DNA from: a virus
Virus record (IMG/VR): IMGVR_UViG_3300046660_000385
Location: 53,859 to 117,858 of that record
DNA: 64,000 nt
Reading direction: 5' to 3' (one strand)
A program made the position numbers and the translations under genes. Positions 1-64,000 of this stretch are shown one piece after another. Below the pieces are notes generated by a model. The model was given only the letters and a program-made list of their open reading frames with translations. It ran no database searches and was not told where the DNA came from. Position 1 is the stretch's first letter, and each line of letters starts with the position of its first letter.

Positions 1-140
1 TCCCGTGCCACCGCCTGCATTATGGATCAGCATACTGCACCACTGACGCGGCCACCGGCGCGGCCCAGTGCCAGGTCGACATCAGCGCGGCCGCGATCTT
101 CGAGGCGATCAAGACCGTCTACGACGACTGGAAGGAGTGA
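1..140 (+). CDS. 3' end of an unidentified virion-region protein (partial)
   Basis: The window opens inside a reading frame that ends with TGA at 138-140. The visible tail is about 45 residues, with two cysteines near its start and the ending AIKTVYDDWKE. The next gene starts 4 bases later and the reading direction agrees with the structural block. Function cannot be told from this fragment. Its place just before an adaptor-like gene suggests a capsid-region or virion protein, which is inference. Confidence 0.55.
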   Translation, partial: PCHRLHYGSAYCTTDAATGAAQCQVDISAAAIFEAIKTVYDDWKE

Positions 141-144
141 ACCC

Positions 145-801
145 ATGACCCTGCAGGACCTCATCACCCTGTTTCGCAACGAGGCCGACGACGCCACCGA
201 ACCGTACCTGTGGAGCGACGACGAAGTCACCGAGTTCGCCAACGACGCCGAGAACGAGGCCTGCCGGCGTGCGCGCCTGATCGTCGATTCCGGCTCTGCC
301 GTGACCCAGCTGCTGGTCGACCCGATCCAGGGCGGCCTGGTGCGGCTCGACCCGGCCGTGATCTTCGTGCGCCGCGCCAAGATCGACGGCGGCCGTCCGC
401 TGCACCGCATGGCGCTGCGCGACATGGATGCGCACAACCCGTACTGGCAGAACGCGCAGCCCGGCCGGCCGCTGGCCTTCATCCCCGACCTCGATACCGG
501 CGCGCTGCAGCTGCACCCGGCGCCCGCCGAGGAGGGCCTGCTGCGCCTGACCGTGATACGCACGCCGCTGGTCGAGATGAAGGGCATGGAGGACAGCCCG
601 GAGATCGCCCCGCGCTTCCACCGCGCGCTGCGCTACTGGATGCTGTACCGCGCGTACAGCAAGCAGGACGCCCAGGCCAACGACCCGAAAAAGGCCGCCG
701 ATTCGCTGGCCCTGTTCGAGCAGGAGTTCGGCAAGAAGTCCTCGGCGATCGACGAGACCTGGATCGCGCGCGAGCAGCTCGACCACGACGGCACCTATTA
801 A
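145..801 (+). CDS. phage adaptor-like protein (DUF6682-like)
   Basis: This 218-residue protein probably joins portal and tail during virion assembly. I chose ATG 145 because GGAG lies just upstream, at the end of the preceding gene. The open frame extends further upstream but is Arg/Ser/Pro-rich there and overlaps that gene. The protein starts MTLQDLITLFRNEADD and continues with an acidic-aromatic helix (YLWSDDEVTEFANDAENEAC), the usual pattern of helical head-tail adaptors. The later IFVRRAKIDG and ALQLHPAPAEEGLLRLTVIR stretches fit the DUF6682 phage adaptor family as I remember it. Position in the virion operon agrees. The exact role is inferred from family and context. Confidence 0.65.
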   Translation: MTLQDLITLFRNEADDATEPYLWSDDEVTEFANDAENEACRRARLIVDSGSAVTQLLVDPIQGGLVRLDPAVIFVRRAKIDGGRPLHRMALRDMDAHNPYWQNAQPGRPLAFIPDLDTGALQLHPAPAEEGLLRLTVIRTPLVEMKGMEDSPEIAPRFHRALRYWMLYRAYSKQDAQANDPKKAADSLALFEQEFGKKSSAIDETWIAREQLDHDGTY

Positions 802-818
802 CCCACCCGGAGGCAATC

Positions 819-920
819 ATGCAGGCAAGACTGAGACCGAACAAGAAATGCGGCTGCACCCTGGAACAGGCCGTGTTCCTCATCCTGCTGTGGAACGCCT
901 GTGTACGCGCGGCTCGCTAA
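819..920 (+). CDS. small cysteine-containing hydrophobic protein (33 aa)
   Basis: ATG 819 follows a GGAGG Shine-Dalgarno sequence at 809-813. The 33 residues carry a basic N-terminus, a CGC motif and one short hydrophobic stretch (AVFLILLWNACV), which could be a membrane anchor. Its end overlaps the start of the next small frame by 20 bases. I do not recognise it. The strong ribosome binding site supports translation; function is unknown. Confidence 0.5.
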   Translation: MQARLRPNKKCGCTLEQAVFLILLWNACVRAAR

Positions 921-1068
921 GGCCTGGGCCGCGGCCGTCGACCGCACCCTCGACCTGCTCTGGGACGTGACGCTGCCGGTGTCGACCCGCTGCCCGGTGT
1001 GCGCGTTCTGGCGCGGCGTCGCCCTCGGCGGCGTGTCGATGCTCGTGATCGAAGGGATCGCCCGGTGA
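901..1068 (+). CDS. small protein with possible membrane segment (55 aa, GTG start)
   Basis: This GTG-started frame overlaps the 819 gene and ends in TGA 1066-1068, which itself overlaps the GTG of the next large gene at 1065. This tight coupling supports a real gene. It has a CPVC motif and a hydrophobic C-terminal half (RGVALGGVSMLVIEGIA). With the 819 frame it forms a pair of tiny, possibly membrane-linked proteins inside the virion operon. No function is assigned. Confidence 0.45.
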   Translation: MYARLAKAWAAAVDRTLDLLWDVTLPVSTRCPVCAFWRGVALGGVSMLVIEGIAR

Positions 1069-2270
1069 AACCGATCCAGATCAAGGGTTTCCGCGGGATC
1101 AACAACCTGCAGGGACCCGAGTCGATCCAGGCGGTCCCGGGCCGCGACGATCCGCTGGTCGAGCTGGCCGACGCCGTCAACGTCGACATCGACGACCGCG
1201 GCGGCCTGCGCCGGCGCCTCGGCCAGTCGCTCCTGATCCCGGGCGAAGCCCATTCGCTGTACGCGGACGGCGAGCACTGCGTGTATATCCAGGGCGACAT
1301 GATGTATTCGCTCGACCGCTCGATGGTGCCGACCGCCGTGGCGATGGGCCTCGACCCACTGCCGATGGCGTACGTCACGGTCGGCAACCGGGTCTACCAC
1401 ACCAACGGCAGCGACTCGGCCGTGTTCGAGGACGGCTACGTGCGCAGCTGGGGCATCCCGCTCGCCGCGACCGCCGTCGCCGCGTCCGCCACCCTCGGGC
1501 ACCTGCCGGCCGGCGCCTACCTGTTCGCCATGACCCTGCTGCGCGAGGATGGCCAGGAGTCCGGCACCGGCATGGCCGGCCGCATCGACCTGCCCGACAA
1601 CAGCGGCCTGGTGTTTTCGTGGGACGTCCCGCGCGACCCCGGGATCATGCGCGCCGTGCTGTACCTGTCGCAGGCCGACGCCGAGACCCTGTTCCTGGCG
1701 GCCGAGGCTGATGCCGGCGCCGGCCAGTATACGTATACAGGCGGGCCGCGCTCGATCCCGCTGGCCACCCAGTGGCTGGACCAGCCACCCGCCGGCCGCG
1801 CGCTGGCGTTCTACAAGGGCCGGATCTACATCGCCCGCGGCGAATTCCTCTACGCCACCACGGCCCTGTCCTATGAGCACTGCGACCTGCGCGACTACCG
1901 CGCGATCGACGGCAGCGCGATCCTGCTGCTGGCCGCCGTGGAGTCCGGCCTGTTCGTCTCGACCTCCCACGCCGTGTACTTCCTGTCCGGCAGCAGCTTC
2001 GGCGAGGGCGCGCTGGTCAAGAAGCTCGACGTGCCGGCCGTGGCCGGCTCGATGGTCCACGGCGACGCCGGCGAGATCCTCGGCAACCCGCAGCTGGCCG
2101 GCCAGGTGGCCGCCATGTTCGCCACCAGCCTCGGGATCGTGCTCGGCCTGCCCGACGGCACCATCCTGAACCTGACCGGCGAGCGCTACCAGCTGCCGCC
2201 CGTGCGCAGCGGCGCCGCCCTGCTGCGCCCCGGCCCCGACCACCACTACCTGCTCGCGCTCGACGCCTAG
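1065..2270 (+). CDS. putative virion protein, beta-rich (401 aa)
   Basis: I chose GTG 1065 because it overlaps the previous stop and begins VKPIQIKGFRGINNLQGPES. The longer upstream extension from 999 is Arg-rich and unlikely. The body is a series of beta-strand-like segments with repeated Y-A-x-G-E and V-Y-x-x-x-G patterns (SLYADGEHCVYIQGD, VGNRVYHTNGSDSAVFEDG, YKGRIYIARGEFLYATT), suggesting a beta-propeller-like fold. Similar proteins lie near the head-tail joint in podovirus-like genomes. It probably forms part of the tail or neck, but family membership is not certain. The gene ends before a palindrome and a terminator, so it closes a transcription unit. Confidence 0.55.
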   Translation: MKPIQIKGFRGINNLQGPESIQAVPGRDDPLVELADAVNVDIDDRGGLRRRLGQSLLIPGEAHSLYADGEHCVYIQGDMMYSLDRSMVPTAVAMGLDPLPMAYVTVGNRVYHTNGSDSAVFEDGYVRSWGIPLAATAVAASATLGHLPAGAYLFAMTLLREDGQESGTGMAGRIDLPDNSGLVFSWDVPRDPGIMRAVLYLSQADAETLFLAAEADAGAGQYTYTGGPRSIPLATQWLDQPPAGRALAFYKGRIYIARGEFLYATTALSYEHCDLRDYRAIDGSAILLLAAVESGLFVSTSHAVYFLSGSSFGEGALVKKLDVPAVAGSMVHGDAGEILGNPQLAGQVAAMFATSLGIVLGLPDGTILNLTGERYQLPPVRSGAALLRPGPDHHYLLALDA

Positions 2271-2294
2271 CACAGCGTTCAACGCTGTCAAGTC

Positions 2295-2332
2295 CTGAAT
2301 TCGGTACTGAACTGGCTTCGTACCGAATTCAG
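2295..2332. repeat. perfect 13-bp inverted repeat, 12-bp loop
   Basis: CTGAATTCGGTAC at 2295-2307 is the exact reverse complement of 2320-2332, separated by 12 bases. It lies 25 bases after a stop codon and just before a terminator. The arms are AT-richer than the surroundings. It could form an RNA hairpin that protects the 3' end of the upstream transcript, or be a protein-binding site. No second copy was noticed. Confidence 0.75.
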
Positions 2333-2348
2333 TTCGCTTTCCCCAAGC

Positions 2349-2377
2349 AGCCCCGCATCCAGCGGGGCTTTTTTTTT
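2349..2377 (+). terminator. rho-independent terminator
   Basis: AGCCCCGC (2349-2356) pairs perfectly with GCGGGGCT (2362-2369) around a 5-base loop, followed by a run of nine T up to 2377. It separates the 1-2270 unit from the genes starting at 2413. Confidence 0.9.
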
Positions 2378-2412
2378 GCCCCGCTGACGGGGTTGACCCA
2401 AGGAGATTCACC

Positions 2413-3183
2413 ATGACGCTGCGCCTCTCGACCGCCGCCCGCGACTACATCAATAGCGCCGGTTCCCTGAAAGCCGCCTTCCAGGACGGCCAGATCCAGA
2501 TCTATTCCGGCTCGCAGCCGCCCAGCGCGGACGCCGCGCCCACCGGCACCCTGCTGTGCACCGTCACCGCCAGCTCGGCCGCCCGCACCGCCGAGGTGCT
2601 GGCCACCGGCACCGTAACCCTGTCCGGCAGCGCCGGCTCGGTCAACAGCGTCACCGTCGACGGCGTCTCGGTCATGGACGTGGCCGTGCCGTTCACCACC
2701 GACCTGACCACCACCGCCGCGCTGGTGGCCGCCGCGATCAATGCCGCGCGCTCGGTGCCGGACTACACGGCGACGTCGGCCGGCGCGGTTGTCACGATTT
2801 CCGCCCCGCGTGGCATGGGCCTGGCCGCCAACGGCCTGGTCGTGGCCGCCGACGCCACCACCATGACCGCCACCGTGGCACCGATGTCCGGCGGCGTCAC
2901 CGCCGCCAACGGCCTGAAATTCAGCGCGTCCAGCGGCGGCGTAGTCTCGAAACTGGACAGCCAGGCCTGGTCCGGCGTGGCGGTGGCAAGCGGCACTGCC
3001 GGCTGGTTCCGCTTCACCGGCTCGGTGGCCGACTCGGGCGCGGTCGACTCCACCGCCAGCCAGGTCCGCATGGACGGCGCGATCTCGACCTCGGGCGCGC
3101 AGCTGAACATGTCGAGCACCCTGCTCACCTCGGGCGCCACGCAGACCATCGCCAGCTTCCCGATCACCCTGCCGAGCGCATAA
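2413..3183 (+). CDS. putative structural protein (256 aa)
   Basis: The start is set by AAGGAG a few bases before ATG 2413. The protein begins MTLRLSTAARDYINSAGSLK, followed by an IQIYSGSQPPSADAAPTGT segment. The middle reads like an immunoglobulin-like or beta-sandwich repeat (GSVNSVTVDGVSVMDVAVPF). It is rich in Thr, Ser, Ala and Val with no cysteine cluster or enzyme motif. I recall similar proteins in phage virion clusters, but their exact role (decoration, tail or head completion) is not known to me. It leads the second virion transcription unit, right after the terminator. Confidence 0.6.
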   Translation: MTLRLSTAARDYINSAGSLKAAFQDGQIQIYSGSQPPSADAAPTGTLLCTVTASSAARTAEVLATGTVTLSGSAGSVNSVTVDGVSVMDVAVPFTTDLTTTAALVAAAINAARSVPDYTATSAGAVVTISAPRGMGLAANGLVVAADATTMTATVAPMSGGVTAANGLKFSASSGGVVSKLDSQAWSGVAVASGTAGWFRFTGSVADSGAVDSTASQVRMDGAISTSGAQLNMSSTLLTSGATQTIASFPITLPSA

Positions 3184-3195
3184 GGGGAGGCGCGC

Positions 3196-4470
3196 ATGGC
3201 GACCGACGGCAACATCAACCTGGGCGACCTGAGCGGGAAGGTCACGCCGTTCCTGCTGGCAGGGTCGCTTGAGTCGGCGCTGCCGTTGCCGCCGTTCGCG
3301 CTCGACGCCACCGGCGAGACCGGCCAGGCGTTCGAGGGGTTCGCGCCGGCCCTGCAGCTGGCGGCGTTCAGCGGCGACGGCGGCATGGCCGACGGCATGG
3401 TGCTGCGCGCGCCGCGCCTGCAGGCGCTGGCGGTCGCCGGTGCCAGCATCAACGCGATCCTCGCCCTGCCGGCCTTTGGCGCGGCCGGCTCGCTCGACGG
3501 GCCACTGGCCCTGCCGCCCCTGGCCCTCTCGGCCAGCGGCGCCGCCGGCGCCACCGCCCAGGGCGCGCTGGCGCTGTCCGCGTTCCAGCTGGCGGCGCAG
3601 GCGATCGACCACGCCGCCCTCGCGCTGCCGCCGTTCGATCTGGCCGGCGCGATGCTGGCGGGACAGCTGGCGCGCGGGCAAAGCCAGCTGGCCGGCTGGA
3701 TTCTGGACGCCGAGGCCTGGCGTGACACCCTTGCCAGCGGCCAGGCCCAGCTGCCGCTGCTGCAGTTGCAGGCGGTCGGGCGCGCCGACAGCGCGATCGA
3801 CGCCGTCATCACCCTGAGCGCCCCGGAACTGGCCGCCGCCGCCGTCAGCGGCAGCGTGGCCACCGCTTCCCTGACCGTGCCGCTGTATGCCAGCGCGGCG
3901 GACGGCGAGGGCGGCCCCGGCGCCATCGCCGAGATCATCGGCAGCGCGACCGTGCTGCTGCCGGCGTTCGGCGCCAGCGCCGTCACCGTGCACCTGGCCC
4001 GCCCGGCCGCCGCCGCCGTGCTGCTCAACACGCGCATCAAGGGCGTCACCCGCTACGAGGGCCTGGCCGCCAACAGTTTCGCCACCTTCGCCGGGGTCCA
4101 GCTGGCCGCCACCCCCGACGGGATCGTCGCGCTGATGGGCGAGACCGATCTCGGATTCCCGATAACGGCCAGCATCACGGCCGGCACCAGCGACTTCGGC
4201 GCTGCCGAGAGGAAGCGGATCGAGGCCGGCTACGTCGGCTACCGGGCCGGCGGCGACATGGAACTGACGCTTATCACCGACGAACACCACGAATACACCT
4301 ACCGGCTCGCCGCGCGCCAGATGGCCGATGCGATTCACGGCAATCGCGTGAAATTCGGCCGTGGCGTGGACGGCCGCTACTGGCAGTGGAAGCTGGCCAA
4401 CACGGGCGGCGGCGCGTTCGAGCTGGCCAGCGTGCAGCTGGACGTGGTTCCCCTGTCGCGCAGCGTATGA
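3196..4470 (+). CDS. repeat-containing virion protein (424 aa)
   Basis: GGGGAGG precedes ATG 3196. Residues about 20-270 are low-complexity repeats built on L-P-x-F-x-L-x-A-x-G-x-x-G-x-A units (for example LPPFALDATGETGQ, LPPLALSASGAAGA and LPPFDLAGAMLAGQ). The last 150 residues form a more normal domain with NTRIKGVTRYEGLAANSFAT and a TLITDEHHEYTYRL segment. The repetitive beta architecture suits a tail fibre or tail-surface protein, which is inference. Its stop overlaps the next start as ATGA, showing translational coupling. Confidence 0.55.
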   Translation: MATDGNINLGDLSGKVTPFLLAGSLESALPLPPFALDATGETGQAFEGFAPALQLAAFSGDGGMADGMVLRAPRLQALAVAGASINAILALPAFGAAGSLDGPLALPPLALSASGAAGATAQGALALSAFQLAAQAIDHAALALPPFDLAGAMLAGQLARGQSQLAGWILDAEAWRDTLASGQAQLPLLQLQAVGRADSAIDAVITLSAPELAAAAVSGSVATASLTVPLYASAADGEGGPGAIAEIIGSATVLLPAFGASAVTVHLARPAAAAVLLNTRIKGVTRYEGLAANSFATFAGVQLAATPDGIVALMGETDLGFPITASITAGTSDFGAAERKRIEAGYVGYRAGGDMELTLITDEHHEYTYRLAARQMADAIHGNRVKFGRGVDGRYWQWKLANTGGGAFELASVQLDVVPLSRSV

Positions 4471-6530
4471 GCGGCAACGACGGCAAGATCGACGATGTCC
4501 GGCCGTATGGCGGCCTGGTGCAGGTGCAGACGGCCGGCGACCCCGAGCTGGCCATGTCGTACCGCCTGGACGGCCTGCGCCTGCTGGGCAAGCTGCTGAA
4601 CACGACCGCGCTGACCTCGCGCCAGGACGACGGTCCGGGCGGCTTCCACCAGCTGGTGCGCATGCAGCCGGACGGCACCCGCCTGAGCGCGATCACCAAC
4701 AACGGCCATCACATCGTGCGCATCGAAACCCCCGAGGCGCTGCGCGAAAGCGAGGCCGGCACCCACAGCGCCCACGTCTCGACGCCGCCCCAGTCCGAGC
4801 ACCAGCGCCACAACGTCGAGGGCGGCTTCAAGGACCCGCCGCTGCCGTGGCCGCCGATGCCGCAGCACAAGCACGAGGACGAGGAAGAAGAAGAAAAGAA
4901 GGACGGCTACGAGTACATGTGGGTCGGCGCCCGCTACACGAGCCAGAACGTGCCGTTCGACGTGCTGGCCGCCATGATGATCGAGCCGGACAGCGCCCCC
5001 TTGTTCCGCGACAGCGAGCTGCCCAAGCGCGGCATCGTCGACAACATCAACTGGTGGGGGATCAATGCGCTGGCCGTCAAGCAGGGCGACGACGGCGAAT
5101 GGAGCCTGGACACCGAGCCTTATGGCGTGTTCCCGGACGTCGACAGCGCGATCCAGGACCTGTACGACAGCTGGTACGGCAACTTCGGCGGCCCCGGCGG
5201 CGAGTTCGACCGCGCCGAGAACCACATCGTGCTCGGCACCCACGCGATCGAGGTCGAGGTCAACAACGACGACGACGGCAGGTTCCTCATTTCGGCCAAC
5301 GGCCTGCGCTGCGAGTCGATCTACCAGTGGCAGCCCGGGATGAACGACCAGTGGGTCGGCTACGACCCCTACGCCACCGACCAGACCGGCGCCGCGGTGC
5401 GCAACGTCGGCGACCGCCAGCTGGGCGATTATTTCAGGGACGCCCCGAACGTGCTGTGGGACGTGGTGTTCACGCTCGACCCCTACGAGGACCTGCAGGA
5501 CACGCCCTGCGACGACCGCCCGGCCATGCTGGGCGCGCGCCGCGCGCTGGAACGCGAGGCCGGCATGGTCACGCAGATCCTGCCGGGCGACTACATCCTG
5601 GCCCTGCATGCGATGGACACCATGCCGCAGCTGCGCTCAAACCGCGCCGGCCAGCAGATCCCGCTGTACCAGAGCGACCAGAGCGGCCTGGCGTACCGCA
5701 GCACGTTCTCCGACTACGACGAGTACATGAAGCCGGTCGACACCACGACCAACCTGGGCGTCGAGATCGAGGTCCGGCTGGGCAAGGGCAACCGCGAGAC
5801 CGTCTACAACTTCTCGACCACGATCCCCGAGTCGAGCTACGACAACTGGGTCAACTATCCGTACGGCATGGACTGGTGGGAGCCGTGCGACCCGGACGGC
5901 GGCCCGAACCCGGCCGGCCTGAACTTCGCGCCGCAGTATCTCGCCATCAACCCGCTGGCCGGCACCGCGGAGTGGGTCAACCACGACAAGGTCGACCTGT
6001 ACCCGATCCTCGGCGGCGGCCACTACAGCCACCCCGGCGACACCCGCGTGCCCCTGTTCATCTACATCCACGTCGTGCCGTGGTCCCAGCCGTCCGACGA
6101 GCACTGGGCCGAGAACGCCGGCCGCGCGCTGTTCAAGGTGCTGGAAGCGGCCACCGCCGGCGTGTACGGCGCCTCGATGATGAGCGACCCCGGCGGCGAA
6201 GGCGGCTGCGTCGCCATCTTCGAGGGCACCAGCAAGTCGATGCTGTGGAAGTACAACGCGATGTCCCAGGCGCTGGAAGCGGTGCCGGTGGTGAGCGAAG
6301 TCGACGACTATCCGTACGGCTGGCAGGAGGACCCGAACAGCCCCAACGGCGGCTTCCAGAGTCCCTACGAAATGACGATGTACTGGTACTACCCGTACAA
6401 GTACATCGAGCGCAACAACTGCAACAACAGCATCGGCATCGCCATCACGGCCGTCTACGACTCGTTCAGCTTCGACCACGGCCAGCACCGCTATTTCGCC
6501 GACCCGCCCGACACCGGCGACTGCTGCTGA
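4467..6530 (+). CDS. large virion-region protein of unknown fold (687 aa)
   Basis: I chose ATG 4467 because it overlaps the previous stop as ATGA. The upstream extension of the frame is Arg-rich. The protein is acidic and aromatic, with a charged run (HEDEEEEEKKDG) near residue 140 and many W/Y-containing segments (YDSWYGNFGGPGGEFD, YGMDWWEPCDPDGGP). It ends with a cysteine pair. No enzyme motif is visible. Size and operon position suggest a tail or host-recognition component, but I do not recognise a family. Confidence 0.55.
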   Translation: MSGNDGKIDDVRPYGGLVQVQTAGDPELAMSYRLDGLRLLGKLLNTTALTSRQDDGPGGFHQLVRMQPDGTRLSAITNNGHHIVRIETPEALRESEAGTHSAHVSTPPQSEHQRHNVEGGFKDPPLPWPPMPQHKHEDEEEEEKKDGYEYMWVGARYTSQNVPFDVLAAMMIEPDSAPLFRDSELPKRGIVDNINWWGINALAVKQGDDGEWSLDTEPYGVFPDVDSAIQDLYDSWYGNFGGPGGEFDRAENHIVLGTHAIEVEVNNDDDGRFLISANGLRCESIYQWQPGMNDQWVGYDPYATDQTGAAVRNVGDRQLGDYFRDAPNVLWDVVFTLDPYEDLQDTPCDDRPAMLGARRALEREAGMVTQILPGDYILALHAMDTMPQLRSNRAGQQIPLYQSDQSGLAYRSTFSDYDEYMKPVDTTTNLGVEIEVRLGKGNRETVYNFSTTIPESSYDNWVNYPYGMDWWEPCDPDGGPNPAGLNFAPQYLAINPLAGTAEWVNHDKVDLYPILGGGHYSHPGDTRVPLFIYIHVVPWSQPSDEHWAENAGRALFKVLEAATAGVYGASMMSDPGGEGGCVAIFEGTSKSMLWKYNAMSQALEAVPVVSEVDDYPYGWQEDPNSPNGGFQSPYEMTMYWYYPYKYIERNNCNNSIGIAITAVYDSFSFDHGQHRYFADPPDTGDCC

Positions 6531-6551
6531 TCCCCTTTCCCGGAGCGCCCC

Positions 6552-8903
6552 ATGAGCCTGAAAGACTTCGACCCGAGCGACCTCGACCCGGACAACCCGC
6601 CCGATCCGCCACTGCCGATCCCGCTGCCGGCGCCGATGCCGCTGGCGCCGCTGCCCACCCTGCCGCCGCCGCCGCTGCTGTCGAGCATGCCGATGTTCCC
6701 GCCACCGGCGGAAACCGGCTCGTTGGGTGGCGGCGGCCCGGCCGTGGTCGACCCGGTCGGCGTCGATCCGCACGACCCGGCGACATGGAACATCCTGGAC
6801 GACGGCAACGACGTCGCCCGCATCGTCCAGAGCTTCCTCACCGCCTCCGACGACGCCCAGAGCGCCGCGTTCGAGGCGCTGTCGAACCTGTACTCGGTGA
6901 TGACGGGCTTTACCCCGCTGAACCAGCCGAGCCTGGCGTCCGGCCAGCTGGCCCAGCCGACACTGGCGCCGCCCCCGCCTGACCCCGGCCCCGGCGACAA
7001 CCAGTTCCCGTCGCTGCCGCCGATGCCGCCGATCGGCCGGGTCGACACCTTCGAGCCGCCGCCGCCGCCGCTGTTCGACGTCGCCGCCCCCGCCATTGCC
7101 GACCTCGAACTGCCCGACCCGATCGACGTCACGATGCCGGACGAGCCGGTGCTGCTGGACGTGGTCGCGCCGCCGCCGCCCGACTTCGTGCTGCCGCCAA
7201 GCCCGACCCTGATCGAACTGGCGATCCCCGAGCCGCCGGCGATCGAGCTGCCGCTGTTCGACGCCAGCCTCGGCGCCCGCCCCGAGCTGCCCGCGACCGC
7301 GCTGGTCTACCACGAGGTCGAATACAACTCGGCGCTGCTGAACGCCGCCAACGCGCGCCTGGGCCAGCTGCTGCTGGACGAGCGTGCCACCGGCATCCTG
7401 CCGGAACACGAGCAGGCACTGTGGGAGCGGGCCGCCGCGCGCGAAGCGCAGCTGACCCGCCGCGCCGTGGGCGAGGCCCAGCGCATGCTGCGCGCCCGCG
7501 GCTTCGCCATGCCGGACGACACGCTCGCGCGCGTGGTGCAGCAGGCCCTGCACGCCGGCATGGCGCGCTCGAACGCGCTGGCGCGCGCGGTCGCGGTCGA
7601 ACGCGCCAACCTGGCCCAGCAGAACCTGCGCTTTGCGATCGAGGGCACGATCTCGGCCGAGGCGCGCATGCTCGACAAGCACAACGCCGTGCAGCAGCGC
7701 GCCCTCGAAGCGGCCAAGGCCGTCATCGCCACCGAGATCCAGCTGTTCAACGCCCAGGTCAACCTGATGCGCGCCGACGTCGCCGCCTTTTCGATGAAGG
7801 CCGAGGTGTTCAAGGCCAGGCTGCAGCAGGCGCTGGCTTCTGTTGCCGTCTACCGCGCCCAGATCGAGGCCGCGATCGTGCGCGGCGAGGTCAACGGCCA
7901 GATGCTGGCGATCTACCAGGCGCAGATCAACGGCGTGCGCGTGGTCGCCGACACCTATAAAACCCAGGTCGAGGCGGCCCAGCAGATGGCCGACGCCAAC
8001 AAGGCGCGCGCCGACCAGTACAAGGCCCGGATCGAGGCCTACCAGGCGCAGGTGTCGGCCATGCAGAGCGACTACGAGCGCTACGCCGCCGCCGTGCGCG
8101 GCCAGACCGAGCGCGCATCCCTGTTCGAGAAGCAGGTCGGCGCGTTCCGCGCCCGCGTCGGCGGCTTCGAGGCGCTGGTCAAGGCCAAGACCGGCCTGAT
8201 CGACCTGGCCGTCAAGGCCGAGGTCGAATTCCCGCTCGAAGAATACCGTGCCCGCACCGACGCCTACCGCGCCAGTTCCGAGGTGGCGGTCGAGCAGGTG
8301 AGGGCGCTGGCCAGCCAGTACGGCGCGCGCGTGCGCGCGTTCGCTACCGCCGAGGGCGTGGCGATGGAGAACGCCGAGGTCGGCGTGAAGGTGGCCCAGG
8401 TCGTGGCCGAGGCCGCGATCAGCGCAGCCAGCCTCGGCGTCGAGACCGCCCGCGAGAACCTGGCCGCGACCCAGATCCGCACCCAGATGACGGAGCAGGC
8501 CGCACGCTCGGCCGCGCAGATCGCCGGCCAGATCGGCGCCGCCGCCGCCTCGATGACGACCACCCACACCATGACCAGCAATGCCAGCTCGTCCTCGACC
8601 AGCAACAGCGACACCACGTCGAGCAGCTTTGTCAACAGCACGACCGCGGTCAACTCGACCAGCAACAACGTGAGCATGAACCACAGCGACAGCACCATTT
8701 CCGGCAACACCACGAACAAGACCGTCAGCAACGTGACCGGGCGCCACAACAACCGCGGCACCAGCAACACCTACAGCAATGCGACCAGCGTCAACTACAG
8801 CGACTCGCATTCGGTCGCAATGAGCAACACGAACAGCATGACCAACAACTTCACGTTCGCTTCGTCGTTCGAGCGCGTCGACCGTACCGTGCACAAGGAT
8901 TGA
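6552..8903 (+). CDS. virion protein: Pro-rich N-terminus, coiled coil, Ser/Asn/Thr-rich tail (783 aa)
   Basis: Residues 1-250 are dominated by Pro and acidic residues. Residues about 250-660 are long Ala/Glu/Gln/Arg helices with heptad character (AEVFKARLQQALASVAVYRA). The last 120 residues are almost entirely Ser, Thr and Asn (SNASSSSTSNSDTTSSSFV). The next gene encodes a paralogue with the same three-part plan, so a duplication occurred. The architecture fits an elongated tail-fibre or tail-tube-associated protein; this is inference. No catalytic motif is visible. Confidence 0.6.
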   Translation: MSLKDFDPSDLDPDNPPDPPLPIPLPAPMPLAPLPTLPPPPLLSSMPMFPPPAETGSLGGGGPAVVDPVGVDPHDPATWNILDDGNDVARIVQSFLTASDDAQSAAFEALSNLYSVMTGFTPLNQPSLASGQLAQPTLAPPPPDPGPGDNQFPSLPPMPPIGRVDTFEPPPPPLFDVAAPAIADLELPDPIDVTMPDEPVLLDVVAPPPPDFVLPPSPTLIELAIPEPPAIELPLFDASLGARPELPATALVYHEVEYNSALLNAANARLGQLLLDERATGILPEHEQALWERAAAREAQLTRRAVGEAQRMLRARGFAMPDDTLARVVQQALHAGMARSNALARAVAVERANLAQQNLRFAIEGTISAEARMLDKHNAVQQRALEAAKAVIATEIQLFNAQVNLMRADVAAFSMKAEVFKARLQQALASVAVYRAQIEAAIVRGEVNGQMLAIYQAQINGVRVVADTYKTQVEAAQQMADANKARADQYKARIEAYQAQVSAMQSDYERYAAAVRGQTERASLFEKQVGAFRARVGGFEALVKAKTGLIDLAVKAEVEFPLEEYRARTDAYRASSEVAVEQVRALASQYGARVRAFATAEGVAMENAEVGVKVAQVVAEAAISAASLGVETARENLAATQIRTQMTEQAARSAAQIAGQIGAAAASMTTTHTMTSNASSSSTSNSDTTSSSFVNSTTAVNSTSNNVSMNHSDSTISGNTTNKTVSNVTGRHNNRGTSNTYSNATSVNYSDSHSVAMSNTNSMTNNFTFASSFERVDRTVHKD

Positions 8904-8913
8904 GGAGGACCCG

Positions 8914-11151
8914 ATGGCTGACCCGACCACCCCGCTTGACGCGACCGACGTGACCGAAGCGGCGCCGACCATCCCGACGGTGCCCTCGCCGGTCAGCCAG
9001 CTGCCGCCGCCGCCGGCGTTCGATCCACCGCCGCCGCCGGCGCAGAAAGCCACCGTCGACGCCCTCAGCGCCGCCCTGACCTACATTTCCGGCAACCTGT
9101 CGGGTAACGCGATGGCGCTCGGCCAGGCCGCGATCGAGGCGCTGGCGTCGATCGACCTGCAGCTGCCCGAGATCGTGTCGCCCTCGCTCGACATCCCGAC
9201 CGTCACCCTCGCCGGCACGCCCGGCCCGGACGCCCCGAGCGACCTGTCGGTCGTGCTGCCCGAGGCGCCCGTCGCACCAAGCCTGCCCGAGCCGCGTTCA
9301 CTGGGCGACCTGGACGTCCCGCAATACGACCTGAGCGCGCCGCTGCTCATCGACGTGCCGCTGCCGGACCCGTTCGACCTCCTGGTGCCCGGCCCGCCCG
9401 AACTGGGCGACGTCAGCGCCCCGGTCGAGCCGGATTTCACGCTGCCGGCCGTGCCGGACCTGGTCGCGCTGGCGCTGCCGGACGCCCCCAGCTTCGACGT
9501 GCCCACCTTTACCGACGAGGCCCCGGCGCCGATCCTGCCGCCCGAGCTGGAATTCACCTGGGCCGAGGTCGAGTACCAGTCGGACCTGCTGGCCGACGTC
9601 AACAGCCGCCTGCTCGCGCTGGTACAGGGCGCCTGGTCGGCGCTGCCGGTCGAGGTCGAGCAGCGGATCTGGGATAAAAGCGTGGACGAGGCGGCCCCCG
9701 CGACCGCCCGCAGCGTCGACGAGGCCGCGCAGCAGGTCGCCGCGCGCGGGTTTGCCCTGCCCGGCGGCGAGATGGTGCGGCTGGTGCAGGGCGCGGTCAA
9801 CGCCGGCATCGACCACGACCGCGACGCCAGCCGCGAGCTGATGACCGCGCAGGCCCGCATGCAGGTGGCGAACTTCGCGTTCGCGTTCTCCAACGCCATG
9901 CAGCTTGAGGGCCAGCTGATCGCCCTGTACAACCAGGTCCAGCAGCGCGCGCTGGATGGCGCCCGCTACCGGGTCGAGGCCGCCATGCAGCTGTTCGACG
10001 CGCGCGTGAACCTGTACCAGGCCGAGGTGCAGGCGTTCGGCGCCAAGGCCGAGGTGTTCAAGGCGCGCCTCACGGCTGTCCTCAGCCGCCTGGATCTCTA
10101 CAAGGCCGAGCTGGAAGCGGTCAAGGCGAAAGGCCAGCTGAACGTCCAGCTGGCCCAGCAGTACACGGCGCAGGTGGAAGGGGTCAAGGCGATCGCCGAC
10201 GTCTACCGGGCACGCGTGTCCGCCGTCTCGCTGGCCGTGGCCAACAACAAGAACCGCACCGAACTATATAAGAGCCAGGTCGACGGCGCCGCCGCCCGCG
10301 CCAAGGGTGCGGCGTTCGGTGTGCAGGCGTACCTGGCGCAGCTGCAGAACGAGCACGCCAAGGCCGACCTGTTCAATGCGCAGGTGGCCGGCTACACCTC
10401 GCAAATCGAGGCCTACCGCGCGCTGGTCGAGGGCAAGCTGGCCGACGCCGGCCTGCAGTTCCGCCAGCAGCAGCAGTTCCCGCTGGAACTGTACAAGAGC
10501 CAGATCGCGCAGGCGATGGCGCAGACCCGCGCCGAGGCCGCCGAGATCGCGGCCAGGGCCGAGGTGCTGGTGGCCAGCACCGACAAGTACGCCGCCACCC
10601 AGCGCATGGTCGACAAGATCGTCGCCGTGGGGGCGGACGTCGAGGGCATCCAGATCAAGGCCCACACCGCGCTGGCCCAGGCCGTGATCGCCGGCAGCGG
10701 CATCGCCGAGCGCGCCTCGCTGATGGCCGCGCAGGCGACCCAGGCCGCGGCGCTGGCGCGCGCCCAGTCCGACGCGCAGATCGCCGCCGCCCGCATCAGT
10801 TCCGTGCACGTCTCGACCTCGTTCTCGCACAGCAACAGCAACTCGAACAGCACCGCCCTCAGCCAGAACAAGATCACCTCGACCACCAACAGCATATCGC
10901 AGTCGAACTCGGCCTCGAACAACATCTCGACGTCGTTCTCGAATACCACCGGCGGCACCAGTTCGTACAACGAGAGCCAGACCTACAGCGAAAACGAGAC
11001 CAACAGCGACACCGCCAACAACTCGATCTCGAACATCCACTCGCAGACCTTCTCGAACGACTCCCGCAACGAGACGCGCAACACCAATTCGGCGAATTCG
11101 TCGCTGCGCATGGAAGTTACCAACCAGCACATCTACAACCACAAGGCGTAA
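8914..11151 (+). CDS. paralogue of the preceding three-part virion protein (745 aa)
   Basis: It starts 10 bases after the previous stop, behind a GAGGAGG site. It has the same order of regions as its neighbour: Pro/Asp-rich N-terminus, a central helical region sharing AEVFKARL and the L-x-x-Y-x-A-E-L-E-A pattern, and a Ser/Asn/Thr-rich C-terminus (SFSHSNSNSNSTALSQNK). The two probably arose by tandem duplication and may assemble together. I infer a structural role. Nothing points to enzymatic activity. Confidence 0.6.
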   Translation: MADPTTPLDATDVTEAAPTIPTVPSPVSQLPPPPAFDPPPPPAQKATVDALSAALTYISGNLSGNAMALGQAAIEALASIDLQLPEIVSPSLDIPTVTLAGTPGPDAPSDLSVVLPEAPVAPSLPEPRSLGDLDVPQYDLSAPLLIDVPLPDPFDLLVPGPPELGDVSAPVEPDFTLPAVPDLVALALPDAPSFDVPTFTDEAPAPILPPELEFTWAEVEYQSDLLADVNSRLLALVQGAWSALPVEVEQRIWDKSVDEAAPATARSVDEAAQQVAARGFALPGGEMVRLVQGAVNAGIDHDRDASRELMTAQARMQVANFAFAFSNAMQLEGQLIALYNQVQQRALDGARYRVEAAMQLFDARVNLYQAEVQAFGAKAEVFKARLTAVLSRLDLYKAELEAVKAKGQLNVQLAQQYTAQVEGVKAIADVYRARVSAVSLAVANNKNRTELYKSQVDGAAARAKGAAFGVQAYLAQLQNEHAKADLFNAQVAGYTSQIEAYRALVEGKLADAGLQFRQQQQFPLELYKSQIAQAMAQTRAEAAEIAARAEVLVASTDKYAATQRMVDKIVAVGADVEGIQIKAHTALAQAVIAGSGIAERASLMAAQATQAAALARAQSDAQIAAARISSVHVSTSFSHSNSNSNSTALSQNKITSTTNSISQSNSASNNISTSFSNTTGGTSSYNESQTYSENETNSDTANNSISNIHSQTFSNDSRNETRNTNSANSSLRMEVTNQHIYNHKA

Positions 11152-11162
11152 AGGACCCGACC

Positions 11163-14100
11163 ATGCCGAACCCCGACGATCTGATCGAACCGAGCAGCCA
11201 GGGCAACCTGCGCGAGCGTATCAATGCAGGCGAAGCACAGCGCCAGGCCAGCGCCGGCCAGGTGCGTGAGCGCATCGCCGACGTCGCCGCGCGTCAGGCC
11301 CCGGAACCGGGCAACCTGCGCCAGCAAATCACCAATGCAGCGCCGATGCAGCAGGAGCAGGCGCGCGCCGTGCAGGAACGCATGGCACAGGCGCCGAACC
11401 TGCGCCAGCAGCTGACCAACGCCGCCCCGCAGCAGGCCGCCGACGCTCGCGCGGTGGCCCAGCGTCTGAATCCGCCCACGCTGACCGACGTCGTCAAGCC
11501 CGGCAACATCAACCCGTCCCTGCGCGACGACCTGATTAAAAACTCGGTGCAGGCCCAGAACGATGCGAAAGCCGTGCAGTCGCGCCTGCAGGCCGGCGCC
11601 GCACAGCCCGCGCCCGAGCCGAACCTGCGCCAGCAGATCCTGGACGCCGCGCCGCGCCAGCAGATGGAAGCCCAGCAGGTGGCGCAGCGCCTGAACGCGG
11701 GCGCACCGCCCGCCACGCCGCAGCCGGACCTGCGCGCCCAGATCAACGCCGCCGCGCCGCAGGCCCAGGCTGACGCGCAAGCGGTTCAGCAGCGCCTGCA
11801 GGCGGGCGCCCCGCCAGCCGAGCCAGGCATGCGCGAGCGCCTGCTGGCCCGCGCACAAGCCGCCCCGAGCGCCGCCGACCAGGCCCTGCGCGCGCGCCTG
11901 AACCCGCCCGGTTCAATCGCCCAGGCCGCCAGCCAGGCCGTCGCCCCGGCCGCGCCGGCCGCCGATCTTGGCCGCATGGGCGCCGGTGTCGCCGGTGCCG
12001 CCGGCCGCAACCCCGCCGCCGCCCCGGCTGCACGTCCTGCCGCGCCCGCCGCCAGCCCTGCCGCGCCAGCAGCTGGCCCGGCAGCCCCGCCCACCGCCGG
12101 CGTCACGGACGCCAGCGGCCGCCCGATCCCGACCCGCGTGCCGGGTGCGACCGGCGGCATGACCCCGTCGCCGTCGGCCGGCACCGTGCGTCCCGACGTC
12201 GGCGCGATGCGCGCCACGATGGGCCTGCCGCCGACCCCACCGGGCGCCGCCCCGGCCGCCGGCGCCGCCGCTGGCGCTGCCGGTATCGCCGCCGCTGGCC
12301 GCGCTGCAGGCGCCGCACCCGCGGCCGCCGCCGCTGCCCCTGCAGCTGCCCCCGCCGCAGGCGCCGCCGCCGATGCCGCCGCCCGCGCACGCACGGCCGC
12401 CGGTGTCGCCGGTGCCGCCGGCCGCGCAGCTGGTGCGGGTGCCCCGGCCGCTGCCGCTGCCGCCCCGGCCGCCGAAGCGGGCGCCGGCGCCAATGCCACG
12501 CGCCTGGCGCGCACCTCCTACAACGTCGGCAAGTTCGTCGGCAACAACCGGGCAATCCTCGGGAAAGCCGGCGTTGCCGGCGCCGGCGCCCAGGTGATCT
12601 CGCATTTCAACGACTACAAGCTGAACGAGCCGGACGTCGACTCGTCGGCCGGCGGCACCCTGAAAGCCCTGTTCACCGGCGACCTTTCCGGCGCCGGCAA
12701 GAGCGCCCTCAAGGGCCTCAAGGAAGCGGCGATGGACGTCGGTTCGGCCGCCGCCAACGCTGCCGACTACGTCATCCCGGGCAATGCCCCGGTCTCGCGC
12801 GCCTACGACCAGATGCTGCATGAGAAGCTGGGCGACAAGCTGGTGCCGGACAAGTCCGTGATCGCCGACATGGCGCGCGGCCAGCCCGCCCCCGCCGCCA
12901 AGCCGGTCCCGGCCGCCGCACCCGAGGCCGCGAAACCCGTCGAGAAACCGGCCGCACCCGAGGCCGCGAAACCGGCCGCGAAGGAGGGCGCCAAGCCCGC
13001 CGCCGCTCAGGCGCCGCAGCCGAACCTGTCCAACATGGCCGCCAACGCCCGCGACGAGGCGCTCGGCGCGATCGACAACGAGGAAGCGGCCGACCCGCGC
13101 GCCGTCTACTACGAGACCGTCAACCACAAGGACGGCACCACGACCTACGAGACGCGCGACCGTGGCCAGATCGTGGTCAAGGAAGGCGCCCAGCTCAGCC
13201 CCGAGGACCAGCAGCGCATCGAAACCTATAAGGGTCGTCAGTCCCAGCGCGACGGGATCGAGCAGCGTTACCAGCAGATGCTGCAGCACCTGCAGGGCGG
13301 CGGCGACGGCATGGTCCCGGCCAGCCCGGTCGCCAACGCCGCGCGCAGCGCTGGCCAGGCCCCGAGCAATCCGAAGTTCGAGCAGGCCCTGGGTGCGGAA
13401 GGCGCCGACGGTGACTTCGCCGCCTTTGCGCGCTCGCTGATCGGGCAGGAAAGCAGCAACGGCAGGAACACCAAGACCAGCAACCGCGGCGCGGTCGGGC
13501 CGATGCAGGTCCGCCCCGGCACCTTCGGCGACATGGCCGACAAGGGCTGGGACATCAACAACGAGGACCACAACATGCGTGCCGGCATCCGCTACGCCAG
13601 GATGATGTGGGAAAAGGCCGGTGGCGATCCGGCCCTGGCCGCGGCCGGCTACTACGGCGGTCCGAGCGGGCTGGAAAAGGCCCGCGCCGGCCATGCCGTG
13701 CGCGATCCGAAGAACCCGAACGCCCCGGACACCCTGCAGTACGGCCAGCAGGTGGCCGCGCGCATGGGCGCTGGCGGCGCAGCAGCAGCCCCGGCCCAGG
13801 TGGCCGCGCCGGCGGCAGCTGCCCCGGCCTACGGCGCGCGCGACTTCCGCAACCCGCTGGACGGCGCCGTCGAGGTCATCAACATGGGCGGCAACGCCGA
13901 ACGGTCGATGTACCTCCCGGGCAAGGGCGGCGACGTCCGCTCGGGCCTGACGCCCGAGGCGTACAGCACGCTGCAGACCGCCATACGCAACAACCCGGCG
14001 CTGGCCGAGCGCATGGTGGTGAACAACAGCGGCGTGGCTGTCGACGGCCTGGCGATGCCGCTGAACGTCATCGCCGGCGGCGACGGCATGATGGCGCAGT

Positions 14101-14489
14101 ACGCGCGCAGCACCGCGCAAGGCCAGCGCATCGCGGCCAACCCGACCGCCGGCAAGCTCGCCGAGCACGCGCTGCAGGGCGAATACACCAACCGCGGGCA
14201 CCAGATCCAGGGCGAGTCGAACGAACGCGTCGCCAAGACCCAGGCCGAGGCACAGATGGAAGCGCACCGTATACACACTGCGGGCGGTGGTGTCAACCAG
14301 GAGACTGGACAGCCAATGCCGACTAACATCTTCGACCAGAAGAAGAACGAATGGATCACTCCCCCTCGTAGTGTTCCGCCCAAGGCCGTGGCGATCCAGC
14401 AGGCGCGCGAATCGCTCAAGCGCGGCAGCAAGCTCGAGGACGTCAACGCAATTCTGCATGGTTACGGCTACGAGCCGATCACCCAGTAA
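11163..14489 (+). CDS. internal virion protein with lytic transglycosylase domain (1108 aa)
   Basis: Residues about 13-255 are seven or so degenerate helical repeats of 35-40 residues containing NLRQQI and AVQ-R-L patterns. Residues about 255-445 are an Ala/Pro/Gly linker. A hydrophobic-helical part follows to about 560. A goose-type/SLT lysozyme-like domain lies near 750-870, with GQESSNG (candidate catalytic Glu763), NRGAVGPMQV and AAGYYGGPSG, the expected E, GxMQ and AAYNxG-type signatures. It would locally open peptidoglycan during DNA ejection. Being directly before the giant protein gene suggests that both are injected together. The antisense strand is also open here for kilobases, a composition artefact. 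Confidence 0.8.
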   Translation: MPNPDDLIEPSSQGNLRERINAGEAQRQASAGQVRERIADVAARQAPEPGNLRQQITNAAPMQQEQARAVQERMAQAPNLRQQLTNAAPQQAADARAVAQRLNPPTLTDVVKPGNINPSLRDDLIKNSVQAQNDAKAVQSRLQAGAAQPAPEPNLRQQILDAAPRQQMEAQQVAQRLNAGAPPATPQPDLRAQINAAAPQAQADAQAVQQRLQAGAPPAEPGMRERLLARAQAAPSAADQALRARLNPPGSIAQAASQAVAPAAPAADLGRMGAGVAGAAGRNPAAAPAARPAAPAASPAAPAAGPAAPPTAGVTDASGRPIPTRVPGATGGMTPSPSAGTVRPDVGAMRATMGLPPTPPGAAPAAGAAAGAAGIAAAGRAAGAAPAAAAAAPAAAPAAGAAADAAARARTAAGVAGAAGRAAGAGAPAAAAAAPAAEAGAGANATRLARTSYNVGKFVGNNRAILGKAGVAGAGAQVISHFNDYKLNEPDVDSSAGGTLKALFTGDLSGAGKSALKGLKEAAMDVGSAAANAADYVIPGNAPVSRAYDQMLHEKLGDKLVPDKSVIADMARGQPAPAAKPVPAAAPEAAKPVEKPAAPEAAKPAAKEGAKPAAAQAPQPNLSNMAANARDEALGAIDNEEAADPRAVYYETVNHKDGTTTYETRDRGQIVVKEGAQLSPEDQQRIETYKGRQSQRDGIEQRYQQMLQHLQGGGDGMVPASPVANAARSAGQAPSNPKFEQALGAEGADGDFAAFARSLIGQESSNGRNTKTSNRGAVGPMQVRPGTFGDMADKGWDINNEDHNMRAGIRYARMMWEKAGGDPALAAAGYYGGPSGLEKARAGHAVRDPKNPNAPDTLQYGQQVAARMGAGGAAAAPAQVAAPAAAAPAYGARDFRNPLDGAVEVINMGGNAERSMYLPGKGGDVRSGLTPEAYSTLQTAIRNNPALAERMVVNNSGVAVDGLAMPLNVIAGGDGMMAQYARSTAQGQRIAANPTAGKLAEHALQGEYTNRGHQIQGESNERVAKTQAEAQMEAHRIHTAGGGVNQETGQPMPTNIFDQKKNEWITPPRSVPPKAVAIQQARESLKRGSKLEDVNAILHGYGYEPITQ

Positions 14490-14501
14490 GGACCGGACGC
14501 T

Positions 14502-17500
14502 ATGGCAAACGACAACAAGGATCTGGGCGACTTCGCCGCGATCACCCCTGGCACGCAACCCGACCTGGGCGAGTTCGCCAAGATCACGCCCAACGGCGGC
14601 AAGCCGCGCAGCGCGATCGGCGAGATCGGCAACCAGCTCAAGGCCGGTATGCTGGTCGACCTGCCGAAGATGGCGGGCCAGGCGATCCAGTACACGTCCG
14701 ATCCTGGTCGTCCTGTCTATGAGTTCGGCAAGAGCATCGCCGACTACGCGCGCGAGCAGGAAGCGCGCCCCGACCTGCAGCCGCAGGAATACGACCACAA
14801 CATCGTCACAAACACGCTCGCCGCCGGCGCCCGCATGATCCCGCAGTCGATCATCCCGGCCGCCGGTGTCGGCCTGGTCGCGTCCGGCGTCGGCGCTGGC
14901 GCTGGCGGCGCGCTGCTGGCCGGTTCCGTGCTGGGCGCGGCCCCGGCCGGCATGGCGCAGGCCGAGGACACGCTGGAAAAGGCCCGCGCCAAGGGCGACA
15001 TTTCCGAGCACGATGCGCTGGTGGCCGCCCGCAAGACCGGCCTGATCGAGTGGGGCGGCGAGACCGTCGGCAACTACCTCGGCGGCAAGATGTTCGGCCT
15101 GGCCGGGCGCGCGATCGGCAAGACCACCGGCACCGCCGCCGAGCGTGCGCTGCAGGAAGCGACCAACACGCAGGTGCTCAAGCCGTGGATGCGCCAGCTG
15201 CCCGAGACCATCATCGGCGAAGTCGGCACGGAAATGGGCCAGAACGCGGGCGAAGCCTACGTCGAGCAGCAGGCCGGGATCGACAACCACGCGCCGTGGG
15301 ACGCCGCCAAGGAAGCGATTCTGCCGACCATCGGCATGACCGCGCTGCTGGCCCCGTTCGGCCTGGCCGGCATGGGCGTGAACGCGCACCGCCAGCAGCA
15401 ACGTAACGACGTCCTGACCTCGCCGGATGCCGACCAGAACTCGCGCACCCGCATCGCCGCCGAGATCGCGCCCGAAATCGAGAAGGTCGACCGCCAGGCC
15501 GCGGCGAATTTCCGCGTCAACGCAGCCCGCGCCATTTCGTCGAACCAGCCGCTGACGCTGGACTCGTCGCTGTTCGCCGACCCGGCGGCCGCCCCGCCCG
15601 CGCCAAGCGCCCCCGCCGCCCAGCCGGCCATCAACCCGGCCGACGCGCCGGACGCCGGCACCGACGTGGTGCCGCAGAACGCGATGACGGCCGCTGCCAG
15701 CCTGGTGCAGCCGATGCTGCCGATGCGCCAGGAGGGCGCCCAGAAGCAGGCCGAGGAACGCACCCGCACCACCGGCATCCCGCACGAGGTCGTGCCGCAC
15801 CCGAGCGCGGCCGGCATGTTCGGCGTGCGCGCGGTCCAGGACCCGGCGCTCGAACAGGGCGCAGCCCCGGCCGCCGAGGCGCCGCCGCTCGATCCTGCCG
15901 CGCCGGCGACCCCGGCCGCCCCGGTCGGCCTGCAGATCGGCGAGACCGTGCAGGCGACGATCAACGGCGAGGACGTGTTCCCGGAGGGCACCCGCATCAC
16001 CGGGTTCTCGCCGAACGGCAAGTTCGTGCTGGTCGAAGGTTCGACCGCCGGCATCCCGATCGAGAACATCACCCGCCTCGACCCGGCCGCCGCCGCCGCG
16101 ATCGAGCTTGGTGCGCACGAGGCCGCCACCAGCCCGCAGAACGACCGCCCGGAGCCGTCCGAGGCCCAGAAACACGCCGGCAACTACAAGAAAGGCCCGG
16201 CCGAGCTGCAGGGCCTGCCGCTGATGATCGAGAACCCGGTCGGCTCGACCCGCACCGGCACCGACCCGGACGGCACGCCGTGGTCGACCACCATGAGCGA
16301 CCACTACGGCTACATCCGTGGCACCAAGGGGTCCGACGGCAAGGAGCTGGACATCTACGTCGGCCCGAACCCGGCCAGCCACCATGTGTTCGTGGTCGAC
16401 CAGATGAACCAGGACACCGGCGAATACGACGAGCACAAGATCATGCTCGGCTACAACTCGCCCGAGCAGGCCCAGCGCGCCTACGAGGCGCACTACACGC
16501 AGGGCTGGCAGGGCGGCGAGAACGTCACCGCCACCACCGTCGACGGCCTCAAGGAGTGGCTCAAGGGCGACACCACCCAGCCGTTCAATCCGGCCTACTA
16601 CCCGGACATGCAGATCCCGGCCGGACCGGACCTGTTCAACACCGAGCAGGCCGCGCCGCCAGCCGTCACCACCGAGGCCCCGGCCGCGCCGCAGCAGCCG
16701 CAAGACAGGGAGCAGATCGCCCGCGACACGCTGCGCGAGCTGGGCCAGATCTCGAACGATCACTTCGGCGGCAACCACCCGAACGCGATCGACTTCGGCA
16801 CCGCCGACGGCACGTTCGCCGGCCTGGGCACCCTGAACATGGACGAGCAGGGCAACATCGTCCTGCGCCGCTTTGCCTACAACGAGGACCATGTCCTCAA
16901 GAACGGCAAGCCCGCCAGCCTGCAGGAAATGATGGATGCTTCGCTGTTTTCCGGCTCGACCCCGGACGCCGGCGCGGTGCCGACCTCGGGCCTGGCTTCG
17001 TTCCATGACGCCTACAGCAAGCGTGCGTACGACGCGATTTTCCGCATCCAGCCGCAGGAACTGGTCGAGCTGGCCAGGCAGGGCAAGGCGGTGCTCGGCA
17101 ACCTGAGCGAGGGCGAGGTCCTGCTGTCCGGCGACATCGCGGGCAAGTACCTGAGCGAACTGAACGGCAAGCCGGTCACGCCGGAAGAACTTCAGCGCCT
17201 GACCAAGCCGGCCGGGCGGATGCAGGGCGCGGCGCTGACCGAGGACGAGCTGAACGCCGCGTTCGACCAGGCCGAAAACGAGCTGGCGCAGGAGCAGAAG
17301 CCGCCCGCGCAGGAGCCGCAGGCCCAGGAACCGTCCGCACGCTGGGACAACGCTACGCCGGACGAGCGGATCGACATGCTGACCAAGGCCGGCCGAGGCG
17401 ACGTCGCCGAGGACTTCGCCCATGTGGGCTGGGACGACCTGTCGCCCCGCGCCCAGGAAGCGCTGTCCAGGCCCGCCCAGCAGCCGCAGAGCGCCTACGA

Positions 17501-20500
17501 GCGCTACAAGGAGATCATGACGCGCGGCGGCAGCGGCACGGCCAAGCTGGTCGACGAGATCCGCCGCAGCGACGAGCTGACCGACGCCCAGGTGCAGGAG
17601 CTGGTCGGGCTGCCGAAGATCGACAAGGCCGCCGAGGAGAAAAGCCGCGCCGACAGCGCCGCGTTCGGCCAGCGCGCCGCCGAGATCCTGTCGACCCTGA
17701 AAGGCCTGAAAACCCCGGACGCCATCGCCAGCGCCCAGCAGACCCTGTCCACGCTGGCCGACGACATGGACGCGGTGAACGACCGCTTCCGCAACCTGGT
17801 GCGCAAGGCCGCCGACGAGATCCCGGCGTGGATGCCGCACAACCTCGGCCAGGCCGGTGACGCCGAGCGCCAGGCCGCCAACCGCGTCAAGAACACGCTC
17901 GAAGGCGTGGCCAACTTCGGCAAGAACGTCACCGCGCCGGAACACGCCGGCAACGAATTCAAGGAATACGACCCGAACAACAGGTTCGAGCCGACCGCCT
18001 CGCCCGAGGACGCGATCGGCGAGGCCGAGATCGACGAGCGCGTGATCCCGCTCACGATGGACGCGAGCGACTTCAAGGAAGTCACCGACGAGTGGGCGTC
18101 GCTGTTCGCCGCCCCCGGCCAGAAGGTCATCACCGAGCAGCGCGCCAAGCAGGCCGGCGTCATGTCGCAGGAAGAAGCGGCCGCCCAGCTGGCCAAGTGG
18201 AAGGAACACGTCGCCAAGCAGGCCGAGGAGCACCGCGGCGAGAACTCCCAGCGCACGATCCTGTCGCTGTTCGACCTGTCGGGCGAGTGGTCCAAGCCGT
18301 GGCGCGAAGCCGGCTACAACGTCGTCACCTTCGACATCCAGACCGGCCAGGACGTGAACGACTTCTCGGTCGAATACTTCACCGACGAGTGGGACCTGAG
18401 CGACGTCTACGGCATCCTGGCCGCCGCGCCGTGCACGGATTTCACGCACGCCGCCTCGCGCCTGTGGGCCGTGAAGGACGCCGACGGCCGCACCGAGGCC
18501 TCGAAGGAGCTGGTGCTGCAGACCCTGCGCACCATCGAATATTTCCGTCCGAAGTTCTGGGCGCTGGAAAACCCGAGCGGCGGCCGGATCGAGAAAGTCA
18601 CCGGCCTGCCGTCGCCGCGCCTGTCGTTCCAGCCGCACCACTTCGGCAACCCGGAGACCAAGCCGACCGCGCTGTTCGGCAAGTTCAACCCGGAGCTGCC
18701 GCTGGCGAACGTCGCCCCGACCGGCAGCAAGACCGACAAGGTCGGCGGCAAGAGCATCGAGACCAAGAACGAGCGCTCGGAGACCCCGGAAGGGTTCGCC
18801 TATGCGTTCTTCATGGCCAACAACTACATCGACCAGACCCCCGAGCAGCGCCTGGTCGGCGACTTCCCCGAGCTGTCCGGCGCCGTCAAGGGCGCGCTCA
18901 AGGCCGGCATGGACGAAGAAGCGATCCGCGACGTCGTCACCCGCACCTACGAGGACGGCGACCCGGATGCGGCCCGCAACGAGCTGGTGCAGGCCGTGGC
19001 CGACCACGTCAAGGAGAACGGCGCCCCGGCCAAGCCGGCCGGGGTCGACTACCCGAACCGCCGCCTGGGTTTCCAGAAGGCGGCCACGGACGAGGCCGAC
19101 GCCTACAACGACCACGCCTGGGCCAACATCGCCGCGGCCAACATGAAGGTCGGCGACAAGTTCGAGCTGGGCGGCAAGCAGCAGAGCGTCGAGTCGATCA
19201 GCGACAAGACCCTGAAACTCAAGGATGCGGACGGCAAGACCCGCACCCTGAACCCGGACGGCGTGGCGTGGGACCAGTTCAAGCGCGACCTGGCCGGCCA
19301 GCTGGTGGTCGAGAACCTGCAGGCCAACAACATCATGAAGCCGGCGCGCCCGCTGATCGACATCCTGCGCCGCGATCCGGCCGCGCACGTCGACAGCAAG
19401 GGGTCCGTCTACCTGCGCGACGGCGGCCTGGTGCCGGCGGCAAAGCAGGAAGATGAGGAACAGGCGACCGCCTGGGCTGACGTCGAGACCGGCGACCGGA
19501 TGGACGTCGTCGCCTATCGCGCCCGTCCGTTCGGCGCGAAGGAGGATGGGCACCCGAAGGGCGGCGTGTTCTACGCCGAGACCGAGGACGGCACCGCCGG
19601 GTACGGCGGTACGGCTGCCGAAGTCGTCAAGGAAAAGCTGTCGCTCACGAACGTCCTGGTGGTGGACAACAAGCAGGCGGCATTGACGAAGCTGTTCGGC
19701 AAGAACAGCGACGAGCTGGGCAAGTATTTCGATGCCCGCGACGACGAGTCCAAGAACGCCGAGAGCGTGGCGGACGAGCTGATCGGCCCGGCGGCGAAGG
19801 CAGCCGGCTACGACGCCGTTCTCTACAAGCAGGACACCGACCTGTACGGCAACGCCACCCGCTCGCTGCAGGTGGTGCGCAATGTCGACAGCCAGGCCGA
19901 GCAGGCCAAGCCAGAGGCGCCCGCGCCGGCCGCGACCGAGGACGAAGCCAAGCCCGGCAAGATCCGCTCGTTCAGCGAGGACGAGAAGCGCGCGATCGCC
20001 GGGATCTCGCTCGGCACCGGCACCCTGGTCAACCGCGAACTCGAACTGGGGCTGGGCAACTTCATCCGTCCGAACACGATCAAGGCGCTGCGCGAGAAAC
20101 TGCTGGGAATGGACCCGGACAAGGTGCGGCCGTACATCGACGGCGCCGTGCGGCGCTACGAGCGCGAGCGTGCGGAAAAAGAGCCGGTCGTGCAGAACCA
20201 GCAGAAGATCCACGTCTACGACGAGAAGGAAGCCAAGCCGCTCCTGATTATCGCCTGCACCGAGGAAAAGCTGGCGGGCCGCCACGCCGTGATCGACCTG
20301 TACCAAGGGGCGATGTTCGACGTGCTGCGCAAGTGGCTGCCGAAGGGCGCGATCGACGTCTACGTCCTGTCGGCCAAGTACGGCCTGGTGCGCGCCGAAG
20401 CCGTCCTGCAGAGCTACGACGAGAAGATGACGGCCTCGCGCCAGAAGGAGCTGATCGCCGAGGGATTGGTCCCGAGCGACTTCAAGGGCAAGAATTTCAG

Positions 20501-23500
20501 CGAGGTCTACATCGCCGGCGGCCAGCTGTACGCCCCGGTGGCGCAGGTCTACGCCGAGCAGCTGCGCGCGGCCGGCTTCGTCGGCCCCGAGGCCGAGGTC
20601 AAGGGCACGGTCGGCTTCATCGGCCAGCAGCGCGGCCAGCTGGGCGAATACCTGCGCACCGTGCACGAGCGCCTGGGCACCCTGCCGGAACGTCCGGCGC
20701 CGCTCGAGGTGGGCGTGCGCGTGCGCATCAAGCGCCTGACCAAGGCCCCGGTCGCGGGCGTGTCGCTGAAAGACGCCAACCGCTTCGCCGGCCGCATGGG
20801 CACGGTCGAGCGCGAAATGATCGTCGGCGAGAACCGATATTTCATCGTCAACCTGGACGACACCCCGGAAAAGGTCGAGCGCCAGCAGGAATTCCACAGC
20901 GGTTTCCTCGACGTCCTGACCCCGGCCGAGCAGGCCGCGCCGGGCGAGCTGGCCGACGACGTCGAGAAGCGCAAGGCGCAGATCCGCGAGCAGGTCGAAG
21001 CCACGCTGGGCGCCGACAAGCAGCTGGTGGCGCAGGCTGACCTGGTCGGCACCGGCAACCGCTTCGTCGACTTCAAGGACAGCTACAAGGCCGCGTTCGA
21101 GAGGACGCTGGCCCAGATGGCCAAGGACGGGAAGATCGAGGCGCGCGACGTCCAGATGTTCACCGACAGCCTCGACAAGCTGCCCGGCTATCTTGACCGC
21201 GCCGCGCGCCAGTTCATCAACGACCACCACGGCCCGGACAACCAGGAACTGTCCTCGCTCAAGCACAAGTGGGGTTATACCGACGAGAACGTACCGAAGG
21301 ACGGCCGCTTCCCGGACTACGAGACCGCGCTGAAATTCGACAACAAGCGCACCGGCAAGGAACAGTTCTCGTTCGAGATCCAGGTGGCGCAGGGACCGAA
21401 CGGCCGCTGGGCCGTCTCGTCCGGCTACCAGCAGGGCGGCCAGACCGGCAACGCCACCGGCATCGGGATGATCCCGCCGGCGCTGACCTCGGAAGCGCAC
21501 CGCACCCGCATGCTGGCCGTCGAGGCCGGCGGCGAGGCGATCCGCCAGCACCTGGCCGCGAACGGCAAGGAATCGCTGCGCACGACCGGCAATATCCTGA
21601 CCGCGATCACCAAGCTGAAACTGCTGGGCGAGCTGCGCGACAAGGCGGCCGCGCTGGCCGCGCGCGCCGAGGCCGCCGGCGCAGAGAAGCTGGCCGGCCA
21701 GATCCGCGAGGTCGGCCGCGACATGCAGCCCAACGACGTCAACCTGACCCGCAAGCGCGTCGACGAGACGATCGCCGGGCGCGAGAAACTGGTCCGCGCC
21801 GCCGAAAAGCGCGCGGAAAAGAAAGCCGCCGAGAAAGCCGCCAAGGCCGAACCGAAGGCCGACCCGAAACCGGAGCCGGTCGCGCCCGAAGCGCCGCAGC
21901 CGAAGCAGGACGCGCCAGGCACCCGCCGCTTCCCGAAGTCCGTGCGCACCGCGATCGCCACGCGCCTGCAGCAGGTGCTGGACGGTTTCAGCGCCGACCG
22001 CAACACCCGCGAAGGTCGCGCCCGGTCGATCATGCGCAGCGCGATCGAGGAGCTGGGCAAGGAAAAGACCGTCATCGACGTGGCCGACCAGCTGCGCGAT
22101 GCGTCCAGCGACCTGTTCAAGCAGTTCAAGGTGCAGGCCGACGTGCTCGACGAGATCGCCGACCAGCTCGACGCGGCCGAGAACCAGCAGGAGCAGGAAG
22201 TCCCGGCCGCGGTCGCGGAACCGGCCAGCCCGGCGAAATTCGACATCGGCACCCCGCCCACGCTGGACTACCGCCTGCAGACGCGCGGCGGCACGCTGTA
22301 CCTGATCCCGCCGGTCGGCAAAGGTTTTACGAAGGAAACCCGCGACGCCCTGCGCGACTGGCTCAGGAGCGCAGGCTACTTCTCCAACGCGACCGGCGAC
22401 CACATGGTATCGGCCAGCCAGATCACCGGCGGTCCGTCCACCGACCTGATCCCTGACGGCGTCGAGGAACAGAAATACGGCAGGCTCGTCGCCAAGGAAA
22501 AGGCAAAGGACGACGGCGCCCTGGCCGGCTCGCGCCCGATGTCGCCCAAGCAGTTCGAGACCGACCTGAAAGATCACGGCAAGCTGCGCTTCGGCGAAGC
22601 GACCTACGAGGTCAAGCCGGCCGGCCGCGGCGGCTTCGGCCGCATCCAGGCCGACACCTATATTGTCGAAGTCAGCTATCCGCACAGCAACAAGCAGATC
22701 GGGTTCCAGCAGAACCTGTCGCTGCAGCAGGCGGTCGAGGCCGCCCGCGTTGACGCGTTCGACTGGTGGGACAACCGCCGCGTCAAGGAAGCCGAGTTCG
22801 CCAAGAAGCGCGAGAAGCTGGTGCGCGCCGGCCAGCGCGAGCTGTTCGGGCTGTTCTCGAAGGACCCGGATCTGATGAGGATCGCGGCCGACGCCGGCCT
22901 GCCGGTCGAGGTCGACGCCGCCGCGCGCCGCGCGATCGTGGACTGGGTCGCCGCCGAAAAGGCCGTTGCCGACCTCGATCCCGACCGCAAGCTGATGCTG
23001 GACAACATCGTCATCGGCGGCCGCGTGACGTTCCCGTCCGAGTGGTTCGACTCGCTGCGCAAGTACCTGAAACGCGCGGTCAAGCGCGCCGAGAAGGAGC
23101 TGGACCGCGACCCGGCCGTGTACCAGGCCGAGCTGATCCGCTCGGCGCAGCTGGTCGGCCTGCCGCCCGAGAGCGTGGGCGTGTTCAAGCTGGGGTTCGA
23201 CCACGCGCTGGCCGGCAAGACCAAGTCGACCCTGCCGCCGTCGACCATGATGGCGCAGGGCTATGACGCCGGCGCCGCGTGGATGAAATCGGACGAGGGC
23301 CAAGCCTGGTTCACCGGCCGCCGTGGCAAGAAGCTGGAAAACACCGGCGCCGACCTGCGCCGCTGGTTCGACGAATCCAAGCGCAAGATCAAGGAAGTCA
23401 CGGCCGACAACCTGACCGCGTCCTACGAGATCATCAAGGGCCAGGCCTCGCGCGTGGAGGCGTTCGCCAACGTCGCCGGCCCCGGCGCCACGCCCGGCAC

Positions 23501-26500
23501 CAAGCGCTACATCACGGCCGTGCGCGACAGCCTGCGTCCGTTCCAGGAATGGCTGCTCGAAAACGGCCCGCTGCAGACCCTGTACGGCGAGACCGGCTAC
23601 CGCGAGAGCGAGTCGTTCAGGATCACCCGCTTCCTCGACGGCCGCGCCTACCCGATGACGTACGACGCCACCGGCAAGCGCGTCAGCATGGAGGACGCCA
23701 CGGCGCAGGAACGCCTCGAGCTGCTGCAGGAGGCGGCCGCCACCTACAACGCCCGCCTGCAGGGGCTGGCCGAGGCGATGAGCGGCGCGACCACGGTCGA
23801 GGAGGCCGCCCGCGCCTACCAGGGCTACCTCGTCAAGAACAAGGACGAGTACGTCTACAGCAGCACCCGCCTGACCGAGGCCGGCAAGGAAATCGACCGC
23901 CTGGTGCGCGGCCGCGTCCACGACCTGGAACCGGACACCCGCGAGGTCGAGAACCTCATCAAGACGCAGAACGAGCCGGACGGCCCGAGCAACCGCAAGC
24001 AGGCGCTGATGGTGCCGAAACTCGACCACGTCGTGCGCGAGGGCGAGAAGCTGCAGGATTACCGCAAGGGCGAGAACGTCACGCCGCAGCAGATGAAGGA
24101 CACGTTCGGCTTCGCCGACGTCGGTTTCGGCAAGTGGGTCGGCGCCAAGCAGGACCAGGACCACCTGAACTACGCCTATGACGCGTTCATGGACCTGGCC
24201 AAGCTGCTCGGGATCGACCCCAAGCACATCGGCCTGGGCGGTTCGCTGCACTTCACGATCGGCGCACTCGGCCACGGCCGCCACGCTGCGCACTTCCAGG
24301 CCAGGCAGCCGCACCCGCACGGCGGCACCGTGCCGGTCATCAACGTCACCAACACCAAGGGCGACGGCACCGTGGCGCACGAGTGGTTCCACGCGCTCGA
24401 CCACGCGCTGAGCGAGCAGTGGCACGGCAGCAGCTGGGTCCAGCATGAGGCCGTGCAGCGCGTCGTCCGACTGCTGTCGACCAGCCGCGACATCGAGTTC
24501 TTGGTGAAGAAGCTGCCGCTGGCCGTCAGCGGCCAGTCGTTCATGCGCTATGGCCGCCGCAACACGCCGATCCACAACCTCAAGACCGAGGCCGGCCTGA
24601 TCGAGAACGCCGAGGCGGTCCTGCGCTACGACGCCGGCCGCCAGGGCGGCCGCCCGACCGACTACAAGAAGAACGCCGACGCGATGGGCGAGGACTACTG
24701 GGGCAACCCGAAGGAGCTGCTGGCGCGCGCCGCCGAGGCCTGGGTCCACGACACCCTGGGCGGCACCTCGAACTACCTGGTCAACCCGGCATGGGTCGGC
24801 GAGGGCAAGGTCAAGGCGCCGCAGTACAAGGGCGCGCCGTATCCGATGGGCGAGGAAAGGAAACTGTTCAACGATGCGCTCGGCGCGCTGGTGAAGGCGC
24901 TGCGCTTCAACGACAAGGGCGTCACCCTCGACAAGGAAACGTTCGACAAGGAATTCCCGGACCTCGACCGCCAGTTCAAGGAAGCCTACGAATCCCTCAA
25001 GGCCCAGATCCCGTCGATGGTGCGCGCGCACCTGGCCGAGAAGGAAGCGCGCAAGGTGGCCCAGAAGTACGCCAAGGACGAGGCCGAGCGCGCCAAGCAG
25101 GCCGAGGCGCTGGCGGCCCAGAAGGCGAAAGAGCAGGCCGAGCGCGATGCCGCGGAGGCACGCCTGCGCGAGGAGCTGGAAAAGCAGCAGCAGCAGCCGG
25201 TCGAGCCGCCTAGCGGTCCGCTCTCCGAGGGCGACCTGGAAGCGCTGTTCGACCAGGCCGAAAGCGAGCTGGCCGAGGAGCAGCAGGAGCAGCCCGAGGC
25301 GAAAGACCCGGGCGAAGCCACCCAGGCCGACCACTGGACGCAGGAGGATTATCAGCACCTGCTCAAACTGATCGACGACGGCCAGGTGTTCCTGCTGGCC
25401 GATCCGTCGCGCGGCCTGTCGATCATCCACGACATGCCGGGCCAGTACACCGAGCACAAGGGTTTCGGCCTGTTCCACACCAAGACCCCCGAGTACGACG
25501 TCACCTGGGACGGCGGCGGCGAAATGCGCCAGACCCCGGGCGGCAAGTCGTACACGCTGGTGTCGATCAAGGAAGGGCGCGAAGCGTTCCTCAAGGCGAT
25601 CAACTGGGACCAGGCCAAGACGAAGCTGCAGGCGAAACTGATCGTCAAGACCGGCCCGAAAGCCGCGCCGACCCTGTCGGCCGAGCAGGAAAAGAGCGCC
25701 AAGCAGCTGATCGGCGAGGCCGCCAAACTCGGCGTCACCGGCATCGAGGAGTCGCTGAAAGGCCTGATCCAGCTGTTCGGTGGCAACGCCCTGAAATCGT
25801 TCCCGGCCGGCTTCGACGAGGAGTCCTACAAAGCCGCGAAGCCGCACTTCGAGAAGGCGCTGGCCGCGTTCCAGGCCGCCGGCAAGACGCTGGTCGACCT
25901 GTTCAAGATGCTGATCCAGCACTTCGGCCCCGGCATCCGCCCGTACGCGATCCAGTTCGCCAAGGAGCAGGGCCTGTCGGCCAACCTGGCCCCGCCAGTG
26001 TCGGCGACCGAGAAGATCGCCAAGTGGGTCGAGCAGCGCCTGCAGGCGAAGGAGACGTTCGGCTCGGCGCCGCTGTTCAAGGTCGCCGACGAAGCGTTCG
26101 GCGGCACCCAGGCCGAGGGCAAGTACAGCGTCAAGGACGCCTACGACGCGATGGAAGCGGGCATGAACCGCCACATCATGGCCCAGGGCATCACCCCGGA
26201 TGGCGCCGCGACCGACGCCGTGCACAAGATCGAGGAGCTGGACGGCTGGACCCAGCGCCTGGCGACCCAGACCCGCCGCACCGAGGAAATGGACGAGTAC
26301 CAGCAGTTCTCGACCCCGCCGTCGGAAGCGTTCGCCGCGGCCTGGCTGGCCAACATCCGCCCCGGCGAAGTCGTGCTCGAGCCGTCGGCCGGCACCGGCA
26401 GCCTGGCGATCTACGCCAAGCTGGCTGGCGCCGACGTCGTCGTCAACGAGCTGTCGTCGCGCCGCGCCGAGGTCCTGAAAACCGTGCTGCCCGAGGCGCG

Positions 26501-29500
26501 CCTGTTCCAGGAGAACGCCGAGCAGCTGCACAACATCCTGCCGGCCGACGTCAAGCCGAGCGTGATCCTGATGAACCCGCCGTTCTCGGCGACCGCCGGG
26601 CGCATGCAGGGCGCGCGCGACACCAACAACGGCGCCACCCACATCGAACAGGCCCTCAAACGCCTGCAGGAAGGCGGGCGCCTGGTGGCGATCGTCGGCA
26701 GCGGCATGGCCGCCGACCGTCCGGCGTTCAAGAGCTGGTGGACCAAGATCCGCCAGGACTATAATGTACGCGTCAACATCACCGTCGACGGCAGCAACTA
26801 TGCCAAGTACGGCACGACGTTCGACAACCAGATCCTGGTCATCGACAAGACCGGCCCGACCACGGCCGCGGTCGTCACCGGCGAGGTGAAAACGCTGGCC
26901 GAACTGCCGGCACTGCTGGAAGGTATCCGCAATGAACGAAAAGCTGCTGAAGGTACGGATGGCGCGCACCCTTCTGGTCAACCAGATGCCGATCAACAGG
27001 GCGGCGATCGAGTTCCTGCCGGGCAAGAAGCCGCTGGCGACCGAGCCGGCGGTGCTGACGCTGATCCGGTGGGGACTGGACAACGGGATCAATCCGATTC
27101 CGGTGGCGCCGGGCTACCCGGACATCGACAGGATGGAAGCGCAGGTGGACGCGATGGCGAACAGGTGGGAGCCGAGGCGGGCGGTGAGGTTTCTGACCAA
27201 CCCGGAAAGCCAGGACCCGCTGGACGTGGTGCTAACGGCCGAGGAACTGGCGGCCTCGGCAACACCCGAGGACGCAGCGGAACTGCTGATCGAGAATCTG
27301 TACCACGCGATGGTGGCCAACAGCCCGTAACCGGCGAAGTCACGGTCGAAGCGTCCGACCAGGCCGCCGCCACCGGCGAGCTGTCGGACGCGATCTTCGA
27401 GAACTACACCCCGCAGCGCTTGTCGATCCCGGGCGCCAAGCCGCACCCGGGCAAGCTGGTCCAGTCCGCCGCCATGTCGGCCGTGCTGCCCCCAAGCCCG
27501 TCCTACGCCCCGAACCTGCCGAAAGCCGTGATCGAGAAGGGCCTGCTGTCACTGGCCCAGCTCGAGGCGGTGGTCTACGCCGGCCAGGCGCACCAGCAGA
27601 TGCTGCCGGGCGGCGAGGTGCGCCGCGGCTTCTTCATCGGCGACGGTACGGGTGTTGGTAAAGGCCGCGAGATCGCCGGCATCCTGCTGGACAACCAGCG
27701 GCAAGGCCGCAAGAAAGCGGTCTGGCTGTCGGCCAAGCAGGGCCTGCTGCGCGATGCGAAGCGCGACTTCGCGGGCGTCTCGGGCAACCCCGACCACATC
27801 CTGGCGCACAACAAGGTCAAGGCCGGCGAGAAGATCGACGCCGACAGCGGCATCCTGTTCACGACCTATGACACGCTGCGGATGGGCAGCGACATCAAGA
27901 ACAACGCCCCGGGCCTGGCCGGCCCCGGCACCATGAGCGCCGAGCAGCTCAAGGCCACCTACCCGAAAGGCACGCCGATCGAGTGGCGCGGCCGCAGCGG
28001 CACCCTCGAATCGTGGGATACGCGCGGCCACAAGGCCAAGATCTCCCTGCCCAACGGCGTGCAGACGACCGTGCGCTTCGACGAGCTGAAGGTGAACGGC
28101 CAGAGCGGCTGGGGCGGGATCGACCACGTCAAGAACGACAAGAAACTCGATTCCAAGTCGCGCCTGAACCAGATCGTCGAGTGGCTGGGCAAGGACTTCG
28201 ACGGCGTGATCGCGTTCGACGAAGCCCACAAGATGGGCAACGTGCTCGAACGCAAGGGCAAGCGCGGCAAGACCAAGCCGTCGGCCACGGCGCTGGCCGG
28301 CGTGGCGCTGCAGGAAGCGCTGCCGAAGGCGCGCATCGTCTACGTCTCGGCGACCGGCGCCACCGAAGTGCACAACCTGGCCTACGCGACCCGCCTGGGC
28401 CTGTGGGGCGAGGGCAGCGCGTTCGCCAAGGTGACGGACTTCGTCGGCGGCATCGAATCCGGCGGCGTGGCGGCGATGGAACTGGTCTCGCGCGACATGA
28501 AGGCACAGGGTTCGTACCTGGCCAGGTCCCTGTCGTTCGACGGCGTCACCTACGACCGCCTCGAGCACCAGCTGACCCCGCTGCAGAACGACATCTACAA
28601 CGAGCTGGCGCGCGCCTGGCAGGGCGTGCTGCAGAACGTCAACGCCGCGTTGGAGGCCACGCTGCAGAACAAGGACCCGAAGGCGAAAAGCAACGCCCTG
28701 TCCGCGTTCTGGGGCAACCACCAGCGCTTCTTCAGCCACATCATCACGGCCATGCAGATGCCGACGATCATCGAGGCCGCCCAGCGCGACCTGGACAACG
28801 GCCACGCGGTCGTGATGCAGCTGGTGAACACCAACCAGGCCGAGCAGGACCGCCAGGCCGCCAAGATGGCCAACGACGACGAGGCGATCCCCGAGGACTT
28901 CGACTTCACCCCGCGCGACACGCTGCTGAACTATGTGCGCCACTCGTTCCCGGTGCAGCAGCACGAGGAGTACACCGACGAGGAGGGCAACAAGCACACC
29001 CGCCCGGTCGTCGACTCCAAGGGCAACCCGGTGTTCAACCAGGAAATGGTGGCCAAGCGCGACGCGCTGGTGAAGAACCTCGAACAGATCCGCGTGCCGG
29101 ACAACCCGCTCGACATGATCGTGCGCGCGTTCGGCGTCAGCAACGTGGCCGAGATCACCGGCCGCTCGCGCCGCTTCATCCAGGAGCAGGACCCGAAAAC
29201 GGGCGGCTTCAAGGTCGTCGAGCAGAAGCGCCCGGCGTCCGCCGTGCCGGCCGATGCCGACGCGTTCATGGACGACAAGAAGCGCGTGCTGGTGTTCTCC
29301 GACGCCGGCGGCACCGGCTATTCGTTCCAGTCCGACCTGGGGGCGAAGAACCAGCGCCGCCGCATGCACTACCTGGTGCAGCCGGGCTGGCGCGCCAACA
29401 ACGCGGTGCAGGGCTTCGGCCGCACGCACCGCTCGAACGAGGCCAATCAACCGCACTACGTGCTGCCGACCACGAACCTGAAAGCGCAGAAGCGTTTTAT

Positions 29501-32500
29501 CTCGTCGATCGCACGGCGCCTGGACCAGCTGGGCGCACTGACCAAGGGCCAGCGCGAGACCGGCGGCCAGGGCCTGTTCGCGGCCACCGACAACCTCGAA
29601 TCGCAGCACGCCGCGGACGCCGTGCAGGCGTTCTTCGTCGACATGTACAACGGCACGGCGAAACTCAACTTCGCCGAGACCACGGCCGCGCTGGGCCTGA
29701 ACGGCCTGATCGACGAGAGCACCGGCGCGCTGATCTACGGCAAGCTGCCGGAAGTGCCGAAGTTCCTGAACCGCCTGATGTCGCTGGAAACCCACCGCCA
29801 GGACGAGGTGTTCGAGGAGTTCTTCAACCGCCTGACGGAAGTGATCGAGCGCGCCAAGGCCAACGGCACCTTCGACGCCGGCATGGAGACCCTGCGCGCC
29901 GACAAGGTGACGAAGCTGCGCGACGAGGTCGTCTACGAGGACAAGCGCACTGGCGCCAACACCCGCTATGTCGAGCTGGAACTGACCCACCCGACGCACT
30001 TCAACTCGTTCGACCAGGCCCAGTCCGAGATCGTCCGCTGGGGCGACAAGTTCCTCGGCTTCTTCCGCAACGAGAGGACCGGCAAGGTGTTCGCGCTGAT
30101 GCGCACCGGCACCTCGACCGACGCCAAATCCGGCAACGTGGTCACGCGCGGCGCGCAGCTGCGCACGACCGGCGGCTACCGCTACGGCGACGAGGTCGAC
30201 AAGATCATCAAGGGCGCGCGCGGCGAAAAGACGGTCAAGAAAACCGTGGTGCCGATGCTGTACTCGCCGCCGACCAACGAGGTGCTGACCGAGACCTACA
30301 CCAACACGAACGACAAGCAAATGACGGTGTCCTCGCACCGCCTGGCCGACCTGCTGATCCAGCGCGGCCTGGAACGGGTCGAGCAGACCATCCTGGCCGG
30401 CCCGTCCGGTTCGGAGCGGGACGCGTTCATCCGCCTGCTGGACAAGATGCGCCCGCACCTGGTGGCGCAGAAGGAGACCGAGCGCCAGGTGCCGGCGTTC
30501 GTGCGCCTGACCGCTGACGCGGCGCGCTCCGAGTGGGATGCCGAGGTCGCCGCCACCCCGACGACCTACACCAGCAAGACGCACCTCTTGACCGGGATGC
30601 TGCTGCCGATCTGGGACCGCCTGCCGGGCGACCCGCGCGTGGTGCGCACCCAGACCGAGGACGGCGAGCGCCTGCTGGGCCGCGTGGTATCCGAGCGCAA
30701 CCTGGACCAGACCCTGAAAAACCTCGGGGTCGGCTCGAACCTGTCGAAGGTCGCACCGAGCACCGTGCTGCAGCGCCTGATGGATGGCCAGCGCGGCATC
30801 CTGGCCAACGGCTGGCTGCTGCAGAAGGTGCGCGTCTCGAACGACAGCCGGATCGAGATCAGCGGCCAGTCGCTGGCGTACAACCGCGCCGAGCGCGAGC
30901 TGCTGACCAACAACGGCGCGTTCGTCGAGCGCATCAACTGGCAGGAGCGCGTGTTCATCCCGACCGGGGAGCAGGGCGTCAAGCTGCTCGAGAAGCTGCT
31001 GGAATACAAGCCGCTGGTCGAGCTGGGCAAGCCGGCCGAGGCCCAGACCGAGGACGAGGACGCCGAGTTCTCGCGCGGACGAAGCGACACCGGCATGTCC
31101 AGGGGCGACGTGCAGAACGTGGTCGCGCCGATCGTGAAGGGCTGGCTGAACGGCCCGAAAGTAACTGTCGTCCAGAGCGTGGCCGACCTGCCGTTCAAGG
31201 CACCTAGCGACACCCGCGGCGCGACCTACCAGGGACAGGTCTGGATAGTGGCGGACAACCTCGGACACGCCGGCGAAGTGCAGTTCGTGCTGGCGCACGA
31301 GGCGCTGGGCCACATCGGCCTGCAGGCCCTGCTGGGCAAGGAAGCGCTGACCCGCGAGCTGAACCGCCTGCGCCTCATCAACCCGGAGCTGGCCAAGGCC
31401 GCGCGCGAGCAGGCCGCCACCTTCGGCTACGACCTGAACCTGGCCACCGAGGAAGCGCTGGCGGATCTGGCCGGCACCGGCAAGACCATCAACGGCTGGC
31501 AGAAGTTCGCCGCGCTGGTGCAGAAAGCCCTGCGTCAGCTGGGCCTGGACCGGGTCGCCGACTGGATGGAGGGCAAGACCCAGGCCGAGACCATGTCCTT
31601 GCTGGCCCGCGCCAGGGAGGCGGTCGAGGGTTCGCGCGCCGCGCGCACCTTCGGCAACATGGAGACCGCCCGGTTCTCGGACGGCATGAAGTCGCCCTGG
31701 TTCTCGCAGCTGGCGCGCCAGATCGAGCGCCTGCCGCAGAAGTCGGCCACCGCCCTGCAGTGGGGCGAGACCATGATGGGCAGCGGCTTCGCCCAGAAGG
31801 GCGTCAAGCAGGACGAGATCTACTGGACCGGCGTGATGGACTGGCTGCTGATGCAGGGCGAGAACACCAAGGTCACGAAGGCCGCGCTGCTGGACTACCT
31901 GGCCGAGAATGGCGTGCGCGTCACGGAAACGATGCACAGCGAGGAAGTGCCCGAGCCGACCCCGGAAGGCCTGGCCAAGCGCGAAGCGGTGCTCGCCAAG
32001 TACAACGAGCGCCTGGACGACCTGCAGGAGCGCATCCTGGACAGCGACGAGACGCCCGAGCGCCTGGCGCTGCAGGAGGAGTGGTCGAACCTGATCGACC
32101 AGCGCAACATCGAGGCCGACCTGGCCTACCGGCTGCCGTCCAACCGCTTCCAGCGTCCGCGCTACGCCAGCTACACGCTGCCGGGCGGCGAGAACAACCG
32201 CGAGCTGCTGCTGACCCTGCCCGCGCGCGAGCCGTCCTTCAAGCTGGACGACTACATCGGCGAGCTGAGCGACAAGTACGGCTGGGAGGTCCAGGGCAAC
32301 ATGCGCCGCCCGGGGTGGACCGAGGACGACCTGGCGCCGGACGAGCGCACCAGGCTGCACGCGCTGCAGGAAGAATCGCTGCAGGAGGACAACGAGCGCA
32401 CCCGCAATACCTTCCAGTCGAGCCACTGGGACCAGAAGAACGTGCTGGCGCACGTCCGCTTCAACGACCGCACCGACAGCGAGGGCAAGCGCGTACTCCA

Positions 32501-35500
32501 CGTCGAGGAACTGCAGAGCGACTGGGGGCAGATCGGCAAGCGTGACGGCTTCAAGGGCGACCCGGTCCCGCCGGCGGAACTGGACGCGGCCGCCAAGGCC
32601 GCGCGCCAGGTGCTGAACAGGAACGACAACCTCGGCTTCGACTACACGATCGAGGCGATGAGCGCGATCGAGCACCACAACGACTGGAAACACCGCTGGG
32701 AGCTGGACACGCCGTCGGACTATGCCGTGGTCGACCACTACCGGCAACTGTACATGTTGAACGCGCTGGCCAATGCCGGCGTGCCGCAGGCGCCGTTCGT
32801 CGGCAAGACCGAGGCCTGGCTGAACCTGGCTTTGAAGCGCGTGATGGTCTACGCCGCCGAGAAGGGCTACGACCGTGTCTCGTTCGTCACCGGCGACCAG
32901 GCCGTCAACCGCTTCAACCTGTCGCAGCAGGTCAAGGCGGTCGAGGTCGAGAAGGCGGTCGGCGAGCCGGGCTACCGCGTCAACATCACGCTGCTGGACG
33001 GCGAGCCGCACGAGACCTGGGCCAACGATGACCACGACCTGGTCAACCTGATGGGCAAGGAGCTGGCCAGCAAGGCGATCGACCAGATCAAGGCCGATCC
33101 GTTCAGCGCCGCCCGCTTCACCGGCGACAACCTGAACCTGGGCGGCCACGGCATGCGCACGTTCTACGACAAGATCGTGCCGAACGCGGTGAACAACCTG
33201 ATGAAGGGGCTGGGCGGCGGCCGCGTGTACGAGGGCGACGTCATCCACAAGGAGCCGTACGACCCGAAGCCGGGCACGACCAACTACGTCGACGAGGACG
33301 GCCGCCTGGCCTACGCCAACCACGGCGTCACCGGCGACCCGGACTTCGGCGCCAACAACTACTACCCGTACAAGGGGTGGAGCAGCCAGCCGGTGATCGA
33401 CATCACCGACACCATGCGCGAGAAGGTACAAGGCGGCCTGCCGCTGTTCTCGCGCAACGTCGAGGACACCGGCCCGCTGCCGGCGGCGAGGGACGAGGCC
33501 AGCGTGCGCCTGTCGCGCGCCACCCCGCAGCAGCTGGCGCGCCAGGTCGGCGACACGCTGAAAACCAACACGGTGACGAAGCTGGGCCGCACGCTGTCGC
33601 ACTACCGCTCGATCGGCCTGCAGTTCCTGGGCCGCCTGCAGCTGACCGAGATCTACGGCAAGCTGTTCCCGCAGGGCGACCGGCCAAACATGCTGCAGTT
33701 CTACAGCGAACTGGCCGCGTTCATGGACGCCGAAAAGACCGAGGGCGGCAGCAAGGCCGACGCCATCGTCGACCGCTGGGCCAAGCTCAAGCGCGCCGAC
33801 GAGCTGGCCAGCCTGATGCACGACAGCACCCGCCGCGAGATCGACCCGTCCGAGGCCTACGTCACCGGCGACAACTACACGCACTGGAAGGAACTGAACG
33901 CGCGCTACGAGGCCCTCAAGAAGGCCGAGCCGGAAGCGATCAAGATCTTCCACGAGGCGGCGCAGATGTACCAGACCCACTACGCCAACGTGCGCCAGGC
34001 CGTGAAGGACCGGATCGACCGCACCCTGACGGCGCACCCCAACCGCAAGAGCCTGATGCGCCGGATGGAGCAGGAGTTCTTCGGGCGCGGCATCAAGGGC
34101 GTGTACTTCCCGCTGGCGCGCTTCGGCGACTACGTCGTCACCGTGCGCTGGGTCGGCAAGGACCCGAAACCGGGGCAAAGCGTGGTGCGCGAGGCCGTCA
34201 TCTTCGCCGAGACCCTGAACCAGGCCGAGGACGAACGCCGGCGCCTGCTGGCCGAGTACCCGGCGTCCAAGGGCTACCAGGTGATGCCGGTGACGAAGCG
34301 CGCCGAGTTCAACGCGGCCAGGGATTCCGTCTCGCGCGGCTTCCTGAAAAAGCTGTACGCCGCACTGGACGACGCGGGCCTGCAGGACCCGTCGCTGCAG
34401 GACACGATCAACCAGCTGTATCTGACCAGCCTGCCGGACCTGTCCTGGGCCAAGAGCGGCATCCACCGCACCGGCATGCCGGGCTTCAGCCAGGATGCGC
34501 GCCGCGCGTTCGCCCACCACATGTTCCACGGCGTGTCCTACCTGGCCAAGCTGAACTACTCGGACCGGCTGGCCGAGGTGCTCGAGGGCATGCAGAAGTT
34601 CGCCAACGCCAACGCCGCCAACCCGGACTACGACCACGTCAAGGCGCAGCAGGTCATCGACGAGATGCACAAGCGCCACGACAACTACATGAACCCGAAG
34701 GGCAACCAGCTGTCGACGAAGCTGACCTCGTTCGGTTTTGTCTGGTTCCTGGGTGCGTCGCCGGCCTCGGCGCTGACCAACCTGCTGCAGACCCCGACGG
34801 TGGCGCTGCCGATCCTCGGCGGCCGCTTCGGCTACTCCAAGGCGACGTCGGCGCTGATCGAGGCGTCCGGGCTGGCGATGCGCGGCCACAACGACATGGG
34901 CAAGATCCTCAAGGGCGACGAGAAGCGCGCCTGGGAGGAGTGGCTGCGCATCGGCCTGGTCGACCTGACGATGGTGCACGATCTGGTCGGCGTGGCCTCG
35001 GGCCGCGACAACCAGCTGCACGGCAACATGCGCAAGGTGATGAAGGTGGCATCCTTCATGTTCCACCACGCCGAGCGCTTCAACCGCCAGGCGACGGCGC
35101 TGGCGGCCTACCGGCTGGCGCGCAAGGACGGCATGAACCACGACGACGCGTTCCGCGCCTCGGTCGAACTGACCAAGGCCTCGCATTTCGATTATGCCTC
35201 GTCAAATCGCCCGCGCTTCATGCAGGGGTCGGCGGCGCAGGTCGTGTTCCTGTTCAAGCAGTACAGCCAGAACCTGATCTACACCTTCGCGCGCAACGCG
35301 AAACTCGCGTTCCAGGGCGACCGGCAAGCGCAAAAGACGCTGGCCGGCCTGCTCGTCACCCACGCGATCGCGGCCGGCATCATCGGCCTGCCGGCGGTGT
35401 CGACGCTGCTGGCGGCCGCGTCGATGCTGGGCGGCAGCGACGACGATCCGTGGGACGCCGAGGTGGCGCTGCGGCGCCTGCTGGCCGACCTGTTCGGCGA

Positions 35501-36191
35501 GACGGCCGGCCAGGTGCTGGCGCACGGCATCACGCGCCCGACCCCGTTCGACATGTCCGGCCGGGTCGGCGCCGACCACCTGATCTTCCCGGACATCCAG
35601 GAAGGACTGCAGGGCGAGCGCTCGTTCGACGCGTTCCTGGCCGGCCTGCTCGGCCCGGTCGTCGGCATCGGCGCCAACTGGGCCAGGGCCTTGCAGCAGT
35701 GGGGCCGCGGCGACAGCGCGCGCGCGATCGAGACCGCGCTGCCGTCGGTGGCCAAGGGACCGTGGCGCTCGATCCGCTACGCCGAGGAGGACGGCGCCAA
35801 GGACCGCAACGGCATCGTGGTGGCCGATGACATCACCGGCACCGAGCACGCGGCCTCGTGGCTGGGGTTCTCGAACGGCCGCGTGCGCGAGGCGCAGGAA
35901 GCCAAGGCCGCGATCTACGGGCGCGACCAGGCCCTGCAGCGCCGCCGCCAGCAGCTGATGGACGAGTACGCCCGCAAGCGCATCAAGCACGAGGACGTGG
36001 GCGACCAGATGGCCGCGATCCGGGAGTTCAACCGCGCGCACCCGAACCGGATCATCGGCGGGCTGCATCTGGCCCAGTCGGTGCGCAACCGCATGAAGCA
36101 CAACCAGCAGGCCAAACAGGGCCTGTACCTGCCGGCCAAGCGCGCGAAGGATGCGCGCTCGGCCGGCGATTTCGCAGACGGGGAGGACTAA
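14502..36191 (+). CDS. giant polyvalent (PLxRFG-type) injected protein, 7229 aa
   Basis: One unbroken frame of 21.7 kb. In order: hydrophobic N-terminal segments near 110-150 and 270-297; pyrophosphatase-like domain 557-692 (DHYGYIRGTKGSDGKELDIY); C5-methyltransferase-like domain 1250-1445 with APCTDF and ENPSGG; ADP-ribosyltransferase-like domain 1660-1796 (VVAYRARPFG, GVFYAET); DUF6884-like domain 1910-2025; LPD1-type zincin with HEWFHALD from 3293; N6-adenine methyltransferase near 3930-4137 with NPPF at 4025; Strawberry-notch-like helicase 4290-5330 (GDGTGVGK 4380, DEAH 4573, QGFGRTHRSN 4970); second zincin HEALGH 5599; a QSDWG domain near 6005; PLARFG at 6537; hydrophobic C-terminal segments 6746-6980. 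The methyltransferase plus helicase pair recalls P1 DarB, so antirestriction of incoming DNA is likely. The other domains may act on host targets. Domain names rest on motif recognition only. Confidence 0.9.
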   Translation: MANDNKDLGDFAAITPGTQPDLGEFAKITPNGGKPRSAIGEIGNQLKAGMLVDLPKMAGQAIQYTSDPGRPVYEFGKSIADYAREQEARPDLQPQEYDHNIVTNTLAAGARMIPQSIIPAAGVGLVASGVGAGAGGALLAGSVLGAAPAGMAQAEDTLEKARAKGDISEHDALVAARKTGLIEWGGETVGNYLGGKMFGLAGRAIGKTTGTAAERALQEATNTQVLKPWMRQLPETIIGEVGTEMGQNAGEAYVEQQAGIDNHAPWDAAKEAILPTIGMTALLAPFGLAGMGVNAHRQQQRNDVLTSPDADQNSRTRIAAEIAPEIEKVDRQAAANFRVNAARAISSNQPLTLDSSLFADPAAAPPAPSAPAAQPAINPADAPDAGTDVVPQNAMTAAASLVQPMLPMRQEGAQKQAEERTRTTGIPHEVVPHPSAAGMFGVRAVQDPALEQGAAPAAEAPPLDPAAPATPAAPVGLQIGETVQATINGEDVFPEGTRITGFSPNGKFVLVEGSTAGIPIENITRLDPAAAAAIELGAHEAATSPQNDRPEPSEAQKHAGNYKKGPAELQGLPLMIENPVGSTRTGTDPDGTPWSTTMSDHYGYIRGTKGSDGKELDIYVGPNPASHHVFVVDQMNQDTGEYDEHKIMLGYNSPEQAQRAYEAHYTQGWQGGENVTATTVDGLKEWLKGDTTQPFNPAYYPDMQIPAGPDLFNTEQAAPPAVTTEAPAAPQQPQDREQIARDTLRELGQISNDHFGGNHPNAIDFGTADGTFAGLGTLNMDEQGNIVLRRFAYNEDHVLKNGKPASLQEMMDASLFSGSTPDAGAVPTSGLASFHDAYSKRAYDAIFRIQPQELVELARQGKAVLGNLSEGEVLLSGDIAGKYLSELNGKPVTPEELQRLTKPAGRMQGAALTEDELNAAFDQAENELAQEQKPPAQEPQAQEPSARWDNATPDERIDMLTKAGRGDVAEDFAHVGWDDLSPRAQEALSRPAQQPQSAYERYKEIMTRGGSGTAKLVDEIRRSDELTDAQVQELVGLPKIDKAAEEKSRADSAAFGQRAAEILSTLKGLKTPDAIASAQQTLSTLADDMDAVNDRFRNLVRKAADEIPAWMPHNLGQAGDAERQAANRVKNTLEGVANFGKNVTAPEHAGNEFKEYDPNNRFEPTASPEDAIGEAEIDERVIPLTMDASDFKEVTDEWASLFAAPGQKVITEQRAKQAGVMSQEEAAAQLAKWKEHVAKQAEEHRGENSQRTILSLFDLSGEWSKPWREAGYNVVTFDIQTGQDVNDFSVEYFTDEWDLSDVYGILAAAPCTDFTHAASRLWAVKDADGRTEASKELVLQTLRTIEYFRPKFWALENPSGGRIEKVTGLPSPRLSFQPHHFGNPETKPTALFGKFNPELPLANVAPTGSKTDKVGGKSIETKNERSETPEGFAYAFFMANNYIDQTPEQRLVGDFPELSGAVKGALKAGMDEEAIRDVVTRTYEDGDPDAARNELVQAVADHVKENGAPAKPAGVDYPNRRLGFQKAATDEADAYNDHAWANIAAANMKVGDKFELGGKQQSVESISDKTLKLKDADGKTRTLNPDGVAWDQFKRDLAGQLVVENLQANNIMKPARPLIDILRRDPAAHVDSKGSVYLRDGGLVPAAKQEDEEQATAWADVETGDRMDVVAYRARPFGAKEDGHPKGGVFYAETEDGTAGYGGTAAEVVKEKLSLTNVLVVDNKQAALTKLFGKNSDELGKYFDARDDESKNAESVADELIGPAAKAAGYDAVLYKQDTDLYGNATRSLQVVRNVDSQAEQAKPEAPAPAATEDEAKPGKIRSFSEDEKRAIAGISLGTGTLVNRELELGLGNFIRPNTIKALREKLLGMDPDKVRPYIDGAVRRYERERAEKEPVVQNQQKIHVYDEKEAKPLLIIACTEEKLAGRHAVIDLYQGAMFDVLRKWLPKGAIDVYVLSAKYGLVRAEAVLQSYDEKMTASRQKELIAEGLVPSDFKGKNFSEVYIAGGQLYAPVAQVYAEQLRAAGFVGPEAEVKGTVGFIGQQRGQLGEYLRTVHERLGTLPERPAPLEVGVRVRIKRLTKAPVAGVSLKDANRFAGRMGTVEREMIVGENRYFIVNLDDTPEKVERQQEFHSGFLDVLTPAEQAAPGELADDVEKRKAQIREQVEATLGADKQLVAQADLVGTGNRFVDFKDSYKAAFERTLAQMAKDGKIEARDVQMFTDSLDKLPGYLDRAARQFINDHHGPDNQELSSLKHKWGYTDENVPKDGRFPDYETALKFDNKRTGKEQFSFEIQVAQGPNGRWAVSSGYQQGGQTGNATGIGMIPPALTSEAHRTRMLAVEAGGEAIRQHLAANGKESLRTTGNILTAITKLKLLGELRDKAAALAARAEAAGAEKLAGQIREVGRDMQPNDVNLTRKRVDETIAGREKLVRAAEKRAEKKAAEKAAKAEPKADPKPEPVAPEAPQPKQDAPGTRRFPKSVRTAIATRLQQVLDGFSADRNTREGRARSIMRSAIEELGKEKTVIDVADQLRDASSDLFKQFKVQADVLDEIADQLDAAENQQEQEVPAAVAEPASPAKFDIGTPPTLDYRLQTRGGTLYLIPPVGKGFTKETRDALRDWLRSAGYFSNATGDHMVSASQITGGPSTDLIPDGVEEQKYGRLVAKEKAKDDGALAGSRPMSPKQFETDLKDHGKLRFGEATYEVKPAGRGGFGRIQADTYIVEVSYPHSNKQIGFQQNLSLQQAVEAARVDAFDWWDNRRVKEAEFAKKREKLVRAGQRELFGLFSKDPDLMRIAADAGLPVEVDAAARRAIVDWVAAEKAVADLDPDRKLMLDNIVIGGRVTFPSEWFDSLRKYLKRAVKRAEKELDRDPAVYQAELIRSAQLVGLPPESVGVFKLGFDHALAGKTKSTLPPSTMMAQGYDAGAAWMKSDEGQAWFTGRRGKKLENTGADLRRWFDESKRKIKEVTADNLTASYEIIKGQASRVEAFANVAGPGATPGTKRYITAVRDSLRPFQEWLLENGPLQTLYGETGYRESESFRITRFLDGRAYPMTYDATGKRVSMEDATAQERLELLQEAAATYNARLQGLAEAMSGATTVEEAARAYQGYLVKNKDEYVYSSTRLTEAGKEIDRLVRGRVHDLEPDTREVENLIKTQNEPDGPSNRKQALMVPKLDHVVREGEKLQDYRKGENVTPQQMKDTFGFADVGFGKWVGAKQDQDHLNYAYDAFMDLAKLLGIDPKHIGLGGSLHFTIGALGHGRHAAHFQARQPHPHGGTVPVINVTNTKGDGTVAHEWFHALDHALSEQWHGSSWVQHEAVQRVVRLLSTSRDIEFLVKKLPLAVSGQSFMRYGRRNTPIHNLKTEAGLIENAEAVLRYDAGRQGGRPTDYKKNADAMGEDYWGNPKELLARAAEAWVHDTLGGTSNYLVNPAWVGEGKVKAPQYKGAPYPMGEERKLFNDALGALVKALRFNDKGVTLDKETFDKEFPDLDRQFKEAYESLKAQIPSMVRAHLAEKEARKVAQKYAKDEAERAKQAEALAAQKAKEQAERDAAEARLREELEKQQQQPVEPPSGPLSEGDLEALFDQAESELAEEQQEQPEAKDPGEATQADHWTQEDYQHLLKLIDDGQVFLLADPSRGLSIIHDMPGQYTEHKGFGLFHTKTPEYDVTWDGGGEMRQTPGGKSYTLVSIKEGREAFLKAINWDQAKTKLQAKLIVKTGPKAAPTLSAEQEKSAKQLIGEAAKLGVTGIEESLKGLIQLFGGNALKSFPAGFDEESYKAAKPHFEKALAAFQAAGKTLVDLFKMLIQHFGPGIRPYAIQFAKEQGLSANLAPPVSATEKIAKWVEQRLQAKETFGSAPLFKVADEAFGGTQAEGKYSVKDAYDAMEAGMNRHIMAQGITPDGAATDAVHKIEELDGWTQRLATQTRRTEEMDEYQQFSTPPSEAFAAAWLANIRPGEVVLEPSAGTGSLAIYAKLAGADVVVNELSSRRAEVLKTVLPEARLFQENAEQLHNILPADVKPSVILMNPPFSATAGRMQGARDTNNGATHIEQALKRLQEGGRLVAIVGSGMAADRPAFKSWWTKIRQDYNVRVNITVDGSNYAKYGTTFDNQILVIDKTGPTTAAVVTGEVKTLAELPALLEGIRNERKAAEGTDGAHPSGQPDADQQGGDRVPAGQEAAGDRAGGADADPVGTGQRDQSDSGGAGLPGHRQDGSAGGRDGEQVGAEAGGEVSDQPGKPGPAGRGANGRGTGGLGNTRGRSGTADRESVPRDGGQQPVTGEVTVEASDQAAATGELSDAIFENYTPQRLSIPGAKPHPGKLVQSAAMSAVLPPSPSYAPNLPKAVIEKGLLSLAQLEAVVYAGQAHQQMLPGGEVRRGFFIGDGTGVGKGREIAGILLDNQRQGRKKAVWLSAKQGLLRDAKRDFAGVSGNPDHILAHNKVKAGEKIDADSGILFTTYDTLRMGSDIKNNAPGLAGPGTMSAEQLKATYPKGTPIEWRGRSGTLESWDTRGHKAKISLPNGVQTTVRFDELKVNGQSGWGGIDHVKNDKKLDSKSRLNQIVEWLGKDFDGVIAFDEAHKMGNVLERKGKRGKTKPSATALAGVALQEALPKARIVYVSATGATEVHNLAYATRLGLWGEGSAFAKVTDFVGGIESGGVAAMELVSRDMKAQGSYLARSLSFDGVTYDRLEHQLTPLQNDIYNELARAWQGVLQNVNAALEATLQNKDPKAKSNALSAFWGNHQRFFSHIITAMQMPTIIEAAQRDLDNGHAVVMQLVNTNQAEQDRQAAKMANDDEAIPEDFDFTPRDTLLNYVRHSFPVQQHEEYTDEEGNKHTRPVVDSKGNPVFNQEMVAKRDALVKNLEQIRVPDNPLDMIVRAFGVSNVAEITGRSRRFIQEQDPKTGGFKVVEQKRPASAVPADADAFMDDKKRVLVFSDAGGTGYSFQSDLGAKNQRRRMHYLVQPGWRANNAVQGFGRTHRSNEANQPHYVLPTTNLKAQKRFISSIARRLDQLGALTKGQRETGGQGLFAATDNLESQHAADAVQAFFVDMYNGTAKLNFAETTAALGLNGLIDESTGALIYGKLPEVPKFLNRLMSLETHRQDEVFEEFFNRLTEVIERAKANGTFDAGMETLRADKVTKLRDEVVYEDKRTGANTRYVELELTHPTHFNSFDQAQSEIVRWGDKFLGFFRNERTGKVFALMRTGTSTDAKSGNVVTRGAQLRTTGGYRYGDEVDKIIKGARGEKTVKKTVVPMLYSPPTNEVLTETYTNTNDKQMTVSSHRLADLLIQRGLERVEQTILAGPSGSERDAFIRLLDKMRPHLVAQKETERQVPAFVRLTADAARSEWDAEVAATPTTYTSKTHLLTGMLLPIWDRLPGDPRVVRTQTEDGERLLGRVVSERNLDQTLKNLGVGSNLSKVAPSTVLQRLMDGQRGILANGWLLQKVRVSNDSRIEISGQSLAYNRAERELLTNNGAFVERINWQERVFIPTGEQGVKLLEKLLEYKPLVELGKPAEAQTEDEDAEFSRGRSDTGMSRGDVQNVVAPIVKGWLNGPKVTVVQSVADLPFKAPSDTRGATYQGQVWIVADNLGHAGEVQFVLAHEALGHIGLQALLGKEALTRELNRLRLINPELAKAAREQAATFGYDLNLATEEALADLAGTGKTINGWQKFAALVQKALRQLGLDRVADWMEGKTQAETMSLLARAREAVEGSRAARTFGNMETARFSDGMKSPWFSQLARQIERLPQKSATALQWGETMMGSGFAQKGVKQDEIYWTGVMDWLLMQGENTKVTKAALLDYLAENGVRVTETMHSEEVPEPTPEGLAKREAVLAKYNERLDDLQERILDSDETPERLALQEEWSNLIDQRNIEADLAYRLPSNRFQRPRYASYTLPGGENNRELLLTLPAREPSFKLDDYIGELSDKYGWEVQGNMRRPGWTEDDLAPDERTRLHALQEESLQEDNERTRNTFQSSHWDQKNVLAHVRFNDRTDSEGKRVLHVEELQSDWGQIGKRDGFKGDPVPPAELDAAAKAARQVLNRNDNLGFDYTIEAMSAIEHHNDWKHRWELDTPSDYAVVDHYRQLYMLNALANAGVPQAPFVGKTEAWLNLALKRVMVYAAEKGYDRVSFVTGDQAVNRFNLSQQVKAVEVEKAVGEPGYRVNITLLDGEPHETWANDDHDLVNLMGKELASKAIDQIKADPFSAARFTGDNLNLGGHGMRTFYDKIVPNAVNNLMKGLGGGRVYEGDVIHKEPYDPKPGTTNYVDEDGRLAYANHGVTGDPDFGANNYYPYKGWSSQPVIDITDTMREKVQGGLPLFSRNVEDTGPLPAARDEASVRLSRATPQQLARQVGDTLKTNTVTKLGRTLSHYRSIGLQFLGRLQLTEIYGKLFPQGDRPNMLQFYSELAAFMDAEKTEGGSKADAIVDRWAKLKRADELASLMHDSTRREIDPSEAYVTGDNYTHWKELNARYEALKKAEPEAIKIFHEAAQMYQTHYANVRQAVKDRIDRTLTAHPNRKSLMRRMEQEFFGRGIKGVYFPLARFGDYVVTVRWVGKDPKPGQSVVREAVIFAETLNQAEDERRRLLAEYPASKGYQVMPVTKRAEFNAARDSVSRGFLKKLYAALDDAGLQDPSLQDTINQLYLTSLPDLSWAKSGIHRTGMPGFSQDARRAFAHHMFHGVSYLAKLNYSDRLAEVLEGMQKFANANAANPDYDHVKAQQVIDEMHKRHDNYMNPKGNQLSTKLTSFGFVWFLGASPASALTNLLQTPTVALPILGGRFGYSKATSALIEASGLAMRGHNDMGKILKGDEKRAWEEWLRIGLVDLTMVHDLVGVASGRDNQLHGNMRKVMKVASFMFHHAERFNRQATALAAYRLARKDGMNHDDAFRASVELTKASHFDYASSNRPRFMQGSAAQVVFLFKQYSQNLIYTFARNAKLAFQGDRQAQKTLAGLLVTHAIAAGIIGLPAVSTLLAAASMLGGSDDDPWDAEVALRRLLADLFGETAGQVLAHGITRPTPFDMSGRVGADHLIFPDIQEGLQGERSFDAFLAGLLGPVVGIGANWARALQQWGRGDSARAIETALPSVAKGPWRSIRYAEEDGAKDRNGIVVADDITGTEHAASWLGFSNGRVREAQEAKAAIYGRDQALQRRRQQLMDEYARKRIKHEDVGDQMAAIREFNRAHPNRIIGGLHLAQSVRNRMKHNQQAKQGLYLPAKRAKDARSAGDFADGED
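26932..27330 (+). CDS. nested gene in alternate frame inside the giant gene (132 aa, unknown)
   Basis: ATG 26932 follows GGAAGG (26918-26923) by 8 bases. The frame is +1 relative to the giant gene. The product is a balanced, ordinary-looking protein (MNEKLLKVRMARTLLVNQMP, FLPGKKPLATEPAVL, LIENLYHAMVANSP), unlike other shadow frames here, which are Arg/Pro/Ala-rich. Over exactly the same bases the giant protein becomes a Gly/Asp/Gln/Arg linker between its methyltransferase and helicase, as expected if the region is selected in the nested frame. I do not recognise its family. Confidence 0.75.
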   Translation: MNEKLLKVRMARTLLVNQMPINRAAIEFLPGKKPLATEPAVLTLIRWGLDNGINPIPVAPGYPDIDRMEAQVDAMANRWEPRRAVRFLTNPESQDPLDVVLTAEELAASATPEDAAELLIENLYHAMVANSP

Positions 36192-36241
36192 TGTTCCGTA
36201 AGTACCCCGTCGGGCGGGCGGGGATTGTTGTACCACTATAA
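36191..36241 (+). CDS. possible 16-residue leader-type peptide
   Basis: ATG 36191 overlaps the giant gene's TAA (TAATG) and follows GGGGAGG. It encodes only MFRKYPVGRAGIVVPL. The strong upstream SD and stop-start overlap are suggestive, but the length is minimal. It may only couple ribosomes toward the lysis cassette or be a chance frame. Confidence 0.25.
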   Translation: MFRKYPVGRAGIVVPL

Positions 36242-36258
36242 AACTAGGGATAACAACC

Positions 36259-36441
36259 ATGCCTTCGCAAGAAACGCACCTGGCGCTCGCCGAACAGCGC
36301 ATCGCCGCACTGGAAGATAAGGTCGCCAAGCTCACGGCCGACCGCGACCAGGCTTTGAAATGGGGAATCGTGACGTTGGGATCGGCCGTCGTCGGCCTGA
36401 TCTCGTGGATCGTCACCTATTTCAAGGAACACATCAAATGA
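36259..36441 (+). CDS. XhlA-like coiled-coil/TM lysis-region protein (60 aa)
   Basis: The first 35 residues form a short amphipathic coiled coil (LALAEQRIAALEDKVAKL). They are followed by one hydrophobic segment (WGIVTLGSAVVGLISWIVTYF) and a basic tail. This coiled-coil plus single-membrane-span plan matches haemolysin XhlA-like phage proteins that assist holins. It opens the lysis cassette, and its stop overlaps the next start as ATGA. The role in host lysis is inferred from architecture and position. Confidence 0.6.
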   Translation: MPSQETHLALAEQRIAALEDKVAKLTADRDQALKWGIVTLGSAVVGLISWIVTYFKEHIK

Positions 36442-36545
36442 CCAGCCGCAGGATACAGATGCGGGTGTGCCACACCCTCGCCGTCATTGCCGCCACGCTG
36501 GCGACCGTGGTCCTGATCTTGACCCTGCGCTCGGTGTTCGTCTAA
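36438..36545 (+). CDS. small single-TM protein of the lysis cassette (35 aa)
   Basis: Translationally coupled to the preceding gene by ATGA. The 35 residues are a basic N-terminus (MTSRRIQMRVCHT) followed by one hydrophobic span (LAVIAATLATVVLILTL). It could be an accessory holin or antiholin. The open frame extends upstream to 36360, but that part overlaps the XhlA-like gene and is Arg-rich. Function is inferred from location only. Confidence 0.5.
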   Translation: MTSRRIQMRVCHTLAVIAATLATVVLILTLRSVFV

Positions 36546-36570
36546 CGCCGCGCCCAACCGGGAGACCATC

Positions 36571-37053
36571 TTGATTCTTTCGCTCCTTTCTTTACTGGGC
36601 GGCGGGCTGATGCGCCTGCTGCCCGAGATCTTCGCCATGCTCAAGCAGCGTGGCGACAACCAGCACGAGCTGGCCCTGCTCGACAAGCAGATCGCGCTGG
36701 AACAGACCCGCAGCGCCATGCGCCAGGACGAGATCCGCACGCAGGGCGAAGCCGACCTGAACCTGGCCGAAATGAGTGCGCTCACCGAGGCGCTCAAGGG
36801 TCAAATGCAACTAACCCACGTAGGGTGGGTCGACGCCCTGAACTTCGCGGTCAGGCCGGTGGCCACCGGATACCTGCTGGCGCTGTACGGGCTGGCAAAG
36901 CTGGCCATGTACCAGGTGGCGCTGGCGCACGGTGTCGGCGGCTGGGAAGCGATTCTCAAGGTGTACGACAGCGAGGACCGCGCGATCCTGTCCGGCATCC
37001 TGGGCTTCTGGTTCCTCAACCGCACGATCTCGAAAGCGAACGGCCAGCGATGA
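36571..37053 (+). CDS. holin-like membrane protein (160 aa, TTG start)
   Basis: The frame starts at TTG 36571, 7 bases after GGGAG. The first ATG lies 13 codons inside and would cut the first hydrophobic segment. Hydrophobic stretches occur at the N-terminus (LSLLSLLGGGLMRLL), near residues 90-115 (VRPVATGYLLALYGLAKL) and near the C-terminus (ILSGILGFWFLN). A charged helical region lies between the first two. Three spans and position directly before the lysozyme agree with a 3TM-type phage holin. Its stop overlaps the lysozyme start as ATGA. Confidence 0.7.
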   Translation: MILSLLSLLGGGLMRLLPEIFAMLKQRGDNQHELALLDKQIALEQTRSAMRQDEIRTQGEADLNLAEMSALTEALKGQMQLTHVGWVDALNFAVRPVATGYLLALYGLAKLAMYQVALAHGVGGWEAILKVYDSEDRAILSGILGFWFLNRTISKANGQR

Positions 37054-37487
37054 TGGGGCAGGCGCTCGAACTGGCCCTGCGCCTGATCCGCACGTTTGAA
37101 GGGTGCCGGCTGCGCGCGTACCGCGACGTGGTCGGGATTCTGACGATCTGCTGGGGATCGACCAGGGGCGTGAAGGAAGGGGAGGTGCGCACGCAGACCC
37201 AGTGCGACATGCTGCTGGCCAGCGAGGCGGGCGGCTTCATGCTCAAGGTCCTGCAGCTGTGCCCGGAGCTGGCGCCGTACCCGGCCCGGCTCGCGGCCGT
37301 GACCAGCTTTGCGTACAATTTGGGCCTCGGGTCGCTCTCGGCCAGCACGCTCAGGCGCAAAATACGGCGCCTGGACTGGGATGGCGCGGCCGCGGAGTTC
37401 CCGAAGTGGCGCTTCGCCGGCGGGCGCGCGATCCGCGGCCTGGTGATCCGCCGCGCGTTGGAGAGGAAAACGTTCGAGGGGGCGTGA
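37050..37487 (+). CDS. endolysin, GH24 lysozyme (145 aa)
   Basis: ATG 37050 overlaps the holin stop. The protein cleaves peptidoglycan glycan strands at lysis. The T4-lysozyme-type catalytic triad has exact spacing: Glu in FEG, Asp nine residues later (YRD) and Thr six residues after that (ILTICWG). The C-terminal half keeps the helical core with TSFAYNLG and FPKWRFAGG, typical of phage GH24 enzymes. The N-terminus (MMGQALELALRLIRTFEG) carries no obvious signal-arrest-release segment, so export presumably depends on the holin. A palindrome overlaps its stop codon. Confidence 0.9.
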   Translation: MMGQALELALRLIRTFEGCRLRAYRDVVGILTICWGSTRGVKEGEVRTQTQCDMLLASEAGGFMLKVLQLCPELAPYPARLAAVTSFAYNLGLGSLSASTLRRKIRRLDWDGAAAEFPKWRFAGGRAIRGLVIRRALERKTFEGA

Positions 37488-37499
37488 TACTATCACGCC
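37481..37499. repeat. 19-bp palindrome, divergent member of the par-region family
   Basis: GGCGTGATA-C-TATCACGCC is perfectly symmetric about 37490 and overlaps the lysozyme TGA. It matches the par-region palindromes (50034, 51185, 51999) except for one symmetric T-to-C/A-to-G change in each arm. Compensated change implies selection for symmetry. It is a candidate fourth, remote centromere or operator site. Confidence 0.75.
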
Positions 37500-37506
37500 G
37501 CAATAC

Positions 37507-37541
37507 AAGCCCGTCCACCTTCGCGGTGGGCGGGCTTTTTT
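37507..37541 (+). terminator. rho-independent terminator after the lysis cassette
   Basis: AAGCCCGTCCACC (37507-37519) pairs with GGTGGGCGGGCTT around a short loop, with one T-G wobble, followed by a T run to 37541. It ends the long plus-strand late unit and sits at a convergent junction with the minus-strand genes. Confidence 0.9.
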
Positions 37542-37545
37542 ACGT

Positions 37546-37776
37546 TTACGGGGTCAGCGTGGCCGGGGCGTTCTCGGCCAGGTCGCGGTAGATGCCGTCG
37601 TCGTCCATCAGCAGCGGGATCGAGTTAATCATCAGGCCGCCACTGGGCGTGCGCAGGGCGCCGTCAAAGTACAGCATCAGGCTGCGGCTGTTGCCGGACG
37701 CCAGGGCGATGAGCGCTTCCTTCTCCTGGCCGTGATAGGAGAGGGTGACGGGCTGGCCGGTGGTGTAGGTCGTCAT
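37546..37776 (-). CDS. hypothetical protein (76 aa)
   Basis: I chose the ATG at 37776 because it overlaps the upstream gene's stop as ATGA. The protein MTTYTTGQPVTLSYHGQEKE looks like a small beta-rich domain, with SRSLMLYFDGALRTPSGGL in the middle. No catalytic or metal motif is visible. It is the last gene of a minus-strand unit that ends at the convergent terminator. Confidence 0.6.
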   Translation of the reverse strand: MTTYTTGQPVTLSYHGQEKEALIALASGNSRSLMLYFDGALRTPSGGLMINSIPLLMDDDGIYRDLAENAPATLTP

Positions 37777-38096
37777 GGCATCACGTATTCGCGGCCGTCC
37801 GGGTCGCGGCGCCGGCCGCTGTCCGGGTGCCTGTGCCAAGCCGACGGCTCCGTGCCGTCCTCGCCGCTCCAGGCATCGAGCGCGGCCTTCGCCTTCTCGT
37901 AGCTGCCGTAGCACCAGCGGTCGTTGCGCCCGTAGCCCCACGGCGTCAGGTCGGCAAGGATCGCCCAGGTGTACATGAATTTCTGGATGCCGCAGATGCG
38001 GCCGTGCTTGACGGTGATGTCGAGCAGGTACGGGTCCCAGTTGGCGCGCACGGCGGCCAGCTCCTGGGCAAGGAGGTCGGGAGAGTCGAGGTTCAT
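37773..38096 (-). CDS. hypothetical protein (107 aa), probably leaderless mRNA
   Basis: ATG is at 38096, with no Shine-Dalgarno sequence. Instead a TATAAT hexamer lies 8 bases upstream, so the transcript would start within about two bases of the start codon. The protein has many Trp and Tyr residues (FMYTWAILADLTPWGYGRND, WCYGSYEKAKAALDAW). Function is not recognised. Confidence 0.65.
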   Translation of the reverse strand: MNLDSPDLLAQELAAVRANWDPYLLDITVKHGRICGIQKFMYTWAILADLTPWGYGRNDRWCYGSYEKAKAALDAWSGEDGTEPSAWHRHPDSGRRRDPDGREYVMP

Positions 38097-38104
38097 GGGC
38101 GCGG

Positions 38105-38134
38105 ATTATACGGGCATTTTACGGATCGCCCGAA
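38105..38134 (-). promoter_or_regulatory. sigma-70-type promoter, probable leaderless start
   Basis: On the minus strand TTCGGG (38129-38134) and TATAAT (38105-38110) are 18 bases apart. The expected start point is within 2 bases of ATG 38096. The -10 is consensus; the -35 is weak. Confidence 0.6.
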
Positions 38135-38165
38135 TTGTGCTGCAAACAGGTGCCTCACATCTTGG

Positions 38166-38528
38166 TTAGTTGCAAATTGGGGTTTCCGGCACGCGCCAGA
38201 CCGGCACGCGGGCGCGCTCGGCCTTCGCCACCATGTCGGCCGTCCCGGTTCCGCCCTTGAACGCGACCACCGCCTCGGGTTTGAACTCGGCCAGCATCTG
38301 GCTGTTGCGGATGCCGCCGGCGGCGTTGCCGTAGCGGTCCCAGTCGGCCTCGCACGTTTCATGTGGAACCCGGCGCAGCTTGGCCCAGTCGCGGGCCAGG
38401 CGGTCGGCGCCGCGCGCGCCGCCCTCGATCAGCAAGCTGATGCCGTGCTTGGCGTGCACCGCGTCGAGCGCGGAGTAGACCCGCGCGCGGTTGGCGTACT
38501 TGCGCCCGCCGGTGACGAGAACGCGCAC
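38166..38528 (-). CDS. DUF2493 / YspA-like SLOG-family protein (120 aa)
   Basis: GTG 38528 overlaps the upstream TAG (TAGTG). The product begins VRVLVTGGRKYANRARV, a Rossmann-like phosphate-binding start. It continues with LLIEGGARGADRLARDWA, RNSQMLAEFKPEAVVAFKGG and GTADMVAKAERARVPV, the expected order for DUF2493. SLOG-superfamily proteins bind nucleotide-derived ligands. In phages this domain is common but its role is unsettled. It could modify or sense nucleotides during infection, which is speculation. The length is close to a minimal DUF2493 domain. Confidence 0.85.
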   Translation of the reverse strand: MRVLVTGGRKYANRARVYSALDAVHAKHGISLLIEGGARGADRLARDWAKLRRVPHETCEADWDRYGNAAGGIRNSQMLAEFKPEAVVAFKGGTGTADMVAKAERARVPVWRVPETPICN

Positions 38529-39079
38529 TACTTCTTGTTCCAGGCGCTCTCGTCCAGTGGCTTCTCGGGCGCGAACCAGCCGGCAAAGCGCCCGCCGAAG
38601 TTTATGTGGGTGAGGTCGTCGACGACCGGCTCGGACAGCGTGACGGCGCGGCCCTTGCGGTGGATCTCGGACCTGGCCAGCCAGCCGCTGCCGTCGCGGC
38701 ACTCGACGTTCACCATCAGGCCCTCGACCCGCTCGGGCATGCGCGAGATTGCGCCGTACTTGTCCATCAGCGCGATCTTGCGCTCGGTCGACATCGACTC
38801 GGGCAGGGTCCACATTTCATGGATGTGCACCACCGTGTGGGCGTTGTTCATCTGGACCAGCTCGCGCACGCTGAACGCGAGGGCGTTCTTCTCGCGCTCG
38901 TTGGCGACATTGGCGTCGACCACCAGGGTCTCGTCGCCATAGATCAGGACGGCGGCGTCGGACTCGCCGACCTCCACGATCTGGCTGCGCGCGCCCTTGA
39001 GGGCCTGCTTGATGTGGCCCTGGATCGCCGGCGGCAGGTCGGCCAGCGTCAGGTGCTCGACTTTTTCTTTGTCCGTCAT
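38528..39079 (-). CDS. hypothetical protein (183 aa)
   Basis: ATG 39079 is preceded by a strong AAGGAGG and by a good promoter at 39114-39142. The protein is acidic, with VEVGESDAAVLIYGDETLVV, NAHTVVHIHEMWTLPESM and a Trp-containing C-terminus (FAGWFAPEKP). No family is recognised. It shares a TAGTG junction with the DUF2493 gene, so the two are co-expressed and may act together. Confidence 0.7.
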   Translation of the reverse strand: MTDKEKVEHLTLADLPPAIQGHIKQALKGARSQIVEVGESDAAVLIYGDETLVVDANVANEREKNALAFSVRELVQMNNAHTVVHIHEMWTLPESMSTERKIALMDKYGAISRMPERVEGLMVNVECRDGSGWLARSEIHRKGRAVTLSEPVVDDLTHINFGGRFAGWFAPEKPLDESAWNKK

Positions 39080-39113
39080 GGTTCGCCTCCTTTAGATTGG
39101 CACAAATGGATTT

Positions 39114-39142
39114 AACATAATGCTAATTATGCGCGCGGGCAA
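39114..39142 (-). promoter_or_regulatory. sigma-70-type promoter
   Basis: On the minus strand TTGCCC (39137-39142) and TATGTT (39114-39119) are separated by 17 bases. The spacer and downstream region are AT-rich against a GC-rich background. It would drive the 39079 gene and the DUF2493 gene. Confidence 0.6.
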
Positions 39143-39145
39143 CGG

Positions 39146-39418
39146 TTATGGATTGGCGGCAGGTTTCTGCCGGTCCAGCAGCCGCATCAGTTTCAGGTCC
39201 TCGGCCAGCATCTTGCGCAGCACCTTGGCCGCGCCTTTACTCATCAGCTTGATCTGTGCCTTGATCGACTCCACCGCACCTGGCCGGCGCAACAACGCCA
39301 CGCGCGCATGGCGCACCCGGGTCATCGTGGCCAGCAGTTCCAGCTCGGCGTCGGACGGCGGCGTCCAGGCCGCCAGCGGGCGCGCCACCAGGGCGCGCTT
39401 CTTGTCTCGCATATTCAT
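39146..39418 (-). CDS. small basic helical protein (90 aa)
   Basis: ATG 39418 overlaps the upstream stop as ATGA. The protein is strongly basic (MNMRDKKRALVARPL, MSKGAAKVLRKMLAEDLKLM) and predicted largely helical, so nucleic-acid binding is possible. The open frame extends upstream, but that part overlaps the neighbouring gene and is Arg/Ala-rich. No family recognised. Confidence 0.6.
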   Translation of the reverse strand: MNMRDKKRALVARPLAAWTPPSDAELELLATMTRVRHARVALLRRPGAVESIKAQIKLMSKGAAKVLRKMLAEDLKLMRLLDRQKPAANP

Positions 39419-39780
39419 GTGTCGTTCCTCAGATAGGTCTTGCACGAACCGCAGTAGCGGTTCCTGATGTCCTCGCGCGAGTGGCTGGTCAGCCCGCAGC
39501 GGCAGCAGTAAATGCCGCCGTCGGTCAGCAGGTACTCCTGGCGCGGCTTGACCTCGGGCGTGAGGCCCAGCTGCTGGCGCCACGCGAGGCAGGCCCGCGG
39601 CGTGCCCATCACCATGTTGCACTTCAAATGCTGGGCCAGCACGCTGTCGACGATCCAGGCATCGCCGTCGCGGTGGTTCTCGTTCCATTCGCGCGTCAGC
39701 GCGACCAGGTCGGTGACGGGAATCCAGCCCTCGATCACGACACAGTCGTTCTCGCGCCGCACCCTGTAGCCGTCGCTCAC
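39415..39780 (-). CDS. zinc-ribbon-like hypothetical protein (121 aa, GTG start)
   Basis: GTG 39780 overlaps the upstream TGA (GTGA). The C-terminal part has paired cysteines (CCRCG and CGSC, 15-20 residues apart), the spacing of a zinc ribbon. The N-terminal part (CVVIEGWIPVTDLVALTREW) is unassigned. A role in nucleic-acid or protein binding is plausible. The gene is coupled at both ends in an operon of small proteins. Confidence 0.6.
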   Translation of the reverse strand: MSDGYRVRRENDCVVIEGWIPVTDLVALTREWNENHRDGDAWIVDSVLAQHLKCNMVMGTPRACLAWRQQLGLTPEVKPRQEYLLTDGGIYCCRCGLTSHSREDIRNRYCGSCKTYLRNDT

Positions 39781-39995
39781 GACGCGCGGCCTTTCAGGTC
39801 GCGGCGGATCTCGGCCGCCATCGTCTCGAGCATGCCCGGCAGCGTGAACAGCACCTCGGGCGGGGCCTGCACGGAAAAGCCGTGGCCCTTGTTGCCGCTC
39901 AGGACAATCACGACGGCGCCGAGCGCTTCGGCTTTCGCGCGCACCTCCGTGCACAGGTCGTCGTACTTGCCGGGGTTCTTTTCGGTATGGATCAT
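39777..39995 (-). CDS. hypothetical protein (72 aa)
   Basis: I chose ATG 39995 because it overlaps the upstream gene's stop as ATGA. The protein MIHTEKNPGKYDDLCTEVRA has an alternating hydrophobic strand (GAVVIVLSGNKGHGFSV) and a helical end (GMLETMAAEIRRDL). It is common phage-style small-protein material without a recognised function. Confidence 0.6.
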   Translation of the reverse strand: MIHTEKNPGKYDDLCTEVRAKAEALGAVVIVLSGNKGHGFSVQAPPEVLFTLPGMLETMAAEIRRDLKGRAS

Positions 39996-40618
39996 TTTGT
40001 CTTGTCCGGTTTCGGTGGGAAAAATTCGCGGATGTCGGCGTACTTCATTTCCAGCGGGCCGCCCCACGCCATCGAGATCGCCCAGTCGAATTCGCGGGTG
40101 TCGATCATCGGCAGGCGGATCTTCTGGCCGGGCACGATCTCGCACAGCGTGTTATCGACGTCGACCACGACGTGGATGCGGCAGGCCAGCGGGCGCTGGG
40201 CGTAGATCGAGCAGGCGCCGTTGACGAGGAAGCGGCACGCGACCCCGTCGTACCTGGCGCGGATCTTGTCGACGTACTGCAGGTCGACGTTGAACGCCTT
40301 GGGCGTGACCATCTTCGCCCCGGTGGCGGCGGCAATCGCCTTCGCTTCGTCCAGGTGGATCATGGTCGCCATGTGACAGCAGTGGCTACAGCCTTTGCGG
40401 CACGGCACCAGGCCTTTCGCGGCCTCGCCGAACTTGTCGGCCGCTTTCTGCAGCAGGATCACTTTCGCCTTGGGGCTTTTCGCCGCCCTGGCCTGGTTGG
40501 CCAGCGCGTTCATGCTGGCCAGGTCGAGGCGCCGGTTGATCTCCTGCGTCACCCGGACCGCGTGTTCATGCCGCGCCGGATCGTTCTCGGCGGCGCGGAT
40601 TTTCTCAAGGTCTGCCAT
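39992..40618 (-). CDS. YkgJ-family cysteine-cluster protein (208 aa)
   Basis: The motif CRKGCSHCCH near residue 75 and later CRF, GACSIYAQRPLACR give the cysteine pattern of the YkgJ/CxxCxxCC family, thought to bind zinc or an iron-sulphur centre. The N-terminal 65 residues are helical. Members occur in many bacteria and some phages without a settled function. It starts the run of coupled genes going down to 39146, behind a GGAG site. Confidence 0.8.
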   Translation of the reverse strand: MADLEKIRAAENDPARHEHAVRVTQEINRRLDLASMNALANQARAAKSPKAKVILLQKAADKFGEAAKGLVPCRKGCSHCCHMATMIHLDEAKAIAAATGAKMVTPKAFNVDLQYVDKIRARYDGVACRFLVNGACSIYAQRPLACRIHVVVDVDNTLCEIVPGQKIRLPMIDTREFDWAISMAWGGPLEMKYADIREFFPPKPDKTK

Positions 40619-40638
40619 AGTGGATCTGCTCCCATTGG

Positions 40639-40872
40639 TCAGGCATGACTGCCTCCAATGGTCGATTGTAGGATGGCGAAATAGCGCAGGCCGCGCGGCA
40701 GGAACTCGACGGCCCAGTTGCCGAAGTCGTCGGCCTCCTGAAAGCTGTTGAAGCAGGTGGCCAGGCGCACGTTGCGGACGATCGTAAAGCGTACCTGGTC
40801 CTCAGGTGACGACTGCTCGTCGTCCAGCTGCACGAAGCCGTTGCACAGCGCGACAAAGTACGGCGCGCTCAT
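40639..40872 (-). CDS. hypothetical protein (77 aa)
   Basis: ATG 40872 overlaps the upstream stop as ATGA. The product starts MSAPYFVALCNGFVQLDDEQ. It is a small mixed alpha/beta protein with no recognisable motif. It is the third gene of the operon led by the SANT-repeat gene. The longer frame upstream is antisense-like Arg/Pro-rich and was not used. Confidence 0.55.
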   Translation of the reverse strand: MSAPYFVALCNGFVQLDDEQSSPEDQVRFTIVRNVRLATCFNSFQEADDFGNWAVEFLPRGLRYFAILQSTIGGSHA

Positions 40873-41246
40873 GCGTTGGCCCTTGCGCGCCGGACCATGA
40901 ACCGCCCTTCGCGGGCGTTGCGGCTGGTCGAGGAGAGGCTGGCTTTGCGCAGCAGCTGGTCGACGTGGTACACGGCCCTCCTGTGGCCGCGTTCGGCCTC
41001 CTCGATGGTGCAGTAGCGCTCCATGTATTCGCGCGGGCGGTGCCGCTCGAAGATCATGGTCTCGAACAGCACCGGCGGCCCGCCGGTGAAGCTGTGGTCC
41101 AGCCCGAGGAACACGGTCGAGACGACGGCGCGGCCGACCACGGTGCGCGCGATCTGGTTGCTGGTCGTGCCCCAGGCGATCGCCCACTCCTGCAGGTCGG
41201 CGCAGGCAACCACCTGGCGGTCCTTGGTCAGAATGTAGTGCATCAT
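40869..41246 (-). CDS. hypothetical protein (125 aa)
   Basis: I chose the first of two adjacent ATGs (41246), which overlaps the stop of the 754-residue gene as ATGA. It begins MMHYILTKDRQVVACADLQE and contains an HTH-like stretch (EWAIAWGTTSNQIARTVVGR). The C-terminus is very basic (NAREGRFMVRRARANA). DNA binding is possible but not proven. Confidence 0.55.
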   Translation of the reverse strand: MMHYILTKDRQVVACADLQEWAIAWGTTSNQIARTVVGRAVVSTVFLGLDHSFTGGPPVLFETMIFERHRPREYMERYCTIEEAERGHRRAVYHVDQLLRKASLSSTSRNAREGRFMVRRARANA

Positions 41247-43507
41247 GCCACCTGCCCCAGCTGGATACCCTGCGAGGCCAGCCACATGCTGATGATGCGC
41301 TTGAGTTCGCTCATGGCGCCGTTGCACGCCACGTAGCGGTCGCCGACCAGCTTCTTGATCTTGCCGGTCGTGGTGTGATTCACGAAGCGTTCCATGCCGA
41401 TCATCCTGTCGACGTTGACGAAGCGCTCCAGCGACCCCTTCTCGTCGCAGTGCGCGAGCCGGATCTCGACCATCGGGAAGGTGCGTTCCAGCTCGTCCTT
41501 GTACTGCTTCTCGCGGTTGACCAGGATGCCCACCACCAGGCGCCGGGTTTTCTCGACGCGCGGCTTTTCGTCACCGTAGTTCTTCGGCGGCGCGCTGGCC
41601 GCCACCAGGTGCGGCGCCGCGAAGCCCGGTGCTGCGGCCACGTTCACGACCGGCGCCGGCAGCTTCGCCACTGCCTGCTCGACCATCGTCTGGATCATCG
41701 GGCCGAGGTGCTTGGCGACCTCCGCGCCCAGCAGGGCCATCAGCGGGGCAAAAGCGGCCTCGTACGGGTTCACGGCGGGCACCGATGCCGGAATGGCGGC
41801 AACGGGGGCGACCGGCGGCGCGGTCTCCACCACCGCGGCGGGCGCGGGCGCGGCGGCCGGCACCAGGACGCACGCCGGCGGCTTGCCTTCGAGAACCGCG
41901 TGCAGGTCGGCAAAGGCGCGTTCGAGCGGCGCGCGCAGGGTCGAGAACGACACCACTTTCAGGTGCCGGCGCTGGCGTTCCAGCGGCAGCACGCGTTGCT
42001 GCGCGAAAGCGACGTCGTCGGTGTCCAGCCCGATCAGGCTCTGGCCGTAGGGGTAGTTATGGGCCGGGAACAGCTTGTGCAGCTCCTCGGCGATCAGGAG
42101 CCACTCCTGGCGGGTCCATTCGATCTTGACGAACAGCTTGTCGGCCTTCTCGTTCGACGGCGCCGGGGCCGGGGTCGGCTCGGCCGCTGCTGCAGGTAGG
42201 GGTTCGGGCTGCGCACTGCCCGCGGCCTGCTTGACGCGCGCCACGGCCGGTTCCAGGTGTTTCAGGGTGGCGGCCACCGAGAAGAAGCGGCGCGGGCGCT
42301 CCATGCGCTGGGCCGTGTCGTTGAGCATGCTCAGCGTCAGGTCGCGGAAGCGTGCCTCGACCTGCGGATACTTCGCGTACAGCAGGCGGATCAGCGTGTC
42401 CCACTCCGCGGCCGACCAGAACACGCGCGGGCCGGACCGGAAGTCCTGCACCGGGTCCGGCGCGGGCGCCGGGGCCGGCTCCACGGCTGGCGGGGCCACG
42501 GCAGCGACGGGGGCCTGGGTTGCTTCCTCATGCTGTTTGAACTGCTCGGCGGTCCAGATCGGTTTGCCGGCCAGCGCGTCGCGCAGGCGGTTGCCGAACG
42601 AGCGGATATGGGCCTGGTTGGCCATGCGGCGCTGGCGTTCCGGCGGCAGTGCCTTGCGGATCGCAATGTTCAGGTCGGTGATGTTCAGGCCCGGCAGGAA
42701 GCCGTCCTCGAGCGCGCGCGGCCAGGTGCTGCGCAGTTCGGCGGCGATCGCCTTGTATTCGTCGGCGGTCCAGTAGATCTGGGGCCGCACGGGCGCAGGG
42801 AGGACCGGCGGCGGGGCGTCAGGCAGCTTCTCCGGGGCCGCTGCAGTCTCGGGTGTCTCGGCCAGCTGCGCGGCCTGTGGCGGCTCCTCGGGGGTTGCCT
42901 GCGGGGCGACGGCGGCATCGGTGTCGGCCGTCTCGTCCGGGGTGTCGCCCTGTTCGGGCCGGCCAAAGTAGAACGGGTCGCGGCTTTCTCGTGCCTGCTT
43001 GTAGACCTGGGCCAGCCGGTCGGTGGCGTCGGCCAGGCGCTTGAACTTGCGCTGCCGGCCCTGCTCCATCGCCGAGGCGGCCAGATTGAGTTGATGCAGC
43101 GTGACTTTCGAGAGGTCCGGGGCGTTCACCAGGTCCAGCTCCGGGCACATCGTGTGCAGGGCCAGCGCACAGAACCGCCAGTCATCCTGTCCCCACCGCA
43201 CGCGGGCAGTGCCTGCTCCTTCCTCGCCCTGCCCCTGCGCTGTCTGCTCCGTGCTCTGCGCAGGGACCGCCACCCTGTCGAACGCTTTCACCAGGTCGCG
43301 CTTGATCCGGCTGAGCTTCGGACGCACGCCGTGCCGTTCTGGCGGCAGACAGGCCTGGAGAACTGGCGTGAACTCGACGTCGGACAGGTTGATGTCGTAC
43401 GGTTGCTTGACAGAGGCGAAGCCGCGCTCCGGGTAACGCTCCATGAGATTCCACGCGAGGCAGTCCAGCTCAGTGTCAGTCCAGTTCTTTTTGGTCATGG
43501 GAAGCAT
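41243..43507 (-). CDS. origin-adjacent protein with five SANT/Myb-like repeats (754 aa)
   Basis: Five units share the pattern [IV]xWTxxEW...L...YP, most followed by a LPPER(Q)RR element. They begin near residues 8 (NWTDTELDCLAWNLMERYP), 103 (VRWGQDDW), 244 (IYWTADEY), 362 (VFWSAAEW) and 462 (IEWTRQEW). Pro/Ala linkers separate most of them. The last 95 residues (from KTRRLVVGILVNR) form a separate domain also found at the C-terminus of the protein at 51228. SANT/Myb helices usually bind DNA or proteins. Being transcribed away from the iterons suggests a role in replication control or nucleoid organisation, which is inference. No Shine-Dalgarno precedes either candidate ATG. Confidence 0.7.
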   Translation of the reverse strand: MLPMTKKNWTDTELDCLAWNLMERYPERGFASVKQPYDINLSDVEFTPVLQACLPPERHGVRPKLSRIKRDLVKAFDRVAVPAQSTEQTAQGQGEEGAGTARVRWGQDDWRFCALALHTMCPELDLVNAPDLSKVTLHQLNLAASAMEQGRQRKFKRLADATDRLAQVYKQARESRDPFYFGRPEQGDTPDETADTDAAVAPQATPEEPPQAAQLAETPETAAAPEKLPDAPPPVLPAPVRPQIYWTADEYKAIAAELRSTWPRALEDGFLPGLNITDLNIAIRKALPPERQRRMANQAHIRSFGNRLRDALAGKPIWTAEQFKQHEEATQAPVAAVAPPAVEPAPAPAPDPVQDFRSGPRVFWSAAEWDTLIRLLYAKYPQVEARFRDLTLSMLNDTAQRMERPRRFFSVAATLKHLEPAVARVKQAAGSAQPEPLPAAAAEPTPAPAPSNEKADKLFVKIEWTRQEWLLIAEELHKLFPAHNYPYGQSLIGLDTDDVAFAQQRVLPLERQRRHLKVVSFSTLRAPLERAFADLHAVLEGKPPACVLVPAAAPAPAAVVETAPPVAPVAAIPASVPAVNPYEAAFAPLMALLGAEVAKHLGPMIQTMVEQAVAKLPAPVVNVAAAPGFAAPHLVAASAPPKNYGDEKPRVEKTRRLVVGILVNREKQYKDELERTFPMVEIRLAHCDEKGSLERFVNVDRMIGMERFVNHTTTGKIKKLVGDRYVACNGAMSELKRIISMWLASQGIQLGQVA

Positions 43508-43530
43508 GGTTATTTACTGTTTGGAATTCC

Positions 43531-43559
43531 ACTGTAGCGAAAAGTGTCCTGGATTCCAA
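43531..43559 (-). promoter_or_regulatory. sigma-70-type promoter for the SANT-repeat operon
   Basis: On the minus strand TTGGAA (43554-43559) and TACAGT (43531-43536) have a 17-base spacer. The start point falls about 18 bases before the ATG. It lies at the edge of the origin region. Confidence 0.55.
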
Positions 43560-43710
43560 CGCATTTGTTCTTTTTTTTTAAGTCGACCTATAAACCCGGT
43601 GTTGCAGATTGTAAACATCATTCACTGCACGCTCGGGGTTGATTTTGTTTTTCAAATCAAAAATTTAGCGACGGAAACGATTTTGAACAGCTGTTACATT
43701 TCGTGAGTTT

Positions 43711-43730
43711 TTGTAGGTTCGTTCCTACAA
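43711..43730. repeat. 7-bp inverted repeat in the AT-rich part of the origin
   Basis: TTGTAGG (43711-43717) and CCTACAA (43724-43730) flank a 6-base loop. TCGTGAG repeats directly at 43701 and 43733, 32 bases apart, on either side of the hairpin. It may bind an accessory factor. Confidence 0.5.
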
Positions 43731-43750
43731 GGTCGTGAGACTTCCACGAA

Positions 43751-43765
43751 GGTGTGTCGTTTGCC
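43751..43765 (+). repeat. outlying iteron
   Basis: GGTGTGTCGTTTGCC matches the iteron core with one A-to-G change near the end. It lies about 200 bases from the main cluster, on the far side of two DnaA boxes. Confidence 0.7.
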
Positions 43766-43840
43766 TAAAGTTTCAGTTAACGATTCCTTAAAGGCGACTT
43801 TAATGAATCTTGCATACTGTGCATGCTTGAGAGCACCATT

Positions 43841-43849
43841 TGTGGATAA
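43841..43849. promoter_or_regulatory. DnaA box 1
   Basis: TGTGGATAA is the exact complement of the consensus DnaA box TTATCCACA. It is followed by a short C-rich run and AT-rich DNA. Confidence 0.8.
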
Positions 43850-43896
43850 CTACCCCCTTGGGTTTATAAGAAGGTTCAAAAGAAGGTTTATGGGGG

Positions 43897-43905
43897 TGTG
43901 GATAA
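43897..43905. promoter_or_regulatory. DnaA box 2
   Basis: A second perfect TGTGGATAA in the same orientation as box 1, 56 bases away, between the outlying iteron and the iteron cluster. Confidence 0.8.
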
Positions 43906-43917
43906 GTCGCGTAAACT

Positions 43918-43941
43918 GTTGATATGTAGCAGCTTATCAAC
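43918..43941. repeat. inverted repeat next to the iteron cluster
   Basis: GTTGATA (43918-43924) and TATCAAC (43935-43941) are perfect arms with a 10-base spacer, ending 8 bases before the first clustered iteron. It is a plausible binding site for an initiator dimer or another origin protein. Confidence 0.55.
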
Positions 43942-43948
43942 ATGGCCC

Positions 43949-44079
43949 GGTGGGTCGTTTACCGTAAACGGTGTGTCGTTTACCCAAAACGGTGTGTCGT
44001 TTGCGCTGCCCGGTGTGTCGTTTACCCTTGAGGACCCTGCTCCGGTGTGTCGTTTACCCTGCCCGGTGGGTCGTTTACT
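43949..44079 (+). repeat. cluster of six 15-bp iterons
   Basis: Copies of GGTGTGTCGTTTACC (variants GGTGGGTCG..., ...TTGCG, ...TTACT) start at 43949, 43970, 43991, 44012, 44044 and 44065. Spacings are 21, 21, 21, 32 and 21 bases, which are two or three helical turns, so all copies face the same side of the DNA. This regular phasing is the hallmark of initiator-binding iterons. Confidence 0.92.
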
Positions 44080-44087
44080 GTGGATAA
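44079..44087. promoter_or_regulatory. DnaA box 3, abutting the last iteron
   Basis: A third perfect TGTGGATAA shares its first base with the end of the last iteron. It would place DnaA beside the initiator. Confidence 0.8.
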
Positions 44088-44096
44088 ACTGACTGC

Positions 44097-45128
44097 TCAC
44101 GCCGCTTTTCCCTCGGCCGGCGCGTCGTTCCGGTCGCCGTTGCCGTCCCATTTCGCGCGCTCGACGTGCACCAGTTCGCCGTCCTTGCCCTGGCTGAACC
44201 AGAACCGCACCAGCACCTTGTGCTCGACCAGCTCCTGCAGGCGCTGCTTGACGATGCGTTTCTGCTCCTTGGGCGAGCAGGTCAGCTGCAGCAGCTTGGC
44301 CAGTGTGGCCACGTAGACGTCGTTCGGGTTCTTGTGGCTGCCGTAGTAGGCCTGCAGGATGCCGGCCCCGGTCGACATCTCGCTTTGCGCGCTCTCCGAC
44401 ACCAGCGTCAGCCACTCCTTGGCGAACAGCAGGATCATGTTCGGGTCCATCGGGATCTCCCACTCGAGGTCGCCCTGCGGGACGTCGTCGACCGGGGTCT
44501 TGCCGCCGGTGAAGCGCACGCCGCTGTCGACCATGCGCAGCTGCATGCCCGAGACGTCGGTGGCGGCCAGGTCCTGCTCCTCGATCGCGCGGATCTCGTC
44601 GTACATGGCGGCCAGCATTTCGACCGAGCCGACGGCGGCGCGCGCCTTTTCGTAGGCGCGCATCTTGGTCAGGCGGCGCGAGTAGATCATCAGCGACACG
44701 CCCGACAGCCGCAGGATCGAGTTGTAGATCTCGGTGTAGTAGACCTGGCGGGTCTGCCATTTGTTGAGCTTGCAGATGGTCGAGCTTTTCACCCGCACCA
44801 CCAGGCCGCCCAGCTTGTGCTCGCGCGCCAGGTGCGCCAGCGTGAGAAACACCTTCCAGTCCTGGCCGCGGATCTCCTCGCCGGTCATGGTGACGGCCGC
44901 GTCGTCGCCGCCGAGCGTGAACAGCCGCTCGTTGTGGTAGTAGCGGCGCGGGGCGCCGCCCGTCTTGGTCGAGATCAGGGCGCAGCGGGTCAGCTCGTTG
45001 GCGATCGCGCGCACCTCGTCGTGCCAGTACGGCAGCTGGACGGGCGCGAACTTCCGCAGTTCGGCCTCCATCGTCCTGGCCTTGGTCAGCTGGTCGCGCG
45101 CGCGATCCTGCGGGGTGGAATCGGTCAT
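44097..45128 (-). CDS. trfA: TrfA-like plasmid replication initiator (343 aa)
   Basis: It would bind the neighbouring iterons and load host DnaA/DnaB. Characteristic segments are CALISTKTGGAPRRYYHNE, the T-G-E-E-I-R...DWKVFLTLAHLARE block, and two stretches typical of tandem winged-helix initiators (SSTICKLNKWQTRQVYYTEI; KLLQLTCSPKEQKRIVKQRL). The length is close to that of RK2 TrfA. The gene is last in a minus-strand operon and ends right at the origin, so replication control is tied to that operon's promoter. An iteron-driven autoregulatory promoter directly upstream was not seen. Family assignment rests on motif memory. Confidence 0.78.
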   Translation of the reverse strand: MTDSTPQDRARDQLTKARTMEAELRKFAPVQLPYWHDEVRAIANELTRCALISTKTGGAPRRYYHNERLFTLGGDDAAVTMTGEEIRGQDWKVFLTLAHLAREHKLGGLVVRVKSSTICKLNKWQTRQVYYTEIYNSILRLSGVSLMIYSRRLTKMRAYEKARAAVGSVEMLAAMYDEIRAIEEQDLAATDVSGMQLRMVDSGVRFTGGKTPVDDVPQGDLEWEIPMDPNMILLFAKEWLTLVSESAQSEMSTGAGILQAYYGSHKNPNDVYVATLAKLLQLTCSPKEQKRIVKQRLQELVEHKVLVRFWFSQGKDGELVHVERAKWDGNGDRNDAPAEGKAA

Positions 45129-45182
45129 GGTCCGTCCTGTTGTTGGATCGTGAGCCGGGCCTGGACGTGGCCCGGCGATGGC

Positions 45183-45659
45183 TTAGCTTGTCTGGCGCGG
45201 ATCTGGCCACGCGGCGGCCGGCTGCGGCATGCTGCCCGAGACCATGTTGGCCACGGCCTGGCTGGCCTCCTGCGCCGGCGACACCGGGCCAGGGTCGCGC
45301 TCGACCACCAGCACCGGCTTCTCGATCAGGAAGTCCTCCATCGGCTGGCCGATCAGCCAGTTCGGCACCCGGCCGCTGCCGGTCCAGGTGGCGCCGCTGA
45401 CGGGGTCGCGGTACTTCGGCGCGCCCTTGACCGAGCGGTCGCGCCGCTTCTCGGGCTTGCGCTCGCGCTTGGGCGGCGCCGGCGGCGCCGTATAGCCGAG
45501 TTCTTCGGCGGTCAGGTCGTAGGCCGAGATCAGCGCCTTGATGTCGCCGATCGCGGCGTTGCGGCCCTCCATCATCAGCAGGGTCGCCTTCTCCTGCAGC
45601 GCCTTGATCTGCGCCTGCAGCTCTTGATAGGCCTGGAAATTCCGGTGCAGGTCGCTCAT
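45183..45659 (-). CDS. H-NS-family protein, copy 1 (158 aa)
   Basis: An N-terminal helical dimerisation region (QAYQELQAQIKALQEKATLL) is followed by a basic Pro linker and the H-NS DNA-binding loop YRDPVSGATWTGSGRVPNWL near residues 84-103. The tail after the DNA-binding motif is longer than usual, about 55 residues, and Pro/Ala-rich. Such proteins silence AT-rich DNA. On a plasmid they often reduce fitness cost by replacing host H-NS. Its start overlaps the stop of a second H-NS-like gene (ATGA). Confidence 0.85.
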   Translation of the reverse strand: MSDLHRNFQAYQELQAQIKALQEKATLLMMEGRNAAIGDIKALISAYDLTAEELGYTAPPAPPKRERKPEKRRDRSVKGAPKYRDPVSGATWTGSGRVPNWLIGQPMEDFLIEKPVLVVERDPGPVSPAQEASQAVANMVSGSMPQPAAAWPDPRQTS

Positions 45660-46015
45660 GCCCTACCCTCGATCAGGAACTGTTCCCGATTCTTGCCCTT
45701 GATCCAGCCGGGCACGGTGCCCAGGCCGCTCCAGGTCTTGCCCGAGGCCGGATCGAGGTAGCGCGGCGTCGACGGCTTGCGGTTGTTTGGCCCGCGCGGG
45801 CAGAACAGCGCCCCTTCCACCAGTTCCTCTGGGGTCAGGCCGACGTTGCGGGCGATCTGCAGGATCTTCGCGCGCGCCTCGGTAACGACTTCGATGCGGC
45901 GCTTGCTGATGTGCTCGGCCAGCAGTTGTTGCAGGGATTCCAGGTAGGGCAGTTCCAGCTTGTCGATCAGCTGGAGGACATCGGCCAGTGCGGCCGCGTG
46001 GGGGGTGCGGGTCAT
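45656..46015 (-). CDS. H-NS-family protein, copy 2 (119 aa)
   Basis: ATG 46015 was chosen because it overlaps the upstream stop. The helical N-terminus (ALADVLQLIDKLELPYLESL) is followed by a short linker and the DNA-binding motif YLDPASGKTWSGLGTVPGWI. In the binding loop it differs from copy 1 (SGLGTVPGWI against TGSGRVPNWL), losing one basic residue. The pair may form heterodimers with each other or with host H-NS. Tandem copies beside an AT-rich origin are notable. Confidence 0.85.
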   Translation of the reverse strand: MTRTPHAAALADVLQLIDKLELPYLESLQQLLAEHISKRRIEVVTEARAKILQIARNVGLTPEELVEGALFCPRGPNNRKPSTPRYLDPASGKTWSGLGTVPGWIKGKNREQFLIEGRA

Positions 46016-46284
46016 GTTTTCGTAGGTCGTTGGTTGGTGAAAGTGGTGGGCACGGTGCCCAGGTGGAAATACAGGGCCGCCGCCATCGCGGCCTGGCGGC
46101 GCGTCAGGCCGGGCGGGTCCTCTTCGTCCCCGCCGAAGCAGAAGCAGCGCTGTTTCTGGTGGCCGACCGAGCCGACGGCGGCGCGCAGGCCGCACTCGTA
46201 ATGGGTCGGCTGGGCGTAGTTCGGGGCGCGCCGGTCGTCGCCCATGACGGGTTCGTCGCACCAGACGCAGGTCGGGGCGGTCAT
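46012..46284 (-). CDS. small cysteine-rich, probably zinc-binding protein (90 aa)
   Basis: ATG 46284 overlaps the upstream stop as ATGA. Cysteine pairs CVWC near the start, YEC in the middle and CFC near residue 45 suggest one or two zinc sites (MTAPTCVWCDEPVMGDDRRA). The C-terminal half is helical. Function unknown. It is coupled to the H-NS-like gene downstream. Confidence 0.6.
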   Translation of the reverse strand: MTAPTCVWCDEPVMGDDRRAPNYAQPTHYECGLRAAVGSVGHQKQRCFCFGGDEEDPPGLTRRQAAMAAALYFHLGTVPTTFTNQRPTKT

Positions 46285-46460
46285 GGACAGGACGGCCCCG
46301 GCGTTGCCGGGCGCGGGTTCTTCTCGCGCCAGGCAGCGCCTGAGTAAAAGGCGTTCATCACATCGGACTTGATGCACTCGCGGTCGTCGTCGTCATAGGC
46401 GCTCGCGCAGGCCTCGGCGGCGTCGATCAGGGCGTTGGTGTCGTCGTCGGTGTCGTTCAT
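46281..46460 (-). CDS. small acidic protein (59 aa)
   Basis: ATG 46460 follows AAGGAG by 5 bases, and the stop overlaps the next ATG. The first 30 residues are unusually acidic (MNDTDDDTNALIDAAEACAS, YDDDDREC). The C-terminus is Pro-rich. An acidic small phage protein could mimic DNA, but nothing else supports that here. Confidence 0.6.
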   Translation of the reverse strand: MNDTDDDTNALIDAAEACASAYDDDDRECIKSDVMNAFYSGAAWREKNPRPATPGPSCP

Positions 46461-46461
46461 G

Positions 46462-46782
46462 TCACTCCTTCTCGGAAAACAGGTCGGGGTTGTTGCGCCA
46501 GGCGATCATCTGGTTGGCCTGCAGCAGGGTGTCGGCGCGCACCGCGCGCCAGGCGTCGGCGGCGTCGCGCAGCCGTTCAAAGTCGTACTCGTCGGCCCCC
46601 ACGATGATCGAGGCCAGGTAGGCGTTGGCCAGCGCCGCCGCCTTGTTTGCCAGCTCGGCGCAATCGTGGGTCGACCAGGAACAGTCGTCGGGCGGGCCGC
46701 CGCGCAGCGCGTTGACGCTGTCCTCGAGGATCTGGCCCATCTCGATGATGCTGCGCTGCAGGCGTTCGATCTCGTCGTTCAT
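46462..46782 (-). CDS. hypothetical helical protein (106 aa)
   Basis: It starts MNDEIERLQRSIIEMGQILE, a heptad-like helix that may dimerise, followed by a helical core (ELANKAAALANAYLASIIVG). It separates from the next gene by one base and couples upstream by ATGA. No family recognised. Confidence 0.6.
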   Translation of the reverse strand: MNDEIERLQRSIIEMGQILEDSVNALRGGPPDDCSWSTHDCAELANKAAALANAYLASIIVGADEYDFERLRDAADAWRAVRADTLLQANQMIAWRNNPDLFSEKE

Positions 46783-47012
46783 ATCCAGCTCTCGACAATG
46801 ACGGGGTCATCCCCAGGGCTGCGTGCGATCGGCACCAGGTCGCGCGGCAGCTTGGCGCGCACCTCCTCCAGGGTCGGCGCGAACACGGCGTCGGACGTGG
46901 CAACGGTCGTGCCGCCGGCCAGCACCTCGTGCCGGCGCGCGACGAAACCGCCAGGATGGTCGCGCGGGTGGTCGTATACGGTCCAGACCGACAGCAGTGC
47001 AACGCGGCTCAT
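46779..47012 (-). CDS. hypothetical protein (77 aa)
   Basis: ATG 47012 overlaps the upstream gene's stop as ATGA. MSRVALLSVWTVYDHPRDHP is followed by LAGGTTVATSDAVFAPTLEE and a strand ending in VIVESWI. It looks like a small alpha/beta phage protein. Function unknown. Confidence 0.6.
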   Translation of the reverse strand: MSRVALLSVWTVYDHPRDHPGGFVARRHEVLAGGTTVATSDAVFAPTLEEVRAKLPRDLVPIARSPGDDPVIVESWI

Positions 47013-47188
47013 GTGGTGGCCCTTCGCACGATGCGGGTGATGCGGGCGCAGGCCATGCCGGCGCACAGCGCGCCGCCATATGTCACCACCGGCGCGATCC
47101 AGCCGTGCCAGCCCCAGGCCGAGGTCGAGAGCGTCGAGCCGGCCAGGATCACCACCAGCAGCAGTGTGGTTTCGTTGACTGGTTTCAT
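47009..47188 (-). CDS. small two-span membrane protein (59 aa)
   Basis: The ATG at 47188 has no strong SD, but the stop overlaps the next ATG. Two hydrophobic segments (TTLLLVVILAGSTLSTSAWG; WIAPVVTYGGALCAGMACA) are separated by a short turn, and the C-terminus is basic (RITRIVRRATT). It could be a membrane-located immunity or exclusion protein, though nothing beyond topology supports this. Confidence 0.6.
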   Translation of the reverse strand: MKPVNETTLLLVVILAGSTLSTSAWGWHGWIAPVVTYGGALCAGMACARITRIVRRATT

Positions 47189-47190
47189 GT

Positions 47191-47688
47191 TCAGTAGTCG
47201 TCCTCGGTCAGGAAAATCGGCCCGCCGCTCAGGTTGAAGGTGACGGACATCTTGCCGTCCAGCTCGCCTGCAAGGTCGCCGACAAAGGCGATGCGGTCGC
47301 CCGGCTCGGCGGCAAGGACAGCGTTGATGACTTTCTCGCGCAGCGGCGTCTTGCCGATCGACAGGCCGCGGACCACCATGCGGCCCTTGTCGGCCAGGCG
47401 GTCGTCCATGCAGGCCGGCAGGCGCGCCAGGGCGTCGATCGCGGCGCGCCCGGCCAGCGTCAGCGACACGCTGCCCAGCTTCTGCCAGCCTTCATTGTCG
47501 ACCTTGCCGCCGGCCCAGCAGCACAGCACCCGGCGGGTGTGCTCGCCGCGCGAGACCGTGGTCTCGAACACGTTCATGTTGACCTGCACGTCCTCGTCCA
47601 CGCCGGTGGCCCCGCGCAGCTGCTTGACCAGGTCGGGGTGGAACTGCGCGCCCAGGATCATGCGCGAGACAATGGTTTCATCGTTCAT
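47191..47688 (-). CDS. hypothetical protein (165 aa)
   Basis: ATG 47688 with GAGG six to nine bases upstream is preferred over a GTG at 47700 that overlaps the previous stop. The protein has a Cys pair (RRVLCCWAGG) and a beta-rich C-terminus ending FNLSGGPIFLTEDDY. No known motif. It is coupled within the small-gene operon. Confidence 0.6.
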   Translation of the reverse strand: MNDETIVSRMILGAQFHPDLVKQLRGATGVDEDVQVNMNVFETTVSRGEHTRRVLCCWAGGKVDNEGWQKLGSVSLTLAGRAAIDALARLPACMDDRLADKGRMVVRGLSIGKTPLREKVINAVLAAEPGDRIAFVGDLAGELDGKMSVTFNLSGGPIFLTEDDY

Positions 47689-47696
47689 GTCTGTCC

Positions 47697-48014
47697 TCAC
47701 TGTAGAGGGGTGTCGGAGTTCTGCTGGTCGAACTGGGCCTTGACCTGCTCGGCCAGCTCGCCCTGCATCTCGACGAAGCCGCCTTTCACGCCCAGGCCGT
47801 CGGTGAAGGCCTGCAGGACCATCATCGTGAACTGGTCCTTGTTCGCACCATTGTCGACCTCGTAGTCAACGATGCTGCGCGCAAAGTAGCCGAACATGAT
47901 GATGGCCAGCTTCGGCGCAATGTCGTGACGCACCATGGCGGCGTGGACCGCGTCCAGGAACTTCTTCGAGGCCATCGCGGTGTCGTCGGTGCTGCGTTCT
48001 TTCTTCTTGGTCAT
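47697..48014 (-). CDS. hypothetical helical protein (105 aa)
   Basis: ATG 48014 follows AAGGAAAG. MTKKKERSTDDTAMASKKFL is followed by helices (VRHDIAPKLAIIMFGYFARS). The C-terminus is acidic and Gln-rich. Function unknown; it resembles small early phage proteins. Confidence 0.6.
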   Translation of the reverse strand: MTKKKERSTDDTAMASKKFLDAVHAAMVRHDIAPKLAIIMFGYFARSIVDYEVDNGANKDQFTMMVLQAFTDGLGVKGGFVEMQGELAEQVKAQFDQQNSDTPLQ

Positions 48015-48436
48015 TGGCGCCACTTTCCTTGTTTGGCAATACGGTAGGGAGGGATGCGCCACAGCGCGCAGATGAGGAGCGCGACCAGCGACGCCGCGGC
48101 GAAGCCCCAGCGCTCGGTCAGCGCGTAGTTGACCAGCGAGCTGGCGTTCCAGATGCCGACCACCCACTGGCCGTACCACCACACCAGCGGGTGCCCGACC
48201 AGCCCTCTGGTGCGGATCGGCGGGAGCGGCGTGAACGGCTCGCCCATCAGGCGGTGGATCTCGCCGCGCACGGCGTCGGCCTGGAACAGCAGGCGCTTGC
48301 CGCGTTTGTTCTCCAGCAGCTGCCAGAGCACGAACCGGCCCGGCTTGTAGATCCGGTCCAGCTCGTCCATCAGCACGGCCATGACGCCGTGCAGGTAAGC
48401 CAGCCGGTGCTCGCGGTCGAGTCGGTCGTCGTTCAT
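48011..48436 (-). CDS. membrane-associated hypothetical protein (141 aa)
   Basis: ATG 48436 overlaps the upstream stop. The N-terminal 85 residues are soluble and charged (MNDDRLDREHRLAYLHGVMA). The C-terminal part carries hydrophobic segments (HPLVWWYGQWVVGIWNASSL; WGFAAASLVALLICALWRI), so one or two membrane spans are likely. The topology would suit a superinfection or membrane-bound regulator. No family recognised. Confidence 0.6.
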   Translation of the reverse strand: MNDDRLDREHRLAYLHGVMAVLMDELDRIYKPGRFVLWQLLENKRGKRLLFQADAVRGEIHRLMGEPFTPLPPIRTRGLVGHPLVWWYGQWVVGIWNASSLVNYALTERWGFAAASLVALLICALWRIPPYRIAKQGKWRQ

Positions 48437-48582
48437 GCGCGCCTCCGGGCCAGGTCCTCGCCCAGCGCCTCGACCACCAGCTCCTCGAGCGAGCAGCTGC
48501 GGATGCGCGCCCTGCAGGCCAGTGCGCAGATGGTTGGCCACGGTAGGCGCACCGGCATGTCGATGTCGGGTTCGGGAATCAT
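48433..48582 (-). CDS. small protein, possibly RHH-like (49 aa)
   Basis: ATG 48582 follows AGGAGG by six bases, and the stop overlaps the next start. MIPEPDIDMPVRLPWPTICA resembles the strand of a ribbon-helix-helix protein, followed by two helices (SLEELVVEALGEDLARR). DNA binding is a guess. Too short to classify. Confidence 0.55.
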   Translation of the reverse strand: MIPEPDIDMPVRLPWPTICALACRARIRSCSLEELVVEALGEDLARRRA

Positions 48583-48905
48583 CAGTGCCTCCTGACCGGC
48601 AACACGATCGTCTGCGGGGTCTCGTCATCGCCGGCCTTCATGGTGCGCACCAGCTCGGCCGGCAGGCTCATCACCTCGATGAACTGCAGCGTCATCGCCC
48701 GGCGCGCGTCGTCGAGCTTGATGGCCGGGTTTTCCCTCATCACCACGGCAGCCACGCCGCGGCAGGCGACGGCGGCAGCCAACACCATGTTCAGCCAGGT
48801 GAGGTCGGGATTGGCGCGCCCGGCCGCCGTCATCGCGTCGGTCAGGGTAGCGGCCAGCTGCATCATCGCCTCGGCATGCGCCGGGTCCATTTGGTCGTCA
48901 TTCAT
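48582..48905 (-). CDS. hypothetical helical protein (107 aa)
   Basis: ATG 48905 overlaps the stop of the DUF7694-like gene. It is mainly helical (AEAMMQLAATLTDAMTAAGR; WLNMVLAAAVACRGVAAVVM), with a short strand at the C-terminus (QTIVLPVRRH). No motif recognised. One base is shared with the next gene (TGATG). Confidence 0.6.
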   Translation of the reverse strand: MNDDQMDPAHAEAMMQLAATLTDAMTAAGRANPDLTWLNMVLAAAVACRGVAAVVMRENPAIKLDDARRAMTLQFIEVMSLPAELVRTMKAGDDETPQTIVLPVRRH

Positions 48906-49273
48906 TTGAGGGTCCCCAGGCTGGCGATGCCAACGAAGATGTCCGGCGGGCGCGGGATCTCGAGGTCCAGCGGACGCCACATATGTAAACAGTTCGGGTG
49001 GTTGGAAATCCAGGATGAGCGCGGGACGTGCAGCTGCATCACCGTGTCCTCATGATCCCAGAACAATTCTTTCACGGCGCACATTTCGTCCCACAGCGGA
49101 CAGCGATCCTGACGCGAGACGGACACATGCTCCCAGCCGAGCTTGTCGGAACAGATCACGCGCAGGGTCTGGTTGCGCGCCAGCTTGACCATGAACAGGC
49201 CGTTGTTGCCGGCTTCCGGCGTGGTGCCGTACATGCCGCTGGTAACGCGAAAACGTTCTGGGGCTTTCATCAT
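48902..49273 (-). CDS. DUF7694-like phage protein (123 aa)
   Basis: It is the first gene of the operon that ends with the TrfA-like initiator. Recognisable core: WEHVSVSRQDRCPLWDEMC, VKELFWDHEDTVMQLHVPRS and NHPNCLHMWRPLDLEIPRPP. I recall this as a small phage/prophage family of unknown function with conserved Cys, Trp and His. Two adjacent ATGs (49273, 49270) are possible starts, and no Shine-Dalgarno is evident. Confidence 0.7.
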   Translation of the reverse strand: MMKAPERFRVTSGMYGTTPEAGNNGLFMVKLARNQTLRVICSDKLGWEHVSVSRQDRCPLWDEMCAVKELFWDHEDTVMQLHVPRSSWISNHPNCLHMWRPLDLEIPRPPDIFVGIASLGTLK

Positions 49274-49307
49274 GGGTCGGGTAATTGTCGGTAAGGAACA
49301 GCCTACG

Positions 49308-49337
49308 ATATTAGGGTAGACCTGTCCCAAGTGGCAA
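49308..49337 (-). promoter_or_regulatory. promoter of the H-NS/initiator operon with overlapping palindrome
   Basis: On the minus strand TTGCCA (49332-49337) and TAATAT (49308-49313) are 18 bases apart. The -35 is one arm of the inverted repeat TGGCAA...TTGCCA spanning 49332-49349, so a repressor bound there would block it. The 150-base gap 49274-49425 holds nothing else that I can name. Confidence 0.65.
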
Positions 49338-49425
49338 CTTTTTTTGCCAAGTGTAAGGGGTTCGCCACCGGCGTGGAGCACGCCTGTTCCGCATCTTCCG
49401 CAGTGTGAGAATGTGTGAGTTTTGG

Positions 49426-50331
49426 TCAGCTTTTCAGCAGCAGGGCCAGGTTGTCCTCGACCAGCCGGTGCAGGGCGTCGTAGTTGATATTGCCGGACAC
49501 GCGAGCGCCGTCGCCGGTCAGCACCAGGCGCACGCCGCCGCCCAGCTCGATGTCCTTGCTGGGCTTCTTCGCGCGCGGGTTGACCTGGTCCTCGATCCAG
49601 CGCGGCACCCCGCCCTGCGTCAGCAATTCCTTGGCGAGCAGGCACAGCGCATCGAACACGGCCAGTTCGTGCTGCGGGCAGTAGGGCTTGAGCTTCTTGG
49701 CCAGGTTGTAGCCGACCAGACCCGGGTGGTCGTCGAGCAGCTGGTGGACGCTTTGCGGCAGTGCGCCGAAGGTGTCCAGGTGCTGGATGATAGTACGGTC
49801 GATGTTGAGCAGGCGCGCCAGGTCGATGTTGCTCTTGACGGCGCCCGCCTCGCGCAGCATCTGCATGTGCTTGTACAGTTCCCAGTCGCCGAGGTTCTTG
49901 CGCGTGGTGTTTTCCGACGTCAGCGCGCGCGCCGCTTCGATGTCCGACAGGTTTCGCACGAAGGCCGGGATCTCGGGCCGCCCCAGGCGCCGGAACGCTT
50001 CGACCCGGTGGTGGCCGGCGACCAGCTCGAACCGGGGTGTGATTTTATCACACCCCCCCTCGGTCCCCGGCGGCAGCGGGCGCACGATGACCGGGTCGTG
50101 CAGGGTGTCCTCGCGCACGCTCTCGACCAGGACCTCCATGTAGGCTTCGTCGACCTTCCCCCGGCGCTGGTAGCGCGAAGGCGCGATCGCGTCCAGCGGC
50201 AGCAGTTGCGGCGGCGCGACTTCGTTGCCCATGCTGCCGAAGATCGTGGAGGCGACGTCGCTGCGGCCGGCGGCTGGCGGCGCGCGCCGGCTGGCCGCTT
50301 CGGCCAGCTGCTTTTCGAGCTTACTCGACAT
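49426..50331 (-). CDS. parB: ParB-type partition protein (301 aa)
   Basis: It binds the centromere and activates ParA for plasmid segregation. The ParB/Srx-like domain is seen as DAIAPSRYQRR, VLVESVREDTLHDPVIVRPL, FELVAGHHRVEAFRRLG and LTSENTTRKNLGDWE. An HTH region follows (NIDLARLLNIDRTIIQHL). Between the strand IVRPLPPG and ELVAGHHR the gene carries an extra loop whose codons form a 23-bp palindrome, a candidate binding site inside its own gene. The start overlaps the parA end by 11 bases. Confidence 0.9.
   Translation of the reverse strand: MSSKLEKQLAEAASRRAPPAAGRSDVASTIFGSMGNEVAPPQLLPLDAIAPSRYQRRGKVDEAYMEVLVESVREDTLHDPVIVRPLPPGTEGGCDKITPRFELVAGHHRVEAFRRLGRPEIPAFVRNLSDIEAARALTSENTTRKNLGDWELYKHMQMLREAGAVKSNIDLARLLNIDRTIIQHLDTFGALPQSVHQLLDDHPGLVGYNLAKKLKPYCPQHELAVFDALCLLAKELLTQGGVPRWIEDQVNPRAKKPSKDIELGGGVRLVLTGDGARVSGNINYDALHRLVEDNLALLLKS
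50034..50056. repeat. 23-bp palindrome inside parB (candidate centromere site)
   Basis: GGGGTGTGAT-TTT-ATCACACCCC: ten-base perfect arms around three bases. On the coding strand it encodes the GCDKITP part of a loop in ParB. It is the same element as at 51185 and 51999. Confidence 0.85.
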
Positions 50332-51115
50332 CGGCCAGTTCCTTCGCCTGCAGGCCCAGCTTGGCCATCACTTCGCGCGACAGGTCGAACACGGCGCGGG
50401 TGACGGTATGGTCCTTGTCGAACTGCAGGATGGTCTGGCCGAGGATCTGGCCCTTCTGCACATCGGTGCTGGCCGGGATCGTCGCGGCGAATACATCGTA
50501 GTATTCGCGCACGCTGTTGGCGATGATCCGGCACACGGTCTTGCGGCCGTCGTGCCTGGTCAGCACCGCGCCGCCCAGCTGCAGGCGCGGGTTGACGATG
50601 CGCGCCTCGTTGATGAAGTTCAGGGTGTCGTCGCTGCCGGTGAGCGACAGCTTCGAGCCGGATTCGACCGGCACGATCACCATGTCGGCCGCGGCCAGGG
50701 CGTTCGCGGTCAGGCTGCCCAGCGACGGCGGGCAGTCCAGGATGATGATGTCGTAGACCTCGGCCACGCTCCTGAGCTTTTCCGCCACCAGGCGGGTCGA
50801 GGTGAACGGGTTGTTCTGCAGGCTCCGTTCGAGGTTGGCCAGCTTGATGGTCGAGCCGAGCACATGCACGCCGGGGATGCGCGTTTCCGTGATGATGGCC
50901 TCGGCCATCGTGACGTCGCCGGCCAGCAGCTTCTCGATCGGCGCCGGCGGCGCCGCCTCGAACGAATAGGCCAGCTTGGTGGCGTTGGCCTGCGGGTCCA
51001 GGTCGACCAGCAGCACGCTCTGGCCTTCGCGGCTCATCGCATCGGCCATGTTGACACAGCAGAACGTCTTGCAGACGCCGCCCTTGTGGTTCACTACCGC
51101 GAGTATCTTTGCCAT
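50321..51115 (-). CDS. parA: ParA-type partition ATPase (264 aa)
   Basis: It starts MAKILAVVNHKGGVCKTFCC: the deviant Walker A box KGGxxKT is present, but the usual second-last Gly is Cys (KGGVCKT). Walker A' VDLDPQANATK and Walker B-type IIILDCPPSLG follow. The length and the lack of an N-terminal HTH suggest a small (type Ib/chromosomal-like) ParA that does not itself repress the operon. A palindrome lies upstream at 51185, so ParB may provide regulation. A candidate -10 GATAAT lies at 51145-51150 (minus strand). Confidence 0.92.
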   Translation of the reverse strand: MAKILAVVNHKGGVCKTFCCVNMADAMSREGQSVLLVDLDPQANATKLAYSFEAAPPAPIEKLLAGDVTMAEAIITETRIPGVHVLGSTIKLANLERSLQNNPFTSTRLVAEKLRSVAEVYDIIILDCPPSLGSLTANALAAADMVIVPVESGSKLSLTGSDDTLNFINEARIVNPRLQLGGAVLTRHDGRKTVCRIIANSVREYYDVFAATIPASTDVQKGQILGQTILQFDKDHTVTRAVFDLSREVMAKLGLQAKELADVE

Positions 51116-51184
51116 GTGGACGCCTCTTCTCTTTGGAAGAGGAAATTATCGCACAGGGTGGCGGGAATTACCAGTTTGAAACAA

Positions 51185-51207
51185 GGGGTGTGATACGATC
51201 ACACCCC
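51185..51207. repeat. 23-bp palindrome upstream of parA (candidate centromere/operator)
   Basis: GGGGTGTGAT-ACG-ATCACACCCC, ten-base perfect arms, in the 112-base gap between parA and the next gene. It is placed to serve both as a ParB site and in control of parA. The rest of the gap shows only a possible -10. Confidence 0.85.
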
Positions 51208-51227
51208 CCGTTTGCGGACCGGCTCGC

Positions 51228-51872
51228 TCAGGCGGCGCTGGACAGGTACATCGCGGTCAGTGCATCGCGCAGGGCGTCGAGGTCGCCGTTGATCTGCAGC
51301 GGTTCCTGGCCGATTCCGCGCAGGATCTGCACGGTCTTGCCGTTGGCGCGGCGGGCCATGACGATCACCTTGTGGTAGGCGCGCAGCGATTCGAGCTTGT
51401 TCATCGAGTCGGCCGCGTCCAGCAGCAGCAGCTTGAACTCCTTGCCGAACTCGTTCTCGATGGTGCGGTGGTGGATCTGCGGCAGCGCGATCACGGCCAC
51501 GCGGCGGCGGAACGCCAGCGGCTGCTTGTCGGCCGGGGCCGGCGCGCGCTGCATCGGGGCCGGGACCAGCTGCACCGGCGCGGGCACCTCGACCGGGGCC
51601 GCTGCCGGAACCGCCAGCAATGGCGGCACCGCGGGCGGGGCTTCCTCCCCGCGCACGCCGGCCAGCCAGCCGGGATAGCCGCCCAGGCGCCACAGGTCCC
51701 ACTTCGCAATCAGGTTGCCCATCGTGCTGTCGGCATCGGTGATGCCCTGCTGGGTCATGAAGTCCTTGATGTCCTTGCGCAGCGCCAGGCCATAGTCGGA
51801 CCACTCGGCCTCCTCCTGGCTGCGGTGCACCTGGCCGTCCTCGGACAGGTATGCGGTGATCGGCTTTGCCAA
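51228..51872 (-). CDS. par-linked protein sharing a C-terminal domain with the SANT-repeat protein (214 aa, TTG start)
   Basis: TTG 51872 is preferred because GGAG precedes it by five bases. The upstream ATG at 51926 would add an Ala/Gly-rich tail. Residues 1-75 form one domain (AYLSEDGQVHRSQEEAEWSD, WDLWRLGGYPGWLAG), followed by a Pro/Ala linker to about 120. The last 90 residues (RRRVAVIALPQIHHRTIENE ... KVIVMARRANGKT ... LRDALTAMYL) parallel the C-terminus of the 754-residue protein in order and spacing. Palindromes flank the gene on both sides. A partition or replication role is inferred. Confidence 0.6.
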   Translation of the reverse strand: MAKPITAYLSEDGQVHRSQEEAEWSDYGLALRKDIKDFMTQQGITDADSTMGNLIAKWDLWRLGGYPGWLAGVRGEEAPPAVPPLLAVPAAAPVEVPAPVQLVPAPMQRAPAPADKQPLAFRRRVAVIALPQIHHRTIENEFGKEFKLLLLDAADSMNKLESLRAYHKVIVMARRANGKTVQILRGIGQEPLQINGDLDALRDALTAMYLSSAA

Positions 51873-51998
51873 AGTCTCTCCTTCATGCGGGGCGATGGTC
51901 GCGCCAGCCCTGCCCGCTGCGGGCATGTCGCGTTTTCACTGGAGCAAAAACACTAACTCGAAGGACCATAGTATTGCAAATATGGAACTTTGGGCAGG

Positions 51999-52021
51999 GG
52001 GGTGTGATAGTATCACACCCC
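51999..52021. repeat. 23-bp palindrome, best copy (candidate centromere site)
   Basis: GGGGTGTGATA-G-TATCACACCCC: eleven-base perfect arms around 52010. It overlaps the TGA stop of the gene at 52013 and lies about 130 bases upstream of the TTG gene. Confidence 0.88.
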
Positions 52022-52525
52022 TTTTTCTGCGCGGTGGGCAGCGCGGATGGCCCGCAGGTGCGCCATCCACTCGGCGCGGTCGCCCCCGACCTGGTACTCG
52101 AGGACCTGCGACCCCACGCGGACGCGGCGTACGCGGGCGGCCAGGCGTTCGTCGCTGGCTTCGCGCGCCGCGATCCGCTCGGCCCGGCGGACCTCGGCGG
52201 CGGCCATGCGCGCGGCCAGCTGCTCGGCCTGCCGGGCGGCATCGGCAGCGCGGCGGGCGCGGCGTTCCGCCTCGGCCTCGTACTGCCTGGCGATGCGGAC
52301 GGCCTTGCGTTCGGCCGCCAGCTGGTCGCGCTTGGTGGCAGCGGCGGCCTTCATGCGCGCCACCAGTTCGGCGACCTCGGCCGACGTCGCGCCGCTGGCC
52401 CGGCTGGCGGCGATCAGGGCCTGTGCCGTGCCCTTCGGCGGCTTGCGGCGGCGCGGGCGGTTCGCCTTCGCTTCCCGGTAGGCCGCCAGTTCCGCCGCCA
52501 GCTTCGGACTGATCCGGGCTGTCAT
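52013..52525 (-). CDS. Arg/Ala-rich helical protein (170 aa)
   Basis: ATG 52525 shares one base with the upstream stop (TGATG). The middle is one long charged helix (VARMKAAAATKRDQLAAERK; AEAERRARRAADAARQAEQL), suggesting a coiled coil. The C-terminus (VGSQVLEYQVGGDRAEWMAH) may be a small separate domain. The high basic content fits DNA binding. No family recognised. Its stop codon lies within a palindrome. Confidence 0.6.
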   Translation of the reverse strand: MTARISPKLAAELAAYREAKANRPRRRKPPKGTAQALIAASRASGATSAEVAELVARMKAAAATKRDQLAAERKAVRIARQYEAEAERRARRAADAARQAEQLAARMAAAEVRRAERIAAREASDERLAARVRRVRVGSQVLEYQVGGDRAEWMAHLRAIRAAHRAEKGV

Positions 52526-52773
52526 CAGGCCGGCAGCGGTGCGTACAGCAGCGCGCGCAGGTCGTTGATCGACAGGCCGGTGGCGTCGTGCGCCTTGATG
52601 AGGAACGCCGGCGAGACCGGGTTCACGCCGTGGCGCATCTTGCTGATGACCGGCGGCGCGATCTCCAGCAGGCGGCACATGGCGGCGTCGTTCTTGCAGG
52701 CCAGGACCTCGAGCAGCTTGTCGAGCAGCTCGTTCGGGTTCTGGGTGTGCGGGTCGGGTTTCTTGCGTGGCAT
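52525..52773 (-). CDS. HTH protein, Cro/YdaS-like (82 aa)
   Basis: ATG 52773 was chosen over 52824 because the earlier part overlaps the NinB gene and GGAGG lies five bases upstream. The HTH is visible as LACKNDAAMCRLLEIAPPVI followed by SKMRHGVNPVSPAFLIKAHD and SINDLRALLYAPLPA. It is a likely transcriptional regulator of the early or partition region. Target sites are not identified. Confidence 0.65.
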   Translation of the reverse strand: MPRKKPDPHTQNPNELLDKLLEVLACKNDAAMCRLLEIAPPVISKMRHGVNPVSPAFLIKAHDATGLSINDLRALLYAPLPA

Positions 52774-52789
52774 GGTGCCTCCTTGGTGG

Positions 52790-53182
52790 TTATGTGAACT
52801 GCACGCCCAGCTCCTGAGCGGCATGGACTTCGACGGCCTGCATGAACTGGCTGAACTCCTCGACCGAGAGGTCGGTCGAGGACATCGCCATCGTGGCGCC
52901 GCCCGGCAGGTCGACCACGCCGATGAACTGGCGTTTGAATTCTTCGTGCCACACGGCCTTGCTGTAGCGGCGCCCGCCGACCCAGGCCTGCTCGGCGATC
53001 GCGCCCAGCACGGCCGGGCCGAAGTAGCGGCGGTTCTGTTCGAGCGAGCGCTTGCTGCGATAAAACGTGACCGTCACGGCAAGGAACCGTCCCTCGGCGG
53101 CGAACTGCTGCCAGTTCGCCGTCAGGAACGCGACCAGGCTGGCCAGGTGCATCGCCTCGCGCAGCACGAACAGGCGCTGCAT
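52790..53182 (-). CDS. ninB: NinB-type recombination protein (130 aa)
   Basis: Related to lambda NinB/Orf, which helps RecBCD-independent recombination by modulating SSB and strand-exchange proteins. Diagnostic elements are YRSKRSLEQNRRYFGPAVLG, KAVWHEEFKRQFIGVVDLPG and STDLSVEEFSQFMQAVEVHA, ending in ELGVQFT. Length and order match the family. It sits in the same operon as SSB and a nuclease, completing a recombination module. Confidence 0.8.
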   Translation of the reverse strand: MQRLFVLREAMHLASLVAFLTANWQQFAAEGRFLAVTVTFYRSKRSLEQNRRYFGPAVLGAIAEQAWVGGRRYSKAVWHEEFKRQFIGVVDLPGGATMAMSSTDLSVEEFSQFMQAVEVHAAQELGVQFT

Positions 53183-53586
53183 CAGAGGACCGGCTCCACG
53201 CCCTCCGCGGCCAGATCCTCGCTCGAGCGCTTGATCGCCTGGCTCAGGCGGTCGACGAAGATCGGCACCGTGTGCTCCGGGTTGCTGAGCGCGCGCGCCA
53301 TGACCCAGGCCAGCGCGTCGGCCAGGTAGCCCAGACTGGCGCCGATCCGCAGCACGTACGCGATCACGTCCGGCTCCAGCTCGCTGGTGTCGACCTTCGA
53401 CATGTCCAGCGTCTCCATCGGCATGGCCTCGAACATCGCCTCGAAGAAGCAGGCAAAGCAGGGCACGCCGTTGCGGTCGCGCTCGATCACGGTCAGGCCC
53501 TCGGCGGGCGCCTTGTCGTCGTGGTCGTGGGCGACGAAGAAGCCGGTGTGGAAACCGGGCATGCTCGGGATCAGGTCAGTGGACAT
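53182..53586 (-). CDS. hypothetical protein, PCFxCFF paralogue A (134 aa)
   Basis: ATG 53586 lies inside the end of the upstream paralogue (11-base overlap). Shared core: GVPCFACFFEAMFEAMPMET, then an acidic stretch and IGASLGYLADALAWVMARAL. The Cys pair may bind metal. No recognised function. It and its neighbour are a tandem duplication. Confidence 0.6.
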   Translation of the reverse strand: MSTDLIPSMPGFHTGFFVAHDHDDKAPAEGLTVIERDRNGVPCFACFFEAMFEAMPMETLDMSKVDTSELEPDVIAYVLRIGASLGYLADALAWVMARALSNPEHTVPIFVDRLSQAIKRSSEDLAAEGVEPVL

Positions 53587-53926
53587 GGGCACCTTCCGGG
53601 GCGTTGAGCAGCTGCACCGTGTTGTCGATGCGTTCGTGGAACGCTTCCAGCATTTCCTCGGCGCCTTCGCCGGCGATCTGCACCGCCAGCCGGGCGATGG
53701 CATCGGCCACCAGGGTGAAGGTCCCGCCGACGCGGCGCGCGTACTCGACCGCTTCCGGGTCGACGTCCTCGACGTCTTCCGGGTCCAGCACGACCGTCAC
53801 CAGGTCGTCCTCGGACAGGGCGTCGAACACCGCGCCGAAGTAGCAGCCGAAGCACGGCAGGCCGCCGTCCTCGGGGTGGAACACGGTGTCGTATTCCGGG
53901 CCTTGCGCGTCGTCATGCTCACTCAT
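53576..53926 (-). CDS. hypothetical protein, PCFxCFF paralogue B (116 aa)
   Basis: It starts MSEHDDAQGPEYDTVFHPED and contains GLPCFGCYFGAVFDALSEDD, an acidic middle and VGGTFTLVADAIARLAVQIA. These match the neighbour's motifs in the same order. Very acidic overall. The duplication suggests dosage or heteromer formation. Function unknown. Confidence 0.6.
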   Translation of the reverse strand: MSEHDDAQGPEYDTVFHPEDGGLPCFGCYFGAVFDALSEDDLVTVVLDPEDVEDVDPEAVEYARRVGGTFTLVADAIARLAVQIAGEGAEEMLEAFHERIDNTVQLLNAPEGAHVH

Positions 53927-54545
53927 AGGGTGGTCCCTCCTTGGGCAGTTTCAGGGTGGCGCGCAGGCTCTGGTACTCGCCGCGCTTGGGGAAGCTGATG
54001 CCGCGCTCCCAGCGCGAGATCTGGGCGCCGCTGACGCCGACCTCGCGGCCCAGCTGGTCCGGCGTCATGCCCTCGTTCAGGCGCGCCTCGGCGATGTCCT
54101 GGCCTTCCAGGAACACGTCGGGGCAGTCGGTCCCGCGCAGCGCCTTGAACGTGACCACGCGGGTACGGCGCTTCTTGACCGGGGCCGGGGGCGGGGCCGT
54201 GACCAGCTCGACCGGCTCCTCGAGCGGACCCAGGTGCTGCTGGACCCATTCCAGGTGCTGCTCGGGCGGCGGCAGGTTCGGCACCGGCGGCGCCGGCGGC
54301 GACAGGCGCACCTCCTGCGGCACGCCGGCGTCGACCGCGGCCAGCTTCATGTAGAACTCGTTGAAGAAACGCAGCTTGCGGCCCGGCGGCGCCGACTCGC
54401 CCAGCACCAGGGCGACCGCGCGTGCGACCTCCTCCATGAAGTGGCCGGTGGCGATGTCGTACATGAACGGGTCCGGGTTGGCGACCGACAGGGCCGCCAG
54501 GCGTTCGGACAGGAACTTCTCGGTGGGGTTCAGATCGCGGCTCAT
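53919..54545 (-). CDS. C-terminal XRE-type HTH protein (208 aa)
   Basis: The N-terminal 80 residues are helical (FMEEVARAVALVLGESAPPG). A Pro-rich linker covers about 80-120. The C-terminal 60 residues are an XRE helix-turn-helix: NEGMTPDQLGREVGVSGAQI followed by SRWERGISFPKRGEYQSLRA. It probably regulates early transcription. Its reading overlaps the next gene by eight bases. The order with the HTH at the C-terminus recalls antitoxins, but no toxin partner is visible. Confidence 0.7.
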   Translation of the reverse strand: MSRDLNPTEKFLSERLAALSVANPDPFMYDIATGHFMEEVARAVALVLGESAPPGRKLRFFNEFYMKLAAVDAGVPQEVRLSPPAPPVPNLPPPEQHLEWVQQHLGPLEEPVELVTAPPPAPVKKRRTRVVTFKALRGTDCPDVFLEGQDIAEARLNEGMTPDQLGREVGVSGAQISRWERGISFPKRGEYQSLRATLKLPKEGPPYE

Positions 54546-54554
54546 ACTTGCCTC

Positions 54555-54992
54555 TCAGAACGGGACATCGTCCATGCTTGCCGGCTGCGCCGGGCGCGCG
54601 GCCTGGGCCGGGCGGCTGTTCTGCTGGCCCTGGTAGCCGCCGCCGCTGGCGCCGTCGGGGCGTCCGCCCAGCATCTGCATGGTCTCGGCCACGATGTCGG
54701 TGGCGTACTTCTCGACGCCGTCCTTGTCGGTGTACTTGCGGGTCTGCAGGCGGCCCTCGACGTAGACCGAGCTGCCCTTCTTGAGGTACTGGCCGACGAT
54801 CTCGGCCAGCTTGCCGAAGAAGGAGATACGGTGCCATTCGGTCAGCTCGGTCTGCTCGCCGGTGTTCGGGTCCTTCTTCTTGAACGAGGTGGCCACGGCG
54901 ATGTTGGCGATCGGGTCGCCGCTGGGCATGTAGCGCATTTCTGGGTCGCGGCCGAGGTTGCCGACGATGATGACTTTATTGACAGATGCCAT
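54555..54992 (-). CDS. ssb: single-stranded DNA-binding protein (145 aa)
   Basis: Standard [63 protein letters not shown] and the OB-fold end [17 protein letters not shown] Gly/Gln linker leads to the acidic tip DDVPF, which recruits host replication and repair proteins (bacterial consensus DDIPF). A phage-borne SSB supports plasmid-like and lytic replication and works with NinB and the nuclease in this operon. Confidence 0.95.
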
Positions 54993-55007
54993 GTTGATTC
55001 CTTTCGT

Positions 55008-55328
55008 TCAGGGATGGGTGGGGGTACGGCGGTGCTTCATGCCCAGCGTCAGGCCGCGCTCGCGCAGCGCGTTCTCGATTTCGTACAGCGAACGGCCACC
55101 CAGGTTCGGTATGTACAGCAGCTCACGGCTGGTGTAGCAGACCAGTTCCTCGACGGTCGTGATGCCCTCGCTGGCCAGGCAGTTGTAGGCCCGGGTACTC
55201 AGTTCCAGCTCGGCGAGCGTGGATTCTTTTGTCGCCGGGGCCGGGCCGTGCAGGCGGATGTAGTTGGCCAGGATCTCGAGGGCCTGCTGGGCCTGGTCGA
55301 CGTTGGAGACGGAGAGGGTCAGGTTCAT
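55008..55328 (-). CDS. RNA polymerase alpha C-terminal-domain mimic (106 aa)
   Basis: Residues about 38-97 align with E. coli alpha-CTD: LAELELSTRAYNCLASEGIT, VEELVCYTSRELLYIPNLGG and RSLYEIENALRERGLTLGMK. Positions equivalent to Arg265, Asn268, Cys269, Gly296, Ser299 and Glu302 of the DNA-binding determinant are kept, and Lys298 is Arg. There is no assembly (N-terminal) domain. It could occupy UP elements or activator surfaces and shift host transcription, or bind phage DNA. ATG 55328 overlaps the nuclease stop. Domain identity is strong; the role is inference. Confidence 0.82.
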   Translation of the reverse strand: MNLTLSVSNVDQAQQALEILANYIRLHGPAPATKESTLAELELSTRAYNCLASEGITTVEELVCYTSRELLYIPNLGGRSLYEIENALRERGLTLGMKHRRTPTHP

Positions 55329-56059
55329 TGGTAGAGGTGGGCGAGTTGGACACGCTCGATGCGCTGGGCCAGGTAGCGGCGCGCGGCTTCGACGCGGCGG
55401 ATGATGCGGGCCTCCTTGGCGCGGTCGCGCTCGTACTCGACGATCGTGATCCGCATGTTCAGCGGCAGCTGGTCCATCACATGCAGCTCGGGGTTCTCGT
55501 AGCCGATCAGTTCGTCGGGGGTGTCGACCAGGCAGTAGGCGACCTTCGCGCGCTCGCGGTTCCACAGCATCATGTAGCCGCGCACCTGCCACTCGTAGTC
55601 GTTCTTGTGGCCGTCCTCGGGCAGCTCGGGGAACGTCACCTTCGACCAGCTGGACTTGACGTCGATGATCTCGGTGCCAGTGTCGATGTCGCACTCGCCG
55701 GTCAGCCAGGCGTTGGTCTTGCGCTCGGTGTTCTTCTGGTAGTTCGTGAAGAACAGCTCGTTGTACAGCCGGATCGACTCGTCCTCGACGATCAGGCCCT
55801 TCTCGGTGTACTTGCTCGAGACGATGTTGTTGTAGCTGTACAGGTACTCCTTGACGATCCCGTCCAGGTGCGTCATGGCGCCGACCGACAGGCTGCTGTC
55901 GAACAGCGGCGCCAGGATCGCCTTGTCCTCGTCGGTCTTGACCTTCTTGGCGGCGAGCGCGACCAGCTCGGGGGTGTCGAGCAGGGCCGGGTCGATCGAC
56001 TTGGGGTCGGCCATGATCGTCGCCAGCGACGAGCAGCGGAACAGGAAGCCCTCGATCAC
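55325..56059 (-). CDS. PD-(D/E)XK nuclease (244 aa, GTG start)
   Basis: GTG 56059 overlaps the upstream TGA. An internal ATG at 56014 is a possible alternative. The nuclease core reads LTGECDIDTGTEIIDVKSSW, giving the D...(D/E)-x-K pattern (IIDVKSS), followed by YEWQVRGYMMLWNRERAKVA, the Q-x-x-x-Y helix typical of RecB/Cas4/lambda-exonuclease-like folds. It probably provides an exonuclease for recombination, partnered by the adjacent gene, SSB and NinB. The C-terminal 60 residues are helical and basic. Confidence 0.8.
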   Translation of the reverse strand: MIEGFLFRCSSLATIMADPKSIDPALLDTPELVALAAKKVKTDEDKAILAPLFDSSLSVGAMTHLDGIVKEYLYSYNNIVSSKYTEKGLIVEDESIRLYNELFFTNYQKNTERKTNAWLTGECDIDTGTEIIDVKSSWSKVTFPELPEDGHKNDYEWQVRGYMMLWNRERAKVAYCLVDTPDELIGYENPELHVMDQLPLNMRITIVEYERDRAKEARIIRRVEAARRYLAQRIERVQLAHLYQ

Positions 56060-56622
56060 GCGGCCTCCGGGTCGACGCCGGGTTCGCCGGCAGCGGCCTG
56101 GTCGGGTTCCTGCACCGGCGCGGCCAGCTCGGCCTCGACCGCGGCCAGGCGCGCCAGCTGGTCGGGGGTGAGGGCGTAGTCGCCGCGCAGCTTGTCGGCC
56201 GTGAAGGTGCCCTTCGTCACCGCGGCCAGCGCGGCCACCATGCGCGCTTCCGGCAGGACCGGCTTGGTGTCGCTCGGCAGCTTGGGGCGGATGCGCAGGC
56301 AGTCGACCATCTTCGGGCCGAGCTTGGTCCTGCTGGCGTACAGCGTGAAGCGGCGCCCGACCCATTCCTCGACCCAGTTGGTCTTGAACAGCTCGGCCAG
56401 CGTCTCGCGGTTGGTGATGTTCAGGATCATCGGCTTGCACTCGGCCAGGTGCGCCACGCACAGGTCCTCCTTCTTGCCGCCGCCCATCTGCACATTGAGC
56501 TGTTCCTCGATGCGCACGATGGTGACGGTCATGTCCTCGCCGTTGGGCAGCGAGTGGGCGCCGATGTAGCGGTCGTCGTGCGCCAGGCTTTTCCAGTGGG
56601 TCTTGATCGCCGGCGCGTTCAT
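56056..56622 (-). CDS. recombination-operon protein, possibly ssDNA-binding (188 aa)
   Basis: It begins MNAPAIKTHWKSLAHDDRYI and contains DMTVTIVRIEEQLNVQMGGG, KPMILNITNRETLAELFKTN and RRFTLYASRTKLGPKMVDCL, a beta-barrel-like series ending in RIRPKLP. I recall proteins of this pattern beside phage exonucleases, sometimes suggested to have an OB fold. The last 50 residues are Ala/Pro-rich. The direct link to the nuclease gene (overlapping stop and GTG) supports joint function. Confidence 0.65.
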   Translation of the reverse strand: MNAPAIKTHWKSLAHDDRYIGAHSLPNGEDMTVTIVRIEEQLNVQMGGGKKEDLCVAHLAECKPMILNITNRETLAELFKTNWVEEWVGRRFTLYASRTKLGPKMVDCLRIRPKLPSDTKPVLPEARMVAALAAVTKGTFTADKLRGDYALTPDQLARLAAVEAELAAPVQEPDQAAAGEPGVDPEAA

Positions 56623-57032
56623 TGCAGCGCTCCGAAGTCGATGAACTGCTTGATGACGGCCTCGTCGGCCTTGGCCTCGTCGCGGCTGGCGCGGCGGGCC
56701 TCGATCAGGCCGGCCTCGATCCGGGCCAGGGTCTCGAATGTCAGGCGGTTGTAGATGTCGGCGCCGCTGGTGACGACCACCTGGATCGCCTTGTCGGCGG
56801 TCTCGGCCACCACCTGGTGGGTGGCGATGACGTGCTTGAAGTCGAAGAACTCGGGGCTGCCTTCCTCGCCCGCATCGTCCAGGCTGGGGGCGCGGGCCGG
56901 GTAGCCGCGGTCGTAGGTGAACTCGACGTTCAGCGTGACCGTGCCGGGATAGTAGGCCGGCTCGCTGTCGTGCTCACGCGGGCCGACGCCCAGCGTCAGG
57001 CCGAACAGGGTGTAGGGGGCAGAGGATTCCAA
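56619..57032 (-). CDS. hypothetical first gene of the leftward early operon (137 aa, TTG start)
   Basis: The first codon is TTG (57032-57030), preceded by AGGAG with a seven-base gap. The protein is acidic (LDDAGEEGSPEFFDFKHVIA) and helical at the C-terminus (TLARIEAGLIEARRASRDEA). Not recognised. It heads the operon running from here toward parB, under the operator at 57074. Confidence 0.65.
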   Translation of the reverse strand: MESSAPYTLFGLTLGVGPREHDSEPAYYPGTVTLNVEFTYDRGYPARAPSLDDAGEEGSPEFFDFKHVIATHQVVAETADKAIQVVVTSGADIYNRLTFETLARIEAGLIEARRASRDEAKADEAVIKQFIDFGALQ

Positions 57033-57070
57033 CGGGCGGCTCCTGTTTGTCGGTGGGAAACAGGAACCAG

Positions 57071-57098
57071 TCTATTAAAGTTTCGCTTTAATTTACAA
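57071..57098 (-). promoter_or_regulatory. leftward early promoter with repressor operator
   Basis: The perfect palindrome ATTAAAG-TTTCG-CTTTAAT covers 57074-57092. Its AAG-N5-CTT core matches the three operators at 57969-58018. On the minus strand a weak TTGTAA (57093-57098) and AATAGA or TAATAG near 57071-57077 flank it as candidate -35/-10, so a bound repressor would cover the promoter. The remaining part of 57099-57226 holds AT-rich DNA and nothing I can name. Confidence 0.7.
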
Positions 57099-57226
57099 GG
57101 GAAAGTTAGAGCCTTTCAGCAAGACTTTAGATTACATCCTCGAAATCTTGTTGCGCGCGTGCAATGCAATGTAAATACAAATATCTCCATGCGACACAGA
57201 GCGCCTGCATGAGAGGAAACGAGACG

Positions 57227-57252
57227 AAAAAAAGGCCGGCGCATGGCCGGCC
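57227..57252 (-). terminator. terminator after the repressor gene
   Basis: On the minus strand GGCCGGC pairs with GCCGGCC (57246-57252 and 57234-57240) around a five-base loop, followed by seven T (57233-57227). Confidence 0.9.
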
Positions 57253-57277
57253 CTTCGATGGCGTGCGGAGAGCGGCG

Positions 57278-57907
57278 CTAGAGCGCTCCCTGCTGGGCCA
57301 CCACTCTGCCTATCAGTTTGACGGCGCTGGCCGGGACCAGCTGCTCGGGCACGTTGGCGCGGTCTGCGCACACGCGCACCATGCCGTCGATCTGGATGAA
57401 CAGGCGGCGCACCTTGAGGCCGGCCGGGGTGTCGAGCAGAAACACCTTGTCGTCCTGCAGCTCGGTCTGTTTCAGGTCGATCAGCAGCTGGCTGCCCAGC
57501 GTCATGCTGTCGTCCTGGTTGATGTATACGCGGCAGTATTCGGGCGCTACGCCCAGCGTGCGCAGGAAGTCCCTGCGGTAGGCAAAGCTGTTGTGGTCGT
57601 CGGCCAGACTGCCGACTTCGTGGTGATGTTGCACTGCTATGCCTCCTTCCTTGTCCGTCCCCAGCAATCTTACCAAAGTGTATTTTTCCGCTAATGGAAC
57701 ATTAACATCAATTCCGGCTGACAAGTATTCCGTTGTTGTTTTTAGAACTTCGGCAATTGTTTTTAACCGATGGAACGACGGCATCGCACTGAGTTCTTCC
57801 CACCCATACACCGCCTGCTGGGTGACGCCACACTTTTCCGCAAGCTGGACACGACTCAGTCCTCCCTTCTCTCTGCAGCGCTTGATGCGGTCATGAATTG
57901 TTGGCAC
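57278..57907 (-). CDS. CI-like repressor, HTH plus S24-type domain (209 aa, GTG start)
   Basis: GTG 57907 is chosen because a perfect AGGAGG lies five bases upstream. The ATG at 57952 would add 15 odd residues. The HTH is near 15-45 (RVQLAEKCGVTQQAVYGWEE). The C-terminal S24-like domain has the Ser motif NQDDSM and GLKVRRLFIQ. Where LexA/CI have catalytic Lys (VKRL), this protein reads VRRL, with a Lys two residues earlier. No Ala-Gly or Cys-Gly cleavage pair is seen before the Ser. It likely maintains lysogeny but may not be cleaved in the SOS response. Operators with AAG-N5-CTT lie on both sides. Confidence 0.85.
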   Translation of the reverse strand: MPTIHDRIKRCREKGGLSRVQLAEKCGVTQQAVYGWEELSAMPSFHRLKTIAEVLKTTTEYLSAGIDVNVPLAEKYTLVRLLGTDKEGGIAVQHHHEVGSLADDHNSFAYRRDFLRTLGVAPEYCRVYINQDDSMTLGSQLLIDLKQTELQDDKVFLLDTPAGLKVRRLFIQIDGMVRVCADRANVPEQLVPASAVKLIGRVVAQQGAL

Positions 57908-57968
57908 GACGACCTCCTCATTATGGTGTGGTTGATTTACAAGGCGCAACATATCACAGCGTTACTAT

Positions 57969-58018
57969 AAGCGGCGCTTGATTCCACAAAGTTTCACTTG
58001 ATATTTAAAGTGTTGCTT
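57969..58018. promoter_or_regulatory. three tandem operators (AAG-N5-CTT) in the divergent region
   Basis: AAGCGGCGCTT (57969-57979), AAGTTTCACTT (57989-57999) and AAGTGTTGCTT (58008-58018) have centres 20 and 19 bases apart, about two helical turns. They lie between the repressor and the rightward early operon, like lambda OR1-3. The fourth copy is at 57074-57092. Confidence 0.8.
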
Positions 58019-58025
58019 GTAGAAT
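57998..58025 (+). promoter_or_regulatory. rightward early promoter, probably leaderless
   Basis: TTGATA (57998-58003) and TAGAAT (58020-58025) with a 16-base spacer. The operator at 58008 lies between them. The start point would fall at about 58032, one base before ATG 58033, and no Shine-Dalgarno precedes that ATG. Confidence 0.6.
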
Positions 58026-58032
58026 AAAGTGC

Positions 58033-58605
58033 ATGAAAAAAATTTCCGCACGGATGCGCGCCGCCCGCCGGCGCCGCGAACAGGAGTCCCTGGCGATCGC
58101 CGCCGCCGAGGCCGGCTCGTACAGCGCGCTGGCGCGCCAGATCGGCGTCTCCCCGCAGGCCGTGCAGCAGTGGGCCAAAAAACGGGTCCCGGTGCGGCGC
58201 TGCAGCGGGATCGAGCGCGCCAGCTGCGGCGCGGTCCAGTGTGAGCAGCTCAACGAGGACTACAACCTGGTCGAGGACCGGCCCTACCGCCGCCCCGCGC
58301 CGACCGACGCGGTCTACATTTCCGGTCCGATGACCGGCAAGCCGGACCTGAATTTTCCGTCATTCAACGCCGAAGCGGCCCGCCTGCGCAACCTCGGTTT
58401 GCGCGTGGTCAACCCGGCCGAGATCCAGCTGCCGCCCGAGACGTCCTGGGCCGGCTTCCTGCGCTACGACATCATCGCCATGCTGAGCCACTGCGACACG
58501 GTCGTCGTGCTGCCGGGCTGGAACCGCTCGAAGGGCGCCCAGCTCGAGGTCTACCTGGCGCGCCAGCTGGAGATGCGCGTGGTCAAGGCCGGGTCGCTCC
58601 GATGA
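58033..58605 (+). CDS. Cro-position fusion: YdaS-type HTH joined to DUF4406 (190 aa)
   Basis: Residues about 28-72 are a YdaS/Cro-like HTH (YSALARQIGVSPQAVQQWAK, then RRCSGIERASCGAVQCEQL). From about residue 95 a DUF4406 domain follows (AVYISGPMTGKPDLNFPSFN, LRNLGLRVVNPAEIQLP, MLSHCDTVVVLPGWNRSKGA), related to nucleoside 2-deoxyribosyltransferases. The frame is continuous with no internal restart signal seen. The gene occupies the cro position opposite the repressor. It may couple early-promoter control to nucleotide binding; this is inference. Confidence 0.78.
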   Translation: MKKISARMRAARRRREQESLAIAAAEAGSYSALARQIGVSPQAVQQWAKKRVPVRRCSGIERASCGAVQCEQLNEDYNLVEDRPYRRPAPTDAVYISGPMTGKPDLNFPSFNAEAARLRNLGLRVVNPAEIQLPPETSWAGFLRYDIIAMLSHCDTVVVLPGWNRSKGAQLEVYLARQLEMRVVKAGSLR

Positions 58606-59006
58606 AGCGCACCGCGATCCTCAAGCGCAGCGGGTTTTCGACCAGGGCGCGTGAAAAACAGCCGACCTCGCGCGCCAGGGCCGGCCTCAAAAGCCGCCAG
58701 CGCGCGGTCAGCGCGGTCGAGGCGGCCTACTGGGACCGCCTGGCCACCGAGGTCGGCTGCATCGCCTGCCGCGTGGCTGGCCTGGCGACCTCGGACTACG
58801 TCTCGATCCACCACGTCGACGGCCGGACCAAGCCGGGCTGCCACCTGAACGTTTTGCCCCTGTGCGCAGGACACCATCAACAGGGCACCGGCAACGACAA
58901 GAGCCTGGTCGCGGTGCACCCGAACAAAGCCCGCTTCGAGCAGCTGTACGGCACCCAGGCCGAGCTGCGCCTGCTCTGCAACCAGTACCTGGGGGTCAAC
59001 CCATGA
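58602..59006 (+). CDS. ref: Ref-type RecA-dependent nuclease (134 aa)
   Basis: Homologous in pattern to phage P1 Ref, an HNH-like endonuclease that cuts at RecA-made D-loops and stimulates recombination. Diagnostic segments are GCIACRVAG, VSIHHVDGRTKPGCHLNVLP, LCAGHHQQGTG and NKARFEQLYGTQAELRLLC. The HH and Cys/His residues form the expected zinc and active sites. The basic N-terminus (residues 1-40) fits the DNA-binding tail of Ref. The start overlaps the previous stop as ATGA. Confidence 0.85.
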   Translation: MKRTAILKRSGFSTRAREKQPTSRARAGLKSRQRAVSAVEAAYWDRLATEVGCIACRVAGLATSDYVSIHHVDGRTKPGCHLNVLPLCAGHHQQGTGNDKSLVAVHPNKARFEQLYGTQAELRLLCNQYLGVNP

Positions 59007-59434
59007 TGGACCGCAGCAAGGCCGCGCAGTATTTTATTGTCGCCTGGGTCAAGGACTGGTCCCTGCTGACCTACCTGCAGGTGCTGGGCGACGGTGGCCC
59101 GCGCATCCGGTTCAGCGAGGCACAGCAGTTCTACCCCTGGCTGCCCGGCATCCGGCCGTTCATCAAGAACCATCTGGTGCGCACCCACCTGGCCGAATCG
59201 AACCGCCCGCTGTCCGATGCGCTGTGGAATGCCCCCGACAACCGGGCGCGCCTGGCGCTGGCCCCGCAGGTCGAGGCGTTCGTGTTCACCAGGCGCATGG
59301 CCGGCTATATCTCCGAGGCCCGCCGGGAAACCTTCGCCGCACTGCGGGTGGCGGACAAGACCCGCCTGCTGATCGAGGCCGACGTCGAGGACCAGCGCCG
59401 CAATGCCGGCCACCACTGGAAGGTGTGCAAATGA
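59003..59434 (+). CDS. hypothetical protein of the rightward early operon (143 aa)
   Basis: The first of two ATGs (59003) overlaps the ref stop. It reads MMDRSKAAQYFIVAWVKDWS, an aromatic N-terminus, followed by helical segments (RMAGYISEARRETFAALRVA) and a basic end. No motif recognised. It is coupled on both sides, so probably part of the replication/recombination set. Confidence 0.65.
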   Translation: MMDRSKAAQYFIVAWVKDWSLLTYLQVLGDGGPRIRFSEAQQFYPWLPGIRPFIKNHLVRTHLAESNRPLSDALWNAPDNRARLALAPQVEAFVFTRRMAGYISEARRETFAALRVADKTRLLIEADVEDQRRNAGHHWKVCK

Positions 59435-59766
59435 GCGCGGTCGACGACGACCTGGGCGCGCCGAGCGCCGAGGAAATGATCGACCTGCTGCAGGAGGAGG
59501 TCGAGATCCTGACCGGCCAGCTCGACGCGCTGTCCAGCGGCCACCGCGGCGACCTGCTGGCGGCCGAGATCCGCGCGCGCTTCGGGATCAAGCGCCGCCT
59601 CGACCAGGAGCTGGCCCGCGTCAAGGACCTGGAGAAGGAGCGCAACCACTACAAGACCGAGCTGCTGCGCCAGCGCACCCTGGTGCGCGAGCTGGTGGCC
59701 CTGGTCGAGGCGCCCAGCGAACACGACCTGCTCGAGCGCGTGCGCAAACTGGTGCGGGGCGTGTGA
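59431..59766 (+). CDS. coiled-coil protein (111 aa)
   Basis: ATG 59431 overlaps the previous stop. The protein is nearly all helix with heptads (MIDLLQEEVEILTGQLDALS; RVKDLEKERNHYKTELLRQR). The C-terminus is basic (RVRKLVRGV). It lies directly before the helicase gene and may be its partner or loader; this is inference from position. Confidence 0.65.
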   Translation: MSAVDDDLGAPSAEEMIDLLQEEVEILTGQLDALSSGHRGDLLAAEIRARFGIKRRLDQELARVKDLEKERNHYKTELLRQRTLVRELVALVEAPSEHDLLERVRKLVRGV

Positions 59767-61251
59767 ATGGAAAACTTCGGCGACCTGCGCGACTACCAGA
59801 TCGACGCCATCGAGCAGATCCGCAACGCGATCCGCGCCGGCTACCGCCGCATCTGCCTGGTGGCCCCGACCGGCTCCGGTAAAACCAAGATCGGCGCCTT
59901 CATGGTCAAGGAGACGGCAAAAAAGGGCAACCGCGCCGCCTTCGTCTGCGACCGCATCAACCTGATCGACCAGACCTCCCGCGTGTTCGACGCCGAGGGG
60001 ATCTCGCACGGCGTGGTGCAGGCCCAGCATCCGCGCGTGGCGCCGTGGGAGCGCGTCCAGGTGTGCTCCAGCCAGACCCTGGCGCGGCGCGTCTGGCCCT
60101 CCAGCGTGGTGGTCATGATCGACGAGTGCCACACGATCAGCCAGACCGTCAAGACCCGCATGGCGCAGGACGACGGCTCGACGATCTTCATCGGCCTCAC
60201 CGCCACCCCGTTTACACGCGGCCTCGACAAGATGTACGAGGTGCTCATCAATGTCGCCACCACCAACGACCTGATCCGGCGCGGGTTCCTCTCTCCGTTT
60301 CGGATCTTCGCCGCGCGCGAGCCGGACATGACCGGGGTGCCGATCGTGAACGGCGAGTTCGACATCGGCGAGACCAGTTCGCGTGCCCGTAAAGTGGTCG
60401 GCGATTGCGTGGCCGAGTACCTGCGCCTCGGCCAGGACCGCAAGTTCATCTGCTCGGCGGTCGACACCGCCCATGTCCAGGAGCTGGAGCGCCAGTTCCT
60501 GGCCGCCGGCGTGATGACCCGCGCCTACACCTACCGCGAGGACGACGTCGAGCGCGCCGAGGTGGTCGAGGAGTTCCGCCGGCCCGACTCCAGCATCCGC
60601 GGCCTGATTACCGTGACGGCGGCGAGCAAAGGTTTCGATGTGCCCGACATCGGCGTGGTCATCATGGCGCGCCCGCTGGCCAACTCGCTGGCCGAGTACA
60701 TCCAGCTGTTCGGGCGTGGCCTGCGCATCGCCGACGGCAAGGACACCTGCATCGTGCTGGACCACTCGGGCAACTCGGAGCGCTTCTGGGACGACTGGAC
60801 CCGCTTCTTCGCCGAGGGCGCGCTGGATTTCGTGCGCGGGCGCAGGAAGCAGGCCAGCAAGAACGCCGAGAAGGCCGAGGCGAAGCCGGTGAAATGCCCG
60901 GCCTGCAAGCACCTGCACCACCCGATGCCGTACTGCCCCAGCTGCGGCCATGTCTACCCGCCGAAGGAGGCCGTGCGCCACGAGCCGGGCAGCCTGGTCG
61001 AACTGCTGGCCGCCTACAGCCCCGCACAGGTGGCCGACGACCTGTACCCGCAGGTGGTGCACGAGGCGATCCGCCGCAACAAGACCGAGGCCTGGGCCAA
61101 GAACCGCTTCGTCCGCATGACCGGCTACCCGGCGCCGAGTACCCGCTTCGAGGACGTGGTGGCGGTGCCGGCCAAGGAGTACGTGCGCGGCAAGCTCAAG
61201 TCGATCGACATCGCGCTGGGCAAGAAGTTCGGTTTCAGGAAGGGCGCCTGA
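59767..61251 (+). CDS. superfamily 2 DNA helicase (494 aa)
   Basis: Motifs in order: Q-like LRDYQIDAIEQIRNAI, Walker A APTGSGKTK near residue 35-44, DECH box (VVVMIDECHTIS) near 120, motif III GLTATPFTRG, motif V VTAASKGFDVPDIG, motif VI QLFGRGLRIADGK. A C-terminal four-cysteine zinc site (CPACKHLHHPMPYCPSCG) lies near residue 378-395. This plan matches phage UvsW/type III-restriction-like helicases used in branched-DNA processing or replication start. The primase gene follows with an overlapping TGATG. Confidence 0.9.
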   Translation: MENFGDLRDYQIDAIEQIRNAIRAGYRRICLVAPTGSGKTKIGAFMVKETAKKGNRAAFVCDRINLIDQTSRVFDAEGISHGVVQAQHPRVAPWERVQVCSSQTLARRVWPSSVVVMIDECHTISQTVKTRMAQDDGSTIFIGLTATPFTRGLDKMYEVLINVATTNDLIRRGFLSPFRIFAAREPDMTGVPIVNGEFDIGETSSRARKVVGDCVAEYLRLGQDRKFICSAVDTAHVQELERQFLAAGVMTRAYTYREDDVERAEVVEEFRRPDSSIRGLITVTAASKGFDVPDIGVVIMARPLANSLAEYIQLFGRGLRIADGKDTCIVLDHSGNSERFWDDWTRFFAEGALDFVRGRRKQASKNAEKAEAKPVKCPACKHLHHPMPYCPSCGHVYPPKEAVRHEPGSLVELLAAYSPAQVADDLYPQVVHEAIRRNKTEAWAKNRFVRMTGYPAPSTRFEDVVAVPAKEYVRGKLKSIDIALGKKFGFRKGA

Positions 61252-62141
61252 TGGATTTCTATAACACCCTGCTGGCCGCCGGCCTGCTCCCGCGCGAGGT
61301 GACGCCGAACGGCAAGTGGTATCGCTGCGCCACCGCTGACAAGCCGAAGAAGAAGAACGGCGCCTACATGCTGCGCATCGACGGCCGCCGCGGCTACTAC
61401 AAGGATTACCAGGTCGACGAGGAATGGGTCGAGTGGCGCGACGAGACCCCGGTCTCGCCGATCGAGAGAAAGCGCATCCAGAAAGACCTGGCCGCGCTGC
61501 GCCGGCGCGAGTTCGAGAAGGCCGCGCGCGCCTACCGGGCGATGGTCATCTACTACCAGTCGCTGCCGCGCCTGGTCGACGGCCACCCCTACCTGACCCG
61601 CAAGGGCCTGACCATGCTCGGCGGCGACAAGCTGCGCCTGGACGGCGAGGTGCTGGTCTGGCCGCTGTTCAGGGACGGCCGCCTGGCCACCGTGCAGCGG
61701 ATCTGGCCGGACGGCACCAAGAGGAACTATACGGGCTGCTCCACGCGCGAGGTCTCGCTGGTCCTGCAGCGCCCCGGCGCCGTGCTGCACGCCTACACCG
61801 AGGGGTTCGCCACCGGCCTGGCGATCTTCCAGAACCTGCCGAATTCGCAGGTCGAGATCTGCCTGGACGCCGGGAACCTGGTCGCGGTGGCGAAACGCGC
61901 CAGGGTCGAGGGCCTGGCCGTGGTGTGCGGCGACAACGACTGGGAAACCTGCGCGCGCCGTGGCGTCAATCCGGGCATCGAGAAGGCCACCGAGGCGGCC
62001 GCGCTGCTCGGCTGCGGGATGGCGTACCCGGAAAACATCATCGGCACTGACTGGGCCGACGCGCTGATGGAATGGGGCGACGACGGTCCCCGGCGCCTGC
62101 GCATGGCCTTGATGCGGGCGGCGCGGCCGGTGTTCCGGTAG
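61251..62141 (+). CDS. Toprim-domain primase (296 aa)
   Basis: ATG 61251 shares one base with the helicase stop. The N-terminal 110 residues resemble the leading domain of phage-type primases (NGKWYRCATADKPKKKNGAY, RRGYYKDYQVDEEWVEW). The Toprim-like part shows YTEGFATGLAIFQNL (catalytic Glu), then LAVVCGDNDWETCARR (DxD-like motif) and KATEAAALLGCGMAYP. No four-Cys zinc finger is visible. The enzyme would make RNA primers beside the helicase. The gene is followed by a 318-base region without a gene. Confidence 0.8.
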   Translation: MDFYNTLLAAGLLPREVTPNGKWYRCATADKPKKKNGAYMLRIDGRRGYYKDYQVDEEWVEWRDETPVSPIERKRIQKDLAALRRREFEKAARAYRAMVIYYQSLPRLVDGHPYLTRKGLTMLGGDKLRLDGEVLVWPLFRDGRLATVQRIWPDGTKRNYTGCSTREVSLVLQRPGAVLHAYTEGFATGLAIFQNLPNSQVEICLDAGNLVAVAKRARVEGLAVVCGDNDWETCARRGVNPGIEKATEAAALLGCGMAYPENIIGTDWADALMEWGDDGPRRLRMALMRAARPVFR

Positions 62142-62147
62142 CGCAGC

Positions 62148-62398
62148 AGGGTGGAGCGGACGACACCCTTATCAAACGAGACGGACCTGCATCGGTCCCC
62201 ACCGCAAAAAGACCGGCCCCTGCCCACCTTGCAGGCGAGCCGACGCGGCGTTGCTGAAGCGACCGCAGCAAGACCTGGTGCCAAGGGGGTGAGACAACGC
62301 CAGGTCGAGGGAAATTCAGACTCCAGCGAGTGGCGTGGTGGTCGGCGAAACAGCCGGACATGGCGCGGATGAGAGCGAAGTGGCGGTGCAACTGCCAC
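62148..62398 (+). ncRNA. gene-free region with six consecutive hairpins, candidate structured RNA
   Basis: Between the primase (ends 62141) and the vWA gene (62460) no convincing protein frame exists. Inverted repeats occur one after another: 62148-62153/62164-62169, 62183-62187/62194-62198, 62219-62223/62231-62235 (with an outer CGGC/GCCG), 62251-62256/62266-62271, 62272-62278/62300-62306, 62380-62387/62391-62398. No T-run terminator follows. It could be a structured leader of the vWA gene or a small RNA. High GC makes chance stems common, so confidence is modest. Confidence 0.4.
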
Positions 62399-62459
62399 CC
62401 CTCTCACCTTTGGACCCTGCTGGGCGCACGGTTTTGTTGGTCAACCACGAAAGGGCATC

Positions 62460-63032
62460 ATGAACGTAGAAATCTTCAGCATCCTGGACAAGAGCGGCTC
62501 GATGTCGCACCTGCGCCACGACACCATTGCCGGCTACAACACCTTCCTGGGCGAGCAGCGCACCGTGCCGGGCAAGGCCCGCGCCACGCTGGTCCTGTTC
62601 AACGACCAGATCGAGACGCTGTACGAGGGCGTCAACATCGCCCACCTGGGCAACATGACCAGCGTGCACTACGAGCCTTCCGGCACCACGGCGGTGTGGG
62701 ACGCGATCGGCATGACGCTGACACGCCAGCTGGCGCGCATCGCCCGCGAAGCCTGGGCCGACAAGGTGATCGTCAACGTCGTCACCGACGACGGCGACAA
62801 CGCCAGCCGCGAGTTCACCGAGGAGAGCGCGCGCGCCCTGCGCCGCCAGGTCGAGCAGGAGCACGGCTGGATCGTGCGCTGGGACGCCTGCGGCAAGGCG
62901 GCGCTGGCCAGCGCCCACAACCTGGGGATCGACCTGGCCTTCGTGCGCTCCTACGAGCCGACCGCGCAGGGTGTGGCCGAGACCTACGCCACCATGAGCG
63001 CGTTCGCCACCAGCGTGCGTACCCAGGCCTGA
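62460..63032 (+). CDS. von Willebrand factor A-domain protein (190 aa)
   Basis: The MIDAS motif is complete: ILDKSGSMSHLR (DxSxS), the Thr-containing loop PSGTTAVWDAIG and the Asp loop VVTDDGDN. The chain is little more than a single vWA domain. Such proteins bind a partner through a metal ion. Phage examples exist, but their roles (assembly, host takeover or ternary-complex formation) are unsettled. A long upstream gap with hairpins suggests separate control from the primase operon. Confidence 0.88.
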   Translation: MNVEIFSILDKSGSMSHLRHDTIAGYNTFLGEQRTVPGKARATLVLFNDQIETLYEGVNIAHLGNMTSVHYEPSGTTAVWDAIGMTLTRQLARIAREAWADKVIVNVVTDDGDNASREFTEESARALRRQVEQEHGWIVRWDACGKAALASAHNLGIDLAFVRSYEPTAQGVAETYATMSAFATSVRTQA

Positions 63033-63457
63033 TGATCCGCGTGCCCCGCCCCCCGCGCCCGGTGGCGCCCGCGACCCGCAAGATCGGGGTCTCGCGCGAC
63101 TTCGTGCTCGACTTCAACAAGCTGGCCTGGTTCTACGACTGGGAGCTGGCCGACATCGAGTTCGAGAAGGTGCGCATCCGCATCAACCAGGCCGCGATGG
63201 ACGACGTCCCGCGCCTGGCGCGCGTGATCCGTGCACTGGAGCTGGTGGCGAGGCACTACGGCTGGACGCCCCACGACATGGGCCAGTGGCGCATCCCCCT
63301 GCGCCACCCCGGCCCGGACCGCGACTTCATCCTGAACCTGGCGCGTGCGATCGAGCACGGCTACCGCCAGACCCCTGACAACAACCATCAGCGCCTGGCG
63401 GCGTGGCTGGCAAGCCGCGGCCTGGACCCGGTGCATGCCGACGGAGAGCACGCATGA
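63032..63457 (+). CDS. hypothetical protein (141 aa)
   Basis: ATG 63032 overlaps the vWA stop. It is Arg- and Pro-rich at the start (MIRVPRPPRPVAPATRKIG), then helical (DDVPRLARVIRALELVARHY), with several Trp residues. It could be a partner of the vWA protein, judging only from coupling. No family recognised. Confidence 0.6.
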   Translation: MIRVPRPPRPVAPATRKIGVSRDFVLDFNKLAWFYDWELADIEFEKVRIRINQAAMDDVPRLARVIRALELVARHYGWTPHDMGQWRIPLRHPGPDRDFILNLARAIEHGYRQTPDNNHQRLAAWLASRGLDPVHADGEHA

Positions 63458-63861
63458 AGATGCCGAACACCAGCAGCAACCAGTACAAGATCATCAAGCT
63501 GCTGCTCAACGGGGAGGCGATCACGCCCGAGGAGGGCGTGGTCCTGCACGGCACGCTGCGCCTGACGCTGGCCGAGATCTCCGAGCTGTACCGCGACCTG
63601 GTGGTGCGCGGCTGCGCGGTCACGGTCGGGGACGCCGGCCCGCGCATCCGGGCCAGCGATGCGCTGCTGGAAAAGTACGGCCTGATCGAAACCCCGGTCG
63701 ACCCGTCGCGGCCCAAGGTGCCGCCGCGCGAAATGCCGCCGTTCAGGCCGCTGGCGCGCCAGAACATCCCGTCCTCGCGCGGCCGCCGCGAGGGCAGCAA
63801 CGACCTGCGCGACCTGCCCAGCCACTACGGCAACTGCGCCGGCGCCAAGGAGAAAGCATGA
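63454..63861 (+). CDS. hypothetical protein with HTH-like N-terminus (135 aa)
   Basis: ATG 63454 overlaps the upstream stop. The first 80 residues resemble a winged-helix (NQYKIIKLLLNGEAITPEEG, LAEISELYRDLVVRGCAVTV). The C-terminal half is Pro/Arg-rich and probably disordered. It may be a regulator of this operon. Not recognised by family. Confidence 0.6.
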   Translation: MKMPNTSSNQYKIIKLLLNGEAITPEEGVVLHGTLRLTLAEISELYRDLVVRGCAVTVGDAGPRIRASDALLEKYGLIETPVDPSRPKVPPREMPPFRPLARQNIPSSRGRREGSNDLRDLPSHYGNCAGAKEKA

Positions 63862-64000
63862 GCGTCATCTACCTGCCCAAGGTGCGCGCCGCGCGCGCCG
63901 CCCTGAACCTGGCCGAATCCCTGTCCTCGGACCCGGTGCTGCGCGCCGCCGCCCGCGCACGCGCGCTGGGCGAGGTGATGCGCCGCGAGCGCCTCGCGCG
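63858..64000 (+). CDS. 5' part of a helical protein (partial at window end)
   Basis: ATG 63858 overlaps the previous stop and lies downstream of AAGGAG. The 47 visible residues (MSVIYLPKVRAARAALNLAE ...) are Ala/Arg-rich helix. The frame runs off the window. Nothing further can be said. Confidence 0.55.
   Translation, partial: MSVIYLPKVRAARAALNLAESLSSDPVLRAAARARALGEVMRRERLA

Follow-up and report, generated by a model that had tools for sequence, protein, structure and literature searches.

The 64-kb stretch of viral DNA analysed here (hereafter the window) carries an open reading frame of 7,229 codons. Its product is a polyvalent protein that is built of exchangeable modules, almost excludes cysteine and, in our assessment, is probably packaged in the virion of a tailed, podovirus-like phage of about 98 kb and ejected into the host. 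While the class of protein is known, several properties of this member are new: its size within the sampled phage proteins of the tail-700 kind, the in-frame exchange of cassettes between close relatives, the presence in a phage tail-700 protein of a plasmid-type methyltransferase-helicase block and, above all, an exclusion of cysteine for which inteins serve as internal controls.

The frame opens with an ATG at position 14502 and proceeds without an internal stop to position 36191. The claim of the initial annotation that it is continuous and real is borne out by near-identical and distant contigs alike, all of which keep the frame open: the sister IMG/VR contig (G001) contains an uninterrupted version of 7,144 residues that is 96.8% identical in amino acid sequence to the 7,229-residue protein, and in two relatives cut by contig ends no stop codon interrupts the frame over at least 5,431 residues (G002) and at least 5,868 residues (G052). 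Substitutions relative to G002 and G052 are enriched at codon position 3 (704 versus 352/261, and 872 versus 532/410), a bias present in almost every stretch of the giant gene. Because substitutions concentrate at this position, coding in the sense direction is supported over an antisense open frame of 5,059 residues (window positions 11913 to 27092, minus strand), which is a by-product of high GC content. The open relatives and the codon-position pattern together rule out a GC-composition artefact as the source of the giant frame. Among 50 viral contigs encoding the same C-terminal domain, open frames range from 953 to 7,148 residues and only that of the sister exceeds 6,070, such that the 7,229-residue protein is the largest in this sample; a larger polyvalent protein, of 12,242 residues, is known from a plasmid (Iyer et al., 2017; PMC5512222).

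The domains and repeats recognized along the chain are as follows, with positions given in the window.
14502 to 36191, plus strand: whole polyvalent protein, 7,229 residues, 792 kDa, two cysteines (sister frame, 7,144 residues)
16161 to 16565, plus strand: InPase domain, residues 554-688 (Pfam PF18823, 1.2e-54), found at the same place in relatives
17235 to 17312, plus strand: linker repeat 1, residues 912-937 (...LTEDELNAAFDQAENELAQEQ), bordering the variable C5-methyltransferase slot on its left
18225 to 18845, plus strand: C5 DNA methyltransferase-like domain, residues 1242-1448 (phrog_757, 5.7e-43), with motif IV PCTDF at residue 1310 containing Cys1311
20244 to 20450, plus strand: DUF6884 domain, residues 1915-1983 (Pfam PF21818, 4.6e-13), containing Cys1919
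24042 to 24941, plus strand: zincin 1 and LPD1 (2e-12), residues 3181-3480, with HEWFH at 3293-3297
25230 to 25292, plus strand: linker repeat 2, residues 3577-3597
26289 to 30980, plus strand: adenine methyltransferase (NPPF at residue 4025) and Strawberry-notch (SNO) helicase, residues 3930-5493; a protein of a conjugative plasmid is collinear with this block
31119 to 31601, plus strand: zincin 2, HEXXXH variant, residues 5540-5700, with His5599, Glu5600, His5604 and Glu5651 invariant in 20 sequences
33567 to 34112, plus strand: LPD39, residues 6356-6537 (Pfam PF18858, 5.9e-26)
34098 to 36143, plus strand: tail-700/PLxRFG C-terminal domain, residues 6533-7214, constant and present in all relatives (NF032893, 8.9e-211; 702 bits against a curated cut-off of 100)

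This architecture assigns the protein to the phage polyvalent class, and within it to the DarB-like/PLxRFG ("tail-700") kind. Several domains of unrelated biochemical activity lie on one chain; the class-specific LPD1, LPD39 and InPase domains score above their cut-offs and are accompanied by members of two MPTase clades; the gene occupies a late position; and an adenine methyltransferase recognized by PHROGs is fused to an SF2 helicase matching AAA_34 (1e-114) and Helicase_C_4 (3e-83) in Pfam. The initial annotation had described a polyvalent protein combining antirestriction, protease-like and host-modifying domains. A real polyvalent protein is confirmed, with domains of antirestriction, protease-like and nucleotide type, and most of what the annotation named is indeed encoded in this frame: the pyrophosphatase-like domain corresponds to InPase, the DUF6884-like domain is recovered by Pfam, both zincin motifs (residues 3293 and 5599) are present and conserved, and two types of methyltransferase are identified, the adenine type by PHROGs together with its NPPF motif and the C5 type by a PHROG match (6e-43), its Pfam score lying under the cut-off. 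The annotated Strawberry-notch/DarB-like helicase is only half upheld, in that the helicase is of the Strawberry-notch type and not the SNF2 type of DarB, and is closest to proteins of conjugative plasmids. The ADP-ribosyltransferase that it placed in the chain was not recovered, given that residues ~1640-1805 have no match in Pfam or among phages, plasmids and viral contigs, and yield a poor model (pLDDT 55) for which Foldseek returned nothing. Sequence searches of the PDB with the C-terminal half of the helicase, the C5 methyltransferase and the tail domain likewise returned nothing usable.

The window constitutes the final part of a 117,858-bp viral contig (G000), of which positions 1-20002 and 98641-117848 (window 44783-63990) are diverged copies of one early-gene block of about 20 kb, mostly 70-85% identical in DNA. 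Since the two ends duplicate one block and the sister contig, which continues from the region past the giant gene directly into the left end of G000, closes the circle near 98 kb, the unit genome is taken to be about 98 kb, 22% of which is the giant gene; a reading of the entire 117,858-bp contig as one genome was dropped for the same reason. The duplicated ends reflect either a chimeric assembly or tandem prophages, and the partly chimeric nature of the contig counts against our preferred explanation. Among the early genes, and in both diverged copies of the block, is a gene encoding a ParB-like protein (window 49426-50331, minus strand). Genes for portal, major head and head-closure proteins lie upstream of the giant gene, which is the last of the virion block; a Pfam search with PF03237 found no terminase. 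Immediately preceding it are three genes:
6552 to 8903, plus strand: 783-residue protein, no cysteine, paralogue of the next gene product; candidate co-ejected protein
8914 to 11151, plus strand: 745-residue protein, no cysteine; candidate co-ejected protein
11163 to 14489, plus strand: 1,108-residue protein with an SLT transglycosylase domain (PF01464, 2e-6), no cysteine; candidate ejected wall-opening protein
The two adjoining paralogues are 35% identical and belong to phrog_10969, to which no function is assigned. Because all three products are free of cysteine, they are probably co-ejected with the giant protein.

A protein of conjugative plasmids matches residues 3930-5493 at 50-66% identity. 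The methyltransferase-helicase block has no match at 1e-5 among 50,697 phage records and matches 557 plasmids at up to 60% identity; one other tail-700 phage frame (L095) also contains it. In a 2,547-residue MEALZ_p protein of Methylotuvimicrobium alcaliphilum, encoded beside the relaxase gene and traF (traI/traF), the first 1,386 residues are collinear with the block, which there is followed by ArdC-N, a zincin (MPTase-PolyVal), DUF5710 and a stretch resembling Toprim, with neither tail-700 nor InPase domains. A transfer directed from plasmid to phage was considered, but the tree of the helicase block interleaves phage and plasmid rows and gives no direction. This plasmid homologue (L170:6948-14591) is itself poor in cysteine (3 in 2,547 residues), while the helicase homologues of alphaproteobacterial plasmids are not; possibly, proteins exported by type IV secretion obey the same cysteine rule.

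Comparison of close relatives reveals that parts of the chain vary as discrete units. For most of the gene's length the DNA of the G000 copy agrees with that of G001 at about 99% of positions, the median number of differences in 150 bases being 0; between residues ~1650 and ~2100 the two diverge sharply, and residues 1655-1805 are unrelated. Including comparisons to G002, G051 and G052, the following variable segments were delineated.
17307 to 17483, plus strand: 59-residue segment, residues 936-994, absent in the sister G001
17337 to 19025, plus strand: slot B, residues ~946-1508, the C5-methyltransferase block; replaced in G051 (ART-PolyVal and an extra module) and in G052
19464 to 19916, plus strand: slot C, residues ~1655-1805, a module unique to the G000 copy; an unrelated module of ~230 residues in G001, G051 and G052
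22191 to 22496, plus strand: segment of residues ~2564-2665, not present in G001, G002 or G052
The alternative slot-C module is 63-68% identical over aligned parts among the three contigs that share it. G051 and G052 lack the entire C5-methyltransferase block, and the G051 replacement begins with a true ART-PolyVal domain (5e-11), which thus occupies a different slot from that to which an ADP-ribosyltransferase had been ascribed. Every swap and every missing segment preserves the frame. That these differences are artefacts of assembling mixed phage populations is very unlikely: mis-joins do occur, as the diverged copies of one block joined at both ends of G000 attest, but the reading frame is kept by all of the changes, the alternative slot-C module recurs in three independent contigs, the slot-B alternative is found in two contigs at 63-64% identity over the module, and the flanking DNA is 98-99% identical on both sides. 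The slot map shows how giant proteins of this kind evolve, with entire enzyme cassettes traded in frame among near-identical phages and one block held in common with conjugative plasmids. In every member that covers the C5-methyltransferase slot, the linker repeat marks its left edge, and it could be guessed that it drives cassette exchange within the family; as a general signal for processing or recombination it was rejected, since it is confined to this family and nearly absent elsewhere (1 of 135 other frames).

The most striking property of the chain is its cysteine content. Only 2 cysteines occur in 7,229 residues where about 85 would be expected from the early genes of the phage (1.17% cysteine; binomial probability 3e-34), and both lie in conserved enzyme motifs: Cys1311 in the PC motif of the C5 methyltransferase and Cys1919 in DUF6884. 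The latter is kept in all five copies that reach DUF6884, the exception being a contig that starts later, and is the sole cysteine in G051 and G052, which are without the C5-methyltransferase block. In a non-redundant set of 113 relatives that share the C-terminal domain, 30 cysteines are found in 395,945 mature residues and 93 frames have none; 18 of the 30 fall in two recurrent motifs, namely the PCT of C5 methyltransferases and an FCDLS motif that is read as part of an SNF2-type helicase. The other genes of three annotated relatives contain cysteine at 0.87-1.25%. Consistent with a link to delivery, cysteine is absent from the ejected proteins of N4 (gp50, 0 of 3500; gp51, 0 of 644) and T7 (gp15, 0 of 747; gp16, 0 of 1318). 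By contrast, DarB of P1, an ejected protein of a phage with a long contractile tail, contains 9 in 2,255 residues, and so counts against our explanation; either the ban is weaker where such a tail is used or its cause is something other than ejection as such. For N4-type virion RNA polymerases, the absence of cysteine has been attributed to the route into the cell, which leads through the tail and across the oxidising periplasm (PMC3715699; PMC3915230; PMC2784036), and a search of the open-access literature found no statement of a cysteine rule for polyvalent proteins.

Evidence regarding the stage at which cysteine is excluded comes from four relatives with intein-like inserts, which start with Cys or Ala and end with HN or GN before Ser/Thr.
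27645 to 27650, plus strand: Walker A (GDG|TGVGKG), the intein site of relative G002 (347 residues), empty in the window
G002 insert (L023 frame, residues 2281-2627): in Walker A of the Strawberry-notch helicase; Intein_splicing, 3.7e-15 (Pfam)
L123 insert, residues 1547-1913: at a GTGK-T Walker A-like site; homing-endonuclease domain (Pfam)
L152 insert, residues 914-1233: at an HFDY motif of the tail domain; sub-threshold Hint match
L156 insert, residues 2290-2620: at an HFDY motif of the tail domain; weak homing-endonuclease match (Pfam)
L152 and L156 sit in contigs of bacterial genomes (Thermomonas and Mesobacterium). In the four chains together, 22 of 22 cysteines lie inside the inteins and 0 outside (per-chain null probabilities of 4e-9, 4e-7, 2e-5 and 2e-3). 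Because the same translated chain tolerates cysteine only within its inteins, selection against cysteine acts after splicing, whether at packaging, at ejection or later, and the ban thus falls on the spliced chain, as has been proposed for the injected RNA polymerase of N4. These observations also bear upon the suggestion that the scarcity of cysteine reflects composition, in the sense of a GC-rich, charged and linker-rich chain, or a trait of virion proteins at large, rather than delivery. Virion genes of the same phage do average less cysteine than its early genes (0.55% versus 1.17%), such that part of the depletion could be a general virion trend, and the P1 tail protein sit has none in 1,140 residues. 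Yet the binomial probability of finding 2 in 7,229 is 4e-15 even if the rate of the virion genes is assumed; the depletion extends to folded enzyme blocks, with the SNO region containing 0 cysteines here versus 2-6 in alphaproteobacterial plasmid homologues; and inteins within the same chain hold cysteine at normal or high rates. We consequently regard composition or virion membership as an improbable account and favor exclusion tied to delivery.

Both zincins retain complete active-site motifs together with conserved candidate third ligands. At zincin 1, all 16 sequences compared have His3264, HEWFH and Asp3300, and 15 of them have Glu3405/Glu3412; at zincin 2, all 20 have His5599, Glu5600, His5604 and Glu5651. 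These variants match two clades described by Iyer et al. (PMC5512222), one with a His and an Asp three residues past HEXXH and the other with HEXXXH. Structure prediction had been proposed as a means to confirm the third metal ligand; for zincin 1, a model folded with 11 sequences was of middling quality and without a significant structural match, while conservation points to the putative ligands named above. Might the chain then be a polyprotein, cut by its own zincins into functional pieces before, during or after delivery? The initial annotation raised this possibility, which Iyer et al. (2017; PMC5512222) had already put forward for the class in its entirety, and here it gains from the conservation of all the catalytic and ligand residues that would be expected, across 16 sequences for zincin 1 and 20 for zincin 2, and from the correspondence to both published clades. 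Precedents point both ways: a protein with such a domain, DdrB of P1, undergoes processing, while the virion RNA polymerase of N4 (packaged uncut), ArdC and TraC1 bear such domains yet are delivered whole. Moreover, no cleavage motif was identified in the chain, the linker repeats number just two per chain (with one instance in 135 other frames), the zincin-1 model is of the quality noted, and the zincins could equally target host proteins. On balance, self-processing seems possible but doubtful, and a chain delivered with its modules joined is preferred.

Taken together, the cysteine pattern, the known ejected proteins, the N4 literature and the detection of a 4,515-residue relative, JC1 gp69, in purified virions by 51 unique peptides (PMC9144972) give ejection the best support of the readings considered. 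The initial annotation had envisaged delivery into the host, and this remains the best reading: the exclusion of cysteine with its intein controls strongly, if indirectly, supports it, and the gene lies at the end of the virion block beside a transglycosylase gene. We infer that the protein is very probably stored in the particle and, on infection, driven into the host cell. Its C-terminal tail-700 part, which is constant, probably ties it to the virion, and the remainder, a chain of exchangeable modules (pyrophosphatase, C5 methyltransferase, DUF6884, two zincins and an adenine methyltransferase coupled to an SNO translocase), would be delivered alongside the DNA. The last of these most likely modifies incoming DNA ahead of restriction enzymes, and may, by analogy with P1 DarB, protect that DNA in cis. 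We propose that selection has stripped the chain of cysteine, sparing the two that lie in conserved enzyme motifs, because the chain crosses the tail and periplasm largely unfolded. Among close relatives, modules come and go and are exchanged without loss of the frame, and one block is shared with transfer proteins of conjugative plasmids.

Somewhat less securely, though with the balance still in its favor, the exclusion of cysteine may be a general selected property of mature chains ejected by short-tailed phages, so strict that incoming modules are screened for it and no cysteines but those of active sites survive, inteins being exempt since they leave before packaging. Cysteine content alone could then identify which proteins a phage ejects. 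The cysteine rule known for the N4 virion RNA polymerase holds here throughout a large class of phage proteins unrelated to it. Inteins as controls make the long-standing conjecture of the tail and oxidising periplasm directly testable, and provide a cheap sequence test for delivered proteins.

The closest known systems are the DarB-like/PLxRFG (tail-700) proteins of Bcep22-type podoviruses (PEp14, POI1126, PBC5, Atu_ph08 and JC1 gp69). As with the protein described here, these are encoded by the last gene of the virion block, and in several cases have an InPase domain near the N-terminus; they are 28-36% identical to it over the C-terminal ~900 residues and free of cysteine, and that of JC1 is found in virions. 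They differ in length (3,000-5,000 versus 7,229 residues), in lacking the SNO helicase and in the modules of the middle region. Members of the polyvalent class described by Iyer et al. (2017; PMC5512222) share InPase, MPTase, the adenine methyltransferase-SF2 dyad and LPDs, as well as a predicted delivery with DNA; what sets the present protein apart from them is its size, its two methyltransferase types and the direct evidence of in-frame module exchange. The virion RNA polymerase of N4 is likewise giant, lacks cysteine and is ejected via a short tail (PMC3715699), but it is an RNA polymerase, and no relationship to tail-700 or methyltransferase-helicase domains emerged. Finally, DarB of P1 resembles the giant protein, as interpreted here, in being a virion-borne antirestriction protein that combines an adenine methyltransferase with an SF2 helicase (PMC9024508), and departs from it in its SNF2-type helicase (Iyer et al., 2017), its 2,255 residues with 9 cysteines, its N-terminal capsid targeting signal and the type of virion in which it travels.
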